Shown one piece after another: positions 1-64,000 of a DNA stretch of 64,000 bases; the stretch's first letter is position 1, and every line of letters starts with the position of its first letter. The notes beneath the pieces are model-generated. The model saw only the letters and a program-made list of their open reading frames with translations. It did not search any database and was not told the origin of the DNA. The stretch is from Erythrobacter sp. (GTDB taxonomy: Bacteria; Pseudomonadota; Alphaproteobacteria; Sphingomonadales; Sphingomonadaceae), in the NCBI GenBank assembly GCA_009993605.1, contig JAACTB010000007.1, forward strand, positions 1 to 64,000, given 5' to 3'. A program made the translations under genes and the position numbers.

Positions 1-67
1 TAAGGGCATTGAAAAGGGTGGACTTGCCGACATTCGGCAGGCCGACGATCCCGCAGCGGAAACCCAT
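1..67 (-). CDS. ychF: Redox-regulated ATPase/GTPase YchF (5' end only)
   Basis: Reading leftward from an ATG at 67, the 22 visible codons encode [20 protein letters not shown] and a little more. This is the start of the OBG-type P-loop protein YchF: the G1 loop GLPNVGKST (residues 9-17) follows directly on the first beta strand. YchF binds ATP as well as GTP and associates with ribosomes. A good ribosome binding site (GGAG) lies about 7 nt upstream on the minus strand. The rest of the gene is outside the window. Classical GTPases such as Obg or Era have longer N-termini before the P-loop, which favours YchF. Confidence 0.85.
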
Positions 68-215
68 CGTAAACTCCGGTTTTAGATATGCTGGCGCCCT
101 TAGCGGCGGCGCGCGCGATTGGCCATAGCCCGATAGGGTCGCAGCGCAGGAAGGGCCGGGGAGGAAGCCGGGGGACGGCCTTGGCGAATCCCTTCGCGAT
201 CCGCATATTGGGATA
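68..215. promoter_or_regulatory. Divergent intergenic region ychF / dnaE
   Basis: These 148 bp separate the divergent ychF and dnaE start codons and must carry a promoter for each. I see no convincing -35/-10 pair, operator or terminator by eye. The ribosome binding site in front of dnaE is weak (a GGGA a few bases before the ATG). Confidence 0.4.
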
Positions 216-3200
216 ATGCCGTTCAAACCCTTCGTGCCCCTACGCGTCCTGTCCGCCTATTCGATGCTGGAGGGTGCGATCGAGCCCAAGGCGATGGCGA
301 AACTGGCGAAGGAGCGCGGCTTTCCGGCAATCGCCCTGGCGGATCGCAACGGGCTCTATGGCGCGGTCATGTTCGCCAAGGCGTGTTTCGACGAGGGGAT
401 ACAGCCGATCGTCGGTGCCCTGCTGGGCGTGGCAAGGCACGCGGAGGGCAAGCAGGTCGATTATCTGCCCCTCTATGCGCAGGACGAGACCGGATACGAC
501 AATCTGTGTCATCTGGTCTCGAAAGCGCATCTCGACCGGCCGCTGGAATTCGAACCGCATATCGGGTTGGGCGACCTTGAAGGTCACAGCGAAGGGCTGA
601 TCGCTCTTACCGGGGCGAGCGAGGGCGGGGTGACGCGATTGCTCGCCGACGGGCAGGTGAGCCATGCGGAGAGCTATCTCGAGCGCTTGCAGGTGCTGTT
701 CCCTGAGCGAGTCTATATCGAGCTGGCCAGGCGCGGCAACGCGGTGGAGGAGGGCGCCGAAGCCGCGCTGATCGATCTCGCCTTCGCACGCAACCTCCCG
801 CTGGTCGCCACCAATCCCGCCAATTTCGCCGAACCGCATATGTACAAGGCGCACGACGCCATGCTGTGCATCGCCGGATCGACGCATATCGATGCGGAAG
901 ACCGCGCGCGCTCCAACCCGGAAGGCTTCGTCAAGACGGCGAGCATGATGGCGGAAGCTTTCGCCGACCTTCCCGAAGCGACTGCCAATACGCTCGTTAT
1001 CGCCCAACGCTGCGCCTACGCGCCGCCGAACCGCGCGCCGATCCTGCCGAGCCTTGCAGGCGATCTCGAAGGCGAATCGCGGATGTTGGCCGAGGACGCG
1101 CGGCGGGGGCTCGCGGCCCGGCTGGCGCTGTATTACCCCGATGCGTCACAAGAGGAATTGGCCGAGGCGCTTGCTGCGACCGGCGAGACACGAAAAGCTG
1201 CCATCGAAGCGCTCCGGCCGCGCGGAGTCGGAGAGGAATTCACCGAATATGCCGAGCGCCTGGACTTCGAGGTCGGGATCATCAATCAGATGGGCTTTCC
1301 CGGCTACTTCCTGATCGTTGCCGATTTCATCAAATGGGCCAAGGATCACGATATCCCGGTGGGTCCGGGGCGCGGCTCGGGCGCGGGATCACTGGTCGCC
1401 TGGGCGCTGACCATCACAGATCTCGATCCGATCAAGCTCGGCTTGCTTTTCGAACGCTTCCTCAATCCCGAGCGCGTATCGATGCCGGACTTCGATATCG
1501 ATTTCTGCGAAACCCGCCGGGGCGAAGTGATCCGCTATGTTCAGGCGAAATACGGCCACGATCACGTTGCGCAGATCATTACCTTCGGAAAACTGAAGGC
1601 GCGCGCGGTGCTGCGCGATACCGGCCGCATCCTGCAAATGCCTTATGGGCAAGTCGACCGGTTGACCAAGATGGTGCCCAACCACCCGACCGATCCCTGG
1701 ACCCTGCCCCGCACGCTCAACGGCGCGGCCGATTTCAAACGCGAATACGACAACGACAACGATGTGAAGCGGCTCGTCGATCTGGCGATGCAGTTGGAGG
1801 GATTCCCGCGCAATTCCTCGACCCATGCGGCAGGTGTGGTGATCGGTGACCGGCCATTGGCCCAGTTGGTGCCGCTTTACCGCGATCCGCGCTCGGACAT
1901 GCCAGTCACGCAATACGACATGAAGCATGTCGAGAGTTCGGGTCTGGTGAAGTTCGACTTTCTTGGGCTGAAAACTCTATCCGTCCTCAAGAAGGCTACC
2001 GATCTTCTTGAAAAACGGGATATCTCGATCGATCTTTCGCAGCTCGCGCTGGACGATCCGGCGGTCTACGAATTGTTGAAGAGCGGCCACACGGTGGGCG
2101 TGTTCCAGCTGGAATCGGAAGGGATGCGGCGGACGCTGACGGCGGTCAAACCGACCAATTTCGGCGACATCATCGCGCTCGTTTCGCTCTATCGTCCCGG
2201 CCCGATGGACAACATCCCGCTCTTCGGCCAGCGTAAGGCGGGCGAGGTCGAGATCGCCTATCCTCATCCCAAGCTCGAAGGCATTCTTGCCGAAACATAC
2301 GGCATCTTCGTCTATCAGGAACAGGTCATGCAGGCCGCACAGATCCTCGCGGGCTATTCGCTTGGCGATGCCGACCTGCTGCGCCGTGCGATGGGCAAAA
2401 AGGTTCAGGCCGAGATGGACGCGCAGCGCCAGCGTTTCATCGACGGGTGCGCGGAAACCAGTGGAATCGATGCGAAGAAGGCCAATGAACTCTTTGACTT
2501 GATTGACAAGTTCGCTGGGTACGGCTTCAATAAATCGCACGCTGCGGCCTATGCTCTGCTCGCTTATCAGACGGCCTGGCTGAAGGCGCATTACCCTGAA
2601 GAATTCTTCGCTGCCTCCATGTGCTTCGACATGCATCAGTCGGAAAAATTGGCCGTTTTCGTCGACGATGCGCGGCGGTCTCCCTTGCGCGAAGGCGGGG
2701 TTCGGATCGCTCCGCCTTGCATCAACAACAGCGAAGCGGAATTCACGGTCGAGCAGACCGATGACGGCTATGCAGTGCGCTATGCGCTGGCGGGCATTCG
2801 CAATGTCGGCGAACGCGCGATGGAAGCGATCGTGGCCGAGCGCGAGGTTTCGGGAAAATTCGACAGTCTCAAGGATTTGTTCGAAAGAGTTCCGAAAGGT
2901 TCGATGAATTCGCGCCAGCTGGAGGGGCTGGCGGCCGCAGGTGCGCTGGACGTGTTGGAGCCCAATCGCGCCAAGGTCTTCGCCAATTGCGATCTTCTGC
3001 TCGCGGTCGCCGATGCGGCCGCGCGCGAGCGATCGAGTGGGCAGGGAGGGCTGTTCGGCGGCGAGGAACAGAACAATTCCGACCTGCGCCTGAAGGAAAG
3101 CGACCCCTGGCCGCGCGCCGAGATGATGGAGAAGGAACGCGAGAATTTCGGGTTCTATTTTTCCGACCATCCGGTTCAGGCCTGGCGCCAGGTCGCGTCC

Positions 3201-3785
3201 GCAAATGGCGCGCGAAGCTATGCCTCGCTGATGAGTGGTGGTGCGCCAGCGGGCGGACGCGCGCCCGCCGTCATGGCGGCGATGGTGGAGAAAGCGCATA
3301 AGAACACCACGCGGCGGGGCAAGCCCTTCGTCCGGGTCGAGTTCTCCGATGCGTCCGGCCAGTTCAGTGCCGCCTGTTTCGAAGAGTCCATAGTCGATAA
3401 CTTCTTGAAATGGGCCGAGGATCAAACCTGCATTTTGCTTCAGGTCGAGCTCGATAGCCCGAGCCCGGACGAGCCCCCCCGCATCACCATCCGCGGCGGC
3501 CAGCCGCTCGAAGCGGCGTCCCAGAATGCGCGCATGACGCTGACACTCGACGTCTTGGACGAAGGCGCGCTGGCAATGCTCCGGGCCGAACTCGGCCATG
3601 AAAAAGGCACGGGCGAAGTCGTCGCGACGCTGCGGACTGGCACAGCGATCGAACCGACGCTGTGCCTGGGCCGCGCCTTCGCGCTCGACGGCGAAATGGC
3701 CGAACGCTTGGCAAGCGCGCCCGGCCTTGCCAAGGTGGAATTAACGACAAGACGCAGCGGAGGACATTTGCGCCTCGTTGCGTGA
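216..3785 (+). CDS. dnaE: DNA polymerase III subunit alpha
   Basis: This is the replicative polymerase subunit that extends both strands at the fork. At 1189 aa it has the usual DnaE length. Domain order is an N-terminal PHP domain (about 5-290), a type C polymerase palm with PDFDIDF at 424-430 and a further acidic KFDFLGLK near 579, fingers and beta-clamp-binding region with the RPGPMDNIP stretch, tandem HhH, and a C-terminal OB domain (about 980-1070). In the PHP domain the usual metal-binding His-x-His before SAYS is replaced (PLRVLSAYS), so the PHP metal site looks degenerate and proofreading probably depends on a separate DnaQ. The ATG at 216 fits the family N-terminus. The next gene starts 23 nt downstream. 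Confidence 0.97.
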
Positions 3786-3808
3786 CGGATCACGAGGAGA
3801 GGCGAAAT

Positions 3809-5440
3809 ATGTCGATGGGTTTGGTATCCACCGGTCCGAGTGGGGCTATGCAGGATTGGTCGATGCGTGTGACGCATGTAATCGACCATGCGGCGCGCGA
3901 AGCGGGCTCGCGCGAGATCGTGACCCGCTGGGCCGACGGGACGCAGACCCGCACCGACTGGGCCGGCATTCGCCGCGATGCACTGAAGATGGCGCAGGCG
4001 CTCGAGGCGCTGGGCCTGAAGCCTGGCGACAAGGTCGCGAGCCTCGCCATGAACCACTCGCGCCATCTCGTCAGTTGGTACGGTGTCGCCGGGATGGGCG
4101 GCGTGCTCCATACCGTCAATCCGCGCCTGTTCGAAGATCAGCTCGAATACATCATCAACCACGCCGACGATCGCGTGCTGCTCTACGACGCCGCCTTTCA
4201 GCCGATCGTCGACCTGATGCGCGATCGCTGGCCGAAGGTTGAGCACTACATCTGCTTCGATCCCCCCGCCGGGTCGGATGTGCGCGGTTTCGAAGACTGG
4301 ATCGGAGAGCAGGACGGCGATTTCGAATGGGTCCAGGGCAGCGAGCGCGACCCTTGCATGATCTGCTACACCAGCGGGACGACCGGCAATCCCAAGGGCG
4401 TGCAATACGAACACCGCTCCACCCTGATGCACGCCACGGCCGGTCTGCAGCCGGCCGCCTTCAATTTCAGCGCGTCGAGCGTGATGCTGCCGGTGGTGCC
4501 GATGTTCCACGCCGCCAGCTGGGGCCTGCCTTATGCTGGCGCCATGGCGGGCATCAAATTCGTATTCAGCGCGGTCAACGATCCGGCGGTCCTGCACGAG
4601 CTGATGCTGAGCGAGGGCGTCACCGACAGTGCCGGCGTGCCGACGGTCTGGCTCGCGCATTTCCAGTATTGCGACAAGGAAGGGATCGATCTCCCGCCAT
4701 TGAAGGCCGCGACCATCGGCGGGTCCGCCGCGCCGAAATTCATGATCGAGCGGCTGATGAAGAACGGGACCCGCGTCCAGCATGCTTGGGGCATGACGGA
4801 GACCAGCCCGATCGGCACTGTGGGCGGGCCGACCGCGGATTGGGAGCACCTTTCCTTCGAAGAGAAGGTGGCGAAAACGATGAAGCAGGGGCGGCCGATC
4901 TTCGGCGTGGAACTGCGCACGGTCGACCTCGACGATTTCACCAAGGTCCTCCCGCGCGACGGCGAAACCTCCGGCGCGCTGCAAATTCGCGGGCCGTGGG
5001 TGGTGCAGCGCTATTTCAAGGCGGAAGAGGACGCGGTAACCGAAGATGGCTGGTTCAACACCGGCGATGTCGGCATCCTCCATCCCGACGGCACGCTCCA
5101 ACTGACCGACCGCACCAAGGACGTCATCAAGTCGGGCGGCGAATGGATCAGTTCGGTCGAGCTGGAAAATGCCGCGGTCGGCCATCCGGCGGTGGCGGAG
5201 GCGGCGTGTATCGGGATGCCGCACCCGAAGTGGGACGAACGCCCGGTGCTGTTCGTCGTCCGCAAGGAAGGCGCGGCGTGTTCCGATGCGGAGGTCGTCG
5301 AATTCCTTAGCGATAAGGTCGCCAAATGGTGGCTGCCCGATGCGGTCGAATTCGTCGACGACATTCCGCACACCGCGACCGGCAAGATCAGCAAGAAGGA
5401 TCTTCGCGATCGCTTCGCGGATTACCGGCTGGACGGGTAA
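3809..5440 (+). CDS. Long-chain fatty acid--CoA ligase (AMP-forming)
   Basis: This 543-residue ANL-superfamily adenylating enzyme should activate a fatty or other carboxylic acid to its acyl-CoA through an acyl-adenylate. The P-loop-like motif YTSGTTGNPKG lies at 187-197. WGMTETSP is the A5 motif, GWFNTGDVG the A7 motif, and the C-terminal TATGKISKKDLR carries the catalytic lysine. The frame is open further upstream inside dnaE, but the ATG at 3809 follows a GGAGAGG ribosome site and starts the conserved part. It sits 23 nt after dnaE and 10 nt before a DUF1330 gene, so the three may be cotranscribed. Sequence resembles medium/long-chain fatty acyl ligases; exact substrate cannot be told. Confidence 0.9.
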   Translation: MSMGLVSTGPSGAMQDWSMRVTHVIDHAAREAGSREIVTRWADGTQTRTDWAGIRRDALKMAQALEALGLKPGDKVASLAMNHSRHLVSWYGVAGMGGVLHTVNPRLFEDQLEYIINHADDRVLLYDAAFQPIVDLMRDRWPKVEHYICFDPPAGSDVRGFEDWIGEQDGDFEWVQGSERDPCMICYTSGTTGNPKGVQYEHRSTLMHATAGLQPAAFNFSASSVMLPVVPMFHAASWGLPYAGAMAGIKFVFSAVNDPAVLHELMLSEGVTDSAGVPTVWLAHFQYCDKEGIDLPPLKAATIGGSAAPKFMIERLMKNGTRVQHAWGMTETSPIGTVGGPTADWEHLSFEEKVAKTMKQGRPIFGVELRTVDLDDFTKVLPRDGETSGALQIRGPWVVQRYFKAEEDAVTEDGWFNTGDVGILHPDGTLQLTDRTKDVIKSGGEWISSVELENAAVGHPAVAEAACIGMPHPKWDERPVLFVVRKEGAACSDAEVVEFLSDKVAKWWLPDAVEFVDDIPHTATGKISKKDLRDRFADYRLDG

Positions 5441-5450
5441 GGGGGCACGC

Positions 5451-5882
5451 ATGACCGACACCTATATCGATCCCAGCCGCGCGAATTTCGAGGCGTTCAA
5501 GGCTCTGCCGCGCGACGAACCGATCCATATGCTCAACCTTTTGCAGTATCGCGACCAGGCCGATTATCCGGCTGGTCACGACCATGCGGGGAAGGGTTGG
5601 ACAGGGCGCCGGGCCTACGAAGAATACGGCAAGACCAGCGGCCCGATCTTCCGCCGCGTGGGCGGCACGATCGTCTGGCGCGGCATCTACCAGACGGTGG
5701 TGACCGGGCCGGACGCGATGCAATGGCACGACGGCTTCATCGCATCCTATCCCAGCGCCGCTGCCTTCTTCGAAATGATCAAGGACGCGGATTATCAGGC
5801 CGCGGTGGTCAACCGGACCGCCGCTCTGTCGGACAGTCGCCTGGTACGGTTCAGTCCAAGCGAAGGCGGCGAGGGCTTCTGA
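5451..5882 (+). CDS. DUF1330 domain protein
   Basis: This 143-aa protein belongs to the dimeric alpha/beta-barrel (ferredoxin-like) DUF1330 group. Typical features are the early HMLNLLQYRD segment, the YGKTSGPIFRRVGG region and the later SYPSAAAFFEMIKDADYQAA segment. No enzymatic role is established for most members. It begins 10 nt after the acyl-CoA ligase stop, at an ATG preceded by GGGGG, and probably shares its transcript. It converges on the radical SAM gene that ends only 5 bp downstream. Confidence 0.8.
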   Translation: MTDTYIDPSRANFEAFKALPRDEPIHMLNLLQYRDQADYPAGHDHAGKGWTGRRAYEEYGKTSGPIFRRVGGTIVWRGIYQTVVTGPDAMQWHDGFIASYPSAAAFFEMIKDADYQAAVVNRTAALSDSRLVRFSPSEGGEGF

Positions 5883-5887
5883 GCCCC

Positions 5888-6985
5888 TTATAACAAGCGC
5901 AGCTGACCGCCCGTTTCCGGCCGACGAAACCGCGTGCAGTCGAGCTCGAACTTCGCCTTGCCGATCCCCGCGCGTTTGCAGGCGACGCGGAAGCGCGATC
6001 GGAACAGGTCGGCCCAGACACCCGTCGGGTTGAGGCGCGTGAAGAAATCGGGATCGTTGTCGCGACCGTCGCGGATCGAGCGGACGATGCTCATCACCTT
6101 GTCGCCGCGTTCGGGAAAATGCACCGCCAGCCACTCGCGAAACAAAGGCGCGACTTCGTGGGGCAAGCGCAAGGGTATCCATCCCACGCTTGCGACCCGC
6201 ATAGCGGCGGCGCGCTCCACGATTTCTTCCATGAATTCGTCGGTGATGGCAGGGATGACGGGGGCGATGGAGCAGTGCGTCGGCACCCCCGCTTCGGCAA
6301 ATTTCCCTAACGCTGCCAGACGCTTTGCAGGCGATGCTGCGCGCGGTTCGAGCTTGGCGGAGAGCCGCGGATCGAGGCTCGTCACCGAAATCGCCACTGC
6401 CACCAGCCGATGGCGCGCCATTTCCGTTATGAGGTCGAGATCGGCCAGTACCCGGTCGGATTTTGTCGTGATCGTGACCGGGTGCCGCGCATCGAGGCAC
6501 ACTTCGAGCACCGCCCGCGTGATCCGATAATTGCTCTCGATCGGTTGATAGGGATCGGTATTGGTCCCCATTGCGATGGGTTTGGGCTGGTAACGTGGTT
6601 TCGCAAGTGTCTCCCGCAATAGATTGGCTGCGTTGGGTTTTGCGAAAAGCTGCGTTTCGAAATCGAGCCCGGGCGACAGGTCGTGATAGGCGTGGGTGGG
6701 CCGCGCGAAGCAATAGACGCACCCATGCTCGCACCCGCGATAGGCATTGATCGAGCGGTCGAAAAAGATATCCGGCGACTTGTTGAAGCTGAGGATCGTT
6801 TTGGGTCGTTCCTCCGTCACATGTGTGTGCAGTTTGACCGCAGGCGCTCCTTCCTCCCCGGCCAGCGCCTCCATATGGTCGCGCCAATCGCCATCCACCT
6901 CACGCGTGGCGAGGCCGAAGCGTGTCGGGACTTCAGCGGATTGCGCACCACGTCCGGAGATTGCGGGATCGAGTCGGCGTTCCAT
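5888..6985 (-). CDS. PA0069 family radical SAM protein
   Basis: This 365-aa protein has the radical SAM signature RGCEHGCVYCFARP, with the three [4Fe-4S]-binding cysteines at residues 85, 89 and 92. It aligns with the SplB-like PA0069 group rather than with MoaA: after the cluster come HAYHDLSPGLDFE, GTNTDPYQPIE and a TKSDRVLAD segment. The function of the group is not known; relatives of spore photoproduct lyase suggest a radical reaction on nucleic acid or another macromolecule. The ATG at 6985 is chosen because the frame upstream is the shadow of moaB. It is the last gene of a four-gene minus-strand run (UDG-like, transglycosylase, moaB, this gene), 44 nt after moaB. Confidence 0.88.
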   Translation of the reverse strand: MERRLDPAISGRGAQSAEVPTRFGLATREVDGDWRDHMEALAGEEGAPAVKLHTHVTEERPKTILSFNKSPDIFFDRSINAYRGCEHGCVYCFARPTHAYHDLSPGLDFETQLFAKPNAANLLRETLAKPRYQPKPIAMGTNTDPYQPIESNYRITRAVLEVCLDARHPVTITTKSDRVLADLDLITEMARHRLVAVAISVTSLDPRLSAKLEPRAASPAKRLAALGKFAEAGVPTHCSIAPVIPAITDEFMEEIVERAAAMRVASVGWIPLRLPHEVAPLFREWLAVHFPERGDKVMSIVRSIRDGRDNDPDFFTRLNPTGVWADLFRSRFRVACKRAGIGKAKFELDCTRFRRPETGGQLRLL

Positions 6986-7029
6986 GGGCGGAACATAAAC
7001 GGAACAAGAGCGCTTGGACAGCGCGGATG

Positions 7030-7557
7030 TCAGCTTTCCCGCAGGCGAGGCATCAGTTCGACGAAATTGCAGGGACGATGGCGGCTGTCGAGCTGGGATG
7101 AGAGGATCCGGTCCCAGCCATCCTTCACCGCGCCGTTCGAGCCAGGGAGGGCGAAGATATAGGTGCCCTTGGCGAGCACGGCGCACGCGCGGCTCTGGAT
7201 CGTGCTGGTGCCGATGGTCTCGAAGCTGATCCAGCGGAACAGTTCGCCGAAACCGGGGATGTCCTTTTCCTTTACCCGGTCGAGCGCTTCGGGCGTCACG
7301 TCGCGGCCCGTCAGCCCGGTGCCGCCGGTCGATATCACGCAATCGACGGTATCGTCGTCGATCCAGCCTTCCAGCAAGGCGGCAAGCGCGTCCACATCGT
7401 CGCGGATAATTGCGCGCTTTGCCAATTCATGGCCCGCCTCTTCTATCCGACCGGCAAGAATATCGCCCGACGTATCGTCGGCCAGAGTGCGCGTGTCGGA
7501 AACCGTCACCAGCGCGATGCGGATCGGTTTGAAGACGCGGCTTTCATCGATCGGCAT
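7030..7557 (-). CDS. moaB: Molybdenum cofactor biosynthesis protein B
   Basis: This 175-aa protein has the MogA/MoaB fold: STGGTGLTGRDVTPEA at 76-91 is the molybdopterin-binding loop, and FALPGSNGAVKDGWD at 135-149 the second conserved motif. MoaB/Mog proteins adenylylate molybdopterin before metal insertion; in many bacteria MoaB itself is dispensable or inactive. The ATG at 7557 lies one base from the stop of the lytic transglycosylase gene (TGA-T-ATG), indicating translational coupling in one minus-strand operon. No other Mo-cofactor gene is visible nearby, so the pathway is scattered. Confidence 0.92.
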   Translation of the reverse strand: MPIDESRVFKPIRIALVTVSDTRTLADDTSGDILAGRIEEAGHELAKRAIIRDDVDALAALLEGWIDDDTVDCVISTGGTGLTGRDVTPEALDRVKEKDIPGFGELFRWISFETIGTSTIQSRACAVLAKGTYIFALPGSNGAVKDGWDRILSSQLDSRHRPCNFVELMPRLRES

Positions 7558-7558
7558 A

Positions 7559-9274
7559 TCAGCGCTCGCTCGGAAATTGCGGCCACTGGTTCTGCGCGAG
7601 CGCGACGCGGCTCGGTGCAGGGGCGTTGGCTTGCCGCAGATACATCCAGTAATTGCGCATCACGATATTCACGTAGCTGCGCGTCTCCCAATAGGGCACC
7701 GATTCCATCCAGGTGAGCGGATCGCCCTGATCGCGGACCTCGCTGTTCCAGCGCGCAACTGGGGTCGGCCCGGCATTGTAGGCAGCCATCACCTTGGGCA
7801 GATAGCCGCTCGAATAGCCCGACTGGGCCAAGGCCTCCAAGGCCCGCTGCCCGAAGGCCAGGTTGGTTGAAGCTTCCTTGAGGTTCGCATCCGCAGAAAG
7901 ATTGATCGAAGCGGCGTATTCGCGCGCGGCGATCGGGCGGATCTGCATCAGGCCGATGGCGTTCGCCCCGCTCACCACGGCCTCGCGGAAGTTCGATTCC
8001 TGCAAGGCGTGGGCGAAGGCCAGGGCCGGGTCGACCGTCCAGCCGCCACGCGGGGTCTGGTCCGTCACCGGCCAGCGCAAGCTGGGCGGGGGCGCGGTTC
8101 CGGTGGGCGCGTTATAGGCCATGAAATTCTGCGCGCCCGGCAGGCCCAGCGCGCGCGCCAGTCGGGCGAGCGCCTGAAACTCGTCGGGATCGCCGACCCG
8201 CGCCTGATAGACCAGCGCCTCGGAGGCCGCATCCCGCCGGTTCAGTTCGGTCAGCATGACTGCCTGCCGCGCGGCGGGCTCGTCGGACAGGCGTTGCCAG
8301 TCCTGCGCAGTCAGATCGGGCAGAGTGTGGTCGCCGGGCAGGACCTGCCCCAATTGTTCGCGCGCCAGCATCCCGTACAGCGTTTCGGTGAAGCGCGCCG
8401 CGCCGCGCAATTGCTCGTCCGCCTGTTCCGGTTCGCGGCAGCGCACCAGCGCGCGGTGCGCCCAGTAATGCGCGGCAGCGGTCAGTTCGGGATCGGTCGA
8501 TTGCGTCGCGGCGTTACGGAACCCTTCCGCCGAGGTTCCGCAATCGCCCAGTCTCCATGCGGCGAGACCGGCGACCCATTCCCCTTCCGCGACCCACGGT
8601 CCGCTCCCTTGCGCGACGGTAAGCGCCAGGGCCAGGGATTCGGGATCGCGGTTCTCGATATAATAGCTCCACGCGACCCTCTGGCGCCACTCCGCCCGGG
8701 CATAGGGCGACAGCGAGGCGTCGATCCCGTCGAGCAGCAGCCGCGCTCCGTCGGGATCGTCATTGCTGATATGCTGGAGGATGGCGCTCGAAATATCGGC
8801 GGGCATCGTTCCATCCTCGATCCCGCGCGGACGGTTGCGCCGCGTGATGCCGGGCTGGCTGCGCAGGCTGCGCGCAGTCGGCAGGCTGGGAGTCTCGATG
8901 GCCCCGCGTGCCACCGCAAGTCGGGCGATCCCCTCTGCCTGAGGCAGGTCGCGATACCGGCCAAGCCAGTCCTGAAGCCGCTCAAGAGGAATGCGCGGAC
9001 TTTCGGGGTGGAGATAATATTCTGCCAGCGCCGCGCCGTGCAGCGGCCCCTCGCCGCGTTCGCCGAGCAGGACTTCGACGCGGTCCCAATTGCGCGCGTC
9101 GACCGCTTCGAACAGCGAAGCGTAATAGAACCTGTCCTGCTGCGTCAGCAGGGCCGGCAGCGCGCCGCTCTTGCCTTGCGTGAAATAGGCGATGCTTTCC
9201 GGGTTTGCCGAAGCGGGCGGGGCCACAACCAGTGCGGCGAAGGCAATCGTGCAGAAAAGGAAGGGGCGGGTCAT
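7559..9274 (-). CDS. Soluble-type lytic murein transglycosylase
   Basis: The 571-aa protein begins with a Sec signal peptide (Thr-Arg-Pro, a hydrophobic core, then cleavage near PPASANPES). A long alpha-helical superhelical region follows, as in Slt70, then a C-terminal SLT domain. The catalytic glutamate is in LQESNF (about residue 426), followed by GLMQIRP and AAYNAGP. It should cleave glycan strands of peptidoglycan in the periplasm to 1,6-anhydroMurNAc. I take the ATG at 9274 because it overlaps the stop of the upstream gene as ATGA; an ATG 18 nt earlier is the alternative. moaB follows after one base. Confidence 0.92.
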   Translation of the reverse strand: MTRPFLFCTIAFAALVVAPPASANPESIAYFTQGKSGALPALLTQQDRFYYASLFEAVDARNWDRVEVLLGERGEGPLHGAALAEYYLHPESPRIPLERLQDWLGRYRDLPQAEGIARLAVARGAIETPSLPTARSLRSQPGITRRNRPRGIEDGTMPADISSAILQHISNDDPDGARLLLDGIDASLSPYARAEWRQRVAWSYYIENRDPESLALALTVAQGSGPWVAEGEWVAGLAAWRLGDCGTSAEGFRNAATQSTDPELTAAAHYWAHRALVRCREPEQADEQLRGAARFTETLYGMLAREQLGQVLPGDHTLPDLTAQDWQRLSDEPAARQAVMLTELNRRDAASEALVYQARVGDPDEFQALARLARALGLPGAQNFMAYNAPTGTAPPPSLRWPVTDQTPRGGWTVDPALAFAHALQESNFREAVVSGANAIGLMQIRPIAAREYAASINLSADANLKEASTNLAFGQRALEALAQSGYSSGYLPKVMAAYNAGPTPVARWNSEVRDQGDPLTWMESVPYWETRSYVNIVMRNYWMYLRQANAPAPSRVALAQNQWPQFPSER

Positions 9275-10056
9275 GCGGTCCAGTCGAGCCATTGATTCCA
9301 GAAATGTTTGCGATGCCCCGGCATCCGCATCAGCCGATCGAGACGCGGCGCGATCATCAGCGGAACGGGGCCGCCGGGCAGGTCGAGCGAAGACCGAGCG
9401 GTTTCCTCGTGCGTAAAGACGGGCGTCAGACCGCGCCCGAACACGAGGACGCGCTGTGGTTTTGCAAGGGACATGTGGTGGCGGGTAAGCTCAGCCAGCC
9501 CGCGCTGGGCGAGGTCTACCCAGTCAGGCAGGGGTAGCGTGCGCGGGAGCGCGCTGGCGTAATAGATCTCGGCCTCGGAGAGACCGGCGGCGCGAACGAA
9601 AGAAGCAACCAGCGAACCGAGCTGCCCGCCAAGAAGGCGCTCGTCGTCTCCGTCTTCGGGCTGCGGGACGATTATCATGAGGCGCGCGCCGACATCCCCG
9701 CGCGGGGGGACACGCATCGACAACGCGCCTTCCGCCAGGCTCGGCTCGGTGAGCCAGAAGTGTTGGAAAGCCTCAAGCTCGTCGGGCCAGCTCTCGCGGC
9801 CGCCGCCGATCGCAGGCTTTTCCGCACCGTCGAGCGCGCGTTGCAGGGGCGTGGTCGGGCGCGGGGCCTCGACCTTCGGCGGGGGAGGCACCTGTTCGGC
9901 GGGCTCCTCGGGGATTTCGAGCCACCCTTCGGCAGCATCGGCGAAGCTGCAATCGACCCCCGCCTCGCGCCACCATGCGAGGATACCGGACAGCTCGCGC
10001 TGCGAGAGCGCGCCGCCACTGAAATCCGTATTCGAGGGGGTGTCGAGCATCGTCAT
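9271..10056 (-). CDS. Uracil-DNA glycosylase-superfamily-like protein (degenerate)
   Basis: The 261-aa product looks like the family 4/5 uracil-DNA glycosylase fold: a proline-rich stretch (about 50-75), then the Rossmann-like core (ARLMIIVPQPED, GGQLGSLVASFVRAAGL, EIYYASALP, PQRVLVFGRGLTP). Key features of active family 4 enzymes are missing. GEAPG is replaced by VPQPE, no HPSY-type motif is present, and there is one cysteine instead of the four that bind [4Fe-4S]. An active glycosylase therefore seems unlikely. The start is probably ATG 10056, or 10050. It heads the minus-strand operon, its stop overlaps the transglycosylase start, and it is divergent from the ETF-QO gene 80 bp away. Confidence 0.7.
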   Translation of the reverse strand: MTMLDTPSNTDFSGGALSQRELSGILAWWREAGVDCSFADAAEGWLEIPEEPAEQVPPPPKVEAPRPTTPLQRALDGAEKPAIGGGRESWPDELEAFQHFWLTEPSLAEGALSMRVPPRGDVGARLMIIVPQPEDGDDERLLGGQLGSLVASFVRAAGLSEAEIYYASALPRTLPLPDWVDLAQRGLAELTRHHMSLAKPQRVLVFGRGLTPVFTHEETARSSLDLPGGPVPLMIAPRLDRLMRMPGHRKHFWNQWLDWTA

Positions 10057-10136
10057 CCGTCTGGCGGAGGTCTTGACCTGATGCGCCCCAGCAATCAAGG
10101 CAAGCGCAAACGATATTGCGACGAAAAGAGAGAGAT

Positions 10137-11783
10137 ATGAGCGAACGCGAATCGATGCCCTGCGATGTCGTCATCATCGGCGGCGGTGTGGCCGGGATGG
10201 CGGCGGCGATCCGGCTGAAACAGCTCAACGAAGAGCTTGAGGTCGTAGTGCTCGAAAAGGGCAGCGAGATCGGCGCGCATATCCTGTCGGGCGCGGTGGT
10301 CGATCCGCGCGCGCTCGACGAATTGCTGCCCGAATGGCGCGAGATGGACTGTCCACTCGCCGAAACCCCCGTGACGGACAACCAGCACTGGGTGATGAGC
10401 GCGTCGAAGAAATGGGAAATGCCGCATCTGCTGATGCCGCCTTTCCTGACGAATACCGGCAATTACACCTGCTCGCTCGGCAATCTGACTCGCTGGATGG
10501 CGGAGCAGGCCGAGGGGCTGGGCGTGATGGTGTTCCCCGGTTTCCCGGCGAGCGAGGTCATGTTCGACGAAAACGGCGCGGTCTCGGGCGTGATCACGCA
10601 GGACATGGGTGTCGCGGCGGACGGATCGCACAAGCCAGATTACCAGCCGGGGATGGAAATCCACGCGAAATACACCCTCTTCGCCGAAGGCGCGCGCGGC
10701 AATCTCACCAAGAAGATGAAAGCCAAGTTCGATCTGGAGGCCGATTGCCAGCCGCAGATCTACGGCCTCGGCATCAAGGAATTGTGGGACATCGACCCCG
10801 AAAAGCACGAACCCGGCCGCGTGATTCATACGCAGGGTTGGCCTTTGTCGGAAAGCGAGAGCTGGGGCGGGGGCTTCCTCTATCACCAGGCGAACGGCCA
10901 GGTCGCGCTCGGCTTCGTCACCGCGCTCGATTACAAGAACCCGTACGTCCGCCCCTATCAGGAATTCCAGCGCTGGAAGCACCATCCCGCGATCGCCGAG
11001 ATCCTCGAAGGCGGCAAGCGCGTGGCCTATGGCGCGCGGGCGATCAACGAAGGCGGCTGGCAGTCAGTCCCCAAGCTCGCCTTCCCGGGCGGGGCGCTGA
11101 TCGGCTGCGCCGCCGGCTTCGTAAACGTGCCCCGGATCAAGGGCAGCCACACTGCGATGAAGAGCGGGATGCTGGCGGCGGAAAGCATCGCCAATGCCAT
11201 CGCGGCTGGTCAGGAGAAGACCGAACTCAATGATTACGATAGCAATTTGCGCGAAAGCTGGATCGCAGTCGAGCTTAAGAAAGTGAAGAACGCGCAGCCC
11301 GCAGTTTCGAAATACGGCGCCGATATCGGCACCGTTCTGGCGGGCATCGACATGTGGATGCGCACGCTCAAGATCGGGCTGCCGATCACGATGAAGCACG
11401 AGCCTGATTACGAGCATCTCCAGCGCGTCGATCTGTTCAAGCCGATCGATTATCCCAAGCCCGACGGCGTGCTCAGTTTCGACCGGCTGACCAATGTCGC
11501 CTTCAGCTTCACCAATCACGCCGAGGACCAGCGCAATCACTTGCAGGTCCAGGACATGGAATTGCAGCGCGAGAGCGAGCTGGGCGTCTATGGCGGCCCA
11601 TCGACCCGCTATTGCCCGGCCGGCGTCTACGAATGGGTGACGGAGGACGAGGGCGAGCCCAAATTCGTGATCAATTCGCAGAACTGCGTCCACTGCAAGA
11701 CCTGCGACATCAAGGATCCTAACCAGAACATCGAATGGACCACACCCGAAGGCGGCGGCGGACCCAATTATCCGAATATGTAG
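10137..11783 (+). CDS. Electron transfer flavoprotein-ubiquinone oxidoreductase
   Basis: ETF-QO passes electrons from acyl-CoA dehydrogenases (through ETF) to ubiquinone at the cytoplasmic membrane. The 548-aa sequence starts with the FAD dinucleotide fold VVIIGGGVAGMAAA. It contains the family-typical PRIKGSHTAMKSGMLAAE segment and ends with a [4Fe-4S] domain whose cysteines are C493 in RYCPAGVYE and C517, C520, C523 in NCVHCKTCDIKDP. Length and motif order match the mitochondrial and alphaproteobacterial enzymes. The start ATG at 10137 follows AGAGAGA. ispE begins 36 nt downstream and is probably cotranscribed. Confidence 0.96.
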   Translation: MSERESMPCDVVIIGGGVAGMAAAIRLKQLNEELEVVVLEKGSEIGAHILSGAVVDPRALDELLPEWREMDCPLAETPVTDNQHWVMSASKKWEMPHLLMPPFLTNTGNYTCSLGNLTRWMAEQAEGLGVMVFPGFPASEVMFDENGAVSGVITQDMGVAADGSHKPDYQPGMEIHAKYTLFAEGARGNLTKKMKAKFDLEADCQPQIYGLGIKELWDIDPEKHEPGRVIHTQGWPLSESESWGGGFLYHQANGQVALGFVTALDYKNPYVRPYQEFQRWKHHPAIAEILEGGKRVAYGARAINEGGWQSVPKLAFPGGALIGCAAGFVNVPRIKGSHTAMKSGMLAAESIANAIAAGQEKTELNDYDSNLRESWIAVELKKVKNAQPAVSKYGADIGTVLAGIDMWMRTLKIGLPITMKHEPDYEHLQRVDLFKPIDYPKPDGVLSFDRLTNVAFSFTNHAEDQRNHLQVQDMELQRESELGVYGGPSTRYCPAGVYEWVTEDEGEPKFVINSQNCVHCKTCDIKDPNQNIEWTTPEGGGGPNYPNM

Positions 11784-11819
11784 GCCTCTGTTTCGACCTC
11801 GGTGCGGGACAGGTCCCCA

Positions 11820-12632
11820 ATGAGCGAAACCGCCTACGCCAAGATCAACCTCGCGCTGCATGTCCGCAGGCGGCGCGAGGATGGCTATCACGAGCTGGAA
11901 ACGCTGTTCGCCTTCGTGGAGGCGGGCGATGTCCTGACGGCACGGGCTTCGCCTAGGGATGAGGTGCATGTCACCGGCGAATTTGCCGGTGGTCTCGACA
12001 ATCCGTTCGACAATCTCGTCGCGAAGGCGCTTTCGGCTCTGCCGCGCGCTGATGGGCTGGCGATCTTGCTGGAAAAGAACCTGCCCGTTGCCGCCGGGCT
12101 CGGCGGCGGATCGGCGGACGCAGGTGCGGTCTTTCGCATCGTTCGGGACCGATATGGCCTGCCGCAGGACTGGACGACGCGCGCCGCCAGGCTGGGGGCT
12201 GACGTTCCTGCCTGCGTCGAAAGCCGAACCTGTATCGGGCGCGGCACCGGGACCGATCTCGAACCGCTTATCGACGACAGCTTGGACGGTGTCGTCTGCC
12301 TGCTCGTCAATCCGCGCGTCCCCCTGTCGACCGGACCGGTCTTCACGAATTGGGACGGCACGGATTGCGGCCCGCTTCCCATGGGCACGGCGAGGGACAT
12401 CGCCCTCGCCGGGCGCAACGATCTCGAAGCGCCCGCGATCGGCCTGTGCCCCGCGATCGCGGGCGTCCTGTCCGCTCTGGCGCAAACCAAGCCGCTTCTG
12501 CATCGCATGTCCGGGTCGGGCGCGACCTGCTTTGCGCTTTATGAAAGCGCGCAGGCATGCGAAGAAGCCTCCGCGCGCATCGCCGCGGCCCATCCGGGGT
12601 GGTGGCGGATGCAAGGTGCCCTCAGAAATTGA
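11820..12632 (+). CDS. ispE: 4-(cytidine 5'-diphospho)-2-C-methyl-D-erythritol kinase
   Basis: IspE phosphorylates CDP-methylerythritol in the non-mevalonate isoprenoid pathway. The 270-aa GHMP kinase starts with the conserved YAKINLALHV (Lys8), carries the ATP loop PVAAGLGGGSADAGAV (89-104), the GADVPAC segment with the catalytic Asp near 128, and the C-terminal MSGSGATCFALY motif. The ATG at 11820 matches the family N-terminus; a start six codons upstream is possible in frame. It lies 36 nt after the ETF-QO gene and 12 nt before the amidohydrolase-like gene. Confidence 0.96.
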   Translation: MSETAYAKINLALHVRRRREDGYHELETLFAFVEAGDVLTARASPRDEVHVTGEFAGGLDNPFDNLVAKALSALPRADGLAILLEKNLPVAAGLGGGSADAGAVFRIVRDRYGLPQDWTTRAARLGADVPACVESRTCIGRGTGTDLEPLIDDSLDGVVCLLVNPRVPLSTGPVFTNWDGTDCGPLPMGTARDIALAGRNDLEAPAIGLCPAIAGVLSALAQTKPLLHRMSGSGATCFALYESAQACEEASARIAAAHPGWWRMQGALRN

Positions 12633-12644
12633 GATTTTGACGAA

Positions 12645-13376
12645 ATGCTGATCGACGAAAAGCCTTATCGCCAGGTGGGCGAGGCCGGCCCTGCCGAATT
12701 GATGTGCGTTGCCGATCATGCATCGAATTTCGTGCCGGACGGGATCGAACTCGGCATCGATCCGAAATTGCTCGACGAGCATATCGCGGTCGATATCGGA
12801 GTCAGCGGCGTGGCCGACCGGCTCGCGCGGCGGCACGGCATCCCTGCCCATATCGCAACGGTAAGCCGCCTCGTCTGCGATCTGCACCGCAAGGAGGACG
12901 AGGCTGCAGTGGTCCCGACGGAAAGCGACGGCCATCTGATCCCGGGCAATATCGGGGCGAATATCGAACGGCGGATGGCGCTCTACCATCGCCCGTATCA
13001 CAACGCGCTCGGCGAGATGATCGAGCGGGTGCGGCCCAAGCTGCTGCTGGCGGTCCACAGCTTCACACCCGAACTCGCCACCAGTTCGCAGGAGCGGCCC
13101 TGGGAGATCGGATTGCTCTATAATGAGGACGATCGCGCGGCGCGCCATGCCATCCGGCTGTTCGGCGAACAGGGTCTGACAGTGGGGGACAACGAACCCT
13201 ATTCGGGCAAGCAGTTGAATGCGACGATGGATCGCCACGCCGAGGCGCGCGGCATTCCCTATCTGACGCTGGAGATCCGCCAGGACCAGATCGCCACCGA
13301 GGCGGGCCAGGCGCGCTGGGCCACATTGGTCGCGGACGTAGCGGGCAGGGTGCTGCTTGCGCTTGAGAGCGCCTAA
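12645..13376 (+). CDS. N-formylglutamate amidohydrolase family protein
   Basis: This 243-aa protein belongs to the zinc-dependent N-formylglutamate amidohydrolase (HutG-like) family. Typical features are [12 protein letters not shown] near the N-terminus, [12 protein letters not shown], a [11 protein letters not shown] segment, AVHSFTPE in the middle and [10 protein letters not shown] near the end. Classical HutG releases glutamate from N-formylglutamate in histidine breakdown. No hut gene is nearby, so the substrate here is open; many alphaproteobacteria carry several paralogues. It follows ispE by 12 nt. Confidence 0.88.
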
Positions 13377-13489
13377 GGAAAGATACGGACGCAGGCTCTT
13401 GCCTCGCGGCGCTCTCCCGGCGAAAGCTCCCATCGCTTAGGGATAATTTACGGCCAATTCCCGATGACGGCCCGAGGACGGAGAGAGAC
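13377..13489 (+). promoter_or_regulatory. Intergenic region upstream of ilvD
   Basis: These 113 bp separate the amidohydrolase stop from ilvD and probably hold the ilvD promoter. The stretch GGGATAATTTACGG near 13440-13453 is the most AT-rich part and could include a -10 element, but no matching -35 at proper spacing is clear. An SD-like GGACGGAGAGAG precedes ilvD. No leader-peptide attenuator of the branched-chain type is visible. Confidence 0.35.
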
Positions 13490-15208
13490 ATGCCGCAATT
13501 CGACAAATCCCGGCTCCCCAGCCGCCACGTTTCGGTGGGTCCCGAGCGCGCACCGCATCGCTCCTATTATTACGCCATGGGTCTGAGCGAGGAAGAGATC
13601 GCGCGGCCCTTCGTCGGCGTGGTCAGCGCGGGTAATGACAGTGCGCCGTGCAACACCACGCTCGATGCGCAGGCCGATGTCTGCCGTCGCGGAGTCGAAG
13701 AAGGGGGCGGAATGCCGCGCCGCTTCAACACGATCACTGTCACCGATGGCATCGCCATGGGCCACCAGGGCATGAAGAGTTCGCTGGTCAGCCGCGAAGT
13801 CATTGCGGACAGCGTCGAATTGTCGGTGCGCGGGCATTGCTACGATGCGCTGGTCGGGTTTGCCGGGTGCGACAAATCGCTGCCGGGCATGATGATGGCG
13901 ATGCTGCGCCTGAATGTGCCCAGCATCTTCGTTTATGGCGGTTCGATCCTTCCCGGTACCTATCGCGGGCAGGACGTTACCGTCGTCGACGTGTTTGAAG
14001 CGGTGGGCCAGCACGCCGCGGGGAATTGCCCGCTCAAGGATCTGACAGCGCTCGAGAAAGTCGCTTGTCCAGGACATGGCGCCTGTGGCGGCCAGTTTAC
14101 CGCCAACACCATGGCCTGTGTCGGTGAAGCCATCGGATTATCCCTTCCGAACAGCAATATGACGCCCGCTCCTTACAATTCGCGCGAAGAAATCGCGGTG
14201 GCGGCGGGGCGTCAGGTCATGGCCCTGGTCGAGCGGAATTTGCGACCGCGCGATATCTGCACCCGCGCTGCGTTCGAGAATGCCGCGCGCGTCGTCGCGG
14301 CCACTGGAGGATCGACCAATGCAGCCTTGCACTTGCCCGCAATGGCGCATGAAGCAGGGATTGCGTTCGATCTTCAGGACGTCGCAGAAATATTTAAATC
14401 AACGCCTTACATCGCGGATTTGAAGCCCGGTGGGAAGTATGTCGCCAAGGATATGCACGAAGCGGGCGGCGTCTACATGGCTATGAAGACGCTGCTCGAT
14501 GGCGGCTTCATCGATCCCGAACCGCTGACCGTCACCGGCAAGACGCTGGGCGAGAACATCGAGGAAGTGACCTGGAACCCCGACCAGAAGGTCTTCTACG
14601 AGGTTTCCAATCCGATCACGCCGACAGGCGGCGTGGTGGGTCTCAAAGGGTCGCTCGCACCCGATGGCGCGATCGTGAAGGTCGCGGGAATGGCGCGACT
14701 GCAATTCACCGGCCCCGCGCGCGTGTTCGAGTGCGAGGAAGAGGCGTTTGCCGCCGTCGAGGCGCGGGATATCGCCGAGGGTAGCGTGATCGTGATCCGC
14801 TATGAAGGGCCGAAGGGCGGGCCCGGCATGCGTGAGATGCTCGCCACCACCGCTGCGCTGTATGGGCAGGGAATGGGCGAAAAGGTCGCGCTAATCACCG
14901 ATGGACGCTTCAGCGGCGCGACCCGCGGCTTCTGCATCGGCCATGTCGGCCCCGAGGCCGCGGAAGGCGGCCCGATCGCGCTTGTCGAGAACGGCGACAC
15001 CATCGCGATCGATGCCGAAGCGGGGACGATCGAGCTTCTGGTCGACAAGGCGGTGCTGGACGAACGCCGCTTGGCGTGGCAGCCGCGCAAGCATGACTAT
15101 CAGTCCGGAGCCTTGTGGCGGTTCGCCCAGAATGTCGGTCCCGCGCATGAAGGCGCCGTCACGCACCCCGGCGCGGCGCGCGAAACGCACGTTTTCGCCG
15201 ATATCTAG
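13490..15208 (+). CDS. ilvD: Dihydroxy-acid dehydratase
   Basis: IlvD dehydrates 2,3-dihydroxy-isovalerate and 2,3-dihydroxy-3-methylvalerate in valine, isoleucine and pantothenate synthesis. The 572-aa sequence has the Fe-S cysteine motifs [26 protein letters not shown] and [14 protein letters not shown]. It also has the C-terminal [23 protein letters not shown] signature. Length fits the shorter [2Fe-2S]-type bacterial enzymes. The next gene, a lipoprotein, starts inside the last 62 nt of ilvD in another frame, suggesting translational coupling to nnr and the RNA methyltransferase gene downstream. Confidence 0.97.
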
Positions 15209-15518
15209 CGCAATCCTGCTGGCCGCCTGTTCGAGCGGGCCGGTCCAGGAGCAGGCCGACGCGGGCGCGGTCCCCATCGAATGCGCGGTCGGTCCGGGGA
15301 GCGAACTTGCGCCCGATTGCCTCGTGGAAATGGATGGGAATGCTCTGGTGATCCGCCATCCCGACGGCAGTTTCCGTCGTCTGATCCGCGATGGCGACAG
15401 CTTGTCGTCGGCGGACGGAGCGGGCGAACCGATGATGGCGCGCGAGGGGGAGACGGTGGAATTCACTGTCGATGGTGACCGCTATCGCTGGCGGGCGGGG
15501 CAGTTGGATGGCCGATAA
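15147..15518 (+). CDS. Small predicted lipoprotein
   Basis: This 123-aa protein is not one I recognise. It starts with a basic n-region ([13 protein letters not shown]), then [12 protein letters not shown], a good lipobox with Cys28 as the lipidated residue. Without the ATG at 15147, which lies inside the ilvD 3' end, the signal would be lost, so I choose that start despite the 62-nt overlap. The mature part is short, acidic and contains a four-cysteine pattern (C28, then CAV and DCL), with several short beta-like segments such as [16 protein letters not shown]. It overlaps the nnr start by 11 nt. Envelope location is inferred from the signal. Confidence 0.75.
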
Positions 15519-16899
15519 TGCCGTATTGACGGTTGCGCAGATGCGCGCGGCGGAAGAGGCCGCGATGCAGAACGGCGTCGACGAATGGGAACTCATGCTC
15601 ACTGCGGGCCGCGCGACAGCCGCCTGGGTGGCGCGCATGGCGGCGGGGCGATCGGTGACGATTCTCTGCGGGCCGGGCAACAATGGCGGCGATGGCTATG
15701 TCATCGCGGAAACGCTGCGTGCTTCCGGTCATGACGTTAAGGTCGTCGCTCCGGTCGATCCGAAGGGAGAAGTGGCGCAGAAGGCCCGCGCCCAATTCGC
15801 TGGCAAACCCGCCCGTACAGGCCGGATCGATAAGGCTGTCGTGGTCGATTGCCTGTTCGGATACGGATTGGATCGCGCCGTCGAGGGCCCGTTTGCCGAT
15901 TTGCTCGAGGAAATGGACCGCAGCGATAGTTTTCGGATCGCAGTCGATGTGCCGAGCGCGATTGCGAGCGATAGTGGGGAGGTGCTGGGTCCTCTCCCGC
16001 GCTACGATCTAACGCTGGCGCTGGGCGCCTGGAAGCGCGCGCATTTCATGATGCCCGCCATGGCGCGAATGGGCGAGACACGTCTCGTGCCGATCGGCCT
16101 GGACATCGGGTCAACGGATTGCGTGCTGTCGAGGCGACCGCATTTCTCAGCGCCGGAGCCCGACAGCCACAAATATCGCCGCGGTCTTCTGGCGATCGTC
16201 GCCGGAGCGATGCCGGGTGCGCCGCTCCTGTCATCAAAGGCGGCCATGCGCTCCGGGGCGGGTTACGTGAAACTGCTGAGCGACCATTCGCATCCCGACG
16301 CGCCGGCGGAGCTTGTCGTCGCAGATGATCCGCTCGATCGCGCGCTAGCCGACGAGCGTATCGATGCGATCCTGATCGGCCCGGGGCTGGGCCGCGACGA
16401 CACAGCTTCGCGGCGGCTTTCCGCAGTCCTCGCAGCGGGTCGGCCCACCGTACTGGATGCCGATGCGCTGCACATGCTGACGCCTGACCTGCTCGGCGCC
16501 CGTGCTGAAACAACACTGATCATGACTCCTCATGAGGGCGAATTGTCCAAGCTTTGCAACAGTTTCGGTGTCGAGAGTGCGAATAAGCTCGATACAGCTT
16601 CACGTTTGGCACAGACAAGCGATACCGTGATCCTTGCCAAGGGTCCGGACACCGTGCTGGCCTCTCCCGACGGACGCTCCATGGTCTTCCCGCGCGGGTC
16701 GAGCTGGCTTTCTACCGCAGGAACGGGCGACGTACTGGCAGGCCTTGTGGCGAGCAGACTGGCGCATCATGGCGATGCCGTCCGCGCGGCGGAAGAGGGG
16801 GTCTGGCTACATCACGAAGCAGCGCGCCTCGCCGGGCCGGGCTTCACGGCAGGCGACCTTGCCGATGCGGTGAGAACCGCCGTGGCGCAGCTTTCATGA
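15508..16899 (+). CDS. nnr: Bifunctional NAD(P)H-hydrate epimerase / ADP-dependent dehydratase
   Basis: Nnr repairs NAD(P)H damaged by hydration: the N-terminal YjeF_N domain epimerises R- and S-NAD(P)HX, and the C-terminal ribokinase-like domain dehydrates S-NAD(P)HX with ADP. The 463-aa sequence shows both parts: CGPGNNGGDGYVIA in the N half and GPGLGRDD, MTPHEGEL and STAGTGDVLAG in the C half. The ATG at 15508 (after TTGG) starts the conserved region; an in-frame start 36 nt earlier is unlikely. Its stop overlaps the RNA methyltransferase start as ATGA. Confidence 0.95.
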   Translation: MADNAVLTVAQMRAAEEAAMQNGVDEWELMLTAGRATAAWVARMAAGRSVTILCGPGNNGGDGYVIAETLRASGHDVKVVAPVDPKGEVAQKARAQFAGKPARTGRIDKAVVVDCLFGYGLDRAVEGPFADLLEEMDRSDSFRIAVDVPSAIASDSGEVLGPLPRYDLTLALGAWKRAHFMMPAMARMGETRLVPIGLDIGSTDCVLSRRPHFSAPEPDSHKYRRGLLAIVAGAMPGAPLLSSKAAMRSGAGYVKLLSDHSHPDAPAELVVADDPLDRALADERIDAILIGPGLGRDDTASRRLSAVLAAGRPTVLDADALHMLTPDLLGARAETTLIMTPHEGELSKLCNSFGVESANKLDTASRLAQTSDTVILAKGPDTVLASPDGRSMVFPRGSSWLSTAGTGDVLAGLVASRLAHHGDAVRAAEEGVWLHHEAARLAGPGFTAGDLADAVRTAVAQLS

Positions 16900-18089
16900 C
16901 GGGCTCACCGATCATACGCATCGCCGCCAAGGGCGACGGGGTCGCGGCTGACGGGCGGCACGTCGCGGGCGGCGTACCGGGCGATATCCTGTTGGCGGAT
17001 GGGTCGCTGGAGCCGGGGCCACATCGCGTGGCGCCGCCCTGCCGCCACTTTGCCCGCTGCGGCGGATGCCAATTACAGCAGGCCGACGAGACGGCTCTTA
17101 CACGTTTTGTCACCGAGCGAGTGACATCGGCCGCCGCCTCGCAGGATATTACTGTCGGCGAATTGCTTGAGACTCACATCTCGCCTCCGCACAGCCGCAG
17201 GCGCGCGACGCTCCACGGCCTCAAGACCGCTGGAAAATTCGTGCTCGGATTTCGTGAGGCGGGCTCCCACCGTATCGTCGACATCACGGAATGTTTGGTT
17301 CTTCGATCCGAACTGTTTCGAATTACCGGACCGTTACGTGCGATACTTGCAAAACTTTCGAGCAAGGCGCCGGTCGATGTCGCTCTCACCCTGACCGATC
17401 AGGGCCTCGATTGCACGCTGACCGGGATACAGCTCGACGGGCTGGGGCCGACAGAGGCCCTGCTTGATTTCGCACGCGAACAGGCGCTTGCGCGGCTCTC
17501 GCTCGATCAGGGGTATGGGGCGGAGACGCTGTGGGAGCCCGAACCCGTCACGGTCACGCTCGGCGGAATCGCCGTGGCCTTTCCCGAACAGGGTTTTCTC
17601 CAGCCGACCCAGGACGGCGAAGCGATCCTGGCGCAGGATGCGCGCGATTTTACCGCAGGAGCGCAAACGATCGCGGATTTGTTCGCGGGTCTGGGCACCT
17701 TCGCCTTCCACGTAGCGAACCCGGCCAAGGTTCTCGCAGTCGAGGCAGCGCGCGATCCGCATCTGGCGTGCAAAGCCGCTGCAAACGCCTTGCGACTGCC
17801 GGTCCACGCCCTGCATCGCGATCTGTTCCGCAATCCGCTCCAGCCCGACGAGATTTCACGTTTCGATGCCGTGCTGCTCGACCCGCCGCGAGCAGGCGCG
17901 CGCGAGCAGGTGGCCACGATCGCGGCGAGCGAGATCAAACGCGTCGTTTATATCAGTTGCAATCCGGCAAGCTGGGCACGCGATGCGAAGACGCTGGCGG
18001 AGGCCGGTTTCCGGCTCGAGAAATTGCGACCGGTCGGACAGTTCCGCTGGTCCACCCATGTCGAGCTGACCAGCCTTTTCATTAGGTAA
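16896..18089 (+). CDS. TrmA/RlmD-type class I SAM-dependent RNA methyltransferase
   Basis: This 397-aa enzyme should methylate C5 of a uridine in rRNA or tRNA. An [4Fe-4S] cluster motif near residue 50 reads CRHFARCGGCQLQQ. The SAM site is in IADLFAGLGTFAFH, and the C-terminal DPPRAGA and YISCNPASWARD carry the catalytic cysteine. The N-terminal TRAM domain is short (residues 1-40). RlmC, RlmD and TrmA share these motifs, so the exact target (for example U1939 of 23S rRNA) is not decided by sequence alone. It is coupled to nnr by an ATGA overlap and converges on the exosortase locus hydrolase gene 69 bp downstream. Confidence 0.9.
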   Translation: MTGSPIIRIAAKGDGVAADGRHVAGGVPGDILLADGSLEPGPHRVAPPCRHFARCGGCQLQQADETALTRFVTERVTSAAASQDITVGELLETHISPPHSRRRATLHGLKTAGKFVLGFREAGSHRIVDITECLVLRSELFRITGPLRAILAKLSSKAPVDVALTLTDQGLDCTLTGIQLDGLGPTEALLDFAREQALARLSLDQGYGAETLWEPEPVTVTLGGIAVAFPEQGFLQPTQDGEAILAQDARDFTAGAQTIADLFAGLGTFAFHVANPAKVLAVEAARDPHLACKAAANALRLPVHALHRDLFRNPLQPDEISRFDAVLLDPPRAGAREQVATIAASEIKRVVYISCNPASWARDAKTLAEAGFRLEKLRPVGQFRWSTHVELTSLFIR

Positions 18090-18158
18090 GCGATATCTCA
18101 AGAGAGATTTAGCTTCGCATCGAAAATCTTCACATTTCAACGGCGTAAGCAAAGTTGG

Positions 18159-18968
18159 TCAGTCGTTCAGAGACTCAAGCAAGCGGGTTTCGAGCCACTG
18201 GCGGGCGTGAGGTTCGACATAGGCGTGGCCCGCTTTCGGGCAGCGCGCGATCCGCGCATCGCTCGCGTCCCAGTTCTCGATGAAAACCTGCGCGGTGCGA
18301 TCGGCTTCGGCGAGGAGAATGCGAACCGAGCCCGAAAATCCGGCCAATCCATCGCGCAAATCGCCTGCGAGCGTGCTCGGCGCGGCTTTCGGCCCCACCG
18401 CCCGCGCGATCCCGCGCAACAGCTTGCGGTAATCGACGCCGCCCGACAGCAGCCGGGCAATCTCGCGTGGATTTTTCAGTTTCGCGATATAGCGCGCGCG
18501 GATCGCGCTGGCGGGGGGCGTCGTATCGGAACCTGAATCGTCGCCTTCGTCACCCGCATCCCCCGCTTCCTCGATCGTCCACGGGTTGGACAGGACCAGC
18601 GCATCGCAGCCCGCGCCGCCCGCAAGCATCAGTGCGCTGGCCGCATCGCAATTGCCGAAGCCGACGACGCGCGAAACCTGCGGCGCTGCCTCGCGAAACG
18701 CGGCGAGAGCGGCGCGGATGTCGGCCTCTTCGTCGCGAAATCCCCGATTGATGCCCTCGCTGTCTCCGACCCCGCGTCGGTCGAAGCGAAAGACCGGGAA
18801 ACCCTGCTCGGCCAGCGATGCGGCCAACGAGGCCTGCCCTGAAAATGCGCCGCTGCGGATCTCGTTACCGCCCGTCACGAGCAATAGGCCGGTCGTCTTT
18901 TCGCCCTCATCGAGCGTCGCGGCGAGGCGATCGCTTTCGCACAGAAAAGTGAGGTGGCGCCGGGTCAC
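18159..18968 (-). CDS. Hydrolase 1, exosortase A system-associated
   Basis: This 269-aa alpha/beta-hydrolase is a marker of XrtA loci. GLLLVTGGNEIRSG, FRFDRRGVGDSEG (61-72) and the expected elbow after a beta strand are visible. The elbow reads GFGNCDAAS, so Cys107 takes the place of the usual serine. The C-terminal CPKAGHAYVEPHARQW could supply the histidine. The GTG at 18968 is chosen because it overlaps the stop of hydrolase 2 as GTGA; an upstream reading through that gene encodes only basic low-complexity sequence. Its substrate is unknown; a role in releasing carrier-bound acyl groups is an inference from the ACP and ligase neighbours. Confidence 0.85.
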   Translation of the reverse strand: MTRRHLTFLCESDRLAATLDEGEKTTGLLLVTGGNEIRSGAFSGQASLAASLAEQGFPVFRFDRRGVGDSEGINRGFRDEEADIRAALAAFREAAPQVSRVVGFGNCDAASALMLAGGAGCDALVLSNPWTIEEAGDAGDEGDDSGSDTTPPASAIRARYIAKLKNPREIARLLSGGVDYRKLLRGIARAVGPKAAPSTLAGDLRDGLAGFSGSVRILLAEADRTAQVFIENWDASDARIARCPKAGHAYVEPHARQWLETRLLESLND

Positions 18969-19642
18969 GAGACGAGCTCCATGGCGATGATCGCGGCGAG
19001 GGCATCGGCCTGATCGGGATCCTCGCTCGGTTCCGCGCGCAGCCAGAGGGGCGATCCGCCGAGCGTGGCCTGATCGACGATGCGAAGGCGCGGATCGGCG
19101 GGCGCGTCGGCCTGTTCGAGTTGCGCGATCATTTCGGCCGACAAATGCCATCCGGCCAGTTCCAAACCCTGTTCGCGTCCGGTCTCGAGCAAACTCTCGA
19201 CCTTCTCCGCGCGACCCGCCTCGCGCGAGGCGATCGTACGCGCGCGAAGCAGCGCCCGCAGGATCTGGCGGCCCTTCGAGGGAGCATACAGGAAACCGGG
19301 CAGATGATCGGGCGCCAACAGACCGCCGCCGCGAATGGCCAGGATATGCGTGGCTTCAAAATGGTTCGCCGCTTCGCGAACGGCGGCGCGCCAATCGGCC
19401 AGCGATTGCTTCTCGAGCGGAGCCGGACTTTCATTGCAGCCTGGAAGATCGGGCAGGACACTGTCGATCCCAGCCCCGTCGAGGCGGCGCATCACCGCGA
19501 CGATCTGCCGCCGCAGCTTGTTGTGCTCGTCGAACAGCGGCGGAAGGATCAGCAACCGCGATAGGCGCCCCTTCTCGAAGGACAGTACCAGTTCCTGGCT
19601 GTGCCCGCGATCGCCCAGAGGCGCGTTCCAGCTCGCGTACAC
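18965..19642 (-). CDS. Hydrolase 2, exosortase A system-associated
   Basis: This 225-aa alpha/beta-hydrolase-fold protein is paired with hydrolase 1 in XrtA loci. It shows ILPPLFDEHNKLRRQIV (32-48) and LPDLPGCNES (63-72). At the place where a nucleophile elbow would be it has LAIRGGGLLA (101-110), with no Ser, Cys or Asp, so it may be a non-catalytic partner or use another residue. The start is GTG 19642, 11 nt after the acyl carrier protein stop. The gene overlaps hydrolase 1 by GTGA, so the two are translated together. Confidence 0.82.
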   Translation of the reverse strand: MYASWNAPLGDRGHSQELVLSFEKGRLSRLLILPPLFDEHNKLRRQIVAVMRRLDGAGIDSVLPDLPGCNESPAPLEKQSLADWRAAVREAANHFEATHILAIRGGGLLAPDHLPGFLYAPSKGRQILRALLRARTIASREAGRAEKVESLLETGREQGLELAGWHLSAEMIAQLEQADAPADPRLRIVDQATLGGSPLWLRAEPSEDPDQADALAAIIAMELVS

Positions 19643-19653
19643 GCCCCGTCCGC

Positions 19654-19980
19654 TCAGCCCTGGACTGCCTTGGCCTCGGCAAAGGCGAGGAGGCCGCCAT
19701 AGGTCTCGAGCATTTCGCCGTCGATGTCGTCATCCTCGATCACGATATCGAGGCGATCCTCCATCTCGGTGAGGAGGCCCGCCACCGCCATGGAATCGAG
19801 TTCCGGCAGATGGCCGAACAGGCCCGTTTCCGCATCGAACCGCTCCACCCGCTCCTGATCGAGGCCGAGCACATCCCGCAGGATCGCCCGCAAAGTCTTA
19901 TCGACCTCGCTTCGGCTCGGCCCGGTGGCATCGGTTTCGATTGCGTCGGTCTGGACGGCTTCGGTCCGGCTTGCGGTCAT
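19654..19980 (-). CDS. Acyl carrier protein, exosortase A system-associated
   Basis: This 108-aa protein is a dedicated acyl/peptidyl carrier. The phosphopantetheine attachment site is Ser63 in PELDSMAVAGLL, a variant of the DSL motif with Met. Flanking helices are EVDKTLRAILRDVLGL (25-40) and a C-terminal helix around GLLAFAEAKAV. The first 20 residues are a flexible acidic-threonine tail. It lies between the FemAB/GNAT-like gene (34 nt upstream) and hydrolase 2 (11 nt downstream). With the divergent acyl ligase and PLP decarboxylase it should form a carrier-bound pathway for a small building block or modifying group. Confidence 0.85.
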   Translation of the reverse strand: MTASRTEAVQTDAIETDATGPSRSEVDKTLRAILRDVLGLDQERVERFDAETGLFGHLPELDSMAVAGLLTEMEDRLDIVIEDDDIDGEMLETYGGLLAFAEAKAVQG

Positions 19981-20014
19981 GGCGTGAGTATCCCCTGCAC
20001 TTGCGGATGGGCGC

Positions 20015-21127
20015 TTACCCGCGCCTCGGACGTGAGGCAAGCGGGCGCACTTTCCCGCCGGTCAGCACCTCGACGCCCTTCGCAACGACCTTGGCCGCCA
20101 GCAGCGCGGCCCCGCGCGGCTGTCGCCAGTCGATGCAGGTGAGGGCATAGCGTGGCCGTTCTCCATCCATCCAGTCGCGCTTGTAGCCATCGCTGCCGGT
20201 GCCGAAATCGATCAGATCGACTTTATCGCGGTCGATGACATGTTCGAACAGCGCCGCGCTGAGCGTGGTTCCGGCCGAAAGGTGCCGGTGTTCGGCATCG
20301 TAGGCCAGTTTATGGATATAGGCCGTGCCACCTTCGACGGTCCAGAACTGCGCGGCGACCGGCTCTCCATCATGGCGCGCGACGCCCACCCGCAGGCGAC
20401 GCGCTTCTCCCTCGGCACGCGCAAACGCTTCGAGCAGGGCGGCATCCTGTTCCTCGCCCTTCCAGCTTCGACCGTAGATCGCGCGATAGGCATCCCAGTC
20501 TTCGGATCGGAATTCGGTAGCGATCGAGACGCTGACCTTTTTCGCCTTGCGCTTGAGCGTGGTGCGCATCTGGCCCGGTCGAGCGGCCCAATAGTCGGCG
20601 AAACTCCGGCCTCTCACATCGAGGACGTGGTTGGTGTCGCAGACCGAGCGATGCGTTATCCACCCTGCCTTGCGGAAGGCACGGGGGAGGCGCCCCGCGC
20701 TTCCGTCGGCGCTTCCATCCTCGCCCGGCAGGCATTCGAGCGCGACGCGGTGCGTGCGGCTCTTCAGATCGCGGGCGATCGCGGTGAGAAGAGCGTCGCC
20801 CAAGGCGCCCTCGGGCGCAAGCGGTCTCCAGGTGAAGGCGAAGACGTGATGCAGGCTTTCGAGTGCGCGTCCCCGCCGCGCCAATGGCAGAGCCGCCACG
20901 CCGTAATCCGCTTCGGCCAGCGCGACCAGCGGCTCGCCGCCGGTTTCTTTGGGGCCGTGATCCTCGAGAAGACGATACCAGGAGAGGCGATCGAACGGTC
21001 CTGTGGCGAACTGGTCGAGCGCATGGCCATGGGATGCTTGCAGTTTGCTAACACTCTCGTGATAGCTGACACTGGCATGGGGCGCCGCCGAGGCGGTTTT
21101 CTCCCATGACGCCACCGAAGAATGCAT
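20015..21127 (-). CDS. GNAT/FemAB-like N-acetyltransferase, exosortase A locus
   Basis: This 370-aa protein has the double-GNAT BioF2/FemAB-like layout. The second domain contains RSFADYWAARPGQMRTTLKRK, a GVARHDGEPVAAQFWTVEGG stretch and DLIDFGTGSDGYKRDWMDG, typical of the family often labelled CelD-like. Such enzymes transfer an acyl or aminoacyl group to a sugar or peptide amine. The ACP follows 34 nt downstream, so the donor may be carrier-bound (inference). The ATG at 21127 is preferred; a GTG at 21154 is possible, though it would overlap the ribosome site of the divergent ligase gene. Only 29 bp separate the two genes. Confidence 0.82.
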   Translation of the reverse strand: MHSSVASWEKTASAAPHASVSYHESVSKLQASHGHALDQFATGPFDRLSWYRLLEDHGPKETGGEPLVALAEADYGVAALPLARRGRALESLHHVFAFTWRPLAPEGALGDALLTAIARDLKSRTHRVALECLPGEDGSADGSAGRLPRAFRKAGWITHRSVCDTNHVLDVRGRSFADYWAARPGQMRTTLKRKAKKVSVSIATEFRSEDWDAYRAIYGRSWKGEEQDAALLEAFARAEGEARRLRVGVARHDGEPVAAQFWTVEGGTAYIHKLAYDAEHRHLSAGTTLSAALFEHVIDRDKVDLIDFGTGSDGYKRDWMDGERPRYALTCIDWRQPRGAALLAAKVVAKGVEVLTGGKVRPLASRPRRG

Positions 21128-21156
21128 TGCCGTCAAACCGTCCTCCAGGAGCACTC

Positions 21157-22683
21157 ATGCCGATCGCGCCAGACCCGGTTCCATTTCCGCTCGACCATCT
21201 GGTCGTCCGCGGCAAGGATGAAGCAACGGCGCTTATACTGCGTGACCGGCGGTTTAGCTATCGAGAGTTAAGAGCGCGTATAGCTTGCCTGGCGGCCTGG
21301 CTCGCGGTCGAGCTTCCCGAGGGCGCACGCGTGGCCAGCTGGGCGGCGAAGGGCGAGACGACCTGCCTGCTGCCCCTGGCGGCGGCGCGTGCGGGGCTGG
21401 TCCATGTGCCGATCAATCCGTTGCTGAAGCGCGCTCAGGTCTCCCACATCCTCGCCGATAGCGGCGCCGAAATGCTGATCGGGACGCGCGCGCGGCTCGG
21501 CACGCTTGAATCGGGCGATGCGCCCGCCGCCTGTCGGCTCCTTGACGAGGAAGACTGCTGGCACGAGGCGGAAAGGCTCGGCGGCGATCTCGGCCCGTCG
21601 TCGCGTGACCCCGACGAGTTGGCCGCGATCCTCTATACCAGCGGCTCGACCGGCAAGCCCAAGGGTGTGATGCTGAGCCATGCGAATATGTGGCTGGGCG
21701 CGGTCAGCGTGGCGCATTATCTCGGGATGGAGGCGGACGACGTCACGCTTGCGGTCTTGCCATTGAGTTTCGATTACGGCCAGAACCAGTTGTTTTCCAG
21801 CTGGATTGTCGGCGCATCCGTGGTGCCGCTCGATTACCTTTTTCCGCGCGATGTCGCCAAGGCTTGCGCGAAGCATGGGGTCACGACGCTGGCCGCCGTG
21901 CCGCCTTTGTGGGTGCAGCTGACCGAAGTCGAATGGCCGAACGGTTCGGCGAAGACGCTGCGGCGCCTGACCAATAGCGGCGGAGCGCTGACCCGCGAAC
22001 TGGTCGCCGATCTGCGCGCGCGCTTCCCCCAAGCCCGGCTCTTCCCGATGTATGGCCTGACGGAGGCGTTTCGTTCGACCTATCTCGATCCCGATCTGGT
22101 GGACAGCCATCCGACCTCCATGGGCAGCGCGATCCCGTTCGCGGAAATCCTGGTCGTGACGGACGAGGGCGGCTTGGCCGCGCCGGGGGAGGAGGGCGAA
22201 CTGGTCCATTGCGGCCCGCTGGTGGCGCAAGGATACTGGCAGGACGAAAAGCGCACTGCCGAACGCTTCAAGCCCGCACCCAAGGATAGCGAACATGGCG
22301 GCATGGCGGTCTATTCCGGCGATCGCGTGCGGCGCGATGCGGACGGATTGCTGTATTTCGTCGGGCGGCGCGACGCGATGATCAAGAGTGCGGGCAACCG
22401 CATCAGCCCGCAGGAGCTGGAAGACGCCGCACGTTCGACCGATCTCGTCAGCGAAGCGGTCGCGCTGGGCGTGCCGGACGAGCGGCTGGGCCAGGCGGTC
22501 CATCTGGTGGTGCGCGGCGATGCGGGGCGCGATGCGGAGTTGAAGGCCGCGCTGGCGAAAGAGCTTCCGAATTTCATGCAGCCGCAGGCGATCCACTGGC
22601 GCGAGACGTTGCCGGTGAACCCAAACGGAAAGCTCGATAGAACTTTAATTTCGCAACAGATAATGGCGGAGATCCGCGCATGA
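21157..22683 (+). CDS. Acyl-CoA ligase (AMP-forming), exosortase A system-associated
   Basis: This 508-aa ANL-family enzyme is the ligase typical of XrtA loci. Motifs are ILYTSGSTGKPKGVMLSH (from about 158), MYGLTEAFRSTYLDP (A5), YSGDRVRRDADG (A7) and the C-terminal PVNPNGKLDR with its catalytic lysine. It probably adenylates an acid and loads it on CoA or on the ACP encoded divergently. The ATG at 21157 has a strong AGGAG site; a start 17 codons earlier is in frame but lacks one. It overlaps the PLP decarboxylase gene by ATGA. Confidence 0.9.
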   Translation: MPIAPDPVPFPLDHLVVRGKDEATALILRDRRFSYRELRARIACLAAWLAVELPEGARVASWAAKGETTCLLPLAAARAGLVHVPINPLLKRAQVSHILADSGAEMLIGTRARLGTLESGDAPAACRLLDEEDCWHEAERLGGDLGPSSRDPDELAAILYTSGSTGKPKGVMLSHANMWLGAVSVAHYLGMEADDVTLAVLPLSFDYGQNQLFSSWIVGASVVPLDYLFPRDVAKACAKHGVTTLAAVPPLWVQLTEVEWPNGSAKTLRRLTNSGGALTRELVADLRARFPQARLFPMYGLTEAFRSTYLDPDLVDSHPTSMGSAIPFAEILVVTDEGGLAAPGEEGELVHCGPLVAQGYWQDEKRTAERFKPAPKDSEHGGMAVYSGDRVRRDADGLLYFVGRRDAMIKSAGNRISPQELEDAARSTDLVSEAVALGVPDERLGQAVHLVVRGDAGRDAELKAALAKELPNFMQPQAIHWRETLPVNPNGKLDRTLISQQIMAEIRA

Positions 22684-23918
22684 GCGACACCGGAAAGCCG
22701 GTCGGACCGATCCCGGCGGGATATGAAACGCGCGATGGCGAACTCGCCGTCGACGGCCAAACGGCCTCGCAATTGGTCGAGCGGGCGGGGCGCACCCCGC
22801 TCTTCGTCTATTCCAGCGCGATGATGTCGCGCCGCGTCGCTGACCTGCGCGCGGCGATGCCCGACCGGTTGAAGATCAATTACGCGATCAAGGCCAACAG
22901 CTTCGCGCCGGTGCTGAAGCACATGGCGGGTCTGGTCGACGGGCTGGATATCGCCTCGGGCGGCGAGCTCGACATGGTGCGCGCCGCAGGGATCGATTGC
23001 GCGCGGGTGAGCTTCGCAGGCCCGGGCAAGCGCGACAGCGAGTTGGAAAACGCCATTAGGCATGGCGCCACTCTCAATCTCGAAAGCGAGGGCGAGGCAG
23101 AGCGCGCGCTTGCCATCGCAGAGCGGCTCGGAACGGCGCCCCGTCTCGCCATCAGAGTCAATCCCGACTTCGAACTGAAGGGGTCGGGCATGAAAATGGG
23201 CGGCGGCGCCAAGCCCTTCGGCGTCGATGCCGAGCGGGTGCCCGCTCTGGCGCGCCGGATCGTCGATGCGAGGGCGGAATGGCGGGGGCTCCATATCTTT
23301 ACCGGCAGCCAGGCGCTCGATGCGGATGCCGTGATCGATGCGCAGGCAAACGTCCTCGACCTGGCGCAGCGCATCGTTGAGAAGGCTGGGGTTCGCCTGC
23401 CGAAGCTGAACATGGGTGGAGGTTTAGGAATTCCTTATTTCTCCGGTGACACGCCGATCGACGCGCAGCGGATCGGCGCGGCGCTGGAAGAGCGTTTCGC
23501 TGCCCGTGCCGACGTGATGGCGGACACCGAATTCTTCATCGAACTGGGCCGCTATCTCGTGGGCGAGGCGGGCGTCTATCTGACTCGGATCGTCGATCGG
23601 AAGGTCAGCCATGGCGAAACCTACTTGATCACCGACGGGGGCCTGCACCATCAGCTCGCCGCATCGGGCAATTTCGGCACGGTCGTCAGGCGCAACTACC
23701 CCGTCGCCATCGCCACGCGCTTCGACCGGGAGAAGGCAGAGATCGCCAATGTCGTCGGCTGTCTGTGCACGCCGCTGGATAGGCTGGCCGACAAGGCGCA
23801 TCTCCCCCGGGCCGAGGTCGGGGATATCGTCGCCGTGTTCTGCGCCGGAGCCTACGGCGCCAGCGCATCGCCGAGCGCGTTTCTGGGGCAGGGTCCGGCA
23901 GCAGAAATGATGGTGTGA
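22680..23918 (+). CDS. Pyridoxal-dependent decarboxylase, exosortase A system-associated
   Basis: This 412-aa protein is a fold-type III PLP decarboxylase (LysA/ornithine decarboxylase family) of the branch found in XrtA loci. The PLP lysine is K71 in NYAIKANSF. GGGLGIPYFSGD is the phosphate-binding loop and AVFCAGAYGASASPS the C-terminal active-site motif with its cysteine. It should decarboxylate a D-centre amino acid or a carrier-tethered equivalent; the substrate is unknown. It is coupled to the ligase by ATGA. A 175-bp gap follows before the export genes. Confidence 0.9.
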   Translation: MSDTGKPVGPIPAGYETRDGELAVDGQTASQLVERAGRTPLFVYSSAMMSRRVADLRAAMPDRLKINYAIKANSFAPVLKHMAGLVDGLDIASGGELDMVRAAGIDCARVSFAGPGKRDSELENAIRHGATLNLESEGEAERALAIAERLGTAPRLAIRVNPDFELKGSGMKMGGGAKPFGVDAERVPALARRIVDARAEWRGLHIFTGSQALDADAVIDAQANVLDLAQRIVEKAGVRLPKLNMGGGLGIPYFSGDTPIDAQRIGAALEERFAARADVMADTEFFIELGRYLVGEAGVYLTRIVDRKVSHGETYLITDGGLHHQLAASGNFGTVVRRNYPVAIATRFDREKAEIANVVGCLCTPLDRLADKAHLPRAEVGDIVAVFCAGAYGASASPSAFLGQGPAAEMMV

Positions 23919-23923
23919 ATGCT

Positions 23924-23940
23924 CGTCCCGATATGGGACG
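23924..23940. repeat. Short inverted repeat CGTCCC-5 nt-GGGACG
   Basis: A perfect 6-bp inverted repeat with a 5-nt loop (GATAT) begins 5 nt after the decarboxylase stop. It could be the stem of a short transcription attenuator or a protein binding site. There is no T-run after it on the plus strand, so it is not a canonical intrinsic terminator. Confidence 0.4.
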
Positions 23941-23978
23941 GCAGCCACGCGGAGGCCGCATTTGCGCGCGGTTCCGGC

Positions 23979-23987
23979 TGTGGATAA
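23979..23987 (-). promoter_or_regulatory. DnaA-box-like 9-mer TGTGGATAA
   Basis: TGTGGATAA is the exact reverse complement of the DnaA box TTATCCACA. It stands alone in the gap before the export operon. One such 9-mer is expected about every 130 kb on either strand by chance, so its role as a DnaA site is only a possibility. Confidence 0.3.
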
Positions 23988-24093
23988 CCGTATGTTCACC
24001 TTTCTGCTCCATTAAGGAGGGTGAAATCCGGGGGAAAGCCAACGTGCTTGCGCGCAGGCTAGTCCTCCCATGCTGACGTCAGGAATATCCTTT

Positions 24094-24741
24094 ATGCGTT
24101 TCAATCGCTTGTCTGCCGTAATCGCGACATGCTGCGCGGCGATGCTGGGCTTGTCCGGCTGCGCCACATCCAGCGCCAGCGGCGAGCTTCCGCCCGCCAC
24201 CTTCGTCGCCTTGCAGGAAGGGCCGGGCGAGGATTACGTGATCGGTCCGCTCGACAATCTGACGATCCATGTCTGGCGCAATCCCGAACTGGGCGCGGAA
24301 AAGATCCAGGTCCGCCCCGATGGGCGGATCACGATCCCTCTCGTCAAGGACATGCCCGCCGTCGGCAAGACGCCGTCCATGCTGGAAGAGGATATCCGCC
24401 TCCAGTTGAGCCAGTATATCGAAGACCCGCTCGTCAGCGTTATCGTCAACGAATTCGCGGGCACGTTCAGCCAGCAGGTCCGCATCGTCGGCGCAACGGA
24501 AAAGCCCGCTTCGCTGCCCTATCGCGCCAATATGACCGTGCTCGACGCGATGATCGCCGTCGGTGGGCTCAACGAATACGCGGCGGGCAATCGCGCCAAG
24601 CTGATCCGCTTCGACAAGCAGTCCGGTCGCCAGCGCGAATACGAGCTGCGCCTGACCGATCTCCTGCGCCGGGGCGACAGCGACGCGAACGTCATGCTCA
24701 ATCCGGGCGATGTGATCATCATCCCCGAATCGGTCTTCTGA
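24094..24741 (+). CDS. XrtA-associated polysaccharide export lipoprotein (Wza-like)
   Basis: This 215-aa outer-membrane auxiliary (OMA/Wza-type) protein forms the export pore or its base for the polysaccharide. A lipoprotein signal ends in GLSGC (lipidated Cys23). Then come the Poly_export domain (DYVIGPLDNLTIHVWRNPEL, about 45-65) and a SLBB-like domain (VRIVGATEKPASLPYRAN and following), ending in NPGDVIIIPESVF, the usual C-terminus of these proteins. The ATG at 24094 is 8 nt after AGGAA; an ATG at 24070 is a weaker alternative. The chain-length gene follows by 13 nt. Confidence 0.93.
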   Translation: MRFNRLSAVIATCCAAMLGLSGCATSSASGELPPATFVALQEGPGEDYVIGPLDNLTIHVWRNPELGAEKIQVRPDGRITIPLVKDMPAVGKTPSMLEEDIRLQLSQYIEDPLVSVIVNEFAGTFSQQVRIVGATEKPASLPYRANMTVLDAMIAVGGLNEYAAGNRAKLIRFDKQSGRQREYELRLTDLLRRGDSDANVMLNPGDVIIIPESVF

Positions 24742-24754
24742 GGACTTTTCCGCG

Positions 24755-26278
24755 ATGAACGAAGTCTTCGAGGAACTGCGCGCAGCGCTCCACCAGGTGT
24801 GGAACCGCCGCTGGCTGGCGCTGGCGGTGGCATGGGGCGTCTGCGTCCTCGGCTGGTTCGTGGTCGCCATGATCCCCAACAGCTATATGAGCCAGGCGCG
24901 GCTCTACGTGCAGCTTGATGACGTCCTGTCCGAACAGCTCGACATATCGGGTGACGGCAAGCAGGAAATGACGCGGGTGCGCCAGACGCTGGCGAGCCGG
25001 GTCAATCTCGAAAAGGTGATCCGCGGCACGCGCCTTGGCGAAGACATCGCGACCGATAGCGAAATGCAGGGGGCGATCGACAGTCTCACCAAGGCGGTGA
25101 CGATCAAGAGCGAGCAGGAAAACCTGTTCGAAATCGCCGCGACCATCGGCAAGGGCGATCTGAGCGATGCCGAGAACGCCAAGCTCTCGCAGGAAGTCGT
25201 CCAGAGCCTGATCGATATTTTCCGTGAGGACAATATCGCCGGCAATCGCGGTGAAGTGGCCGATACGATCGTCTTCCTCGACCAGCAGCTCGAAGACCGC
25301 AAGGCCGAGCTGGAGGCCGCCGAGCAGCGCCGCCTTGCCTTCGAGTCGCAATATCCCGAACTGATCGGTGGCACCGGGTCGGTCGGCAACCGCTTGCAGA
25401 CCTTGCAGACCGAGATGCGCGGTGTCGATGCCGACATCGCCGCTGCGCAGTCTGCGCTCGCCGGGATCAGCGGGCAGCTTTCGGGCACGCCGCGCACCAT
25501 CACCATGCCCGGCATGGGCGGGGGCGGGGCGAGCGGGGCGCTGGCGCAAGCCGAGGCGCAGCTCGCCGGAATGCGCTCGCGCGGCCTGACCGACAGCCAT
25601 CCCGACATCCAGGCGACCGAACGCCAGATCCAGCTGCTGCGCCGCCAGGCTGCCCGCGAAGGCGATGGATCGGTGGGCGCACCCAACCCGGCCTATTCCT
25701 CCCTCGTCGCCATTCGCGTCGAGCGTCAGGCCAATCTCCAGGCCCTGCAGGCCCGCAAGGCTGCGCTTCAGTCGGACATTTCCTCGCTGATCGCCGCACA
25801 GGCTCAGGAGCCCGAAGTCGCTGCCGAAGCCAATCGCATCAGCCGCGATTACGAGGTACTGAAGTCGAAATATGACGAGCTTCTGAAGGATCGCGAGGAA
25901 ATGCGCCTGCGCGGCCAGGTCCAGACCGAGCGCAGTTCGCTGCAATTCCAGGTGGTCGACCCGCCTGCCGTCCCGCGCAATCCTGCTGCGCCCAATCGGC
26001 CGATCCTTTTGCTGGGCGTTCTCTTCGCGGGTCTTGCCGCAGGTGCCGGAACCGCTTTCGTGATCGGGCAATTGCAGGCGAGCTTCACCACGGCGGACAA
26101 GCTCGAGCGCGTTCTCGATCTCCCCGTCGTCGGCACAATCTCGCGCTCGATGACCGACATCCGCCGCGCGCAGGAGCGCAAGCAGTTCAAGCAATTCGCC
26201 GGTGGCCTCGCCGGTCTGTTCGGGGTCTGCGTGATCCTGCTGGCCGTCGAATTCATCCAGGTCGGATCGGTGGCGTGA
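24755..26278 (+). CDS. XrtA system polysaccharide chain-length determinant (Wzz/GumC-like)
   Basis: This 507-aa inner-membrane co-polymerase controls chain length and links synthesis to the outer-membrane exporter. A first transmembrane helix lies at about 19-40 and a large periplasmic region between helices has long coiled coils (about 165-385, rich in Gln, Glu, Arg). A proline-containing FQVVDPPAVPRNPAAPNRP segment precedes the second helix (about 413-437), and there is a further hydrophobic stretch near the C-terminus (483-505). The tyrosine kinase domain is not fused to it; it is encoded by the next gene, 10 nt downstream. Confidence 0.92.
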   Translation: MNEVFEELRAALHQVWNRRWLALAVAWGVCVLGWFVVAMIPNSYMSQARLYVQLDDVLSEQLDISGDGKQEMTRVRQTLASRVNLEKVIRGTRLGEDIATDSEMQGAIDSLTKAVTIKSEQENLFEIAATIGKGDLSDAENAKLSQEVVQSLIDIFREDNIAGNRGEVADTIVFLDQQLEDRKAELEAAEQRRLAFESQYPELIGGTGSVGNRLQTLQTEMRGVDADIAAAQSALAGISGQLSGTPRTITMPGMGGGGASGALAQAEAQLAGMRSRGLTDSHPDIQATERQIQLLRRQAAREGDGSVGAPNPAYSSLVAIRVERQANLQALQARKAALQSDISSLIAAQAQEPEVAAEANRISRDYEVLKSKYDELLKDREEMRLRGQVQTERSSLQFQVVDPPAVPRNPAAPNRPILLLGVLFAGLAAGAGTAFVIGQLQASFTTADKLERVLDLPVVGTISRSMTDIRRAQERKQFKQFAGGLAGLFGVCVILLAVEFIQVGSVA

Positions 26279-26288
26279 GGAGCGCGTG

Positions 26289-27332
26289 GTGAACAAGCCT
26301 ACCAAGATTACGCCGCTGGACGGGCATGAGGATCAGCAAGATCGCAAGCCCGCCAAGGCCGAGCGTGCCTCGCTGCTGGAACGGGCGGGCGGGGCCTTCG
26401 GCTTCGACCGGCTGATGCCGGCCCGTGTGCCCGCCAAACTGCCCGAGGGAAAATCGGTCAGGATGCCGAAGCCCGCGCGGAGCGTGGCTCCGTCCGCGCC
26501 TGCGGTCGAGGCGGCGGCGCCAGCCCCTGCCAATCCGGCTGTTCCGGCGGCGCCGATCGTCGTTCCGGCCAAGCCGATCGACGACGACGTTCCCGCGGCG
26601 CGCCTGCCGCGCGATGCCAAGACGATCGACCGCGATAATCTGCGCAAGCAGGGCTTCGTCAATCCCGATGCCGGAGCCAGCGCCCTGCGCGAGGAATTCC
26701 GCATCGTGAAGCGGCAGGTTCTCGCCACCGCCCAGGCGGATGGCTCCCCCCTGTCGCGCCGGGTCCTCATCTGTTCGCCGCATACGGGCGAGGGCAAGAC
26801 ATTTTGCGCCGTCAATCTCGCGCTCTCGATGGCGAGCGAGCGGGATATCGAGGTCGTACTCATCGATGCCGATTTCGCCAAGCCTTCGATCGCATCGACT
26901 TTCGGGATCGAGACCGGTCAGGGTTTCATGAACGCGCTGAAGGACGACACGATCCGTCCCGAAGAGCTGGTCGTGGCCACCGATGTCGAAGGCCTGTTCC
27001 TGATGCCAGCGGGTGAGCGGACCGGATCGGACGCGGAATATCTCGCCAGCGATCGCACGGCCAAGGTGCTCGACCGGCTGACACGCGGCGCGAAGAACCG
27101 GATCCTGATCTTCGACAGTCCACCGGCCTTGGCCGCATCGCCCGCGGCGGAACTGGCCAAGCATGTCGGCCAGGCCCTGCTGGTCGCGCGCGCCGATGCG
27201 ACCGCGCGTGCGGCGCTGGAAGATGCGGTCGATCTTTTATCGGCCTGTCCCGACATTCGCCTGATCCTGAACGATGCGACATTCAGCCCGAGCGGCCGCA
27301 AGTTCGGCTCCTATTATGGGTATGGGGAGTAA
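26289..27332 (+). CDS. XrtA-associated tyrosine autokinase (BY-kinase)
   Basis: This 347-aa cytoplasmic bacterial tyrosine kinase should phosphorylate itself and regulate polymer assembly with the Wzz-like partner. A Pro/Ala-rich N-terminal linker (to about 110) precedes the kinase domain. The Walker A motif SPHTGEGKT ends at Lys170-Thr171, Walker A' is VVLIDADF, Walker B IFDSPPAL. The C-terminus ends in the tyrosine cluster SYYGYGE, the autophosphorylation tail. GTG codons at 26286 and 26289 are both possible; the second has better spacing to GGAG. The beta-barrel gene begins 4 nt later. Confidence 0.92.
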   Translation: MNKPTKITPLDGHEDQQDRKPAKAERASLLERAGGAFGFDRLMPARVPAKLPEGKSVRMPKPARSVAPSAPAVEAAAPAPANPAVPAAPIVVPAKPIDDDVPAARLPRDAKTIDRDNLRKQGFVNPDAGASALREEFRIVKRQVLATAQADGSPLSRRVLICSPHTGEGKTFCAVNLALSMASERDIEVVLIDADFAKPSIASTFGIETGQGFMNALKDDTIRPEELVVATDVEGLFLMPAGERTGSDAEYLASDRTAKVLDRLTRGAKNRILIFDSPPALAASPAAELAKHVGQALLVARADATARAALEDAVDLLSACPDIRLILNDATFSPSGRKFGSYYGYGE

Positions 27333-27336
27333 GCCC

Positions 27337-29019
27337 ATGACGTTACGCACGATCTCGGCGTTGCTGGCCGGTGCGGCTCTGATGAACGGCGTGCCCGCTT
27401 TCGCCCAATCCTATCAGGGGCGGGACAGCGGTGGCGCAGCTTCCAGCGGCGCGCGGGAAGAGAGCGGGGAAGGCGTCGGCACGCGCAATGGCGGGCGCCG
27501 TCTGGCGATCCAGCCCTATATCGAAGCCTCGCAGATCCTGACCGCGCAGCTTTCGCCGGGCGACGATGTCGTCACCTACACGCAGCTTGCCGCGGGGGTC
27601 GATGCCTCAATCAACGGACGGCGCAGCGCGGGCACGGTGTCCTTGCGCTACGAGCGCAATTTTGGATGGGGCAATGCGTCGGACAGCGATACCCTGACCG
27701 GCATCGCACGCGGATCGTTCGAGGTGGTCCCGCGCACGGTCACGCTGGAAGCGGGGGCGCTGGCCGCGCGGACTTCGGTCGACGGCAGCGGCGCAAACGT
27801 CTTTACCGGCCAAAACAATGCCGACTTCACCACCCAGACCTATTCGGCCTATGCGGGGCCGCGCGTGCAGACCCGCGTCGACGATGTCGAGGTCACCGGC
27901 CAGTATCTGATCGGGTATACGCGGGTGGAATCGCCCGATGTCGTGACTGCGAACGGCAACGCGGTCGATGTGTTCGACGAAAGCGTGTCGCAGCAGGCGC
28001 AGGCCCGTGCGGGCTTTGCACCGGGCACCTATCTGCCGGTCGGCGTCGGCGTCGGCGCGGGATATTTCCGCGAGGATATCGACACGCTCGACCAGCGGGT
28101 GATCGACGCCAATGTGCGCGCCGACGTGACCGTGCCGATCACGCCGACTCTCGCAGTCGTAGGCGGCGTCGGATATGAGGATGTCGAGGTCTCCAGCCGC
28201 GACGCCGTGCGCGATGCGAACGGCGTTCCGATCTTGGGCCCGGGCGGGCGGGTCGTCACCGACGAAGCCAGCCCGCGCGTCATCGCCTTCGAATCGACCG
28301 GACTGATCTGGGATGTCGGCGTCCTCTGGCGGCCGAGCCGCCGGACCTCGCTCCAGGCCGGATACGGTCGCCGTTACGACAGCGATACCTTCTACGGCAG
28401 CTTCAGCTTCGCGCCCAATCCCAACACCAATCTTTCGATCGGCGCGTTTGATGGCATTCGCGGATTCGGCGGGCGCCTGACCAATTCGCTGGCCTCGCTG
28501 CCCACCGATTTCGACGTCGTACGCGATCCGATCACCGGCGCGGTCGTCGGCTGCGTCAATGCGGTTACGGGGGGCAGTTGCCTCGACGGGCTGCTCGGCT
28601 CGATCCGCTCATCGGTGTTCCGTTCGCGCGGTGTGGCGGGCAATTTCTCCCGCCGCGTGGGCCGCTACACGGCGGCGATCAGCGCAGGCTATGAACAGCG
28701 CGAATTCATCGGGGCGCCGGGCACCGTGCTCGCCGCAGCCAATGGCGTGACGGATGAGAACTACTATGTCGCCGGCACGGTCGGGGGCGAGATTGGCCGT
28801 CGCGGCACCTTCACCGTCGCGACCTATGCCAACTGGTTCGAAGGCGGCTTGGGCGCGAACGATCTGTTCGGTCTCGGCTCGTCGGCGGCCTATTCCTACG
28901 CCTTTACCCAAAGCCTGTCGGGCCGTGCAGCGGTGGCGGTGAATTATCTCGACAGCGACTTCACGACCGAAGATCTCAAAACCGCATCGGCCCTGGTCGG
29001 CTTGCGCTACGGTTTCTGA
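27337..29019 (+). CDS. TIGR03016-type PEP-CTERM system outer-membrane beta-barrel protein
   Basis: This 560-aa outer-membrane protein of exosortase loci has a Sec signal (cleaved near VPAFAQS) and then alternating beta strands. It ends in a terminal aromatic residue (LVGLRYGF), the C-terminal signature of barrels inserted by BamA. Repeated GAG-rich strands such as VGVGAGYFRED and LQAGYGRRYDSDTFYGS fit a large barrel. It is probably the outer-membrane partner for polymer secretion in the place of other porin-like exporters, but its role is unproven. The ATG at 27337 lies 4 nt after the kinase stop. Confidence 0.88.
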   Translation: MTLRTISALLAGAALMNGVPAFAQSYQGRDSGGAASSGAREESGEGVGTRNGGRRLAIQPYIEASQILTAQLSPGDDVVTYTQLAAGVDASINGRRSAGTVSLRYERNFGWGNASDSDTLTGIARGSFEVVPRTVTLEAGALAARTSVDGSGANVFTGQNNADFTTQTYSAYAGPRVQTRVDDVEVTGQYLIGYTRVESPDVVTANGNAVDVFDESVSQQAQARAGFAPGTYLPVGVGVGAGYFREDIDTLDQRVIDANVRADVTVPITPTLAVVGGVGYEDVEVSSRDAVRDANGVPILGPGGRVVTDEASPRVIAFESTGLIWDVGVLWRPSRRTSLQAGYGRRYDSDTFYGSFSFAPNPNTNLSIGAFDGIRGFGGRLTNSLASLPTDFDVVRDPITGAVVGCVNAVTGGSCLDGLLGSIRSSVFRSRGVAGNFSRRVGRYTAAISAGYEQREFIGAPGTVLAAANGVTDENYYVAGTVGGEIGRRGTFTVATYANWFEGGLGANDLFGLGSSAAYSYAFTQSLSGRAAVAVNYLDSDFTTEDLKTASALVGLRYGF

Positions 29020-29032
29020 TAGGACCTCTCTC

Positions 29033-30229
29033 ATGTACGAACAGTTCTACGGCTTTTCAGAGCGGCCCTTCCAGCTCACGCCCGACCCCGCCTATTTCTT
29101 CGAGAGCGTCACGCACAAGAAGGCGCTGTCCTATCTGGGCTATGGCCTGAACCAGGGCGAAGGGTTCGTGGTCATCACCGGCGAGGTCGGCTCGGGCAAA
29201 TCGACGCTGGTCGCGCATCTCAAGGAAAAGCTCGACGACCGGATGAGCGTGGGCGAGGTGGTCACCAGCGCGCTCGATGGCGAGGAGATGATCCACGTTG
29301 CCGCGCGCAGTTTCGGCCTCGATGTCGAAGGGCGTGACAAGGCGGCGGCGCTCGCCGCGATCGAGCATTTCCTCCACGAGGAAGCGCGCAACGGCAAACG
29401 TTGCCTGCTGATCGTCGACGAATCCCAGAATCTCTCGATCGGCGCGCTCGAGGAATTGCGGATGCTGTCGAACTTCCAGCTCGGCGCGCACCCGCTCCTG
29501 CAGACGCTTCTGCTCGGCCAGCCGGAGTTCAAGCGCTTGCTCGCCAGCTCCGACGAGCTCGAGCAATTGCGCCAGCGCGTGATCGCCGCGCATCACTTGG
29601 AAGCGATGCAGCCGGGCGAGATCGAGCTCTATGTCCATCATCGCCTGAACCATGTCGGCTGGGACGGGGAGCCGGATTTCGAGCGCGGCCTGTTCACGCG
29701 AATGCACAAGGCGACGGGCGGCATCCCGCGCAAGATCAACCAGGTCATGACTCGCCTGCTGTTGCTCGGTGCGGTCGAGGAGCAGTCGACCATCGATCTC
29801 GCCATGCTGGATGCGGTGATCGAGGAAATGACGGGCGATTCTTCCGCCGAAGAGGCGGTCGTGGACGATCGCGTGCGGCCCGATCCGAACAAGAAGGCAG
29901 CGCAAGCCGTCGCCGATGCGAAGCGCGAGGAGCAGGATCGCGCTCGCGCATCGCAGCCGAGCAGCAGCGAGCAGGGCTTGGCCGAAGCGCAGATCGCCGC
30001 TATCGAGGCGGCTTTCGGCGGCCACGAGAACCAGATTGCGAAACTGCGCCGCGAGGTTTCGGAACTGCAGCAGGCGGGCGCAGGATCGGGCGAAACCGTC
30101 TCCGAAGCCATCGAGCAACGCCTCGCAGCGATGGAAGCCCGCCTGTCCGAACAGGAAGCGTCGATCCGCCACGTCTTGTCGCTGCTGATCGAGCATTTCG
30201 AGGCCGACGGCCGTCGCGCTGCCGCCTGA
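29033..30229 (+). CDS. XrtA/PEP-CTERM system-associated ATPase (ExeA/GspA-like)
   Basis: This 398-aa AAA-type ATPase resembles type II secretion ExeA/GspA and is a fixed member of XrtA loci. It starts with MYEQFYGFSERPFQLTPDP, the family N-terminus. Walker A is GEVGSGKST (50-58), Walker B CLLIVDESQNLS (about 123-134), followed by a sensor and lid in GGIPRKINQVMTRLL. The last third (about 290-390) is a charged coiled coil with Ala/Glu/Gln stretches. It probably couples ATP hydrolysis to export or cell-wall passage (inference). The deacetylase starts 16 nt downstream. Confidence 0.92.
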   Translation: MYEQFYGFSERPFQLTPDPAYFFESVTHKKALSYLGYGLNQGEGFVVITGEVGSGKSTLVAHLKEKLDDRMSVGEVVTSALDGEEMIHVAARSFGLDVEGRDKAAALAAIEHFLHEEARNGKRCLLIVDESQNLSIGALEELRMLSNFQLGAHPLLQTLLLGQPEFKRLLASSDELEQLRQRVIAAHHLEAMQPGEIELYVHHRLNHVGWDGEPDFERGLFTRMHKATGGIPRKINQVMTRLLLLGAVEEQSTIDLAMLDAVIEEMTGDSSAEEAVVDDRVRPDPNKKAAQAVADAKREEQDRARASQPSSSEQGLAEAQIAAIEAAFGGHENQIAKLRREVSELQQAGAGSGETVSEAIEQRLAAMEARLSEQEASIRHVLSLLIEHFEADGRRAAA

Positions 30230-30245
30230 GGCGAGGATTATAGGC

Positions 30246-31133
30246 GTGGAACAGCGCACGATATCATCCTCTGCGATCCTCAACGGCCTGTCGGTCGATG
30301 TGGAGGACTGGTTTCAGGTCGGCGCGTTCGAGAATACGATCGATCGCGCGGACTGGGACGGAATGGCGCTGCGCGTTGCGGACAATGTCGGCTTCGTGCT
30401 CGACCTGTTCGATGCCTGTGAGGTCAAGGCGACGTTCTTCACCCTTGGCTGGGTGGCGGAGCGCGAGCCCGCGGCGATCCGTGCCATCGTCGAGCGGGGG
30501 CACGAACTGGCCAGCCACGGTTACGATCACGCGCGGGTCTTCACCATGACCCGCAAGCAATTCGCCGCCGATCTGGCGAAGACCCGCGCCATTCTCGAAA
30601 ATGCAGGCGGCACTGCAATCAGCGGCTATCGCGCGCCAAGTTTTTCGATCGATGCGCGCACGCCATGGGCGCACGAGGTTCTGGCGGAGCAGGGCTATCG
30701 CTACAGCTCCAGCGTCGCGCCGATCGTGCACGACCATTACGGATGGCGCGAGGCGCCGCGCTTCGCCTTCCGCCCGGTGGAGGGCAGCGAGCTTGTCGAG
30801 ATACCGGTGACCACCGCCCAGATCGGCGAGCGGCGCCTGGCGGCGGGCGGGGGCGGCTTCTTCCGCGTCCTGCCCTATGCTTTCTCGAACTGGGCGATCA
30901 AACGCGTGAATCAGCGCGACGAGCGCCCGGCCATCTTCTATTTCCATCCTTGGGAAATCGATCCCGACCAACCCCGCGTCGAGGGCGCGCCGCTGCGATC
31001 GCGTGTGCGCCACTACACCAATTTGTCCAAAATGGCAGGCAAGCTGACGAAGCTGGCTGGCGATTTCAGCTGGGGCCGGATGGACGAAATCGCCCGGATA
31101 GAAGCGCAGCGCTGCGTTCCCTTCGTATCGTGA
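30246..31133 (+). CDS. XrtA system polysaccharide deacetylase (DUF3473)
   Basis: This 295-aa NodB-type deacetylase should remove acetyl groups from amino-sugars of the exported polymer. The metal and catalytic motif is LSVDVEDWFQ (Asp18, Glu20, Asp21). LASHGYDHARV carries the paired His residues and GYRAPSFSID the next conserved motif. The C-terminal part (FYFHPWEIDPDQPR and after) is the DUF3473 domain typical of the XrtA form. The start is GTG 30246. It overlaps the FemAB-like gene by GTGA. Confidence 0.92.
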   Translation: MEQRTISSSAILNGLSVDVEDWFQVGAFENTIDRADWDGMALRVADNVGFVLDLFDACEVKATFFTLGWVAEREPAAIRAIVERGHELASHGYDHARVFTMTRKQFAADLAKTRAILENAGGTAISGYRAPSFSIDARTPWAHEVLAEQGYRYSSSVAPIVHDHYGWREAPRFAFRPVEGSELVEIPVTTAQIGERRLAAGGGGFFRVLPYAFSNWAIKRVNQRDERPAIFYFHPWEIDPDQPRVEGAPLRSRVRHYTNLSKMAGKLTKLAGDFSWGRMDEIARIEAQRCVPFVS

Positions 31134-32206
31134 ACGCGCCGACGCGCCTTCCCACGCCGACCGTCTCGCTCGTCCGGCTGAGCGATCCGAACGAGGCCGC
31201 CCGGATCGAGAGTTTCGTTCGCGGTTATGGCGGATCGGTTTTCCAGCGACCGCTGTGGCTGCGCGCAATCGAGCGGGGTACGGGGCAGGAGACTATGGGG
31301 CTGGCGCTGGAACGGGCGGGGCGCCTTGCGGCCTGGCTACCGCTCACGCTGGTGCATTCGCCTCTCTTCGGTCGAGCGCTGGTGTCGAGCGGGTTCGGAG
31401 TGGGCGGCGGCGTGTTGGCCGAACGGCGGCCGGACGCTGAAGTCCTGTGCAGAGCGGCAGAGGAACTGGCGCTTCGAAACAACGCCCGCTCAATCGAACT
31501 GCGTGGCGGCGAAGCGCCTGAGGATTGGCAAACAACGTCGACAAGTCACTGTAATTTCATCGGCGATCTGGCCGATAATGACGAAGCGCAATTGCTCGCC
31601 ATCCCCCGCAAGGCGCGCGCCGAGGTGCGTAAGGGGTTGAACGCCGATTTTTCGATCGCCGTCGGATCGGTTGAGGACGATCGCGCGGCGCATTACGCCG
31701 TCTATGCCGAAAGCGTGCATAATCTCGGCACGCCGGTGTTCCCGCGTGGTCTGTTCGATGCCGTGCTGGATTGTTTCGGCGCCGATGCCAATATCCTGAC
31801 CGTGCGCCACGAGGGCACGCCGGTGGCGAGCGTTCTGTCGCTCTATCATGACGACGGAAATGGCCGTGCCGTCATGCCGTATTGGGGCGGCGGCACCTTC
31901 GCGGCTCGGGGATTGCGCGCCAATGAGCGGATGTATTACGAACTGATGCTTCACGCTCGCAAACGCGGCTGTACACGGTTCGATTTCGGACGTTCCAAGA
32001 CCGGCAGCGGTCCCTATCATTTCAAGACAAACTGGGGGTTCGAGCCGGAACCTCTTACCTATTCTAGCTGGAGCGCGCCTGGCGAGGAGGCGCGCAACAT
32101 CGATCCGACGGATGCGAGCTACGCCCGCAAGATCGAACTGTGGAAGCGCTTGCCTCTTTCCGTAGCCAATATGATCGGTCCCTATATCGCACGCGGCCTG
32201 GGTTGA
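31130..32206 (+). CDS. FemAB family XrtA/PEP-CTERM system-associated protein
   Basis: This 358-aa FemAB/GNAT-like protein is the form that recurs next to the deacetylase in XrtA loci. A GGSVFQRPLWLRAI segment opens the first acyltransferase-like domain, and PRKARAEVRKGL, YAESVHNLGTPVFPRGLFD and FDFGRSKTGSGPYHFKTNWGFEPEP belong to the second. FemABX proteins transfer aminoacyl groups from aminoacyl-tRNA; the acceptor here is not known and could be the polymer. The GTG at 31130 overlaps the deacetylase stop (GTGA). The glycosyltransferase starts 8 nt later. It is distinct from the GNAT-like gene at 20015-21127. Confidence 0.88.
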   Translation: MNAPTRLPTPTVSLVRLSDPNEAARIESFVRGYGGSVFQRPLWLRAIERGTGQETMGLALERAGRLAAWLPLTLVHSPLFGRALVSSGFGVGGGVLAERRPDAEVLCRAAEELALRNNARSIELRGGEAPEDWQTTSTSHCNFIGDLADNDEAQLLAIPRKARAEVRKGLNADFSIAVGSVEDDRAAHYAVYAESVHNLGTPVFPRGLFDAVLDCFGADANILTVRHEGTPVASVLSLYHDDGNGRAVMPYWGGGTFAARGLRANERMYYELMLHARKRGCTRFDFGRSKTGSGPYHFKTNWGFEPEPLTYSSWSAPGEEARNIDPTDASYARKIELWKRLPLSVANMIGPYIARGLG

Positions 32207-32213
32207 GCGCAGC

Positions 32214-33434
32214 GTGGGGGACATCCTCTTCCTCGCCCACCGCGTGCCCTTTCCACCCGACCGCGGGGACAAGATCCGCTCGCATCACCTATTGAAGGGG
32301 TTGGCGAAGCTCGGCCGCGTCCATGTCGGCACCTTTGCCGAGACCGATCAGGACCGTGAGCAAGAAACAAGCCTTGCCGAGATCGCAGCCGGTTATTGCC
32401 TGCCGACGCGGTCGAAGGCCCTGCCGCGCGCCGGGATGCAGGCGCTGTGCAGGAACAGCGCCGTCAGCCAGACGGCCTTCTTCGACGCGGAGCTTGCGAA
32501 ATGGGTTGATGATACGCTTGCCGAGCAGCCCATAGACACGATCTTCGTGTTCTCGGGGCAGATGGGGCAATATATCCCGTCCGATTTCGCGGGCCGGATA
32601 GTGGTCGATCTCTGCGATGTCGATAGCGAGAAATTCGCGACCTATGCGCAGGAAAGCGGCTTCCCGCGCTCGCTTCTCTATCGGCGAGAGGCTGCCTTGC
32701 TGTCAGCCGAAGAGGTCCACCTCGCCCGGTCTGCCGACACGACGCTCCTGATTAGCGAAAAAGAAGCAGACATCTTGCGCACGCGCCGGGGCGCCGAGCG
32801 GGCCGATATCCGCGCTTTGGGCAACGGGGTCGACACGGATTTCTTCGATCCCGCAGCCACCGATCCGCATCCGGCTTTGGCGGGGGAGGGGCACCACCTC
32901 GTCTTCACGGGTCAGATGGATTATCCGCCAAACATCGCGGCAGTCGGACGGTTCGCACGCCGGATCCTGCCGAATATCCGTGAGCGGCTCGCGGCGCAGT
33001 TCCATATCGTCGGCCGCGCGCCGACCCCGGAGGTCGTGAAGCTCGCAGAAATTGAGGGGGTTACGGTCTGGGGCGAGGTCCCCGACGTTCGCCCCTTCCT
33101 GCGCAGCGCGGATGCAGTCGTGGCGCCGCTGCTGCTGGCGCGCGGGGTTCAGAACAAGGTGCTGGAGGCGATGGCCATGGCCCGTCCCGTCCTTGCGAGC
33201 GAAGAAGCGGCGACCGGTATCGACGCCACGGACGGCCAACATTGGCGGATCTGCCGCGACGACCAAGCTTTCGAGCGCACGATCCTCGACCTGGCGTCCG
33301 ACAGCGATCGGGCCAAAGACATGGGCCGGGCAGCGCGGCGCTTCGTCGTTGAAAACATGAGCTGGGAAGCCGTCGAAGCAGGTCTCGCCGATATTCTCGG
33401 GCAAGCCGACGCGCGCCATCACGATGCGACGTGA
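32214..33434 (+). CDS. TIGR03087 family PEP-CTERM/XrtA system glycosyltransferase
   Basis: This 406-aa GT-B (family 4-like) glycosyltransferase is specific to XrtA loci. It starts with ILFLAHRVPFPPDRGDKIRSH. The middle has VVDLCDVDSEKF and NGVDTDFFDP, and the C half has HHLVFTGQMDYPPNI, VWGEVPDVRPFL and the nucleotide-sugar site region PLLLARGVQNKVLEAMAM. It should add a sugar to a lipid-linked intermediate at the cytoplasmic membrane. The start is GTG 32214, 8 nt after the FemAB-like gene, and the 3' end overlaps xrtA by 11 nt. Confidence 0.92.
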   Translation: MGDILFLAHRVPFPPDRGDKIRSHHLLKGLAKLGRVHVGTFAETDQDREQETSLAEIAAGYCLPTRSKALPRAGMQALCRNSAVSQTAFFDAELAKWVDDTLAEQPIDTIFVFSGQMGQYIPSDFAGRIVVDLCDVDSEKFATYAQESGFPRSLLYRREAALLSAEEVHLARSADTTLLISEKEADILRTRRGAERADIRALGNGVDTDFFDPAATDPHPALAGEGHHLVFTGQMDYPPNIAAVGRFARRILPNIRERLAAQFHIVGRAPTPEVVKLAEIEGVTVWGEVPDVRPFLRSADAVVAPLLLARGVQNKVLEAMAMARPVLASEEAATGIDATDGQHWRICRDDQAFERTILDLASDSDRAKDMGRAARRFVVENMSWEAVEAGLADILGQADARHHDAT

Positions 33435-34437
33435 TCTGCATCTCCAATCCACTGGAAGCGAGACCCTGCCGTCATGGAAGCAGGCGCTCACGGGCATCGC
33501 GCTGCTTTGCGGGGCACTTTTCGTCCTGACCCTGCGCGAATGGGGAGAGATGGCCTGGCAATGGTGGAACAGCGACAGCTACGCGCACATCCTGCTGGTC
33601 CCGCCGATCGTCCTATGGCTGATCTGGATACGGCGGGAGGCGCTGGCCCAGACGGACCCACGCCCCTGGTGGCCGGGGTTGGCCTTGCTCGGTGCGGCTC
33701 TCGCCCTTTGGGTCATCGGACGAGCGAGCGGGCTCAACCTCCTCGCCCATGCCGGTGCTGTCGCCGCCTTGGCGTCGAGCGTGCCGGTCGTGCTCGGTCC
33801 ACGCGCGACGGCGCTGCTGGCGCTCCCGCTCGGCTTCATGGTCTTCCTCGTGCCCTTCGGGGAGGAGATCGTCTGGCCGATGCAGATCGTCACGGCCCGC
33901 CTCGTTATCCAGTTGGCGCATCTCAGCGGGATCGATGCCGCGCTCGACGCGATCCACATCACGACGCCGTTCGGCCTGTTCATCGTCGCCGAAGCGTGTT
34001 CGGGTGTCAAATTCCTGATTGCGATGATCGCGCTCGGCGTCCTCGCCGCGTTCACGGGTTTTTCGAGCTGGAAACGCAGGATCGTGTTCCTGCTCGCCTG
34101 TTTCATCGTACCCATTCTCGCCAATGCGGTCCGGGCGTGGGGCACGATTTATATCGCCCAGTTCATCGGCGCCGAGCGGGCGGGCGGAGTCGATCACCTG
34201 ATATACGGATGGGTCTTCTTCGCCGTGGTCGTCGCCATCGTGCTCGGCCTCGCGTGGCGCTGGTTCGAGCGAACGCCGGACGGAGCGGGATGGTCGCTCG
34301 CGGAGCTGGCGCGCAGTCCACTGCTCGCACGTCTTGAGGTATTCGCGGCTCCGTTGCTGATCGTGTTGGGCGCGGCGATCGGCCTGGGGGCGATCGCCGC
34401 CGGTTTCGCGATTGGCCTTTCGCCGGCATACGGTTAG
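33424..34437 (+). CDS. xrtA: Exosortase A (transpeptidase-like sorting enzyme), no EpsI domain
   Basis: XrtA is an integral membrane protease/transpeptidase that recognises PEP-CTERM tails and removes them. The 337-aa protein has about eight transmembrane helices. The proposed catalytic residues are Cys192 in VAEACSGVKF, Arg237 in NAVRAW and His258 in GVDHLIYGW. A last hydrophobic segment (about 307-331) is followed by only SPAYG. In many alphaproteobacterial relatives an EpsI (DUF3485) domain follows at this point; here it is absent, and no frameshift remnant is seen before the next gene 11 nt on. The ATG at 33424 overlaps the glycosyltransferase. Confidence 0.93.
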   Translation: MRRDLHLQSTGSETLPSWKQALTGIALLCGALFVLTLREWGEMAWQWWNSDSYAHILLVPPIVLWLIWIRREALAQTDPRPWWPGLALLGAALALWVIGRASGLNLLAHAGAVAALASSVPVVLGPRATALLALPLGFMVFLVPFGEEIVWPMQIVTARLVIQLAHLSGIDAALDAIHITTPFGLFIVAEACSGVKFLIAMIALGVLAAFTGFSSWKRRIVFLLACFIVPILANAVRAWGTIYIAQFIGAERAGGVDHLIYGWVFFAVVVAIVLGLAWRWFERTPDGAGWSLAELARSPLLARLEVFAAPLLIVLGAAIGLGAIAAGFAIGLSPAYG

Positions 34438-34448
34438 GAGCGGGCGCC

Positions 34449-36344
34449 ATGTGCGGGATCGCCGGTATCTTTCATTGCGGCACGCCGAAGCCGGTTGAAC
34501 CGCACCGGGTCGAGCGGATGTGCGACGCGATCGCCCATCGTGGCCCGGACGGGTCCGGCGTGTGGACTGCACCGGGCGTCGGCCTCGGCCATCGCCGCCT
34601 CTCAGTCATCGATCTCGCCGGATCGCCCCAGCCGATGCATTCCGTGGATGGTCGGGCGGTGCTGGTCTTCAATGGGGAAATCTACAATTTCAGGTCCTTG
34701 CGGCGCGAACTTGAAGAAAAAGGCGCGAAGTTCCGCACCGACGGCGACAGCGAAACCATCCTGGCGGCATGGCAGGCCTGGGGTCCCGACTGCCTGAGCC
34801 GTCTTGAAGGTATGTTCGCCTTCGCGCTTTACGACCTTTCGAAACGCCAGCTCTTCCTGGCGCGCGACCGTCTGGGCGTGAAGCCGCTCTTCACCGCAAC
34901 GCTGAGCGATGGCAGCCTGATCTTCGCATCCGAACTCAAAGGGTTGCTGGCGCATCCTCTGATGCGATCGCAGGTCGATCCGTTGGCCATCGAGGATTAT
35001 ATGACCTGGGGCTACGTGCCCGATCATCGGTCGATCCTTAGAGGCGTCGAGAAGCTACCCGCGGCGCATTTCCGTCTGTTGGAGCATGATCGGCCGCCGG
35101 CACCCCCGCGCCGCTGGTGGGACGTTTCATTCGAAGATCGCGCGCGCGGGTCCGTGGCGGACCAGTCCGCGCAATTGCTCCACCATTTGCGCGAAGGGGT
35201 TTCGAGCCGCATGGTCGCCGACGTCCCGCTCGGTGCCTTTCTGTCTGGCGGAGTTGACAGCTCCAGCGTGGTTGCGCTGATGGCGGAAGCGAGCCGCGAG
35301 CCGGTGACGAGCTGTTCGATCGGCTTCGACGTTGCGGAAGTGGACGAGACCAGTCACGCGAGGCTGGTGGCCGAACGGTTCGGGACCGATCACCGCGAAC
35401 GGATCGTCTCGCCCGGCGATGTGGCCGATCTCGACCGGATCGCTGCGATCTTCGACGAACCCTTCGCCGATGCCTCCGCGCTTCCGACCCTGCGGGTCTG
35501 CGAGCTCGCACGCGAGAGCGTCACCGTAGCGCTGTCGGGGGATGGGGCGGACGAGGCGCTGGCCGGATACCGCAGGCAGGTCTTCCACCATCGCGAGGAG
35601 CAGGCGCGGGCGGTGCTGCCCCAGGCTTTGCGCGGGCCGGTGTTCGGCGCGCTGGGCAAGGTCTGGCCGAAAGCGGACTGGGCGCCGCGTCCCCTCCGCG
35701 CGAAGACGACGTTCCTCTCGCTCGCCGAAGATGGGGCGGCGGGCTATGCGCGGGCATTGGCGATCCTCGATCAGGAGGCCCGTGGGCGGCTCTACGGCGA
35801 GATGCTGCTGCGCGAACGCGGCGAGTATCGCGCGGAAGACGCGCTGATCGAGGTTATGGACAGCGCCCCGGCGCGCAGCGGATTGGACGCGGCGCAATAT
35901 GCCGACCTTACCTTCTGGCTTCCGGGCGATATCCTGACCAAGGTCGACCGCACCAGCATGGCGGTGGGCCTGGAAGCGCGTGAGCCACTGCTGGACCATC
36001 GCCTGATCGAATTTTGCGCCACTCTGCCGGAAAACCGTCGCATACGCGGGCGACAGGGCAAGTGGCTGATGAAACACGCGATGGAGCGGTATCTTACGGA
36101 CGAAATCCTCTATCGCCCGAAACAGGGCTTCGTCACGCCGCTGGCGGAATGGTTTCGCGGGCCACTGGCCGGAATGGCGCGCGGCGTGGCGCGAAGCGAA
36201 GCTCTGGTGGGAAGCGGATGGTTCGATCGCGGCGCGCTGTCGCGTCTCGCGGAACGGCACATCAGCGGCGCCGCGGACAATGGCCGTGTGCTCTACCAAT
36301 TGGTCATGCTGGAGAAGTCGCTGGGCCGGCTCGGAGTCGGCTGA
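34449..36344 (+). CDS. XrtA/PEP-CTERM system amidotransferase (asparagine-synthase-like)
   Basis: This 631-aa protein has an N-terminal class II glutaminase domain starting MCGIAGIFHCG, with Cys2 as nucleophile. Its C-terminal PP-loop synthetase domain has LSGGVDSSSVVALM, and VALSGDGADEALAGY follows further on. It resembles glutamine-hydrolysing asparagine synthase, but in XrtA loci it is thought to amidate a surface polymer or its precursor. It is the last gene of the right arm of the locus, 11 nt after xrtA, and converges on the pirin gene 25 bp away. Confidence 0.93.
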   Translation: MCGIAGIFHCGTPKPVEPHRVERMCDAIAHRGPDGSGVWTAPGVGLGHRRLSVIDLAGSPQPMHSVDGRAVLVFNGEIYNFRSLRRELEEKGAKFRTDGDSETILAAWQAWGPDCLSRLEGMFAFALYDLSKRQLFLARDRLGVKPLFTATLSDGSLIFASELKGLLAHPLMRSQVDPLAIEDYMTWGYVPDHRSILRGVEKLPAAHFRLLEHDRPPAPPRRWWDVSFEDRARGSVADQSAQLLHHLREGVSSRMVADVPLGAFLSGGVDSSSVVALMAEASREPVTSCSIGFDVAEVDETSHARLVAERFGTDHRERIVSPGDVADLDRIAAIFDEPFADASALPTLRVCELARESVTVALSGDGADEALAGYRRQVFHHREEQARAVLPQALRGPVFGALGKVWPKADWAPRPLRAKTTFLSLAEDGAAGYARALAILDQEARGRLYGEMLLRERGEYRAEDALIEVMDSAPARSGLDAAQYADLTFWLPGDILTKVDRTSMAVGLEAREPLLDHRLIEFCATLPENRRIRGRQGKWLMKHAMERYLTDEILYRPKQGFVTPLAEWFRGPLAGMARGVARSEALVGSGWFDRGALSRLAERHISGAADNGRVLYQLVMLEKSLGRLGVG

Positions 36345-36369
36345 TCCCTTAGCCGGACGAGCGGGAAGC

Positions 36370-37068
36370 TTAGCGCGCGTCCACCATCACGATTTCCGCG
36401 TCCTCAAGCGCCTCGACCACGATCTCTGTCTCACCCGTAATCGCGACCCCATCGCGTGGCTGCGCATCGTAGCCGTTGACGCGGATGCGGCCAGTCGGTG
36501 CGACCAGATATTGATGGCGCGTTCCGTCACTGGTCCAGGTCGCGCTTTGGCCAGCCTTCAGCGTGGCCGCCACGACCTTCGCGTCGGTGCGTATCGGCAG
36601 CGCATCGTCCTCCGCCGGTGTACCGCTGGCGAGGATGGCAAAGCCGCCCTCGCGCCCGGCCATGGGAAATTCGCGCTGCCCCCAGGCGGGCGCCTCGCCA
36701 CGCCGGTCGGGGAGGATCCAGATCTGGAACAAAGTCGTCGCCTCGTCCTCGACATTGTATTCGGTGTGGGTGATCCCGGTACCCGCGCTCATCACCTGAA
36801 CGTCGCCCGCCGCCGTGCGGCCCTTGTTGCCGAGCGAATCCTGATGCGTGATCGCTCCGCTGCGCACGAAGGTGACGATCTCCATGTCGCTATGCGGGTG
36901 GGGCGGAAAGCCGCTCTGCGCCGCGATCGTGTCGTCGTTCCATACGCGGATATTTCCCCATCCCATGCGGTCGGGATCGTGATAGCTGGCGAAACTGAAA
37001 TGGTGCCGCGCATCGAGCCAGCCGTGGTTCGCATGGCCGAGCGTGTCGAAGGGTCGGATATCGATCAT
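36370..37068 (-). CDS. Pirin family protein
   Basis: This 232-aa bicupin begins with IDIRPFDTLGHANHGWLDARHHFSF. The metal-binding His residues lie in FPPHPHSDMEIVTF and GTGITHTEYN with a nearby Glu, as in quercetinase-type pirins. The C-terminal cupin lacks a clear metal set. Bacterial pirins may act as quercetin dioxygenases or regulators; the role here cannot be read from sequence. The ATG at 37068 fits the family start, five codons inside a slightly longer open frame. It is convergent with the XrtA locus and codirectional with zapE, with 83 bp between them. Confidence 0.9.
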   Translation of the reverse strand: MIDIRPFDTLGHANHGWLDARHHFSFASYHDPDRMGWGNIRVWNDDTIAAQSGFPPHPHSDMEIVTFVRSGAITHQDSLGNKGRTAAGDVQVMSAGTGITHTEYNVEDEATTLFQIWILPDRRGEAPAWGQREFPMAGREGGFAILASGTPAEDDALPIRTDAKVVAATLKAGQSATWTSDGTRHQYLVAPTGRIRVNGYDAQPRDGVAITGETEIVVEALEDAEIVMVDAR

Positions 37069-37151
37069 GGTGTCAGTCCACATCGGCGGGGTTGCTGACC
37101 GCCGGGAATGATAGCTAGCTGGGGTGGAAATGCCCGGTCCGCAAGCGACTT

Positions 37152-38270
37152 TCAGGCCACGCCATGGCCGCGCGCCATATAGTCCGCGCTCTGCATTTCC
37201 ATCAACCGGCTGACCGTGCGTTCGAACTCGAAGGCGCCGTCGCCTGTCACGTAGAGGTCTTCGGGCTCGGCTGCGGCCGTCGCGAAGAGCTTGACGCCGT
37301 TTTCGTAGAGCGCGTCGATCAGCTTGGTGAAGCGCATTGCTTCGTTGCGATTGTCCGGCGACAGGCGAGGGATGCCGACCACGATCACGCTATGAAAGGC
37401 GTGCGCGATGGCGAGATAATCGGCCGCGCCGCGATTTTCGCCGCAAAGCCGCTTGAAGCTGAATACTCCCACGCCCTTGAAGCTTTTGGGAACGTGGAGC
37501 GTGCGCCTGCCTCCCAGATCGAGTTCGCCTGAGGGGACATTGGCGGCATCTTCCGGCGCGTAATCGGTAAGGCGGAAGAACGCCTCGCGCACCTGCGCGG
37601 TGGCCTCCTCGCCCAATGGGGTGTGCCAGGTGTCGAGGTCGCCCAGCCGGTCGAGCCGGTAATCGGTAGGGCCGTTCAGCGTCACGATATCGAGTTCCGC
37701 CTCGACCAGATCGATGAAGGGCAGGAAGAGCGAGCGGTTCAACCCGTCCTTGTAAAGATCGGAGGGAGGCCGGTTGCTGGTTGTGACCACGCTTACTTTC
37801 TCGTCGCAGATCAGGGCCGTGAACAGGCGTGCCATGATCGCTGCGTCGGCGGTGTTGGTGACCACCATCTCGTCGAAGGCGAGGCAGCGGACGTCCTTTG
37901 CGATTCCGGCGGCAACGTGCTTCACCGGTTCGCCCTGGCCCGTATCGCGAGCCGCTTTCATGCGGCGATCGACTTCCAGCATGAATTCATGGAAATGCGT
38001 GCGGCGCTTTTCCGCGATCCCGAGTGTCTGGACGAACAGGTCCATCAGCATGGATTTGCCGCGCCCGACACCGCCCCACATATAGACGCCCTGCGGCGGT
38101 TTCTCGTCCTTCGACCCGAACAGGCGCGACAGGAGCCCACTACCGGGCCGCTCGTTTTCCAGGTCCTGTTGAAGCCGATCGAGCCGCTCTGCCGCGCGGC
38201 GCTGGTCGGGGTCGGGCTGCAATTCGCCCGCCACCACCAATTCCTCGTAACGCGCGAGCAGCCCGCTCAC
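37152..38270 (-). CDS. zapE: Cell division protein ZapE (AFG1-like ATPase)
   Basis: ZapE is a P-loop ATPase that binds FtsZ and helps constriction in some bacteria; the eukaryotic homologue AFG1 works in mitochondrial quality control. The 372-aa sequence starts with SGLLARYEELVVAGEL, has Walker A GGVGRGKS at 66-73, HFHEFMLEVDRRM, and a Walker B-like CLAFDEMVVTN. The GTG start at 38270 overlaps the stop of the upstream thioesterase gene (GTGA). The order sdhB, thioesterase, zapE on the minus strand makes one likely operon. Confidence 0.95.
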   Translation of the reverse strand: MSGLLARYEELVVAGELQPDPDQRRAAERLDRLQQDLENERPGSGLLSRLFGSKDEKPPQGVYMWGGVGRGKSMLMDLFVQTLGIAEKRRTHFHEFMLEVDRRMKAARDTGQGEPVKHVAAGIAKDVRCLAFDEMVVTNTADAAIMARLFTALICDEKVSVVTTSNRPPSDLYKDGLNRSLFLPFIDLVEAELDIVTLNGPTDYRLDRLGDLDTWHTPLGEEATAQVREAFFRLTDYAPEDAANVPSGELDLGGRRTLHVPKSFKGVGVFSFKRLCGENRGAADYLAIAHAFHSVIVVGIPRLSPDNRNEAMRFTKLIDALYENGVKLFATAAAEPEDLYVTGDGAFEFERTVSRLMEMQSADYMARGHGVA

Positions 38271-38746
38271 AAAGGCGCTGCAACGCTGTCGGAACGGGGC
38301 TGCATCTTCCTGACAATGCCCGAAAAGGATGCGACCCGGTGCTCGCCCTGTTCGACTAGACCACGGACAAAGACGAGCTTGCCGGTTTCCTGCACGATTT
38401 CGGTCACGGCATCGAGCGGACGGTCGGGTTGGCCGCCTCCGACGAACTGGGTCGAGAGTTCGAGCGTCACCGATGGACCCGCATTTCCGCTGCCGAGATT
38501 GTGCATGGTCGTGAACAGCGCGATGTCGATCAGCGAGAGCGTGACGGCGCCGTGGATGATGCCTTGCAGGTTCTCGTGCCGCCGTTCGGGAAACATGCGC
38601 AGCCGCGCCTTCCCGTCATCGTCGACGCGGGTGATGAGCCTGCCCATCACCGCGCCGTTGAACAGCGTCTCGTCCTTCAGGTTCCAGTGGTTCCAGCCGG
38701 GATTGTCCGGGTCCGGCCCGTGCTCGAATACGTCTTTGGCGAACAC
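38267..38746 (-). CDS. PaaI-family hotdog thioesterase
   Basis: This 159-aa protein has the hotdog fold of acyl-CoA thioesterases: the HENLQGIIHGAVTLSLIDIALFT helix with its Asp, then VTLELSTQFVGGG and a strand GKLVFVRGLVEQG. It probably hydrolyses an acyl-CoA, perhaps an aromatic one, but the substrate is unknown. It begins 1 nt after the sdhB stop and overlaps zapE by GTGA. Confidence 0.88.
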   Translation of the reverse strand: MFAKDVFEHGPDPDNPGWNHWNLKDETLFNGAVMGRLITRVDDDGKARLRMFPERRHENLQGIIHGAVTLSLIDIALFTTMHNLGSGNAGPSVTLELSTQFVGGGQPDRPLDAVTEIVQETGKLVFVRGLVEQGEHRVASFSGIVRKMQPRSDSVAAPL

Positions 38747-38747
38747 C

Positions 38748-39530
38748 TTAGATCGCGCGCTCGGCGATCATCTTCTTGGTTTCGGCGATGGCCTTGGCCG
38801 GGCTCAGGCCCTTGGGGCAGACATTCGCGCAGTTCATGATCGTGTGGCAGCGATAGAGCCGGAACGGGTCCTCGAGCTGGTCGAGCCGTTCGCCGGTCAT
38901 TTCGTCGCGGCTGTCGGCGAGCCAGCGATAGGCCTGGAGCAGGATCGCCGGGCCGAGGAACTTGTCGCTGTTCCACCAATAGCTCGGGCAGGCGGTCGAG
39001 CAGCAGGCGCACAGGATGCATTCGTAAAGCCCGTCGAGCTTCTCGCGCTGGTCGGGCGATTGCAGGCGTTCCTTGCCGCTAGGCGTGGTGGAGACGGTCT
39101 GCAACCAGGGCCGGATGCTGGCATATTGCGCGTAGAAATGCGTGAAATCGGGGACGAGATCCTTGATGACCTCCATGTGCGGCAAGGGGGTAATCCGAAC
39201 TTCGCCCTTGAGATCCTCGATCGCGGTGGTGCAGGCGAGGCCGTTCTTCCCATTCATGTTCATCGAGCACGACCCGCAGATCCCCTCGCGGCACGAGCGG
39301 CGGAAGGTGAGGGTCGGATCGACGTCGTTCTTGATCTTGAACAGCGCGTCGAGGACCATCGGGCCGCAATCGTCGAGATCGATCTCGAACGTATCGTAAC
39401 GCGGGTTTTCGCCGCTGTCGGGATCGTAGCGATAGATCTTGAAGGATTTGACCCGCCCGGCGCCCTCCGCCTTGTGTGCGCGGCCCTTGCCGCTGATCTT
39501 GGAATTCTTCGGAAGGGTGAAGGTCGCCAT
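38748..39530 (-). CDS. sdhB: Succinate dehydrogenase iron-sulfur subunit
   Basis: SdhB carries electrons from the flavoprotein subunit to quinone in complex II. The 260-aa sequence has the [2Fe-2S] cysteines C80, C85, C88 and C100 ([13 protein letters not shown] and LACTT). The [4Fe-4S] and [3Fe-4S] cysteines follow in [17 protein letters not shown] and [14 protein letters not shown]. Its length is normal. The ATG at 39530 matches the family N-terminus. No sdhA, sdhC or sdhD is next to it: a divergent SDR gene lies upstream, so sdhB is cut off from the rest of complex II and leads the thioesterase-zapE operon. Confidence 0.96.
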
Positions 39531-39546
39531 GGCGCAATTCGGTCCT

Positions 39547-39561
39547 GTTGCTACTTGCAAC
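39547..39561. repeat. Inverted repeat GTTGC-TACTT-GCAAC
   Basis: A perfect 5+5 bp inverted repeat with a 5-nt spacer lies 17 nt from the sdhB start. Its half-sites resemble those of the second repeat 53 bp away. Confidence 0.4.
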
Positions 39562-39613
39562 CCACTTAGCCGTTCGTGCGCATGGTGCAAGGGCCGGGAA
39601 CCTGCAATGTCCG

Positions 39614-39628
39614 CTGCAAGTCTTGCAG
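39614..39628. repeat. Inverted repeat CTGCAAG-T-CTTGCAG
   Basis: A perfect 7+7 bp palindrome with a 1-nt spacer ends 3 nt before the ATG of the SDR gene and includes its ribosome site. A regulator bound here could block translation initiation sequences or transcription; as RNA it can fold into only a very tight hairpin, so a DNA operator is more likely. Confidence 0.45.
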
Positions 39629-39631
39629 GAT

Positions 39632-40360
39632 ATGGAACAGTCTTCATCGGATTTTCGAACCGTAGCGGTCTTCGGGGCGAGCGGCGGCATCGGCAGGGCG
39701 TTGAGCGCCACTCTGGTCGAGCGCGGGCTGACCGTGTGGGCGGGGAGCCGATCGGGTGAAGAGCTGGTCGAAGGGGCCAAGCCGTTCCGCTTCGATCTGG
39801 GCGACGAGGACAGCATCCGGCAGGCTACCGACTTGATGAGGGACGATCCGCCCGACCTCGTCATCGTCGCGACCGGGGTTCTGACACTCTCCGATGGGAC
39901 CGGCCCGGAACGCAGCTTCAAGGCGATCGACGGCGCCGCGATGGCGCGGATGTTCGCGGCGAACACGATCGGTCCGGCCCTGATCGCCAAGCATATGCTC
40001 CCTTTGATGCCCCGCGACCGACGCTGCGTGTTTGCGGCCCTGTCCGCGCGCGTAGGCTCGATCGGGGACAATCGCCTCGGCGGCTGGCACAGCTATCGCG
40101 CGAGCAAGGCCGCGCTCAACATGCTCGTCAGGAATTTCGCCATCGAATTCGCCCGCACGCACAAGCAGGGGATCGTCGCGGCGTTGCACCCGGGCACGGT
40201 CGACACGGCGCTGTCGGAGCCGTTCCAGGGCAATGTGCCCGACCGGCAGCTGACGAAGCCATCGCAGGCGGCGGAAGATCTTTTGTCCGTCATCGATGGG
40301 CTGACACCAGAGGATGGCGGCGGCCATTTCGACTGGAAGGGCGAGACGATACCGGCCTGA
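39632..40360 (+). CDS. Short-chain dehydrogenase/reductase (C-factor-like)
   Basis: This 242-aa SDR begins with the NAD(P)-binding motif [11 protein letters not shown] and has the catalytic YRASK ([11 protein letters not shown]) after [14 protein letters not shown]. The HPGTVDT segment after the active site is common in the C-factor/CsgA-like group, some of which act on lipids. Substrate is unknown. The ATG at 39632 follows GCAGGAT; upstream sequence in frame includes the palindrome region and is unlikely to be coding. HAD-IB gene follows 36 nt later. Confidence 0.88.
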
Positions 40361-40396
40361 GCGGGCTCGCAATCCGGGAATAGGTGACAGGCCGGG

Positions 40397-41062
40397 ATGC
40401 CGGTGCCATCGGATGCCGCGATGCGTATCGCCATCTACGATCTCGACCGCACGCTGACGCGCAAAGCCACTTTCACGCCGTTCCTGCTTTTCGCGGCCAG
40501 GAAAGTGGCGTCATGGCGGCTGGCTTTGGTGCCGGTGTGGCTTTTCGCCATGCTCGCCTATCGACTTGGAGCGATGTCGCGTGCGCGGCTGAAATTGTTC
40601 GGAACGCAATTATTGGTCGGACGCCGAACGCGGAGCGAGCTGGAAGCGCTCGGATCGCAATTCGCCGCGCGTGTCATGGCTTCCAATGGGCTCATGCCGG
40701 GCACGTTGCTCCTGCTCGAGAAAGACCGGGAAGCCGGCGCGCGCCTCGTCCTCGCGACCGCCGCCTTCGACATTTACGCCAGCGCCTTCGCGACCGCTCT
40801 GGGGTTCGACGAGATGGTCGCGACCCGGTGGGAAGGGTTCGAGCGCGTGCCCGACAATTGCTACGCGGATACGAAGCTCGCCAGCGTGCTGGACCGTCAG
40901 CCCGAAATCGGCGAAGCGCGGACGCGTTTCGTCAGCGACAGTTTCGCCGACGCGCCGCTGCTGGACAAGGTGGACGAGCCGATCTTCGCGACCACCTCAC
41001 AGCGTAAGGCGAAGAAGGCCGCTGCGCGCGGGTGGCGCGTCATCGATCCGCGCGAGAGCTGA
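40397..41062 (+). CDS. HAD-IB family hydrolase
   Basis: This 221-aa haloacid-dehalogenase-type phosphatase has the nucleophile motif IAIYDLDRTLTR near residue 13. Motif II is probably the VLATAAFD threonine, and the C-terminal SDSFADAPLL supplies the acidic residues of motif IV. It resembles phosphoserine-phosphatase-like proteins of subfamily IB, with a hydrophobic stretch (about 35-55) that may touch the membrane. The start may be ATG 40397 or 40421. It overlaps tail-to-tail by 23 bp with the glycerophosphotransferase-like gene on the other strand. Confidence 0.85.
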   Translation: MPVPSDAAMRIAIYDLDRTLTRKATFTPFLLFAARKVASWRLALVPVWLFAMLAYRLGAMSRARLKLFGTQLLVGRRTRSELEALGSQFAARVMASNGLMPGTLLLLEKDREAGARLVLATAAFDIYASAFATALGFDEMVATRWEGFERVPDNCYADTKLASVLDRQPEIGEARTRFVSDSFADAPLLDKVDEPIFATTSQRKAKKAAARGWRVIDPRES

Positions 41063-42212
41063 TAGCTTCCAGAATAGCGTCGGCGGCCCTCTCGCTTGCC
41101 GGGCGATCGCCGAGATCGATGGTATACGCGAACAATTCCTCCTGACGCGCGCGATAGCTTGCGCCGATTGCCTCCATTTCGGGGAGCAGGGCCGTGAGCG
41201 CGTCCACGCTGCGCACCACCGGGCCGCATTCCCAGAACAGGTGCCATTCGTCGTCTTCCGCTTTCACATCGCGGCGCGCGTCGATGAAGAAGGCTGGACG
41301 CGAGCGCACGAGGAATTCGTAGATCTGGCTGGACGCATCGCCGAGATAGGCGTCGGCGGCGAGCGTGTAGGTCATGTCGAACAGGCGCGGGCTGTCGGTG
41401 TCGATCAGGATGTTGGCGGCGCTGCGTGCTTCCTCGGGAATATGGGGGCGCCGTCGCGCGATCCCGTATTCGGGCGAGACATGAAGTTCCTTGCGGAACA
41501 GCATGACATGGGGCGCGAAGATCAGGTTGAAGCTCTGTCCTGCCTCGCTGGCGAACCAGCGCAGGATGTCCGGGCCGTGATCGTACCAGCTCGACAGATT
41601 CGGATCGAAATGGGGGTTGTAGACGATCGTGGGGCGGTCGTTGTCGAACAGCCGGGGCCGGGCGGCAAGGTCGATATTCTCGAACTTGGGATAGCCGATG
41701 ACGACCAGTCTTTCGGGGTCGACACCATGCGCGACCAATTGGTCGACGACTTTCCGGCCCGCCACGAAGCTGCGATCGAAGCGGATATAATCGGGATGGT
41801 AGCTCACGCTACGATCGCCCGCGCCGTGCGGCACCTTGGCGAAGAGCGGCATGACGTCAGCGGGAATGCGCTTCTTCAGGCGCAGGCAGGTCCGCTCGGT
41901 CGAGACGACCATATCGGCGCTCGCGAATAGCGGAACATGCGCGTTGAGGCGCATCAAGCGGCTGGCCGGCAGCACCTTATCGAACAGGCCCGCGACGACA
42001 CGCGCGAAAGGCCCCAGCGTCAGTTCGTACCAGCGGATCGCATCCCCGCCGATATCGCCGACAACCGCTTCGATGCGGGCTCGGATGGAAGGGCCTGCAT
42101 AGGCGATCACGGTTTCGACCTCCGGGTGGGTGCGCGCCATCGCGGCGGCGATCCCGGCCAGATGCGCGACCTGATGGGCCGCATCGTGATTGAAGAGGAA
42201 CACCACCCGCAT
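41040..42212 (-). CDS. CDP-glycerol glycerophosphotransferase-like protein
   Basis: This 390-aa GT-B protein resembles TagB/TagF-type transferases, which move glycerol-phosphate or related alditol-phosphate from a CDP donor to a polymer or lipid. Supporting features are VVFLFNHDAAHQVAHLAGI at the start, KVPHGAGDRSVSYHPDYIRFD, IVYNPHFDPNLSSWYD in the middle and the C-terminal LAADAYLGDASSQIYEF motif. It lacks the N-terminal region of Gram-positive TagF. A flippase and a nucleotidyltransferase are encoded divergently next to it. The ATG at 42212 is chosen; the frame upstream belongs to no gene. Confidence 0.72.
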   Translation of the reverse strand: MRVVFLFNHDAAHQVAHLAGIAAAMARTHPEVETVIAYAGPSIRARIEAVVGDIGGDAIRWYELTLGPFARVVAGLFDKVLPASRLMRLNAHVPLFASADMVVSTERTCLRLKKRIPADVMPLFAKVPHGAGDRSVSYHPDYIRFDRSFVAGRKVVDQLVAHGVDPERLVVIGYPKFENIDLAARPRLFDNDRPTIVYNPHFDPNLSSWYDHGPDILRWFASEAGQSFNLIFAPHVMLFRKELHVSPEYGIARRRPHIPEEARSAANILIDTDSPRLFDMTYTLAADAYLGDASSQIYEFLVRSRPAFFIDARRDVKAEDDEWHLFWECGPVVRSVDALTALLPEMEAIGASYRARQEELFAYTIDLGDRPASERAADAILEAISSRADR

Positions 42213-42295
42213 GGCCGGCTGCCTTAAGCATCCCGCGCGCCGCCGCAAAGCATGGATTTGCCAGCCGCGCGCGCATCGTTCAAAGGGCGCTCGAG

Positions 42296-43630
42296 ATGGA
42301 TGGTCAAAGCACGCCTGTGCCCGCACGCAACGGGCTGCTGAACATCGTTCGCAATCTGGCCTGGATTCTCGGCGGTAAGACCTTCGGGGCGATTTGCAGC
42401 CTGATCTATCTCGCCGTGCTGGCACGATCGTTGGGATTGCGCGATTTCGGGCATTTCTCTCTCCTCTTCGGCACTGCGCAGGCGCTCGTCGCGATTGCGG
42501 GCTTTCAGACCTGGCAGACGCTGGTGCGCTTCGGTGCCCGGCACCGGTTGGACGGTGACGAAGCGGCCTTCGGGCGCCTGATCTGGTTCTGCACCTTTGC
42601 CGATCTTGGCGGGGCGGTCACCGGCTGCGCGATCGCTGCACTGGTCTATTATGGCTTCGGCTCGCTGCTCGAACTGAACCCGCGCTATATCGATCTCGGC
42701 TTTCTGTTCGCCTGCGCCCTGATCTGGGCGCGCCTGACCACGCCGAGCGGGATCGTGCGCGTTCTCGATCGATTCGACGTGGGCACGTATGTCGAAGCGA
42801 TCGTGCCGACCGGGCGCTTGATCGCCAGCGGCATCATCCTCGCCACAGGACCCAGCGTCGCGAAATTCGTCTTCGCTTGGGCGCTGTTCGATCTGATCGC
42901 GGCAGCGGTCTACTGGATCATGGCGCGGCGCCTTGCACCCGGTGCGTTTCGCCTGCGGCATGCGGGCGGTTGGCGCCGGATGCTGCTGGAGAATCCCGGC
43001 ATCAAGGGGTTCTTCGGGGTGACTTACGGCGCGACCACGCTGGACGCCATCGTCAAACAGGGGCCGTTGCTGGCGGTCGGCTATTTCTTCTCGACCAGCT
43101 CCGCAGGTCTCTACCGCCTGGCGGATCAGCTGGCACAGGGCGTGAAGCAGTTCGCCGTCCTGGTGGCGCGAGCGGTCCTGCCCGAATTCGCCGTGTCCAG
43201 CATCGCCGACGAGGCGACGCGGTTTGCAAAGCTGGTCCGCAGCGTGACGCGGATCGCTGCGCTGGCGGGGATCGTGGTCCTTCTGACTGCCGTCCTGTTC
43301 GGCGAGCAGGCCTTGGTTCTGATCGGCGGGTCCGATTATGCGCGCGCCGCGGTCGTCCTGATCCCGCTGGCTTTCGCCGCGGCATTCGAACTCGCCAGCG
43401 TCTCCTACGAACCGATGCTGTATGCGACCGGCCATGCGGGACGCGCCTTGAAGGTGCGTGCGATCGCGGTGGTGACGTTGATCGTGTCGATCGTCGCCCT
43501 GCAATCGGGCGGCGGACCGGTCGAGATCGGCTGGGCGGTCGCCCTGTCGATGGGCGTCTTCTATTTCTGCATGAGCCTCGCCGCCTGGATGACGCTGCGA
43601 CGCCTGCGCAAGGTGGACGCCGAGACATGA
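42296..43630 (+). CDS. Polysaccharide biosynthesis / lipopolysaccharide flippase (Wzx-like)
   Basis: This 444-aa integral membrane protein belongs to the MOP/polysaccharide_synt flippases. About 12 hydrophobic helices are visible, with the characteristic first helix ILGGKTFGAICSLIYLAVLARSLGLRDFG. It should move a lipid-linked glycan or polymer repeat across the inner membrane. It is preceded by the divergent glycerophosphotransferase-like gene (83 bp gap) and overlaps the nucleotidyltransferase gene by ATGA, so the three form a small surface-polymer unit. Confidence 0.88.
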   Translation: MDGQSTPVPARNGLLNIVRNLAWILGGKTFGAICSLIYLAVLARSLGLRDFGHFSLLFGTAQALVAIAGFQTWQTLVRFGARHRLDGDEAAFGRLIWFCTFADLGGAVTGCAIAALVYYGFGSLLELNPRYIDLGFLFACALIWARLTTPSGIVRVLDRFDVGTYVEAIVPTGRLIASGIILATGPSVAKFVFAWALFDLIAAAVYWIMARRLAPGAFRLRHAGGWRRMLLENPGIKGFFGVTYGATTLDAIVKQGPLLAVGYFFSTSSAGLYRLADQLAQGVKQFAVLVARAVLPEFAVSSIADEATRFAKLVRSVTRIAALAGIVVLLTAVLFGEQALVLIGGSDYARAAVVLIPLAFAAAFELASVSYEPMLYATGHAGRALKVRAIAVVTLIVSIVALQSGGGPVEIGWAVALSMGVFYFCMSLAAWMTLRRLRKVDAET

Positions 43631-44382
43631 CTGGGAGCGCGCTCGTTCTGGCTGGGACGCGGCCGGGCGGCGACCCGCTCGCGCGCGACCTCGGTGTGGC
43701 GCACAAAGGGCTGATCGACATCGCAGGCAAGCCGATCCTGGAACGGGTCATCCTCGCCCTGCTTGCGGCGGGTATGGGCCGGGTGCTGGTCTCCGCCGAC
43801 GATCCGGAGGTGGTGGCCCTCGCGCACAGCCTCGGCGCGGAAATCTGCCCGCCTGCTTCCGGGCCGAGCGAGAGCGTGGCGGCCGCGTTCGACATGACCG
43901 GCGCGCCGCTCGTCGTCACCACGGCGGATCACGCCTTGCTCGAACCGGCATGGATTACCGAACTGGTCGCAAAGACCCGGGCAGGGGCGGACCTGTCGAT
44001 CATGATGGCGCGGCGGCAGGATATCGAGCGCGCTTTGCCCGGTACGCAACGCACCTATCTGCGGTTTGCCGATGGGGAATGGTCGGGTTGCAACCTGTTC
44101 TATCTCGCCACTCCCCAAGCGCGCGCGGCCCTTGCGACATGGCGGGAGGTCGAGGCCGATCGCAAACGCCCGTGGAAACTGGTGGCGCGTCTCGGGCTTC
44201 CCAATCTCTTCGCCTACGCATTGGGGCGGTTGACGCTGGAGGACGGATTGGCGCGACTGGGCCGCCGGATCGGCGTGGATGCGGGGCTCGTCCGGGCCAG
44301 CGACGGGCGGGCCGCGATTGATGTCGACAAGCCACGCGATCTCGAAGACGTCCTCGCCCTGATCGCGCGGGAACAACCCTAG
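43627..44382 (+). CDS. Nucleotidyltransferase family protein (MobA/NTP_transf-like)
   Basis: This 251-aa GT-A-like protein starts with ALVLAGTRPGGDPLARDLGVAHKGLIDIAGKP, cited here only in outline: the LAG...RPGGDP loop and the following Lys fit a sugar- or alditol-phosphate nucleotidyltransferase (shown at residues 5-37). VVTTADHALLEPAW carries the metal-binding Asp. It could make the activated donor for the glycerophosphotransferase-like enzyme, but MobA and CDP-inositol-type enzymes share the motif, so the substrate is open. It is coupled to the flippase by ATGA. Confidence 0.75.
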   Translation: MTGSALVLAGTRPGGDPLARDLGVAHKGLIDIAGKPILERVILALLAAGMGRVLVSADDPEVVALAHSLGAEICPPASGPSESVAAAFDMTGAPLVVTTADHALLEPAWITELVAKTRAGADLSIMMARRQDIERALPGTQRTYLRFADGEWSGCNLFYLATPQARAALATWREVEADRKRPWKLVARLGLPNLFAYALGRLTLEDGLARLGRRIGVDAGLVRASDGRAAIDVDKPRDLEDVLALIAREQP

Positions 44383-44395
44383 ATCCGAACGAAAT

Positions 44396-44423
44396 CGGGG
44401 GCCGATCCGAAGACCGACCCCCG
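44396..44423. terminator. Likely bidirectional terminator between convergent genes
   Basis: CGGGGGCCG and the complementary CGACCCCCG pair as a GC stem of 6 bp, one mismatch and 2 further pairs, around a loop of about 10 nt. It lies between the convergent nucleotidyltransferase and rne stops. AT-rich flanks (GAAAT before, CTATTT after) could give weak U-tracts in both directions. Confidence 0.5.
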
Positions 44424-44448
44424 CTATTTCGACACCGTTATGCGGCGC

Positions 44449-47295
44449 TCAGTCCCCGAAGGTGCGCTGCCACCAGCCGCGCTTGGGCTTCGCGGTTTCG
44501 ATGGTTCCGGCGCTCTCGTCGCTTGGCTGAGCCGCCTGCGCTTCGGAAGCGGCGGGCTCCGACCCGGTCGCGTCTTCGGTTTTCGCCTTGGGCTTGCGCG
44601 CGCGCTTGGCAGCCGGCTTGGGCGCTTCCTCGGCTGTCGGCTCGCCCGTAGCTTCGGTTTCGACAGTCTCGGTCGCAGCCTTTTTGCTGCGCGAGGCGCG
44701 CTTCGGCTTGGGCGCTTCTTCGCCCGTTTCCGACGAAGCCTCGACGGGCGCTTCGCTCGCCGGAGCGTCTTGCGTCACCGCCTTCTTGCGCGGAGCCCGC
44801 TTGCGCTTCGGCTTCTCGGCCGGTTCGGCTTCGTCCGAAGCGGTCTCGGCGGTTTCAGCCGCCGCGGCCTTCTTCCGCGGGGCCCGCTTGCGCTTCGGTT
44901 TTTCCTCCGCAGCGGGTTCGTCGCCCATGGCTTCGGCGGTTTCGGGAGCATCGTCCGGTCCGGCGACGACAGCCATGTCGTTCACGACATGCTGCGAAAC
45001 CTCTTCGAGATTTTCCGCATCGCTCTCGTTCACCTCGTCCTGGCGCGAACGGTTGCGGCCGCCACGGCGCCCGCGTCCGCCACGGCGGCGCTTGCGCCGG
45101 GGGCGATCGTCGTCCGATCCCTGCTCGTCGCTGCGATCGCCGCGCTCACCGTTGTCGCTTTCGCCCGCTTCGGCATCGTTCTCGTCGTTGTCATCCGAAC
45201 GGGTATTTTCCCGCTCGTCGCCGTCAGAACGATCGCGCTTGCGATTGCGGTTGCGCCCGCCTCGGCGGCGCTTGCGCTTGCCTTCTCCCTCATCCTCGTC
45301 CCGCTCCGAACGGCGGGCTTGGCGCGGCTCGTCCTCCTCGTCGAGATCGTCTTCCTCGATGTCGAGGTCGTCGTCCTCGTCGAAAGCGATCGGCTCGAAC
45401 TTCGGTGCGTCCTTGGGCTTGGGGCCATGGCTCGAGACGTTCATCTTGGCGCCTTCGTCCTCACCCTCGGGCACGACTTCGACGGTGACGCCGTAACGCT
45501 GTTCGATCTCCATCAGATCGGACCGCTTCTCGTTCAACAGATAGATCGCGGCTTCCGTGCTGGCGGCGAGGCGGATGACGGTACCCTTGCCCTTGGCCGC
45601 CTCGTCCTCGATCAGGCGAAGGGCGGAAAGGCCCGCGCTGCTCGCGGTGCGGACCAGGCCGGTGCCGTCGCAGTGGGGGCATTCGCGCGTGGTCGCTTCG
45701 AGCACGCCGGTGCGCAGGCGCTGGCGGCTCATCTCCATCAGGCCGAAGCTCGAGATGCGGCCCACCTGGATGCGCGCCCGGTCGGTCTTGAGCGCGTCCT
45801 TCATCGCGCGCTCCACCTTGCGGGTGTTCGAATGCTGCTCCATGTCGATGAAGTCGATCACGACCAGGCCCGCCATGTCGCGCAGGCGCAACTGACGGGC
45901 GATTTCGCGCGCGGCTTCGAGATTGGTGTGGAGCGCGGTCTGCTCGATCCCGTGTTCCTTGGTGGAACGGCCCGAGTTGATGTCGATCGAAACCAGCGCC
46001 TCGGTCGGGTTGATGATGAGATAACCGCCCGATTTCAGCTGCACCATCGGATCGTACATGGCCTTCAGCTGATCTTCCGCGCCATAGCGCTGGAACATCG
46101 GCACCGGATCGGAATAAGCCTTCACCCGGCGCGCATGGCTGGGCATCAGCAGCTTCATGAAGGCCTTGGCCGACTTGTAGCCCTGCTCGCCCTCGACCAC
46201 GACCTCTTCGATCTCGCGATTGTAGATGTCACGGATGGCGCGCTTGATCAGGTCGCTGTCCGAATGGATCAGCGCCGGCGCGCTGGAGGACAGGGTCTTT
46301 TCGCGGATTTCGTCCCACAGACGCGCGAGATAGTCGAAATCGCGCTTGATCTCGGTCTTGGTGCGCGAAAGACCTGCGGTCCGCACGATCAGGCCCATCG
46401 AACGCGGCAGGCTGAGGTCGCCGACGATCTGCTTCAGCCGCTTGCGGTCGCTCGCCGAATTGATCTTGCGCGAAATGCCGCCGCCATGGCTGCTATTCGG
46501 CATCAGCACGGTGTAGCGCCCGGCGAGGCTGAGATAGGTGGTCAGCGCCGCGCCCTTGTTGCCGCGCTCTTCCTTGACAACCTGGACGAGGAGCACCTGG
46601 CGGCGCTGGATGACGTCCTGGATCTTGTATTTGCGGCGCAGCGCCATGCGGCGCGCGCGTGCTTCGTCGACTTCCTTGGCGCGGGTGCGGGGCTTGCCAC
46701 CCTTGCCATTGCGACCCCGCTGGCGGCGGCGACCGCGCGAACGACCATTGTCGTCGTCCCCGTCACTGTCTTCGTCACTGTCTTCGCCACCGTCTTCGCC
46801 ATCGTCACCATCATCGGAATCGCCAGCGACGTGGCCTTCCTCGATCGTGGCGACATCGTCCTTGTCCGACGTGTCGACCTCTTCGAGGCCGTCCTCGGCG
46901 AATTCCTCGGCCAGCGCTTCGGAGCTTTCGTCCTCGGCGTCGTATTCCTCGCCCGGCATCTGGCCGCGCGCTTCCTCGTCTTCGCGCAGGCGCTGCTCTT
47001 CCTCGGCCACTTCGGCTTCGGCGGCGAGCAGGGCGTCGCGATCTTCCTTGGGAATCTGGTAATAATCGGGGTGGATTTCACCGAAGGCGAGGAAGCCGTG
47101 GCGATTGCCACCGAAATCGACGAAGGCCGCCTGAAGCGAGGGTTCGACCCGCGTGACCTTGGCTAGATAGATATTGCCCTTGATCTGCTTGTGATCGGCA
47201 GATTCGAAGTCGAATTCCTCAATCCGATTGCCTTTGAGGACCGCCACCCGGGTTTCTTCCTGGTGGCGCGCATCGATTAGCATGCGCGTTGCCAT
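44449..47295 (-). CDS. rne: Ribonuclease E/G family endoribonuclease
   Basis: RNase E initiates mRNA decay and processes rRNA and tRNA. The 948-aa protein has an S1 domain at the start (GNIYLAKVTRVEPSLQAAFVDFG) with an acidic insert (about 85-180, as in other alphaproteobacteria). Its catalytic DNase I-like part has VSIDINSGRST with the metal Asp residues, and the Zn-link cysteines are in CPHCDGTG. The C-terminal tail (about 635-948) is disordered, with alternating acidic blocks and repeated Arg/Lys motifs (KPKRKRAPRKKA and variants), ending KPKRGWWQRTFGD. The tail probably binds RNA and degradosome partners. Start ATG 47295, or 47283 four codons on. Confidence 0.96.
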   Translation of the reverse strand: MATRMLIDARHQEETRVAVLKGNRIEEFDFESADHKQIKGNIYLAKVTRVEPSLQAAFVDFGGNRHGFLAFGEIHPDYYQIPKEDRDALLAAEAEVAEEEQRLREDEEARGQMPGEEYDAEDESSEALAEEFAEDGLEEVDTSDKDDVATIEEGHVAGDSDDGDDGEDGGEDSDEDSDGDDDNGRSRGRRRQRGRNGKGGKPRTRAKEVDEARARRMALRRKYKIQDVIQRRQVLLVQVVKEERGNKGAALTTYLSLAGRYTVLMPNSSHGGGISRKINSASDRKRLKQIVGDLSLPRSMGLIVRTAGLSRTKTEIKRDFDYLARLWDEIREKTLSSSAPALIHSDSDLIKRAIRDIYNREIEEVVVEGEQGYKSAKAFMKLLMPSHARRVKAYSDPVPMFQRYGAEDQLKAMYDPMVQLKSGGYLIINPTEALVSIDINSGRSTKEHGIEQTALHTNLEAAREIARQLRLRDMAGLVVIDFIDMEQHSNTRKVERAMKDALKTDRARIQVGRISSFGLMEMSRQRLRTGVLEATTRECPHCDGTGLVRTASSAGLSALRLIEDEAAKGKGTVIRLAASTEAAIYLLNEKRSDLMEIEQRYGVTVEVVPEGEDEGAKMNVSSHGPKPKDAPKFEPIAFDEDDDLDIEEDDLDEEDEPRQARRSERDEDEGEGKRKRRRGGRNRNRKRDRSDGDERENTRSDDNDENDAEAGESDNGERGDRSDEQGSDDDRPRRKRRRGGRGRRGGRNRSRQDEVNESDAENLEEVSQHVVNDMAVVAGPDDAPETAEAMGDEPAAEEKPKRKRAPRKKAAAAETAETASDEAEPAEKPKRKRAPRKKAVTQDAPASEAPVEASSETGEEAPKPKRASRSKKAATETVETEATGEPTAEEAPKPAAKRARKPKAKTEDATGSEPAASEAQAAQPSDESAGTIETAKPKRGWWQRTFGD

Positions 47296-47570
47296 TGATA
47301 TGTCTCCAAGCGCAGGGGGGCGGGTGCGACCCGGCCTCGCCCTTGCGCGAATTGTGATGGGAACCGCCGCTGCCGACCTTGGGGCGGGCGAGGGCGGTCG
47401 ATAGGAACCGGTCGAGGCGCACAGCGCGTCCGAGCCGGAAATGCGTGTCTGCGAAACCGATCCCGCGCATGGTGCGCGTTACCTGGCCCGCACCAGCCAC
47501 ACCGCCGGCAGATGCCTGCGTGTGGAAGAGCGGGAAGGGCTTGATCATGTGTCGCATCAACCTGTTTCGA

Positions 47571-47597
47571 GGGATCGCGATAAATCCAGGCGATCCC
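47571..47597 (-). repeat. Inverted repeat GGGATCGC-11 nt-GCGATCCC in the rne leader
   Basis: A perfect 8+8 bp inverted repeat with an 11-nt loop (containing ATAAATC) lies about 280 bp upstream of the rne start codon. On an rne transcript it would form a stable stem-loop; on DNA it could be an operator. There is no T-run, so it is not an intrinsic terminator. Confidence 0.45.
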
Positions 47598-47666
47598 GCG
47601 CCGGGTCCGATTGGTTTCGGACTCTTGCGAAATCCGCGCTAGCATCAGGGCCGGGGCACGGCAACC

Positions 47667-47693
47667 ATATTGCGCGAACGGGATATTGCGCGA
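47667..47693 (+). repeat. Direct repeat ATATTGCGCGA x2 upstream of the amidase gene
   Basis: ATATTGCGCGA occurs at 47667-47677 and again at 47683-47693, with a 16-bp period, 33 bp before the amidase ATG. Two such sites could bind a regulator that recognises direct repeats. The sites overlap the expected promoter position of this gene. Confidence 0.5.
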
Positions 47694-47725
47694 TGGGTCG
47701 GTAACCCCGTAATGCAGACAGCGCG

Positions 47726-48700
47726 ATGCAGCGCCGTCCTCATCCTTATGCGATCCTGGCCCTTCCCGTCGCGCTGTTCGCCATTGCGATGGGTGTGGCG
47801 GCGGCGAGCGGACGGGATCTGCCGATCCCGCATTTCGGCCGCGATTATGCGCCGCGTATCGTGCTGGAAAGCGACGCGGCGGTCGATCTTCCGCAAATCG
47901 AAGGGGCCGAGGGCGACGACCGCCCTCTGGTGGTGATCGATCCTGGCCATGGCGGGCACGATCCCGGCGCATCCGGTGTCGGCGTGATCGAAAAGGATCT
48001 CGTCCTCGATCTCGCTAAGGCCCTGCGCGATGCCCTGCTGGAACAGGGAGACGTTCGCGTCGCGCTGACGCGGAGCGACGATCGCTATCTCCTCCATGCC
48101 GAACGTTTCGAAATCGCGCGGCGGCTCGGTGCGGATCTGTTCGTCTCGATCCACGCCGATTCCGCTGGCGAGGCGAGCGAGGTGGAGGGCGCCAGCATCT
48201 ACACTCTTTCGACGCAGGCGAGCAGCGAGGCGGCCGCGCGCTTCGCCGAGCGGGAGAACCGCGCCGACCGGATCAACGGACAGGACATTGCCGGGCAGAG
48301 CGATGTGGTGAACACCATCCTCGTCGAATTGTCGCAGCGGCGCACGCAGGCGGAATCGCGCCAGTTCGCCGATCTGATCCAGCGCGAAGGCGAGGGCGCG
48401 ATCCGGTTCCATCCGCAGCCGCGCCGCTCCGCCGCCCTCAAAGTCCTGCGCGCGCCGGACGTGCCGAGCGTCCTGTTCGAAAGCGGCTTCATCACCAATG
48501 AGGAAGAGGCCGCACGGCTCGCCTCGCCTGCGGGTCGGACGCGTTTCGCCGAGACGCTCGCACGCGCCATCCGCATCTATTTCGTGCGCCAACGCGACGA
48601 TCTTCTTGGCGAGGAAACCGATGAGGCGAGCGAGCCCACCACGGATGACGCGCCGACCGAGACACCAACTGACGCGGAACCCGACGCGCCAGAGGCCTAG
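47726..48700 (+). CDS. N-acetylmuramoyl-L-alanine amidase (AmiA/B/C type)
   Basis: This 324-aa zinc amidase cleaves the bond between MurNAc and L-Ala during cell separation. An N-terminal signal/anchor (about 8-26, ILALPVALFAIAMGVAA) precedes the catalytic domain. The zinc ligands are the His in VIDPGHGGHDPGA, a Glu after it, and the His in VSIHADSAGE; the LFESGFITNEEEA Glu near the end is catalytic. The C-terminal 35 residues are acidic and Thr/Pro-rich. It precedes PBP1A by 80 bp, forming a cell-wall pair. Confidence 0.93.
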   Translation: MQRRPHPYAILALPVALFAIAMGVAAASGRDLPIPHFGRDYAPRIVLESDAAVDLPQIEGAEGDDRPLVVIDPGHGGHDPGASGVGVIEKDLVLDLAKALRDALLEQGDVRVALTRSDDRYLLHAERFEIARRLGADLFVSIHADSAGEASEVEGASIYTLSTQASSEAAARFAERENRADRINGQDIAGQSDVVNTILVELSQRRTQAESRQFADLIQREGEGAIRFHPQPRRSAALKVLRAPDVPSVLFESGFITNEEEAARLASPAGRTRFAETLARAIRIYFVRQRDDLLGEETDEASEPTTDDAPTETPTDAEPDAPEA

Positions 48701-48780
48701 ACGTCGATTCACGTTCGCTTCGTTATGGCGCGCGACAGGCTTGGCGTGCTAGGGGGCCGACACCGGACGATGGGACCCAG

Positions 48781-51294
48781 ATGGCCGAGCAATCCACTTT
48801 AGACTATTATCGCTACCGTATCCGCCGCGACATTAGCGGAACTCTCGCATGGTTCGCGGCCAATTGGCGCGAGCGGCGGTGGTTCAGATATGGCAGCATC
48901 CTTGTCGGCCTCGCCGTCGCGGGCCTGCTCGCCGCGTGGGCGCTGCTGGCGCGCGACCTGCCGGATGTGGAAACCCTGCTCGAATACGAAACGCCGCTGC
49001 CGACCGTGGTGCGCGGCGGCGATGGCGAGATCGTTCATTCCTACGCCCGAGAACGGCGCGTGCAGCTGCAATATGTCGATTTTCCAACTCAGCTGATCGA
49101 GGCCTATCTGGCGGCGGAGGACAAGACCTTCTTCAGCCATGGCGGTGTCGATCTGAGCGGCACGGCCAATGCCGTGTTCGATTACGCCAGCAAGATGGGA
49201 TCGGGCGAGCGCGCCGTGGGCGGCTCCACCATCACGCAGCAGGTCGCCAAGAACATCCTGCTCGGCGATGAATATTCGGTCACGCGCAAGCTGAAGGAGA
49301 TGATCCTCGCCCGGCGCATCGAGGATACGCTGAGCAAGCGGGAGATCCTCGAACTGTATCTCAACGAAATTCCGCTCGGCCGTCGCAGCTTCGGCGTCCA
49401 GGCGGCATCGCGCGCCTATTTCGACAAGGATGTCGGCGATCTCGATCTGCACGAGATGGCGTTTCTCGCAATCCTGCCCAAGGCGCCCGAACGCTATGGG
49501 CGCGAACGGTTCCGCGACATGGCGATCGAACGGCGAAATTTCGTGCTCGATCAGATGGTGGCCAACGATTTCGTCACGGCGTCCGCCGCAAACACGGCCA
49601 AGGCGCAGGATCTCGGCCTGGTCCAGCAGCGCGAGGAACGCTCGGCGGATGCGGGCTATTTCCTCGAAGAAGTACGCCGCCAGCTGATCGACAAGTTCGG
49701 CGAGAATGCCGAAAATGGGCCGAACAGCGTCTATGCGGGCGGCCTTTGGGTTCGGACCTCGCTCGACATGGAATTGCAGGACGCGGCGCGCGATGCGTTG
49801 CGCGCGCAATTGCTGAGTTATCAAGGCAATCGCGGGTTCTCCGGCCCGATCGCCACTCTGAACCCCGACAATGGCGACCTGATCGGCCAGCTTCGCTCCT
49901 CCAATCTCTCGATCAATTACGAGGACTGGCGCGTTGGCGTGGTCACCGAAGGCGGCTCTTCGCCAACGATCGGCCTGACCGATGGCGAGACTTACTCGCT
50001 GCTCGGCGCACCCGGTTCGCTCAAGGCTGGCGATGTGGTCGCGGCGCAGCAAGCGTCCGGCGGCTATCGCCTGCGCACGGTGCCCGAAGTCTCGGGCGCC
50101 TTCCTCGCTCAGAACCCGCAGACCGGGCGCATCCTCGCCATGCAGGGCGGGTTCGACAGCCGCCTAGGCAGCTTCAACCGCGCCACCCAGGCGCTGCGCC
50201 AGCCCGGATCGACGATCAAGCCCTTCGTCTACGCCACCGGTCTCGACCACGGCCTGACCCCGGCGAGCGAAATTCCCGACCAGACCTATTGCTTCTATCA
50301 GGGCGCGAATCTCGGCGAGAAATGCTTCCGCAATTTCGGCGGCGGCGGTGGCGGAGTGCACACGATGCGCTGGGGCCTCGAACAGAGCCGCAATCTCATG
50401 ACCGTCCACATCGCGATGGATGCAGGGATGCCGAACGTCATCAAGACCTTCGAGAATATGAATATCGGGAGCTACGATCCCTATCCCGCCTTCGCGCTGG
50501 GTGCTGGCGACACCACGGTCGAAAAAATGGTCAACGCCTATTCGGCGCTCGTCAATTGGGGGCGCCTCAACCAGCCGAGCGTGATCGACTATGTGCAGGA
50601 TCGCCGGGGCAAGGTGATCTGGCGGTCGGACACGCGCGACTGCACGGGCTGCAACATGGCCGAATGGGACGGTCAGCCGATGCCGCGCTTCGGTGCCAAG
50701 GGGCGTCAGGCGATGGATGCGCGCACCGCGTTCCAGACGGTCCATATGCTCGAAGGCGTGGTGACGCGCGGCACGGCGGTGCGCCTGCGCAGCCTCGACA
50801 TGCCGCTGTTCGGCAAGACCGGGACCACCACCGGGCCGACCAATGCCTGGTTCGTGGGCGGCAGTCCGCAGATCGTGGCGGGCATGTATGTCGGTTTCGA
50901 CCAGCCCCGCAATCTGGGTGGCTGGGTGCAGGGCGGAAACACCGCCGCGCCGATCTTCAAGCGCTTCGTCGAGGCATCGAAGGATCGCTGGGAGGGCGAC
51001 GAATTCATCGCGCCCGCCGGTGTCCGCATGGTGCGGGTCGATCGCCGCACCGGCAAACGGGTGTTCGACGGCACCCCGTCCGACGATCCCAAGGCCGCCG
51101 TGATCTGGGAGGCGTTCAAGCCCGATACCGAACCGCCCCGTTCCACCCGGCAGGATCAGATCGCGGCCAAGCGGAACGAGATCCTCGAAATGATCAGGCG
51201 CGGGCGCGCGGCGGAGCAGCGCACCGTGTCGGCGGCGACGCCGCGGATCGAGGCGCAGACCGACTTCGTCGAGGAGCAGGGCGGGATCTACTGA
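48781..51294 (+). CDS. mrcA: Penicillin-binding protein 1A (bifunctional)
   Basis: PBP1A polymerises glycan strands and cross-links peptides. The 837-aa protein has a membrane anchor at about 37-58. The glycosyltransferase domain has EDKTFFSHGGVD with the catalytic Glu113 region and GGSTITQQVAKN. The transpeptidase domain has the SxxK serine S477 (GSTIKPF), SRN in EQSRNLM and the KTGTT triad at 679-683. An OB-like insert sits between the two. Length and motif order fit MrcA/PonA. The next gene, prfB, starts 108 bp downstream. Confidence 0.95.
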   Translation: MAEQSTLDYYRYRIRRDISGTLAWFAANWRERRWFRYGSILVGLAVAGLLAAWALLARDLPDVETLLEYETPLPTVVRGGDGEIVHSYARERRVQLQYVDFPTQLIEAYLAAEDKTFFSHGGVDLSGTANAVFDYASKMGSGERAVGGSTITQQVAKNILLGDEYSVTRKLKEMILARRIEDTLSKREILELYLNEIPLGRRSFGVQAASRAYFDKDVGDLDLHEMAFLAILPKAPERYGRERFRDMAIERRNFVLDQMVANDFVTASAANTAKAQDLGLVQQREERSADAGYFLEEVRRQLIDKFGENAENGPNSVYAGGLWVRTSLDMELQDAARDALRAQLLSYQGNRGFSGPIATLNPDNGDLIGQLRSSNLSINYEDWRVGVVTEGGSSPTIGLTDGETYSLLGAPGSLKAGDVVAAQQASGGYRLRTVPEVSGAFLAQNPQTGRILAMQGGFDSRLGSFNRATQALRQPGSTIKPFVYATGLDHGLTPASEIPDQTYCFYQGANLGEKCFRNFGGGGGGVHTMRWGLEQSRNLMTVHIAMDAGMPNVIKTFENMNIGSYDPYPAFALGAGDTTVEKMVNAYSALVNWGRLNQPSVIDYVQDRRGKVIWRSDTRDCTGCNMAEWDGQPMPRFGAKGRQAMDARTAFQTVHMLEGVVTRGTAVRLRSLDMPLFGKTGTTTGPTNAWFVGGSPQIVAGMYVGFDQPRNLGGWVQGGNTAAPIFKRFVEASKDRWEGDEFIAPAGVRMVRVDRRTGKRVFDGTPSDDPKAAVIWEAFKPDTEPPRSTRQDQIAAKRNEILEMIRRGRAAEQRTVSAATPRIEAQTDFVEEQGGIY

Positions 51295-51402
51295 TCCCAC
51301 GCTCCCTTCGCGCAGTCCTGCCCAAGGGCCGCTGAACTTTACAAACCGCACCTGCTCGCTAAGCGCGGGTGGGTAAGACAGTATCTCTCGAAGGATTATA
51401 CC

Positions 51403-52530
51403 ATGCGTGCCGAAGGGCAGGCCTATATCGACCGTATCGAAGCCGCCTTGTCGCTGGTTCGCCAATCGCTGGACTGGGAGCGCGCCCTGCGCCGCCTGGA
51501 CGAGCTCAATGCGCGCGTCCAGGATCCCAGCCTGTGGGACAATCCCAAGGAAGCGCAGGCGATCAATCGCGAGCAGAAGCAGCTCGAAACCGCGATTGCG
51601 ACCGTCAACGAAATCTCCTCCGAAATGTCCGATGCGATCGACTTCGTCGAAATGGGCGAGGACGAGGGCGACGACGAGGTCGTGAAGGACGGTCTCGCCA
51701 GCCTCGAAAAGCTCGCCACGCGCGCCGATGCCGACAAGGTCCAGGCGCTGTTGTCGGGCGAAGCGGACGGGAACGACACCTATCTCGAAATCCATGCGGG
51801 CGCGGGCGGCACAGAAAGCCAGGACTGGGCCGAAATGCTCTTCCGCATGTATGCCCGCTGGGCGGAAAAGCGCGGCTTCAAGGTGGAGACGGTCGAATAT
51901 CAGGCGGGCGACCAGGCCGGGATCAAATCCGCGACTTTGCTGATCAAGGGCGACAACGCCTATGGATACGCCAAGACGGAGAGCGGCGTCCATCGCCTGG
52001 TCCGGATCAGCCCCTATGACAGCTCCGCGCGGCGCCACACCAGTTTCAGCTCGGTCTGGGTCTATCCCGTCATCGACGACGATTTCGAGATCGAGATCAA
52101 TGAAAGCGATCTGAAGATCGACACCTATCGCGCCTCGGGCGCGGGTGGGCAGCACGTCAACACCACCGATTCCGCCGTGCGCATCACCCACCAGCCGACC
52201 GGGATCGTCGTCGCCAGCCAGAACGATCGCAGCCAGCACAAGAACCGCGCGACTGCGATGAACATGCTCAAGGCCCGCCTCTACGAGCGCGAAATGGCCG
52301 AACGCGAGGCGGCGGCAGGCACCGAATACGAGAGCAAGACCGATATCGGATGGGGCCACCAGATCAGGAGCTATGTCCTCCAGCCCTATCAGATGGTGAA
52401 GGACCTTCGCACCGGCGTGACCAGCCCGACGCCCGACGACGTGCTCGACGGCGCACTCGATCCGTTCATCTCCGCCGCGCTGGCGCAGCGGGTAACGGGC
52501 GAGACGGTCGAAATCGAGGACGTGGAGTGA
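51403..52530 (+). CDS. prfB: Peptide chain release factor 2
   Basis: RF2 ends translation at UGA and UAA. The 375-aa sequence has the peptidyl-tRNA hydrolysis GGQ at 248-250 (GAGGQHVNTTDS) and a codon-recognition loop that reads SPY (203-205) rather than the SPF of E. coli. The frame is continuous across the position where many prfB genes have a +1 frameshift at an in-frame UGA (here SLDWERA), so no programmed shift is used. A good AAGGA site lies before the ATG. The downstream lipoprotein gene overlaps the stop by GTGA. Confidence 0.96.
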   Translation: MRAEGQAYIDRIEAALSLVRQSLDWERALRRLDELNARVQDPSLWDNPKEAQAINREQKQLETAIATVNEISSEMSDAIDFVEMGEDEGDDEVVKDGLASLEKLATRADADKVQALLSGEADGNDTYLEIHAGAGGTESQDWAEMLFRMYARWAEKRGFKVETVEYQAGDQAGIKSATLLIKGDNAYGYAKTESGVHRLVRISPYDSSARRHTSFSSVWVYPVIDDDFEIEINESDLKIDTYRASGAGGQHVNTTDSAVRITHQPTGIVVASQNDRSQHKNRATAMNMLKARLYEREMAEREAAAGTEYESKTDIGWGHQIRSYVLQPYQMVKDLRTGVTSPTPDDVLDGALDPFISAALAQRVTGETVEIEDVE

Positions 52531-53276
52531 ATTTGCGCCTGGCCGCCTCAGCGGGTCTGCTGCTGGCGCTCGCCGCCTGCGGCCAGGCACCCGGCGACCG
52601 GCCCGAAACCTCGGCGGAATTTCCCCGCCCCGACCGTCCGGTGTCCGGCCTCGGATCGAACCAGTTCAGCACCGAAACCGCGCGCGACAATCGCGGCGAG
52701 GCCGAAACGGTCATGGACCTCGCGGGGATCGAACCCGGAATGACGGTTGCCGATATCGGTGCCGGGAATGGGTATTACACCGTGCGTCTGGCGGAGCGGG
52801 TCGGAGAGGATGGCCGGGTGCTGGCGCAGGATATCGACCGCAACGCGCTCGAACGACTCGGTCGCCGGGTGGAGCGGCAACGGATCGACAACGTGTCCAT
52901 CCAGCCCGGCTCGCTCGACGATCCTCATCTTCCCGAAGACAGCTTCGACCGCATCTTCATGGTCCATATGTATCACGAGATCGGCGAGCCCTATGCCCTG
53001 CTCTGGCGGATGTGGCCCTCGCTGACCCCGGGCGGGCAGGTCGTGGTGGTCGATGTCGATCGCCCGACCGACCAGCACGGTATCGCGCCGATGCTGCTGG
53101 CCTGCGAATTCGAGCGGGTGGGCTACAAGCTCGTCGCTTTCAAGGATGCGCCCGAACTGGCGGGGTACTATGCACAGTTCGAACGGGGCGCTAACAGACC
53201 CGAACCGGAGAGTATCGAACCGTGTCGTGGAGATGCGGTGGCCAAGTCGGCGGCATCCACGCGATCCGCCACCTGA
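52527..53276 (+). CDS. Class I SAM-methyltransferase-fold lipoprotein
   Basis: This 249-aa protein has the Rossmann motif I TVADIGAGNGYYT (73-85), a motif II DIDRNALERL and PGGQVVVVDVD, all typical of SAM-dependent methyltransferases. Unusually it begins with a lipoprotein signal (basic start, LLLALAAC, lipidated Cys18), which would place it in the envelope, where SAM is not known to be available. The GTG start overlaps prfB (GTGA) and there is no in-frame alternative that keeps the enzyme but loses the signal except further downstream. It may be a catalytically silent fold. Similar secreted methyltransferase-like proteins are seen in other sphingomonads. Confidence 0.78.
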   Translation: MNLRLAASAGLLLALAACGQAPGDRPETSAEFPRPDRPVSGLGSNQFSTETARDNRGEAETVMDLAGIEPGMTVADIGAGNGYYTVRLAERVGEDGRVLAQDIDRNALERLGRRVERQRIDNVSIQPGSLDDPHLPEDSFDRIFMVHMYHEIGEPYALLWRMWPSLTPGGQVVVVDVDRPTDQHGIAPMLLACEFERVGYKLVAFKDAPELAGYYAQFERGANRPEPESIEPCRGDAVAKSAASTRSAT

Positions 53277-53300
53277 AAAGACGCGAACGAAAGACGGATC

Positions 53301-54707
53301 ATGGCATTCAAGGGTCTCGAACCCATTCAGTATGGCGGGCGCGAAGTGTGGCCGCTGGTCGAAGGTGGGAAGGGCGTTTCGGCGACCAACCACTTGAGCT
53401 CGGGCGCCTGGGCGGCGGCGGGCGGCATCGGCACGGTCAGCGCGGTCAATGCCGACAGCTACGATGCCGAGGGCAAGATCATCCCCCAGGTCTACGACCA
53501 GCTGACGCGCAAGGAACGCCACGAACAGCTGATGCGCTATGCGATCGACGGCGCCACCGAACAGGTGAAGCGCGCGCACGATATCGCGGGCGGAAACGGC
53601 GCGATCAACATCAACGTCCTGTGGGAAATGGGCGGCGCGCAGCAGATACTGGAAGCCGTGCTGGAGAACACCAAGGGCCTCGTCGCCGGTGTTACCTGCG
53701 GGGCGGGTATGCCCTATAAGCTGGCCGAGATCGCGGCGCGCTACAATGTGAGCTACCTGCCCATCGTCAGCTCCGCGCGCGCCTTCCGCGCCCTGTGGAA
53801 GCGCAGCTACAGCAAGGTGCCCGACTTGATGGCGGCCGTAGTTTACGAAGACCCGTGGCTGGCGGGCGGGCATAACGGCCTGTCGAACGCCGAAGATCCG
53901 AGGAAGCCCGAAGATCCCTACCCCCGCGTCAAGGCGCTGCGCGAGACGATGCGCAATGAAGGCGTCTCGGAAGATACCGCGATCGTCATGGCGGGCGGCG
54001 TCTGGTTCCTGCGCGAATGGAACGACTGGATCGACAATCCCGAGCTCGGCCGGATCATGTTCCAGTTCGGAACGCGTCCCCTGCTGACCGAGGAAAGCCC
54101 GATCCCGCAGGAATGGAAGGACCGCCTGCGCACGCTCGACGAAGGCGACGTGCTGCTGCACAAATTCTCGCCGACCGGCTTCTATTCGAGCGCGGTGAAG
54201 AACGATTTCCTCTGGGACCTCATCCACCGCTCCGAACGCCAGATCCCCTACAGCAAGGTCGAGGCGGGCGAGCACACCAAGCAGCTCGACATTGGTGTGC
54301 GCGGCAAGAATTTCTGGGTCGCGCCGAAGGATTACGACCGCGCGCGGGCCTGGTTCGCCGAGGGGCAGACCGAAGCGCTCAAGACGCCGGACGACACGAT
54401 CGTTTACGTCACGCCCGAAAGCCGCGATACGATCCGCAAGGACCAGAAGGACTGCATGGGCTGTCTCAGCCATTGCGCATTTTCGAGCTGGAAGGACCAC
54501 GACGACTACACGACCGGACGCCTCGCCGATCCGCGCAGCTTCTGCATCCAGAAGACCTTGCAGGACATCGCCCACGGCGAGCCGGTGGACGACAATCTGA
54601 TGTTCGCGGGCCACGCGGCCTATCGCTTCAAGCAGGACCCGTTCTATTCGAACAATTTCACCCCCACGGTGAAGCAGCTGGTCGATCGGATCCTGGCGGG
54701 GGATTGA
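53301..54707 (+). CDS. Nitronate monooxygenase-like flavoprotein with C-terminal cysteine cluster
   Basis: This 468-aa TIM-barrel protein matches the 2-nitropropane dioxygenase/NMO and enoyl-ACP-reductase-II-like group. The N-terminus has an ATNHLSSG segment. VAGVTCGAGMP is in the middle, IVMAGGVWF is the flavin phosphate loop and MFQFGTRPLLTEE follows. The C-terminal part has DCMGCLSHCAF (C385, C388, C392) and SFCIQ (C415), a spacing that could bind a metal or Fe-S cluster; standard NMO enzymes lack it. Substrate is unknown. The ATG at 53301 lies 24 nt after the lipoprotein stop. The GNAT gene starts 1 nt after this one. Confidence 0.8.
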   Translation: MAFKGLEPIQYGGREVWPLVEGGKGVSATNHLSSGAWAAAGGIGTVSAVNADSYDAEGKIIPQVYDQLTRKERHEQLMRYAIDGATEQVKRAHDIAGGNGAININVLWEMGGAQQILEAVLENTKGLVAGVTCGAGMPYKLAEIAARYNVSYLPIVSSARAFRALWKRSYSKVPDLMAAVVYEDPWLAGGHNGLSNAEDPRKPEDPYPRVKALRETMRNEGVSEDTAIVMAGGVWFLREWNDWIDNPELGRIMFQFGTRPLLTEESPIPQEWKDRLRTLDEGDVLLHKFSPTGFYSSAVKNDFLWDLIHRSERQIPYSKVEAGEHTKQLDIGVRGKNFWVAPKDYDRARAWFAEGQTEALKTPDDTIVYVTPESRDTIRKDQKDCMGCLSHCAFSSWKDHDDYTTGRLADPRSFCIQKTLQDIAHGEPVDDNLMFAGHAAYRFKQDPFYSNNFTPTVKQLVDRILAGD

Positions 54708-54708
54708 C

Positions 54709-55164
54709 GTGGAGATCGGCCTCGCCAACTTGGACGATGCCGATCTTCGCGACCTTTTGACCATGCATCAGCGGCGGATGGTCGAGTCTTCGCCGCCGGG
54801 AACATCCTTCGCGCTCGATCTGACCGGGCTTGCCAGTCCAAACGTCAGCCTCTTCGCGGCACGGCGTAACGGCGGGCTCCTGGGTACCGCGGCGCTCAAG
54901 CAGATCGAACCGCGATCGGGCGAGATCAAATCGATGCGTGTAATCGATCGTGAATTGGGGACGGGCGTGGGGTTTGCGCTGCTTTCCTATCTGATCGCTG
55001 TGGCGCGCGAACGCGGCTACCGGACGCTTATGTTGGAAACCGGGACGGGCGAGGGCTTTGCCGCCGCGAATGCGCTCTATGTGCGTAACGGCTTCGTCAG
55101 GCGCGGTCCCTTTGCCGATTATGCCGCGAGCGATTTCAACATTTTCTACGAACGCGCGCTGTAA
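54709..55164 (+). CDS. GNAT family N-acetyltransferase
   Basis: This 151-aa acetyltransferase has the acetyl-CoA pyrophosphate loop region GTGVGFALLSYLIAVARERG (about 84-103) after a beta strand, and the C-terminal NALYVRNGFVRRGPFADY typical of small GNATs. Acceptor is unknown. The start is GTG 54709, 1 nt after the preceding stop, suggesting cotranslation. It converges on the NTF2-like gene 4 bp away. Confidence 0.85.
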   Translation: MEIGLANLDDADLRDLLTMHQRRMVESSPPGTSFALDLTGLASPNVSLFAARRNGGLLGTAALKQIEPRSGEIKSMRVIDRELGTGVGFALLSYLIAVARERGYRTLMLETGTGEGFAAANALYVRNGFVRRGPFADYAASDFNIFYERAL

Positions 55165-55168
55165 CCGC

Positions 55169-55597
55169 TCACCGCCACAGCTGCATCGCCCTGACCGCAT
55201 CGCTCATCTTCGCGTCCTCGTCGGGGCGCGAGAGGGTGCGTTCGATGATGCGCCACTGGCGGCGGACCTTGGTCTTCTGCCAGAGGTCCATCATCCAGGT
55301 CTCGCCCGCCCATTCGTGCTCGCCCATGCGCGCTTCCAGGCTCATCTGCGTCGCAAAAACAGCGACCGAGCCGTGGCGGCGGACATAGACCTCGCCGAAG
55401 CGATAGCCCTTGCATTTGAAGCGCGTGGTCGCCGCTTCCAGCCAGCTCGCCCGGTCGAGGAGCGCGGCGCGCGTCGATCCCAGGAGAAAGATGAAATCGC
55501 GCGCGGCGAGCTTCTTCATCGCGTTGCGGTCGCGCTGCATCCAGCTGCGCATCCACTGGTGTTCGAGCGCTTCGATGCGCGCGGCGAAATCGTCCAT
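55169..55597 (-). CDS. Nuclear transport factor 2 (SnoaL/DUF4440)-like protein
   Basis: This 142-aa protein has the NTF2-like cone fold: an N-terminal helix MDDFAARIEALEHQWMRS, then MKKLAARDFIFLLGS and strands ending ARMGEHEWAGETWMMDLWQ. Such proteins act as isomerases, scaffolds or unknown hydrolase partners; no catalytic set is evident here. The ATG at 55597 is preferred; the frame upstream runs into the dehydrogenase gene. It follows the dehydrogenase by 13 nt. Confidence 0.8.
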   Translation of the reverse strand: MDDFAARIEALEHQWMRSWMQRDRNAMKKLAARDFIFLLGSTRAALLDRASWLEAATTRFKCKGYRFGEVYVRRHGSVAVFATQMSLEARMGEHEWAGETWMMDLWQKTKVRRQWRIIERTLSRPDEDAKMSDAVRAMQLWR

Positions 55598-55610
55598 GTC
55601 TCGACTTTCC

Positions 55611-56633
55611 TCAAGCCAGTCCGGTGAGGACCTGATCGGGCGGGCGATGGCCATCGGCCCACATGCGGATATTGGCGATGACGCGATGGCCCGATTCCTC
55701 GCGCCCCTCGCGCGTGGCGCTGCCGATATGGGGCAGGGTCATCACGTTCGGATGACGGATGAGGCGCTCGTCGACATTCGGTTCGTCCGGATAGACGTCG
55801 AGCCCGGCGCCCGCGAGATGCCCGCTTTCGAGCGCCGCGATCAGCGCATCCTGATCGACGAGATCACCGCGCGCCGTGTTGATGAGGCTCGCACCGTCCT
55901 TCATCATTGCGATGCGCCGCTCATCGATCATGCCGCGCGTGCTCTCGCTTGCGGGACAATGCAGCGTCAGGATATCGGCCTCGCTCACCAGCCCGTCGAG
56001 CGTGTCGGCATAGCGCGCGCCGAACATTCGCTCGACCGCTTCGGGAAGGCGTTTGCGATTGTGGTAGGCGATCTCGAGCCCGAAGGCGCGGGCGCGATGC
56101 GCCACCGCCTGACCGATCCGGCCCATGCCGACGATGCCGAGAATCTTGCCCGCCAATTTGCGGCCCAAGAGCGCGGTCGGCGTCCAGCCGGTCCACTGGC
56201 CCGAGCGGATCAGTTCGACCCCCTCGCGCACCCGGCGTGGCACGCCGATGATGCCCGCCATGGTCAGATCGGCGGTATCCTCGGTGAAGACGCCGGGCGT
56301 GTTCGTCACCATGATGCGCCGCGCGGCGGCTGCCTTGAGGTCGATATGATCGGTCCCCGCGCCGAAATTGGCGATCAGGCCGAGGCGATCGCCCGCCTGA
56401 GCCAGCATGTCCGCATCGATCCGATCGGTCACCGTTGGGACCAGCACGTCGCATTCGCGCATCGCCGCGACCAATTCTTCGCGCGACATCGCCTTGTCGG
56501 CGGAATTGCAATGCGCATCGAACAGCTCGCCGAGCCGCAATTCGACGGTCGGCATCAGGTGGCGCGTCACCACGACGCGGGGGGGATGGTCGAGACGCCG
56601 GGGTACGGTGGGGGCGGGGGCGGAATCGGGCAT
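55611..56633 (-). CDS. D-isomer-specific 2-hydroxyacid dehydrogenase
   Basis: This 340-aa NAD(P)-dependent enzyme fits the glyoxylate/hydroxypyruvate reductase group. The dinucleotide fold is GIVGMGRIGQAVA, the substrate and catalytic Arg is in LINTARGDLVDQ, the Glu in DVYPDEPNV and the catalytic His in LPHIGSAT. Substrate is not fixed by sequence. It is followed by the NTF2-like gene 13 nt downstream; the 103-bp gap on its other side separates it from the divergent SH3 gene. Confidence 0.92.
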   Translation of the reverse strand: MPDSAPAPTVPRRLDHPPRVVVTRHLMPTVELRLGELFDAHCNSADKAMSREELVAAMRECDVLVPTVTDRIDADMLAQAGDRLGLIANFGAGTDHIDLKAAAARRIMVTNTPGVFTEDTADLTMAGIIGVPRRVREGVELIRSGQWTGWTPTALLGRKLAGKILGIVGMGRIGQAVAHRARAFGLEIAYHNRKRLPEAVERMFGARYADTLDGLVSEADILTLHCPASESTRGMIDERRIAMMKDGASLINTARGDLVDQDALIAALESGHLAGAGLDVYPDEPNVDERLIRHPNVMTLPHIGSATREGREESGHRVIANIRMWADGHRPPDQVLTGLA

Positions 56634-56736
56634 GATTGGGGGCTAGGCGCTGCGCTCGGTTCCGGTCAAGCGGCGACCTATGCCTTGATGCAGACGCTTG
56701 AACGGGTTCGGGGCGTCGGGTAGGAAGCCGACCTTC
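56634..56736. promoter_or_regulatory. Divergent region dehydrogenase / SH3 protein
   Basis: A 103-bp gap between divergent starts. It must carry two promoters. The sequence has a moderately AT-rich patch (CTATGCCTTGATGCAG) but no clear -35/-10 pair or operator. Confidence 0.3.
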
Positions 56737-57204
56737 ATGCGCGCCGCTTTCTTCCCTCTTTTTGCCGCCTTGTCGGCTCTTGCCGCTCCGGCCATCGCGC
56801 AGGATCGCGAGGTGCCCTATTGGGCTAGCATCCGTGCGAGCGAGCTCAATATGCGGGTGGGGCCGAGCGCGGATTACAAGATCGCCTGGGTCTATCACCG
56901 CGCCGGGCTGCCGGTCCGGGTCTTGCGCGTGATGGAAGGCTGGCGGTTGATCGAGGACCCGGATGGCGAAAAGGGCTGGGTGGTCGCGCGGCTGTTGAGC
57001 CCGGATCGGACCGCGATCGTCACCGAAGGCTCGCCCGCCGCGATGCGCGCGGCCCCGGACTCTTCGGCCGAAATCAAATGGCGGTTGGAGGCTGGCGTTA
57101 CCGGCGCGCTCGGCGAATGCAGTTCGGGCTGGTGCGAATTGCAGCTCGACGATCGGCGCGGGTGGGTCGAAGAAAGCCGGTTGTGGGGCGACGACGAGGA
57201 CTGA
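56737..57204 (+). CDS. Secreted SH3 (bacterial SH3b) domain protein
   Basis: This 155-aa protein has a Sec signal (hydrophobic AAFFPLFAALSALAAPAIA, cleaved before QDRE) and then two SH3b-like repeats. The first has LNMRVGPSADYKIAWVYHRAGLPV, the second begins near SPAAMRAAPDSSAEIKWRL; WRLIEDPDGEKGWV is a typical SH3b tail motif. Bacterial SH3b domains often bind peptidoglycan, so a wall-associated role is likely (family knowledge). The ATG at 56737 is the start of the signal. Confidence 0.85.
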   Translation: MRAAFFPLFAALSALAAPAIAQDREVPYWASIRASELNMRVGPSADYKIAWVYHRAGLPVRVLRVMEGWRLIEDPDGEKGWVVARLLSPDRTAIVTEGSPAAMRAAPDSSAEIKWRLEAGVTGALGECSSGWCELQLDDRRGWVEESRLWGDDED

Positions 57205-57240
57205 TCCCCGCCGCCGCATCCGTATCAAAGCGAAACCGTC

Positions 57241-57657
57241 TCAGGCCGTTGGCTGTGCCTCGACCTTGCGGACCGTCGCATTGACATCGCCCGCATCGTC
57301 ACGAATTTCGAAAGCGCCGTCCGGGCCGGGCTCTCCGCCGGCGTAGCATTGTTCGGTGGCCGCCTCGCCCTCGGGGTCGTAGCAAAGCTGATCGCCCTGC
57401 TGGCGCCAGGTGCCGCGCTCCGTGATCTCGCCGTCCGTCCGGTCGATATAGGTGCCATCCGCTGAGAGGGTCTGCATGGTCACCGTGCCGTCGGGCAGGG
57501 TGACTTCGTAGGTGCCCGCCATCGCGGCGGGCGTCACCGTGTCGGGGGCAGGCGTTGCCACCGCGACATCCGCAGGCGCGGCCGCGGTGTCCTCCGCCTC
57601 GTTCGATCCGCAGGCTGCGAGCACGAGGCAACCGGCAAGCGTCAGATATAGTTTCAT
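57241..57657 (-). CDS. Predicted lipoprotein, hypothetical
   Basis: This 138-aa protein is unrecognised. A clear lipoprotein signal (LTLAGCLVLAAC, lipidated Cys16) precedes an Ala/Pro/Thr-rich linker and a beta-rich domain with AGTYEVTLPDGTVTMQTL and RGTWRQQGDQLCYDPEG. The two cysteines in the domain could form a disulfide. The pattern resembles small lipocalin-like or periplasmic domain proteins. The ATG at 57657 lies 26 nt after the thiolase stop, so it is probably cotranscribed with that gene. Confidence 0.78.
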   Translation of the reverse strand: MKLYLTLAGCLVLAACGSNEAEDTAAAPADVAVATPAPDTVTPAAMAGTYEVTLPDGTVTMQTLSADGTYIDRTDGEITERGTWRQQGDQLCYDPEGEAATEQCYAGGEPGPDGAFEIRDDAGDVNATVRKVEAQPTA

Positions 57658-57683
57658 CAGAAGATGCTCCGTTCTACCGGCGG

Positions 57684-58880
57684 TCAGACCATTTCGACAG
57701 CGACGGCAGTGGCCTCGCCGCCACCGATGCAGAGCGAGGCGATGCCGCGCTTCTTGCCCTGCTGCTTGAGCGCGTTGAGCAGCGTCACGATGATGCGCGT
57801 GCCGCTGGCGCCGATCGGATGGCCGAGCGCCGTGCCGCCGCCGTTCACGTTGATCTTGTCGTGCGGGATGCCGATGTCGCGCATCGCGAACATGGCGACG
57901 CAGGCGAAGGCTTCGTTGACTTCCCACAGATCGACCTCGTCCGCGCTCCATCCGGCGCTTTTGAGTACCTTCTCGATCGCGCCGACCGGGGCGACGGTGA
58001 ATTCGCTCGGCTCCTGGGCGTGGGCGGCCATGGCGACGATCTTCGCGACCGGCTCCTGGCCGTTCTCCTTCGCGACGCTTTCGCGCGACAGCACCACGGC
58101 GGCGGCGCCGTCCGAGATGGAGCTGCTGGTGGCCGCGGTGATAGTACCGTCCTTGGCGAAGGCGGGGCGCAGCTGGGGGATCTTGTCCGGCTTGCCCTTG
58201 CCCGGCGCCTCGTCCTTGTCGACCGTCTGCTCGCCCGCACGGGTGGAGAAGGTCACCGGAACAACCTCGCCGTCGAAAGCGCCGCTGTCGATGGCAGCGT
58301 TGGCGCGACGCAGGCTTTCGATCGAGTAATCGTCCATCTGCTCGCGGGTGAGCTGATATTCGTTTGCGGTTTCCTGGGCGAAGGTGCCCATGGCGCGGCC
58401 CTCTTCGTAGGCATCTTCCAGCCCGTCGAGAAACATGTGGTCGTAGGTCGTGTCGTGACCCAGCCGCGCGCCGCTGCGGTGCTTCTTCAAGAGATAGGGA
58501 GCATTTGTCATGCTCTCCATCCCGCCCGCGACGACATAATCGACCGAACCGCTGGCGAGCGCTTCGGCGCCCATGATCACGGTCTGCATGCCCGAGCCGC
58601 AGACCTTGTTCACCGTGGTCGCCTGTACGGATTTGGGCAGGCCCGCCTTGATCGACGCCTGGCGCGCGGGCGCCTGGCCGAGGCCGGCGGGCAGGACGCA
58701 GCCCATATAGGTGCGATCGAAACTCTCCGGCGCCACGCCCGAGCGTTCCACCGCCGCCTTCACCGCCGTCGCGCCGAGGTCGGTCGCAGAGACATCGGCG
58801 AGGGCGCCCTGCATTCCGCCCATCGGCGTGCGGGCATAGGAGAGGATGACGACGGGATCGTTGGCAGCGAACTGGGTCAT
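57684..58880 (-). CDS. Acetyl-CoA C-acyltransferase (thiolase)
   Basis: This 398-aa thiolase makes or breaks beta-ketoacyl-CoA. The acyl-binding Cys94 is in VNKVCGSGMQT, the catalytic His in NVNGGGTALGHPIGASG, and the second Cys in SLCIGGGEATA. Either biosynthetic (acetoacetyl-CoA) or degradative use is possible. The ATG at 58880 starts the family motif. It is divergent from the aldehyde dehydrogenase gene across 118 bp. Confidence 0.94.
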   Translation of the reverse strand: MTQFAANDPVVILSYARTPMGGMQGALADVSATDLGATAVKAAVERSGVAPESFDRTYMGCVLPAGLGQAPARQASIKAGLPKSVQATTVNKVCGSGMQTVIMGAEALASGSVDYVVAGGMESMTNAPYLLKKHRSGARLGHDTTYDHMFLDGLEDAYEEGRAMGTFAQETANEYQLTREQMDDYSIESLRRANAAIDSGAFDGEVVPVTFSTRAGEQTVDKDEAPGKGKPDKIPQLRPAFAKDGTITAATSSSISDGAAAVVLSRESVAKENGQEPVAKIVAMAAHAQEPSEFTVAPVGAIEKVLKSAGWSADEVDLWEVNEAFACVAMFAMRDIGIPHDKINVNGGGTALGHPIGASGTRIIVTLLNALKQQGKKRGIASLCIGGGEATAVAVEMV

Positions 58881-58998
58881 GCGGGGATGGCCTTTCGGTT
58901 TTTGAATTTCGATCGGATATGCAATATCGGTTGCAAGACGAGACTTGCCGTACGCTCAGATTAGGAGCGGGAAGCGGCGAAATCAAACGGAGAGAGCG
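58881..58998. promoter_or_regulatory. Divergent region thiolase / aldehyde dehydrogenase
   Basis: A 118-bp gap with two diverging genes. It includes GCAAG (58933-58937) and CTTGC (58944-58948), an inverted repeat with a 6-nt spacer, in a context with GCAA/TTGC half-sites like those upstream of sdhB. AT-rich sequence GAATTTCGATCGGATATGCAATATCGG may hold the promoters. Confidence 0.4.
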
Positions 58999-60429
58999 AT
59001 GGCGGGCGATCGGACGACAGAGATGCAGGATGTCCTGAAGCGGCAGCGCGCCGCGCACGAGGCGGATCGGCCCGAGCCGATGGATATGCGCAAGGACCGG
59101 GTGAAGCGCGCGATCGCGCTCCTGAAGGAGAACGCCGATGCGCTGTGTTCCGCGATGAACGCGGATTTCGGCAATCGCTCCCAGAGCCAGTCGATGTTGA
59201 CCGACATCGCCGGGACGATCAATTTTGGGAAATACTGCCTCAAGCATGCCGAGAAATGGGCGCGGCCCGACAAGCGGCACCTCCAGTTCCCGCTCGGCCT
59301 GTTGGGCGCGAAGGCGGAAGTCCGCTACGAACCCAAGGGTATCATCGGCATTCTCAGCCCGTGGAACTTCCCCGTCAATCTGAGCTTCGGGCCGTTGATG
59401 CAGGTCTTCGCGGCGGGCAATCGTGCGATGATCAAGCCGAGCGAGTTTACCGAACGCACCAGCGAATTGTCCGCCGAACTGGTCGAACGCTATTTCGCGC
59501 CCGAGGAGTGCGCGGTGTTCGCCGGCGGGCCGGAGGTGGCGGCGGCTTTCAGCGAACTGCCCTTCGATCACCTCGTCTTCACCGGATCGACCGCGACGGG
59601 CCGCAAGGTGATGGAGGCGGCGGCCAAAAACCTCGTCCCCGTCACGCTGGAGTTGGGCGGGAAATCGCCGGTGATCATGGGCGAAAGCGCGGATTTCGCC
59701 AAGGCGGGGGAGCGGGTGGCTTTGGGCAAGATGCTCAATGCGGGGCAGATCTGTCTCGCGCCCGACTATCTCTATGTTCCCGAAGCGAAGGCTGATGAGG
59801 CCGTGCACGGTATCTGGCAGGCCACCGCGGCGATGTATCCGACCCTGCTCGATAACGAGGATTACGCGAGCGTCGTCACCGATCGCCACTTCGATCGCTT
59901 GCAGGATATGGTGAAGGATGCGCGCGACAAGGGCGCCGAGGTGATCGAGATCAATCCCGGCGACGAGGATTTCTCCAGCACCAACGCCCGCAAGATGCCG
60001 CTCACGATCCTTCGTAACGTGACGGACGACATGCAGGCGATGCAGGAGGAAATCTTCGGCCCCGTACTGCCGGTCAAGACCTATGGCCACATCGACGAGG
60101 CGGTGGAATACGTGAACCGGCGCGATCGCCCGCTCGGCCTGTATTATTTCGGCAGCGACGACGGCGAGGAGCGGCGCGTGCTCGAACGCACGATCTCGGG
60201 CGGGGTCACGGTGAACGACGTGGTCTTCCACGTTTCCATGGAAGACCTGCCCTTCGGCGGCGTCGGCCCGAGCGGAATGGGCAGCTATCACGGCATCGAG
60301 GGCTTTCGCGAATTCAGCCATGCCCGCAGCGTCTATTCCCAGACCAAGATCGACGTGGCGAAGCTCGCCGGGTTGAAGCCGCCATACGGGGAGGCGACCC
60401 GCAAGGCCTTGCGCGGGTTGATGAAATAG
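58999..60429 (+). CDS. Aldehyde dehydrogenase (coniferyl-aldehyde-dehydrogenase-like)
   Basis: This 476-aa NAD(P)+-dependent enzyme oxidises an aldehyde to the acid. Key motifs are GIIGILSPWNFPVNLSFGP, FTGSTATGRKVMEAAAKN (cofactor loop), VTLELGGKSPVI with the Glu, and NAGQICLAPDY with the catalytic Cys. The C-terminus matches the coniferyl aldehyde dehydrogenase branch. An in-frame start 18 codons upstream exists but the ATG at 58999 follows AGAGAG. Confidence 0.92.
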   Translation: MAGDRTTEMQDVLKRQRAAHEADRPEPMDMRKDRVKRAIALLKENADALCSAMNADFGNRSQSQSMLTDIAGTINFGKYCLKHAEKWARPDKRHLQFPLGLLGAKAEVRYEPKGIIGILSPWNFPVNLSFGPLMQVFAAGNRAMIKPSEFTERTSELSAELVERYFAPEECAVFAGGPEVAAAFSELPFDHLVFTGSTATGRKVMEAAAKNLVPVTLELGGKSPVIMGESADFAKAGERVALGKMLNAGQICLAPDYLYVPEAKADEAVHGIWQATAAMYPTLLDNEDYASVVTDRHFDRLQDMVKDARDKGAEVIEINPGDEDFSSTNARKMPLTILRNVTDDMQAMQEEIFGPVLPVKTYGHIDEAVEYVNRRDRPLGLYYFGSDDGEERRVLERTISGGVTVNDVVFHVSMEDLPFGGVGPSGMGSYHGIEGFREFSHARSVYSQTKIDVAKLAGLKPPYGEATRKALRGLMK

Positions 60430-60578
60430 GACGGCGCAAACCCGGCCATGGCACGCGTTTCGCGCACGCTTTCATGCGGGAAATGCGCCGAACCCACCCT
60501 TGCGTGCGAAGCCTGAGAGGCCTAGAGGCGAGCCGAATGAGCGCGCTTCGCAGGCGCCCAAACCGTTAGGAATCGCAC
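60430..60578 (+). promoter_or_regulatory. Region upstream of the nuo operon
   Basis: A 149-bp gap between the aldehyde dehydrogenase stop and nuoA, which should carry the nuo promoter. The most likely candidate is a weak TTGCGT (60500-60505) with TAGAGG 17 bp further (60523-60528). No terminator-like hairpin with a T-run is evident for the gene before. Confidence 0.3.
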
Positions 60579-60953
60579 GTGGTCGATCTCGAGCAGTATC
60601 TGCCGATCCTCATCTTTCTCTTCATCGCCGTCCTCCTGTCGGCGGCGTTCGTGTTCCTGCCCATGGGCGTGTCGCGTCTGACCGGCGCGCACAATCCGAA
60701 CGCGGAGAAGCTGAGCGAGTATGAATGCGGCTTTCCCGCGTTCGAGGAACCGCGCAGTCAGTTCGACGTGAAATTCTACCTCGTCGCGATCAGCTTCCTG
60801 CTGTTCGATCTCGAGGCGGCCTTCCTCTTCCCATGGGCGGTGAGCCTCGAATTCACGCAGTGGACGGGATGGATCGGCATGATGGTTTTCCTCGGCATCC
60901 TCGCGATCGGCCTCGCATACGAATGGAAGATGGGGGCATTGGACTGGCAGTAA
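60579..60953 (+). CDS. nuoA: NADH-quinone oxidoreductase subunit A
   Basis: NuoA is a small membrane subunit of complex I, near the quinone site. The 124-aa protein has three hydrophobic helices (about 7-29, 63-85, 93-113) and the typical loop [29 protein letters not shown] with its conserved Glu/Cys (cited in outline), followed by [14 protein letters not shown]. The start is GTG 60579. It overlaps nuoB by TAATG and opens the operon. Confidence 0.96.
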
Positions 60954-61531
60954 TGAGCGATCAACGAACGATATCCCCGCAGGGCCGCGACCCGCATCTC
61001 CAGCCCACCGCGCAGCCGGGTGAAATCCGCCAGCCGGACCAGGACTATTTCAACGCGCTTCAGAACGAGGTGAACGACAAGGGCTTCCTCGTCGCCAGCA
61101 CCGAGGACCTGTTCCAGTGGGCGCGCACCGGATCGCTGTGGTGGATGACCTTCGGCCTCGCCTGCTGCGCGGTCGAGATGATCCACGTCAACATGCCGCG
61201 TTATGACATGGAGCGCTTCGGCGTCGCCCCGCGCGCGTCCCCGCGCCAGTCGGACGTGATGATCGTGGCGGGAACGCTCTGCAACAAGATGGCGCCGGCC
61301 CTGCGCAAGGTCTACGACCAGATGTCGGAGCCGAAATACGTCATCAGCATGGGCAGCTGCGCCAATGGCGGCGGCTATTATCACTACAGCTACAGCGTCG
61401 TGCGCGGCTGCGATCGGATCGTGCCGGTCGATATCTACGTGCCCGGTTGCCCTCCGACGGCGGAGGCGCTGCTGTACGGCGTGATGCAGTTGCAGCGGAA
61501 GATCCGCCGTAGCGGCACGATCGAGCGATAG
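60953..61531 (+). CDS. nuoB: NADH-quinone oxidoreductase subunit B
   Basis: NuoB binds Fe-S cluster N2, the last electron carrier before ubiquinone. The 192-aa sequence has the four ligand cysteines: C71 and C72 ([11 protein letters not shown]), C136 ([12 protein letters not shown]) and C166 ([12 protein letters not shown]). The N-terminal 45 residues are a flexible extension. The start codon overlaps the nuoA stop (TAATG). nuoC follows 10 nt downstream. Confidence 0.97.
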
Positions 61532-61541
61532 GGGCGCAAGC

Positions 61542-62399
61542 ATGGCGACACTCCACTCCGCACCTCGCTTCACCCTGATCGATGGGCTGAAGGAAACGCT
61601 TTCGACCGCGCTCGGCGGGCACCTGCTCGATGCGCATGACGAGCATGGCGAGCTGCTGTTCACCGTCCGCCGCGACGCGGTCGAGGATGCGCTGCGCATC
61701 CTGCGCGACGAGCACGGCTATCAGCAGCTGATGGAGATCGCCGGAGTCGACTATCCCAGCCGCGAGGAGCGGTTCGAGGTGGTCTACATGCTTTTGAGCC
61801 TCACGAAGAACAGCCGCATCATGGTCAAGTGCACCGCCAGCGAAGATACGCCGGTGCCGACCGTGACGACGCTATGGCCCAATGCGGGCTGGCTCGAACG
61901 CGAGGTTTTCGACCTTTACGGCGTGCTGTTCGACGGGAATACGGATCTGCGGCGTATCCTCACCGATTACGGGTTCGAAGGGCACCCCTTCCGCAAGGAT
62001 TTCCCGCTCACCGGCTATACCGAGCTGCGCTATTCGGAAGACGAGAAGCGCGTCGTCTACGAGCCGGTCGAACTCGCGCAGGATCTGCGCCAGTTCGATT
62101 TCATGAGTCCCTGGGAAGGTGCGGATTACGTCCTGCCCGGTGACGAGAAGGCGGGCACGCCCCCGGTCGACGATCCCAAGGTGACCGAAAAGCCGTCCGA
62201 CACCGGCGCGGGCGCCAAGGCGGACAAGGAAGCGGCGGAAAAGGTCAGCGAGGGCGCGCCCACTACGGAAGAAAGCGGCACGGACGCACCGCCGCCGCCC
62301 GAACCGACCGAGGACCGCGAAGATCGTCCTGCGCGCGAAGGCAAGACGACCGACACCGCCGAGGCGACCGAACCGAAGGGGGATGGCAAGGATGCGTAA
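61542..62399 (+). CDS. nuoC: NADH-quinone oxidoreductase subunit C with a C-terminal acidic tail
   Basis: NuoC is a peripheral-arm subunit that contacts NuoD. Residues 1-200 match the family, including [13 protein letters not shown] and [13 protein letters not shown]. The last 85 residues (201-285) form a low-complexity tail rich in Asp, Glu, Lys, Pro, Ala and Thr that most NuoC proteins lack. Its stop overlaps the start of the lipoprotein gene by a few bases. Confidence 0.95.
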
Positions 62400-62928
62400 G
62401 CTGTTGCTTCTCGCCGTTCCCCTCGCGCTCGCCGCGTGCAGCCAGGAACCCGCGCCGAATTCGGGCGACGCGGACGATTTCGCCGCGCGCGTCGGTGCGC
62501 CGGGCACGAGCACGACCGGCGGGACTGCCGTCGTCGCGCCGAATGCGGTGGAGACGACCGCCGCGCGCATCGCACCGCCGCCCAATACGGATGTCACCCA
62601 GCTCGAACGGCTCGGCAATATCGGCGGGGTCGATCTCGGTCCGCGCGCGGGCGGCTGCACCTTCAGCGCCGATGGACAGGAAATGCTGGTCGCCGCAGGG
62701 CCGGGCGATCGCTCGCTGCCCGGCAAGGCGACCGTGCGCGCCGGTGGCAAGCTGATCCTTCTCGACGCGCCTCCGGGTGGATACGATCAGGTCAAAGCGG
62801 GCACGACTTTCAACGGGGAGGGCTTCTCGGTCCTCGTCCAGCCGACTGGTCGCGACACCGGCCAGATGACGATAACCGACGTCCAGGGACGCCAGAAAGC
62901 CTTCAACGGCAGGTGGGTCTGCTCATGA
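62392..62928 (+). CDS. Hypothetical lipoprotein encoded between nuoC and nuoD
   Basis: This 178-aa protein is unrecognised. A clear lipoprotein signal ([15 protein letters not shown], lipidated Cys16) is followed by a Thr/Ala/Pro-rich linker and a beta-rich domain with [35 protein letters not shown] and [13 protein letters not shown]; it ends GRWVCS. The two late cysteines may form a disulfide in the envelope. Its start overlaps nuoC and its stop overlaps nuoD (ATGA), so it is translated with complex I. A role in complex I assembly or at the periplasmic side is an inference. Confidence 0.8.
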
Positions 62929-64000
62929 GCATGCAACTCGAACGTTCGCCGACGACCGGCGACGAGGTCATTTCCAACTACACGATCAATTTTGGGCCTC
63001 AGCACCCGGCGGCACATGGCGTGCTGCGCATGGTGATGGAGCTGGACGGCGAGATCATCGAACGCGTCGATCCGCATGTCGGCCTGCTGCATCGCGGCAC
63101 CGAGAAGCTGATCGAACACAAGACGTATCTGCAGGCGCTGCCGTATTTCGACCGGCTCGATTACTGTTCGCCGCTGTGTCAGGAGCACAGCTACGTCCTT
63201 GCGATCGAGAAGCTGATGAATGTCGAGGTGCCTGAGCGGGCCCAGTATCTGCGCGTTCTGTTCGCCGAACTGACGCGTATTTCGAACCACATGCTCAATA
63301 TTGGCGCGCATGTCATGGATGTCGGCGCGATGACGCCGAACCTGTGGGTGTTCGAACTGCGCGAAGATTGCATGAACTTCTTCGAGCGGGCGAGCGGCGC
63401 GCGGATGCACAGCGCCTATTTCCGCCCCGGCGGCGTCCATCAGGACGTGCCGGAAAAGCTGCTGGTCGATATCGGCGAATGGCTCGATACGCGCCTGCCC
63501 GAACTGTTCGGCGATGCGATGAGTCTCGTGCTCGACAACCGCATCTTCAAGCAGCGCAATGTCGACATTGCCCATGTCAGCCGCGACGATGCGATCGCCT
63601 GGGGCTTTTCCGGCCCGATGATCCGCGCTGCCGGCATCCCGTGGGATCTGCGCAAGTCGCAGCCCTACGACGTTTACGACCGGATGGAATTCGACATTCC
63701 CGTCGGCACCAATTCGGACTGTTACGACCGCTTCGTGGTGCGCGTGAAGGAAGTCTACGAAAGCGCCAAGATCATCAAGCAGTGCCTGGCGCAGATGCCC
63801 TCGGGCCCGATCGCCAGTGACGACCGCAAGGTCGCCCCGCCCAAGCGCGGCGAGATGAAGCAGTCGATGGAAGCGCTGATCCATCACTTCAAGCTCTACA
63901 CCGAAGGCTTCCACGTGCCTGCGGGCGAGGTCTATGTCGCGACCGAAAGCCCAAAGGGCGAATTCGGCGTCTATCTGGTGAGCGACGGGTCGAACAAACC
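62925..64000 (+). CDS. nuoD: NADH-quinone oxidoreductase subunit D (3' end beyond window)
   Basis: NuoD is the 49-kDa-type subunit that forms the quinone-binding site with NuoB. The visible 358 residues begin with a short extension and then [39 protein letters not shown] and [12 protein letters not shown] follow the family order. The gene starts by overlapping the lipoprotein stop (ATGA) and runs off the right edge, with the C-terminal conserved region still to come. The rest of nuo (E-N) is expected downstream. Confidence 0.97.

Follow-up and report, generated by a model that had tools for sequence, protein, structure and literature searches.

A ligase, decarboxylase and carrier-protein trio beside an Erythrobacter exosortase A locus as a probable source of beta-alanine in sphingomonads lacking PanD

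In a 64,000-nucleotide stretch of Erythrobacter sp. DNA, analysed as a whole and referred to here as the window, a trio of genes for an ANL ligase, a PLP-dependent decarboxylase and a stand-alone acyl carrier protein (ACP) adjoins an exosortase A (XrtA) cluster, and this trio probably converts aspartate into beta-alanyl-ACP and provides beta-alanine for the synthesis of pantothenate and CoA. In the proposed route, the ligase would adenylate L-aspartate at its side-chain (beta) carboxyl and then load it onto the ACP; the PLP enzyme would strip the alpha-carboxyl of the ACP-bound aspartate to give beta-alanyl-ACP, and beta-alanine, presumably freed from this carrier, would then feed PanC. The XrtA-independent job of the module would thus be that of a beta-alanine source for pantothenate and CoA in PanD-less bacteria, while in XrtA genomes two hydrolases and a FemX-like protein would probably draw on the same beta-alanyl-ACP to decorate exopolysaccharide or some other acceptor in the envelope. 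The gene set, the residue matches, the retention of the trio without XrtA, the exclusion of PanD in the samples and two gene fusions were computed, and aspartate is the substrate that we infer. If this is true, the trio closes the beta-alanine gap of sphingomonads, in which PanC is present and PanD absent; TIGR03098 and TIGR03099, named so far only by enzyme class and neighbourhood, gain a product; antibiotic-style carrier chemistry is placed within core metabolism; and the formerly vague association with the XrtA locus becomes testable. In Table A2 of a published survey, ADC is recorded in 0/19, PYD3 in 2/19 and KPHMT and PS in 18/19 Sphingomonadales, so that the final uracil-degradation step is mostly missing there too (PMC7142369). 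The chances are about even that, more broadly, a large part of the Sphingomonadales, along with scattered other proteobacteria, uses a carrier-dependent beta-alanine synthase in place of PanD, with the XrtA neighbourhood as a secondary customer through an ACP-dependent FemX-like transferase; such a synthase would be autocatalytic, because its ACP depends on phosphopantetheine from CoA, a compound that the synthase helps to make.

The original prediction placed sixteen consecutive genes at 18159-36344, and both the coordinates and the open frames were borne out, as listed below with the NCBIfam exosortase-A-associated family of each gene (above the curated cut-off unless marked).

18159..18977, minus strand: hydrolase 1, an alpha/beta hydrolase (TIGR03100, 217.9 bits)
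18965..19642, minus strand: hydrolase-2-like protein, called hydrolase 2 (TIGR03101-like, below cut-off, 50.6 bits against 202.75)
19654..19980, minus strand: stand-alone ACP (Pfam PP-binding over cut-off; phosphopantetheine serine in LPELDSMAV)
20015..21154, minus strand: FemX-like tandem-GNAT protein, start uncertain (Pfam Acetyltransf_6)
21106..22683, plus strand: ANL ligase, start probably 21157 (TIGR03098, 635.6 bits)
22680..23918, plus strand: PLP fold-III decarboxylase (TIGR03099, 577 bits)
24070..24741, plus strand: XrtA polysaccharide export protein (TIGR03027)
24755..26278, plus strand: XrtA polysaccharide chain-length determinant (TIGR03007)
26286..27332, plus strand: XrtA-associated tyrosine autokinase, or BY-kinase (TIGR03018, below cut-off, 178.8 bits against 230.65)
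27274..29019, plus strand: outer-membrane beta-barrel, start probably 27316 by gene calling (TIGR03016, below cut-off, 33.3 bits against 90.85)
29033..30229, plus strand: XrtA-associated ATPase (TIGR03015, 324.8 bits, cut-off 324.5)
30246..31133, plus strand: XrtA polysaccharide deacetylase (TIGR03006)
31127..32206, plus strand: FemAB-family XrtA protein (TIGR03019)
32214..33434, plus strand: XrtA-associated glycosyltransferase (TIGR03087)
33424..34437, plus strand: exosortase A (TIGR03109, 301.9 bits, cut-off 208)
34449..36344, plus strand: XrtA-associated amidotransferase (TIGR03108, 926.8 bits)

The observation of an XrtA/PEP-CTERM locus was confirmed: eleven genes exceed the cut-offs and three match below them, and the remaining two, the ACP and the FemAB/GNAT-like (here FemX-like) gene, matched no XrtA family in NCBIfam, where the ACP drew only generic ACP models below cut-off. 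Further genes beyond these are also counted with XrtA systems. The identical gene order was found again in many Sphingomonadales loci, so the arrangement is not due to chance. Beside the XrtA cluster, the gene set splits in two, namely the trio of ligase, decarboxylase and ACP versus the two hydrolases together with the FemX-like protein.

For the ligase, amino-acid adenylation domains stood at the top of the PDB search, and the closest specificity core was that of 3wv4/3wvn, which we take to be VinN and which the search output labels merely as nonribosomal peptide synthetase. Ligase residues D223, S291 and R323 align with VinN Asp230, Ser299 and Arg331, its aspartate-recognising residues, and are retained in relatives; the D-S/T-R residues occur in 112/112 ligases above 250 bits versus 0/7 distant paralogues. 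The row counts given below for the ACP, the decarboxylase and hydrolase 1 include only rows over the score thresholds against the window proteins, and some loci in them represent one genome twice (L033/L081, L037/L065). Foldseek of the ligase model placed CoA ligases at the head of the list and did not discriminate between ligase types. A plain acyl-CoA ligase, as the family name says, was rejected on the PDB matches, the specificity core and the D-S/T-R residues. From its sequence, the ligase is predicted to load L-aspartate via its beta-carboxyl onto the ACP, and action on CoA alone looks unlikely.

The ACP that would receive this residue carries the phosphopantetheine serine in 101/101 aligned rows, within LDSM, as had been proposed. 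The decarboxylase, predicted to turn beta-aspartyl-ACP into beta-alanyl-ACP, has BtrK as its best PDB match (E 2.3e-69), named there glutamyl-[BtrI carrier protein] decarboxylase, against E 3.5e-47 for the best diaminopimelate decarboxylase. Its motif CTP.D is found in 110/110 aligned rows, as in BtrK, and the compared LysA sequences have CE..D instead; the LysA model scores 254.1 bits, under its cut-off of 297.9. A second LysA was rejected on these three grounds. The window genome also holds a second, weaker match to the decarboxylase model, which is LysA-like. The expectation of a carrier-tethered, decarboxylated, amine-like group is thereby supported, as the resemblance to BtrK and VinN indicates an amino acid activated and decarboxylated on a stand-alone ACP.

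The same expectation included a purpose, in which the trio exists to provide a carrier-tethered amine for transfer, by a FemAB/GNAT-like protein, to XrtA exopolysaccharide or to PEP-CTERM proteins. The trio is usually linked to XrtA, and the FemX-like protein model (mean pLDDT 89.6) has FemX as its best PDB folds (TM 0.56-0.57 by query, 13% identity), followed closely by tandem GNAT enzymes and MprF enzymes. Moreover, the FemX-like gene and the ACP form a single reading frame in Alteraurantiacibacter aquimixticola and Blastomonas marina. The FemX-like protein is therefore predicted to use the ACP-bound group, and it may pass that group on to the envelope. Hydrolase 1 has Cys at its nucleophile elbow in 75/80 rows, the remaining five being gaps, and is a candidate thioesterase or acyltransferase; hydrolase 2 has Arg at this elbow (assigned by eye) and probably lacks a nucleophile.

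However, the trio persists without these partners. Seventeen loci (14 and 3 more) carry a bare trio of ligase, decarboxylase and ACP, which is present for instance in Erythrobacter sp. SD-21 (L051) and in Croceicoccus, and beside it neither hydrolase 1, hydrolase 2 nor the FemX-like gene was found; a match to exosortase is absent from 13 of these genomes, and the other four have one best matched by XrtV. The absence of the hydrolases and the FemX-like gene from bare loci is in keeping with a role for the partners in decoration. One bare-trio locus (L194) has a single 26-bit hydrolase-1-like match 4 kb away. Hydrolase 1 exceeded its cut-off in none of the 8 bare-trio genomes searched whole, in which one weak fragment was seen, and either hydrolase as the enzyme releasing beta-alanine for pantothenate was rejected, as neither was found at bare trios. 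Mapped onto the tree of decarboxylases, the bare state requires 8 changes, 5 of them forced by well-supported branches, as counted on 98 rows without 12 short-flank rows, which are set as not bare in the table of forced changes. The bare trio is under purifying selection in the tested pairs, with dN/dS of 0.04-0.33 and one ligase pair saturated. Conversely, three XrtA clusters of relatives lack the trio, the hydrolases and the FemX-like gene in the stretches read, and PanD is present in 2/3 of these. Two other cases were rejected: genus g147 as trio-free XrtA, its typed member (L166) being XrtD, and G233 as a trio genome free of exosortase, its 3.4-kb contig (L195) holding the end of an export gene in an assembly 81% complete. 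Because the trio persists without XrtA and without its partners, and XrtA clusters occur without the trio, decoration as the main purpose is not supported and is considered unlikely; as an additional role for that ACP-bound intermediate, it stays plausible, with roughly balanced chances.

The preferred beta-alanine reading draws on the distribution of PanD. In the order sample, PanD occurs in 0/85 genomes with the decarboxylase over cut-off, and in the phylum sample in 0/10, 123/200 of the latter sample having PanD; the two samples share 6 decarboxylase genomes, the trio was scored by the decarboxylase alone, and the counts ignore kinship. Four decarboxylase genomes outside the order are PanD-less (p about 0.017), and the profiles of PanD exclusion rest on few independent events. 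One of these four (L034) showed no adjacent ligase. In the window's family, the decarboxylase is present in 60/64 genomes (in two pieces in G296), PanD in 0/64 and PanC in 64/64; the 4 genomes without the trio decarboxylase have in common one PLP decarboxylase, 70-98% identical, and any PF00282 match occurs in 8 of the 60 with it. The supposed substitute is also found in trio-bearing G296, and a 55-59% identical version in G313. The window genome has PanC, but searches with PanD (Asp_decarbox, PF02261), with PF00282 at E 1e-10 and with TIGR01879 at E 1e-60 all came back without a match. Across the order, 25 PanC-positive, PanD-negative genomes lack the decarboxylase, and 21 of them have PF00282, 3 a TIGR01879 homologue only and 1 (G221) neither; homologues of both are common in trio genomes too, outside the window's family. 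PanC is missing from three trio genomes (G214, G215, G244), a PanC query gave no match in the other 28 of the 29 loci scanned, and nothing beside the trio, as covered by this query, points to pantothenate. A search of the open-access literature found no mutant-fitness result for sphingomonads that bears on the trio.

PanD absence could instead be shared lineage background, with the trio making another small carrier-bound building block, which we regard as improbable. In the published survey, PanD is uncommon among alphaproteobacteria (37/204; PMC7142369). Related decarboxylases under the TIGR03099 cut-off co-occur with PanD in 6/14 cases, which also fits such a background; against it stand the exclusion in the four genomes outside the order and the one PLP decarboxylase that the four trio-less family genomes have in common. 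Still less probable is the loading of glutamate by its gamma-carboxyl, with GABA-ACP as the product, as in butirosin, for some XrtA-independent use, since, even though the closest solved decarboxylase, BtrK, works on carrier-bound glutamate, the ligase core resembles the aspartate-type enzyme VinN and GABA leaves PanD exclusion unexplained.

Among known systems, the ten genes at 24070-36344 match the XrtA/PEP-CTERM exopolysaccharide cluster, with exosortase A present and export, chain-length, deacetylase and amidotransferase genes linked to it; it differs in that the trio and the XrtA cluster are each found without the other. BtrI/BtrJ/BtrK of the butirosin side chain likewise use a PLP fold-III decarboxylase on a carrier-bound acidic amino acid, but the glutamate substrate and the antibiotic pathway are butirosin's own, and the butirosin loading enzyme is not known to be an ANL ligase. 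The VinN/VinL/VinO, FlvN and BolO modules share the ANL ligase, stand-alone ACP and PLP decarboxylase, with equivalents of Asp230/Ser299/Arg331 kept; the window has these ligase residues, the ACP serine and an adjoining decarboxylase of BtrK type, by comparison with BtrK. Among the sixteen genes, NCBIfam and Pfam showed neither a further adenylation enzyme nor a PKS or NRPS, so the trio would work like a VinN-type module and not as a macrolactam starter pathway, and, unlike those modules, it adjoins XrtA and is widely retained as if housekeeping. In bolagladin, the homologous step yields a carrier-bound residue and the mutant is unrescued by free beta-alanine, which counts against the free beta-alanine reading. 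PanD and PanP would give the same product, beta-alanine, but are unrelated proteins, and PanD acts in one step on free aspartate, whereas the trio route would need ATP and a carrier.

The original prediction described an exosortase A (XrtA) locus with an attached carrier-protein pathway decorating the polymer or sorted proteins, and its coordinates for all sixteen genes were borne out when gene positions were checked in the window. In an NCBIfam search, 11 of the 16 matched exosortase-A-associated families above curated cut-offs, three (hydrolase 2, the BY-kinase and the beta-barrel) fell below cut-off, and two belonged to no exosortase-A family, namely the ACP (Pfam PP-binding) and the FemAB/GNAT-like, here FemX-like, gene (Pfam Acetyltransf_6). 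Because these families cover most of the genes, their XrtA association is already catalogued; the gene set as such is ordinary for XrtA loci, and the follow-up concerned its chemistry and purpose. The typical order in 80 named loci is hydrolase 1, hydrolase 2, ACP and FemX-like gene, followed by the divergent ligase and decarboxylase and then the XrtA cluster. An asparagine-synthetase-like gene lies between decarboxylase and export gene in five loci from other families of the order (L146, L148, L149, L153, L161). The window genome also carries a second exosortase (G000 contig 24; L144 9182–9943, plus strand), with XrtV as best match, below the XrtV cut-off.

Ligase (21106–22683, TIGR03098), decarboxylase (22680–23918, TIGR03099) and ACP (19654–19980), hereafter the trio, stand bare, with neither hydrolase nor the FemX-like gene detected beside them, in 8 of the 80 named loci, two of which retain ATPase or deacetylase remnants; at L051, L058 and L065, both flanks are, by eye, the window's own neighbour genes. 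Six further bare loci (L155, L156, L157, L159, L160, which has the ATPase, and L165) and three later ones (L192, L193, L194) bring the total to 17. The first 14 retain the trio's residues for catalysis and specificity, with T replacing S in three, and at these loci hydrolase 1, hydrolase 2 and the FemX-like gene gave no match above score thresholds. Thirteen of the 17 bare-trio genomes gave no exosortase match (G201, G203, G204, G206, G207, G282, G302, G311, G320, G328, G332, G343, G349), and four hold an exosortase with XrtV as best match (G200, G202, G205, G313). In whole-genome searches, hydrolase 1 exceeded its cut-off in 0/8 bare cases versus 7/7 other cases, with one weak fragment in G206. 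Among 88 decarboxylase genomes of the order (Sphingomonadales) sample, 11 lack an exosortase match: the bare cases G282, G302, G311, G320, G328, G332, G343 and G349; G325 (L158), which nevertheless keeps the hydrolases and FemX-like gene; G233, probably merely an incomplete assembly; and G214, whose neighbourhood lies outside the loci read. On a decarboxylase tree built by a quick method before L192–L194 were added, the bare state takes eight changes, at least five of them forced by well-supported branches. The dN/dS ratios were 0.04–0.33 in the bare pairs tested (one ligase pair saturated) versus 0.19–0.20 where the pair is XrtA-linked; dS is above 1 in many comparisons. The trio at the core of the gene set is unlikely to be an XrtA accessory. 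Conversely, three loci of family f60 (L171, L172, L173) each carry an XrtA cluster whose exosortase A exceeds its cut-off. In these stretches and 9–18 kb upstream (L188–L190), no trio, hydrolase or FemX-like gene was found; the corresponding genomes gave no TIGR03099 match at E 1e-100, and two of the three contain PanD, the aspartate 1-decarboxylase (G257 and G272, not G246).

PanD was found in 0/15 genomes first tested versus 8/14 control genomes. With the decarboxylase as sole marker of the trio in both genome samples, TIGR03099 exceeded its cut-off in 85 of the 147 order-sample genomes, none of which had PanD; the sole overlap, G315, lies below cut-off in an assembly 76% complete with 4% contamination. 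In the phylum sample (n = 200, six genomes shared with the order sample), PanD occurs in 123, yet in 0/10 genomes with TIGR03099 over cut-off (Fisher p 4.9e-5, ignoring kinship), and p is 0.017, likewise ignoring kinship, for just the four outside the window's family. Ligase and ACP adjoin the decarboxylase in three of those four, L034 having no ligase. Related decarboxylases under cut-off show no such exclusion, 6/14 co-occurring with PanD in the phylum sample. Within the window's family (n = 64), pantothenate synthetase (PanC) is present in 64/64, PanD in 0/64 and the decarboxylase in 60/64, including G296, where it lies in two pieces at two contig ends; in genus g147, PanC is absent from 12 and the decarboxylase from all of the 13 sampled. 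However, PanC is missing from three decarboxylase-bearing genomes, and 25 PanC-positive, PanD-negative genomes lack the decarboxylase, of which 21 have a PF00282 match (PLP decarboxylases), three a TIGR01879 match only and one neither; such matches are frequent anyway outside the window's family.

The four family members without the trio decarboxylase (G291, G329, G339, G341) share one PLP decarboxylase (70–98% identity), a relative of DABA decarboxylase and PanP that scores far under both families' cut-offs. It also occurs in trio genomes G296 and, at 55–59% identity, G313; any PF00282 match was found in 8 of the 60 remaining family genomes, against these four (p 7.8e-4). It is a possible candidate aspartate decarboxylase.

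PLP group-II decarboxylases in family genomes without the trio
L176 1007–2386, minus strand
L178 1053–2429, plus strand
L179 173–1705, minus strand

An alphaproteobacterial survey reports PanD (ADC) in 37/204 genomes, its Table A2 giving, for Sphingomonadales, ADC in 0/19, PYD3 in 2/19 and KPHMT plus pantothenate synthetase in 18/19; its listing shows no ADC, GAD, PYD2 or PYD3 for Erythrobacter sp. SD-21, and GAD in two other Erythrobacter rows (PMC7142369). The SD-21 trio is bare (L051). A term search of the main text of the 2006 PEP-CTERM paper found none of decarboxylase, ligase or hydrolase, and among the results of searches in an open-access library no paper connecting the trio with beta-alanine was evident.

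Most likely, aspartate would be loaded onto the ACP and decarboxylated there to beta-alanyl-ACP, supplying beta-alanine for pantothenate, with a second, envelope use where XrtA is present. A 4HBT (hotdog) thioesterase just past the locus (window 38270–38746, minus strand) is a speculative candidate for beta-alanine release. By eye, several Erythrobacteraceae loci (L051, L103 and others) have a comparable small gene close to their bare trio, and Sphingorhabdus locus L088 does not.

As for the XrtA-linked partners, the FemX-like protein model (mean pLDDT 89.6) has FemX as its closest PDB folds (TM 0.56–0.57 by query, 13% identity), followed by MprF-type and aminoacyl-tRNA-dependent peptide synthases interspersed with ordinary tandem GNATs. 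FemX-like gene and ACP form a single reading frame in Alteraurantiacibacter aquimixticola and Blastomonas marina, in which an internal start could yield free ACP.

FemX-like–ACP one-frame genes
L081 7158–8453, minus strand
L093 7119–8498, minus strand

Hydrolase 1 has an elbow Cys in 75/80 rows and hydrolase 2 an Arg at the presumed nucleophile position, assigned by eye, in 72/74, the others being gaps; judged from sequence, these residues would fit transfer over hydrolysis.

The full-length ligase retrieved adenylation domains as top PDB matches, and its specificity core alone (window 21700–22200) retrieved first 3wv4/3wvn, named a nonribosomal peptide synthetase in the database, which we take to be VinN. 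This identity fits because a constant shift of 16 relates chain numbers to those of the paper and places VinN Asp230, Ser299 and Arg331 all on matching residues; their aligned counterparts in the window ligase are D223, S291 and R323. Across 105 aligned ligase rows, D occupies its position in 104 (the remaining one a gap), S or T theirs in 85 and 20, and R its own in all 105. The 112 ligases of at least 250 bits read DSR (91) or DTR (21), four at 203–236 bits read DTR, DAR, DTR and DSR, and the D-S/T-R triple is absent from seven at 56–102 bits (of 11 below 250 bits), four of these from just two loci, L048 and L050. Loci L040–L050 hold BtrK-like decarboxylases under the TIGR03099 cut-off; 9/11 of these stretches also gave a ligase match and 0/11 an exosortase A match, and these decarboxylases probably lead to other products. 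According to passages of a review, VinN uses 3-methylaspartate and FlvN aspartate, and VinO removes a carboxyl group from the carrier-bound acid (PMC11284099). A PDB search placed BtrK, which decarboxylates L-glutamyl-[BtrI carrier protein], first among solved relatives of the window decarboxylase, at E 2.3e-69; diaminopimelate decarboxylases trailed far behind, the strongest at E 3.5e-47. The window enzyme shares CTP.D and SP..FLG with BtrK, whereas the LysA sequences compared lack SP..FLG and have CE..D in place of CTP.D.
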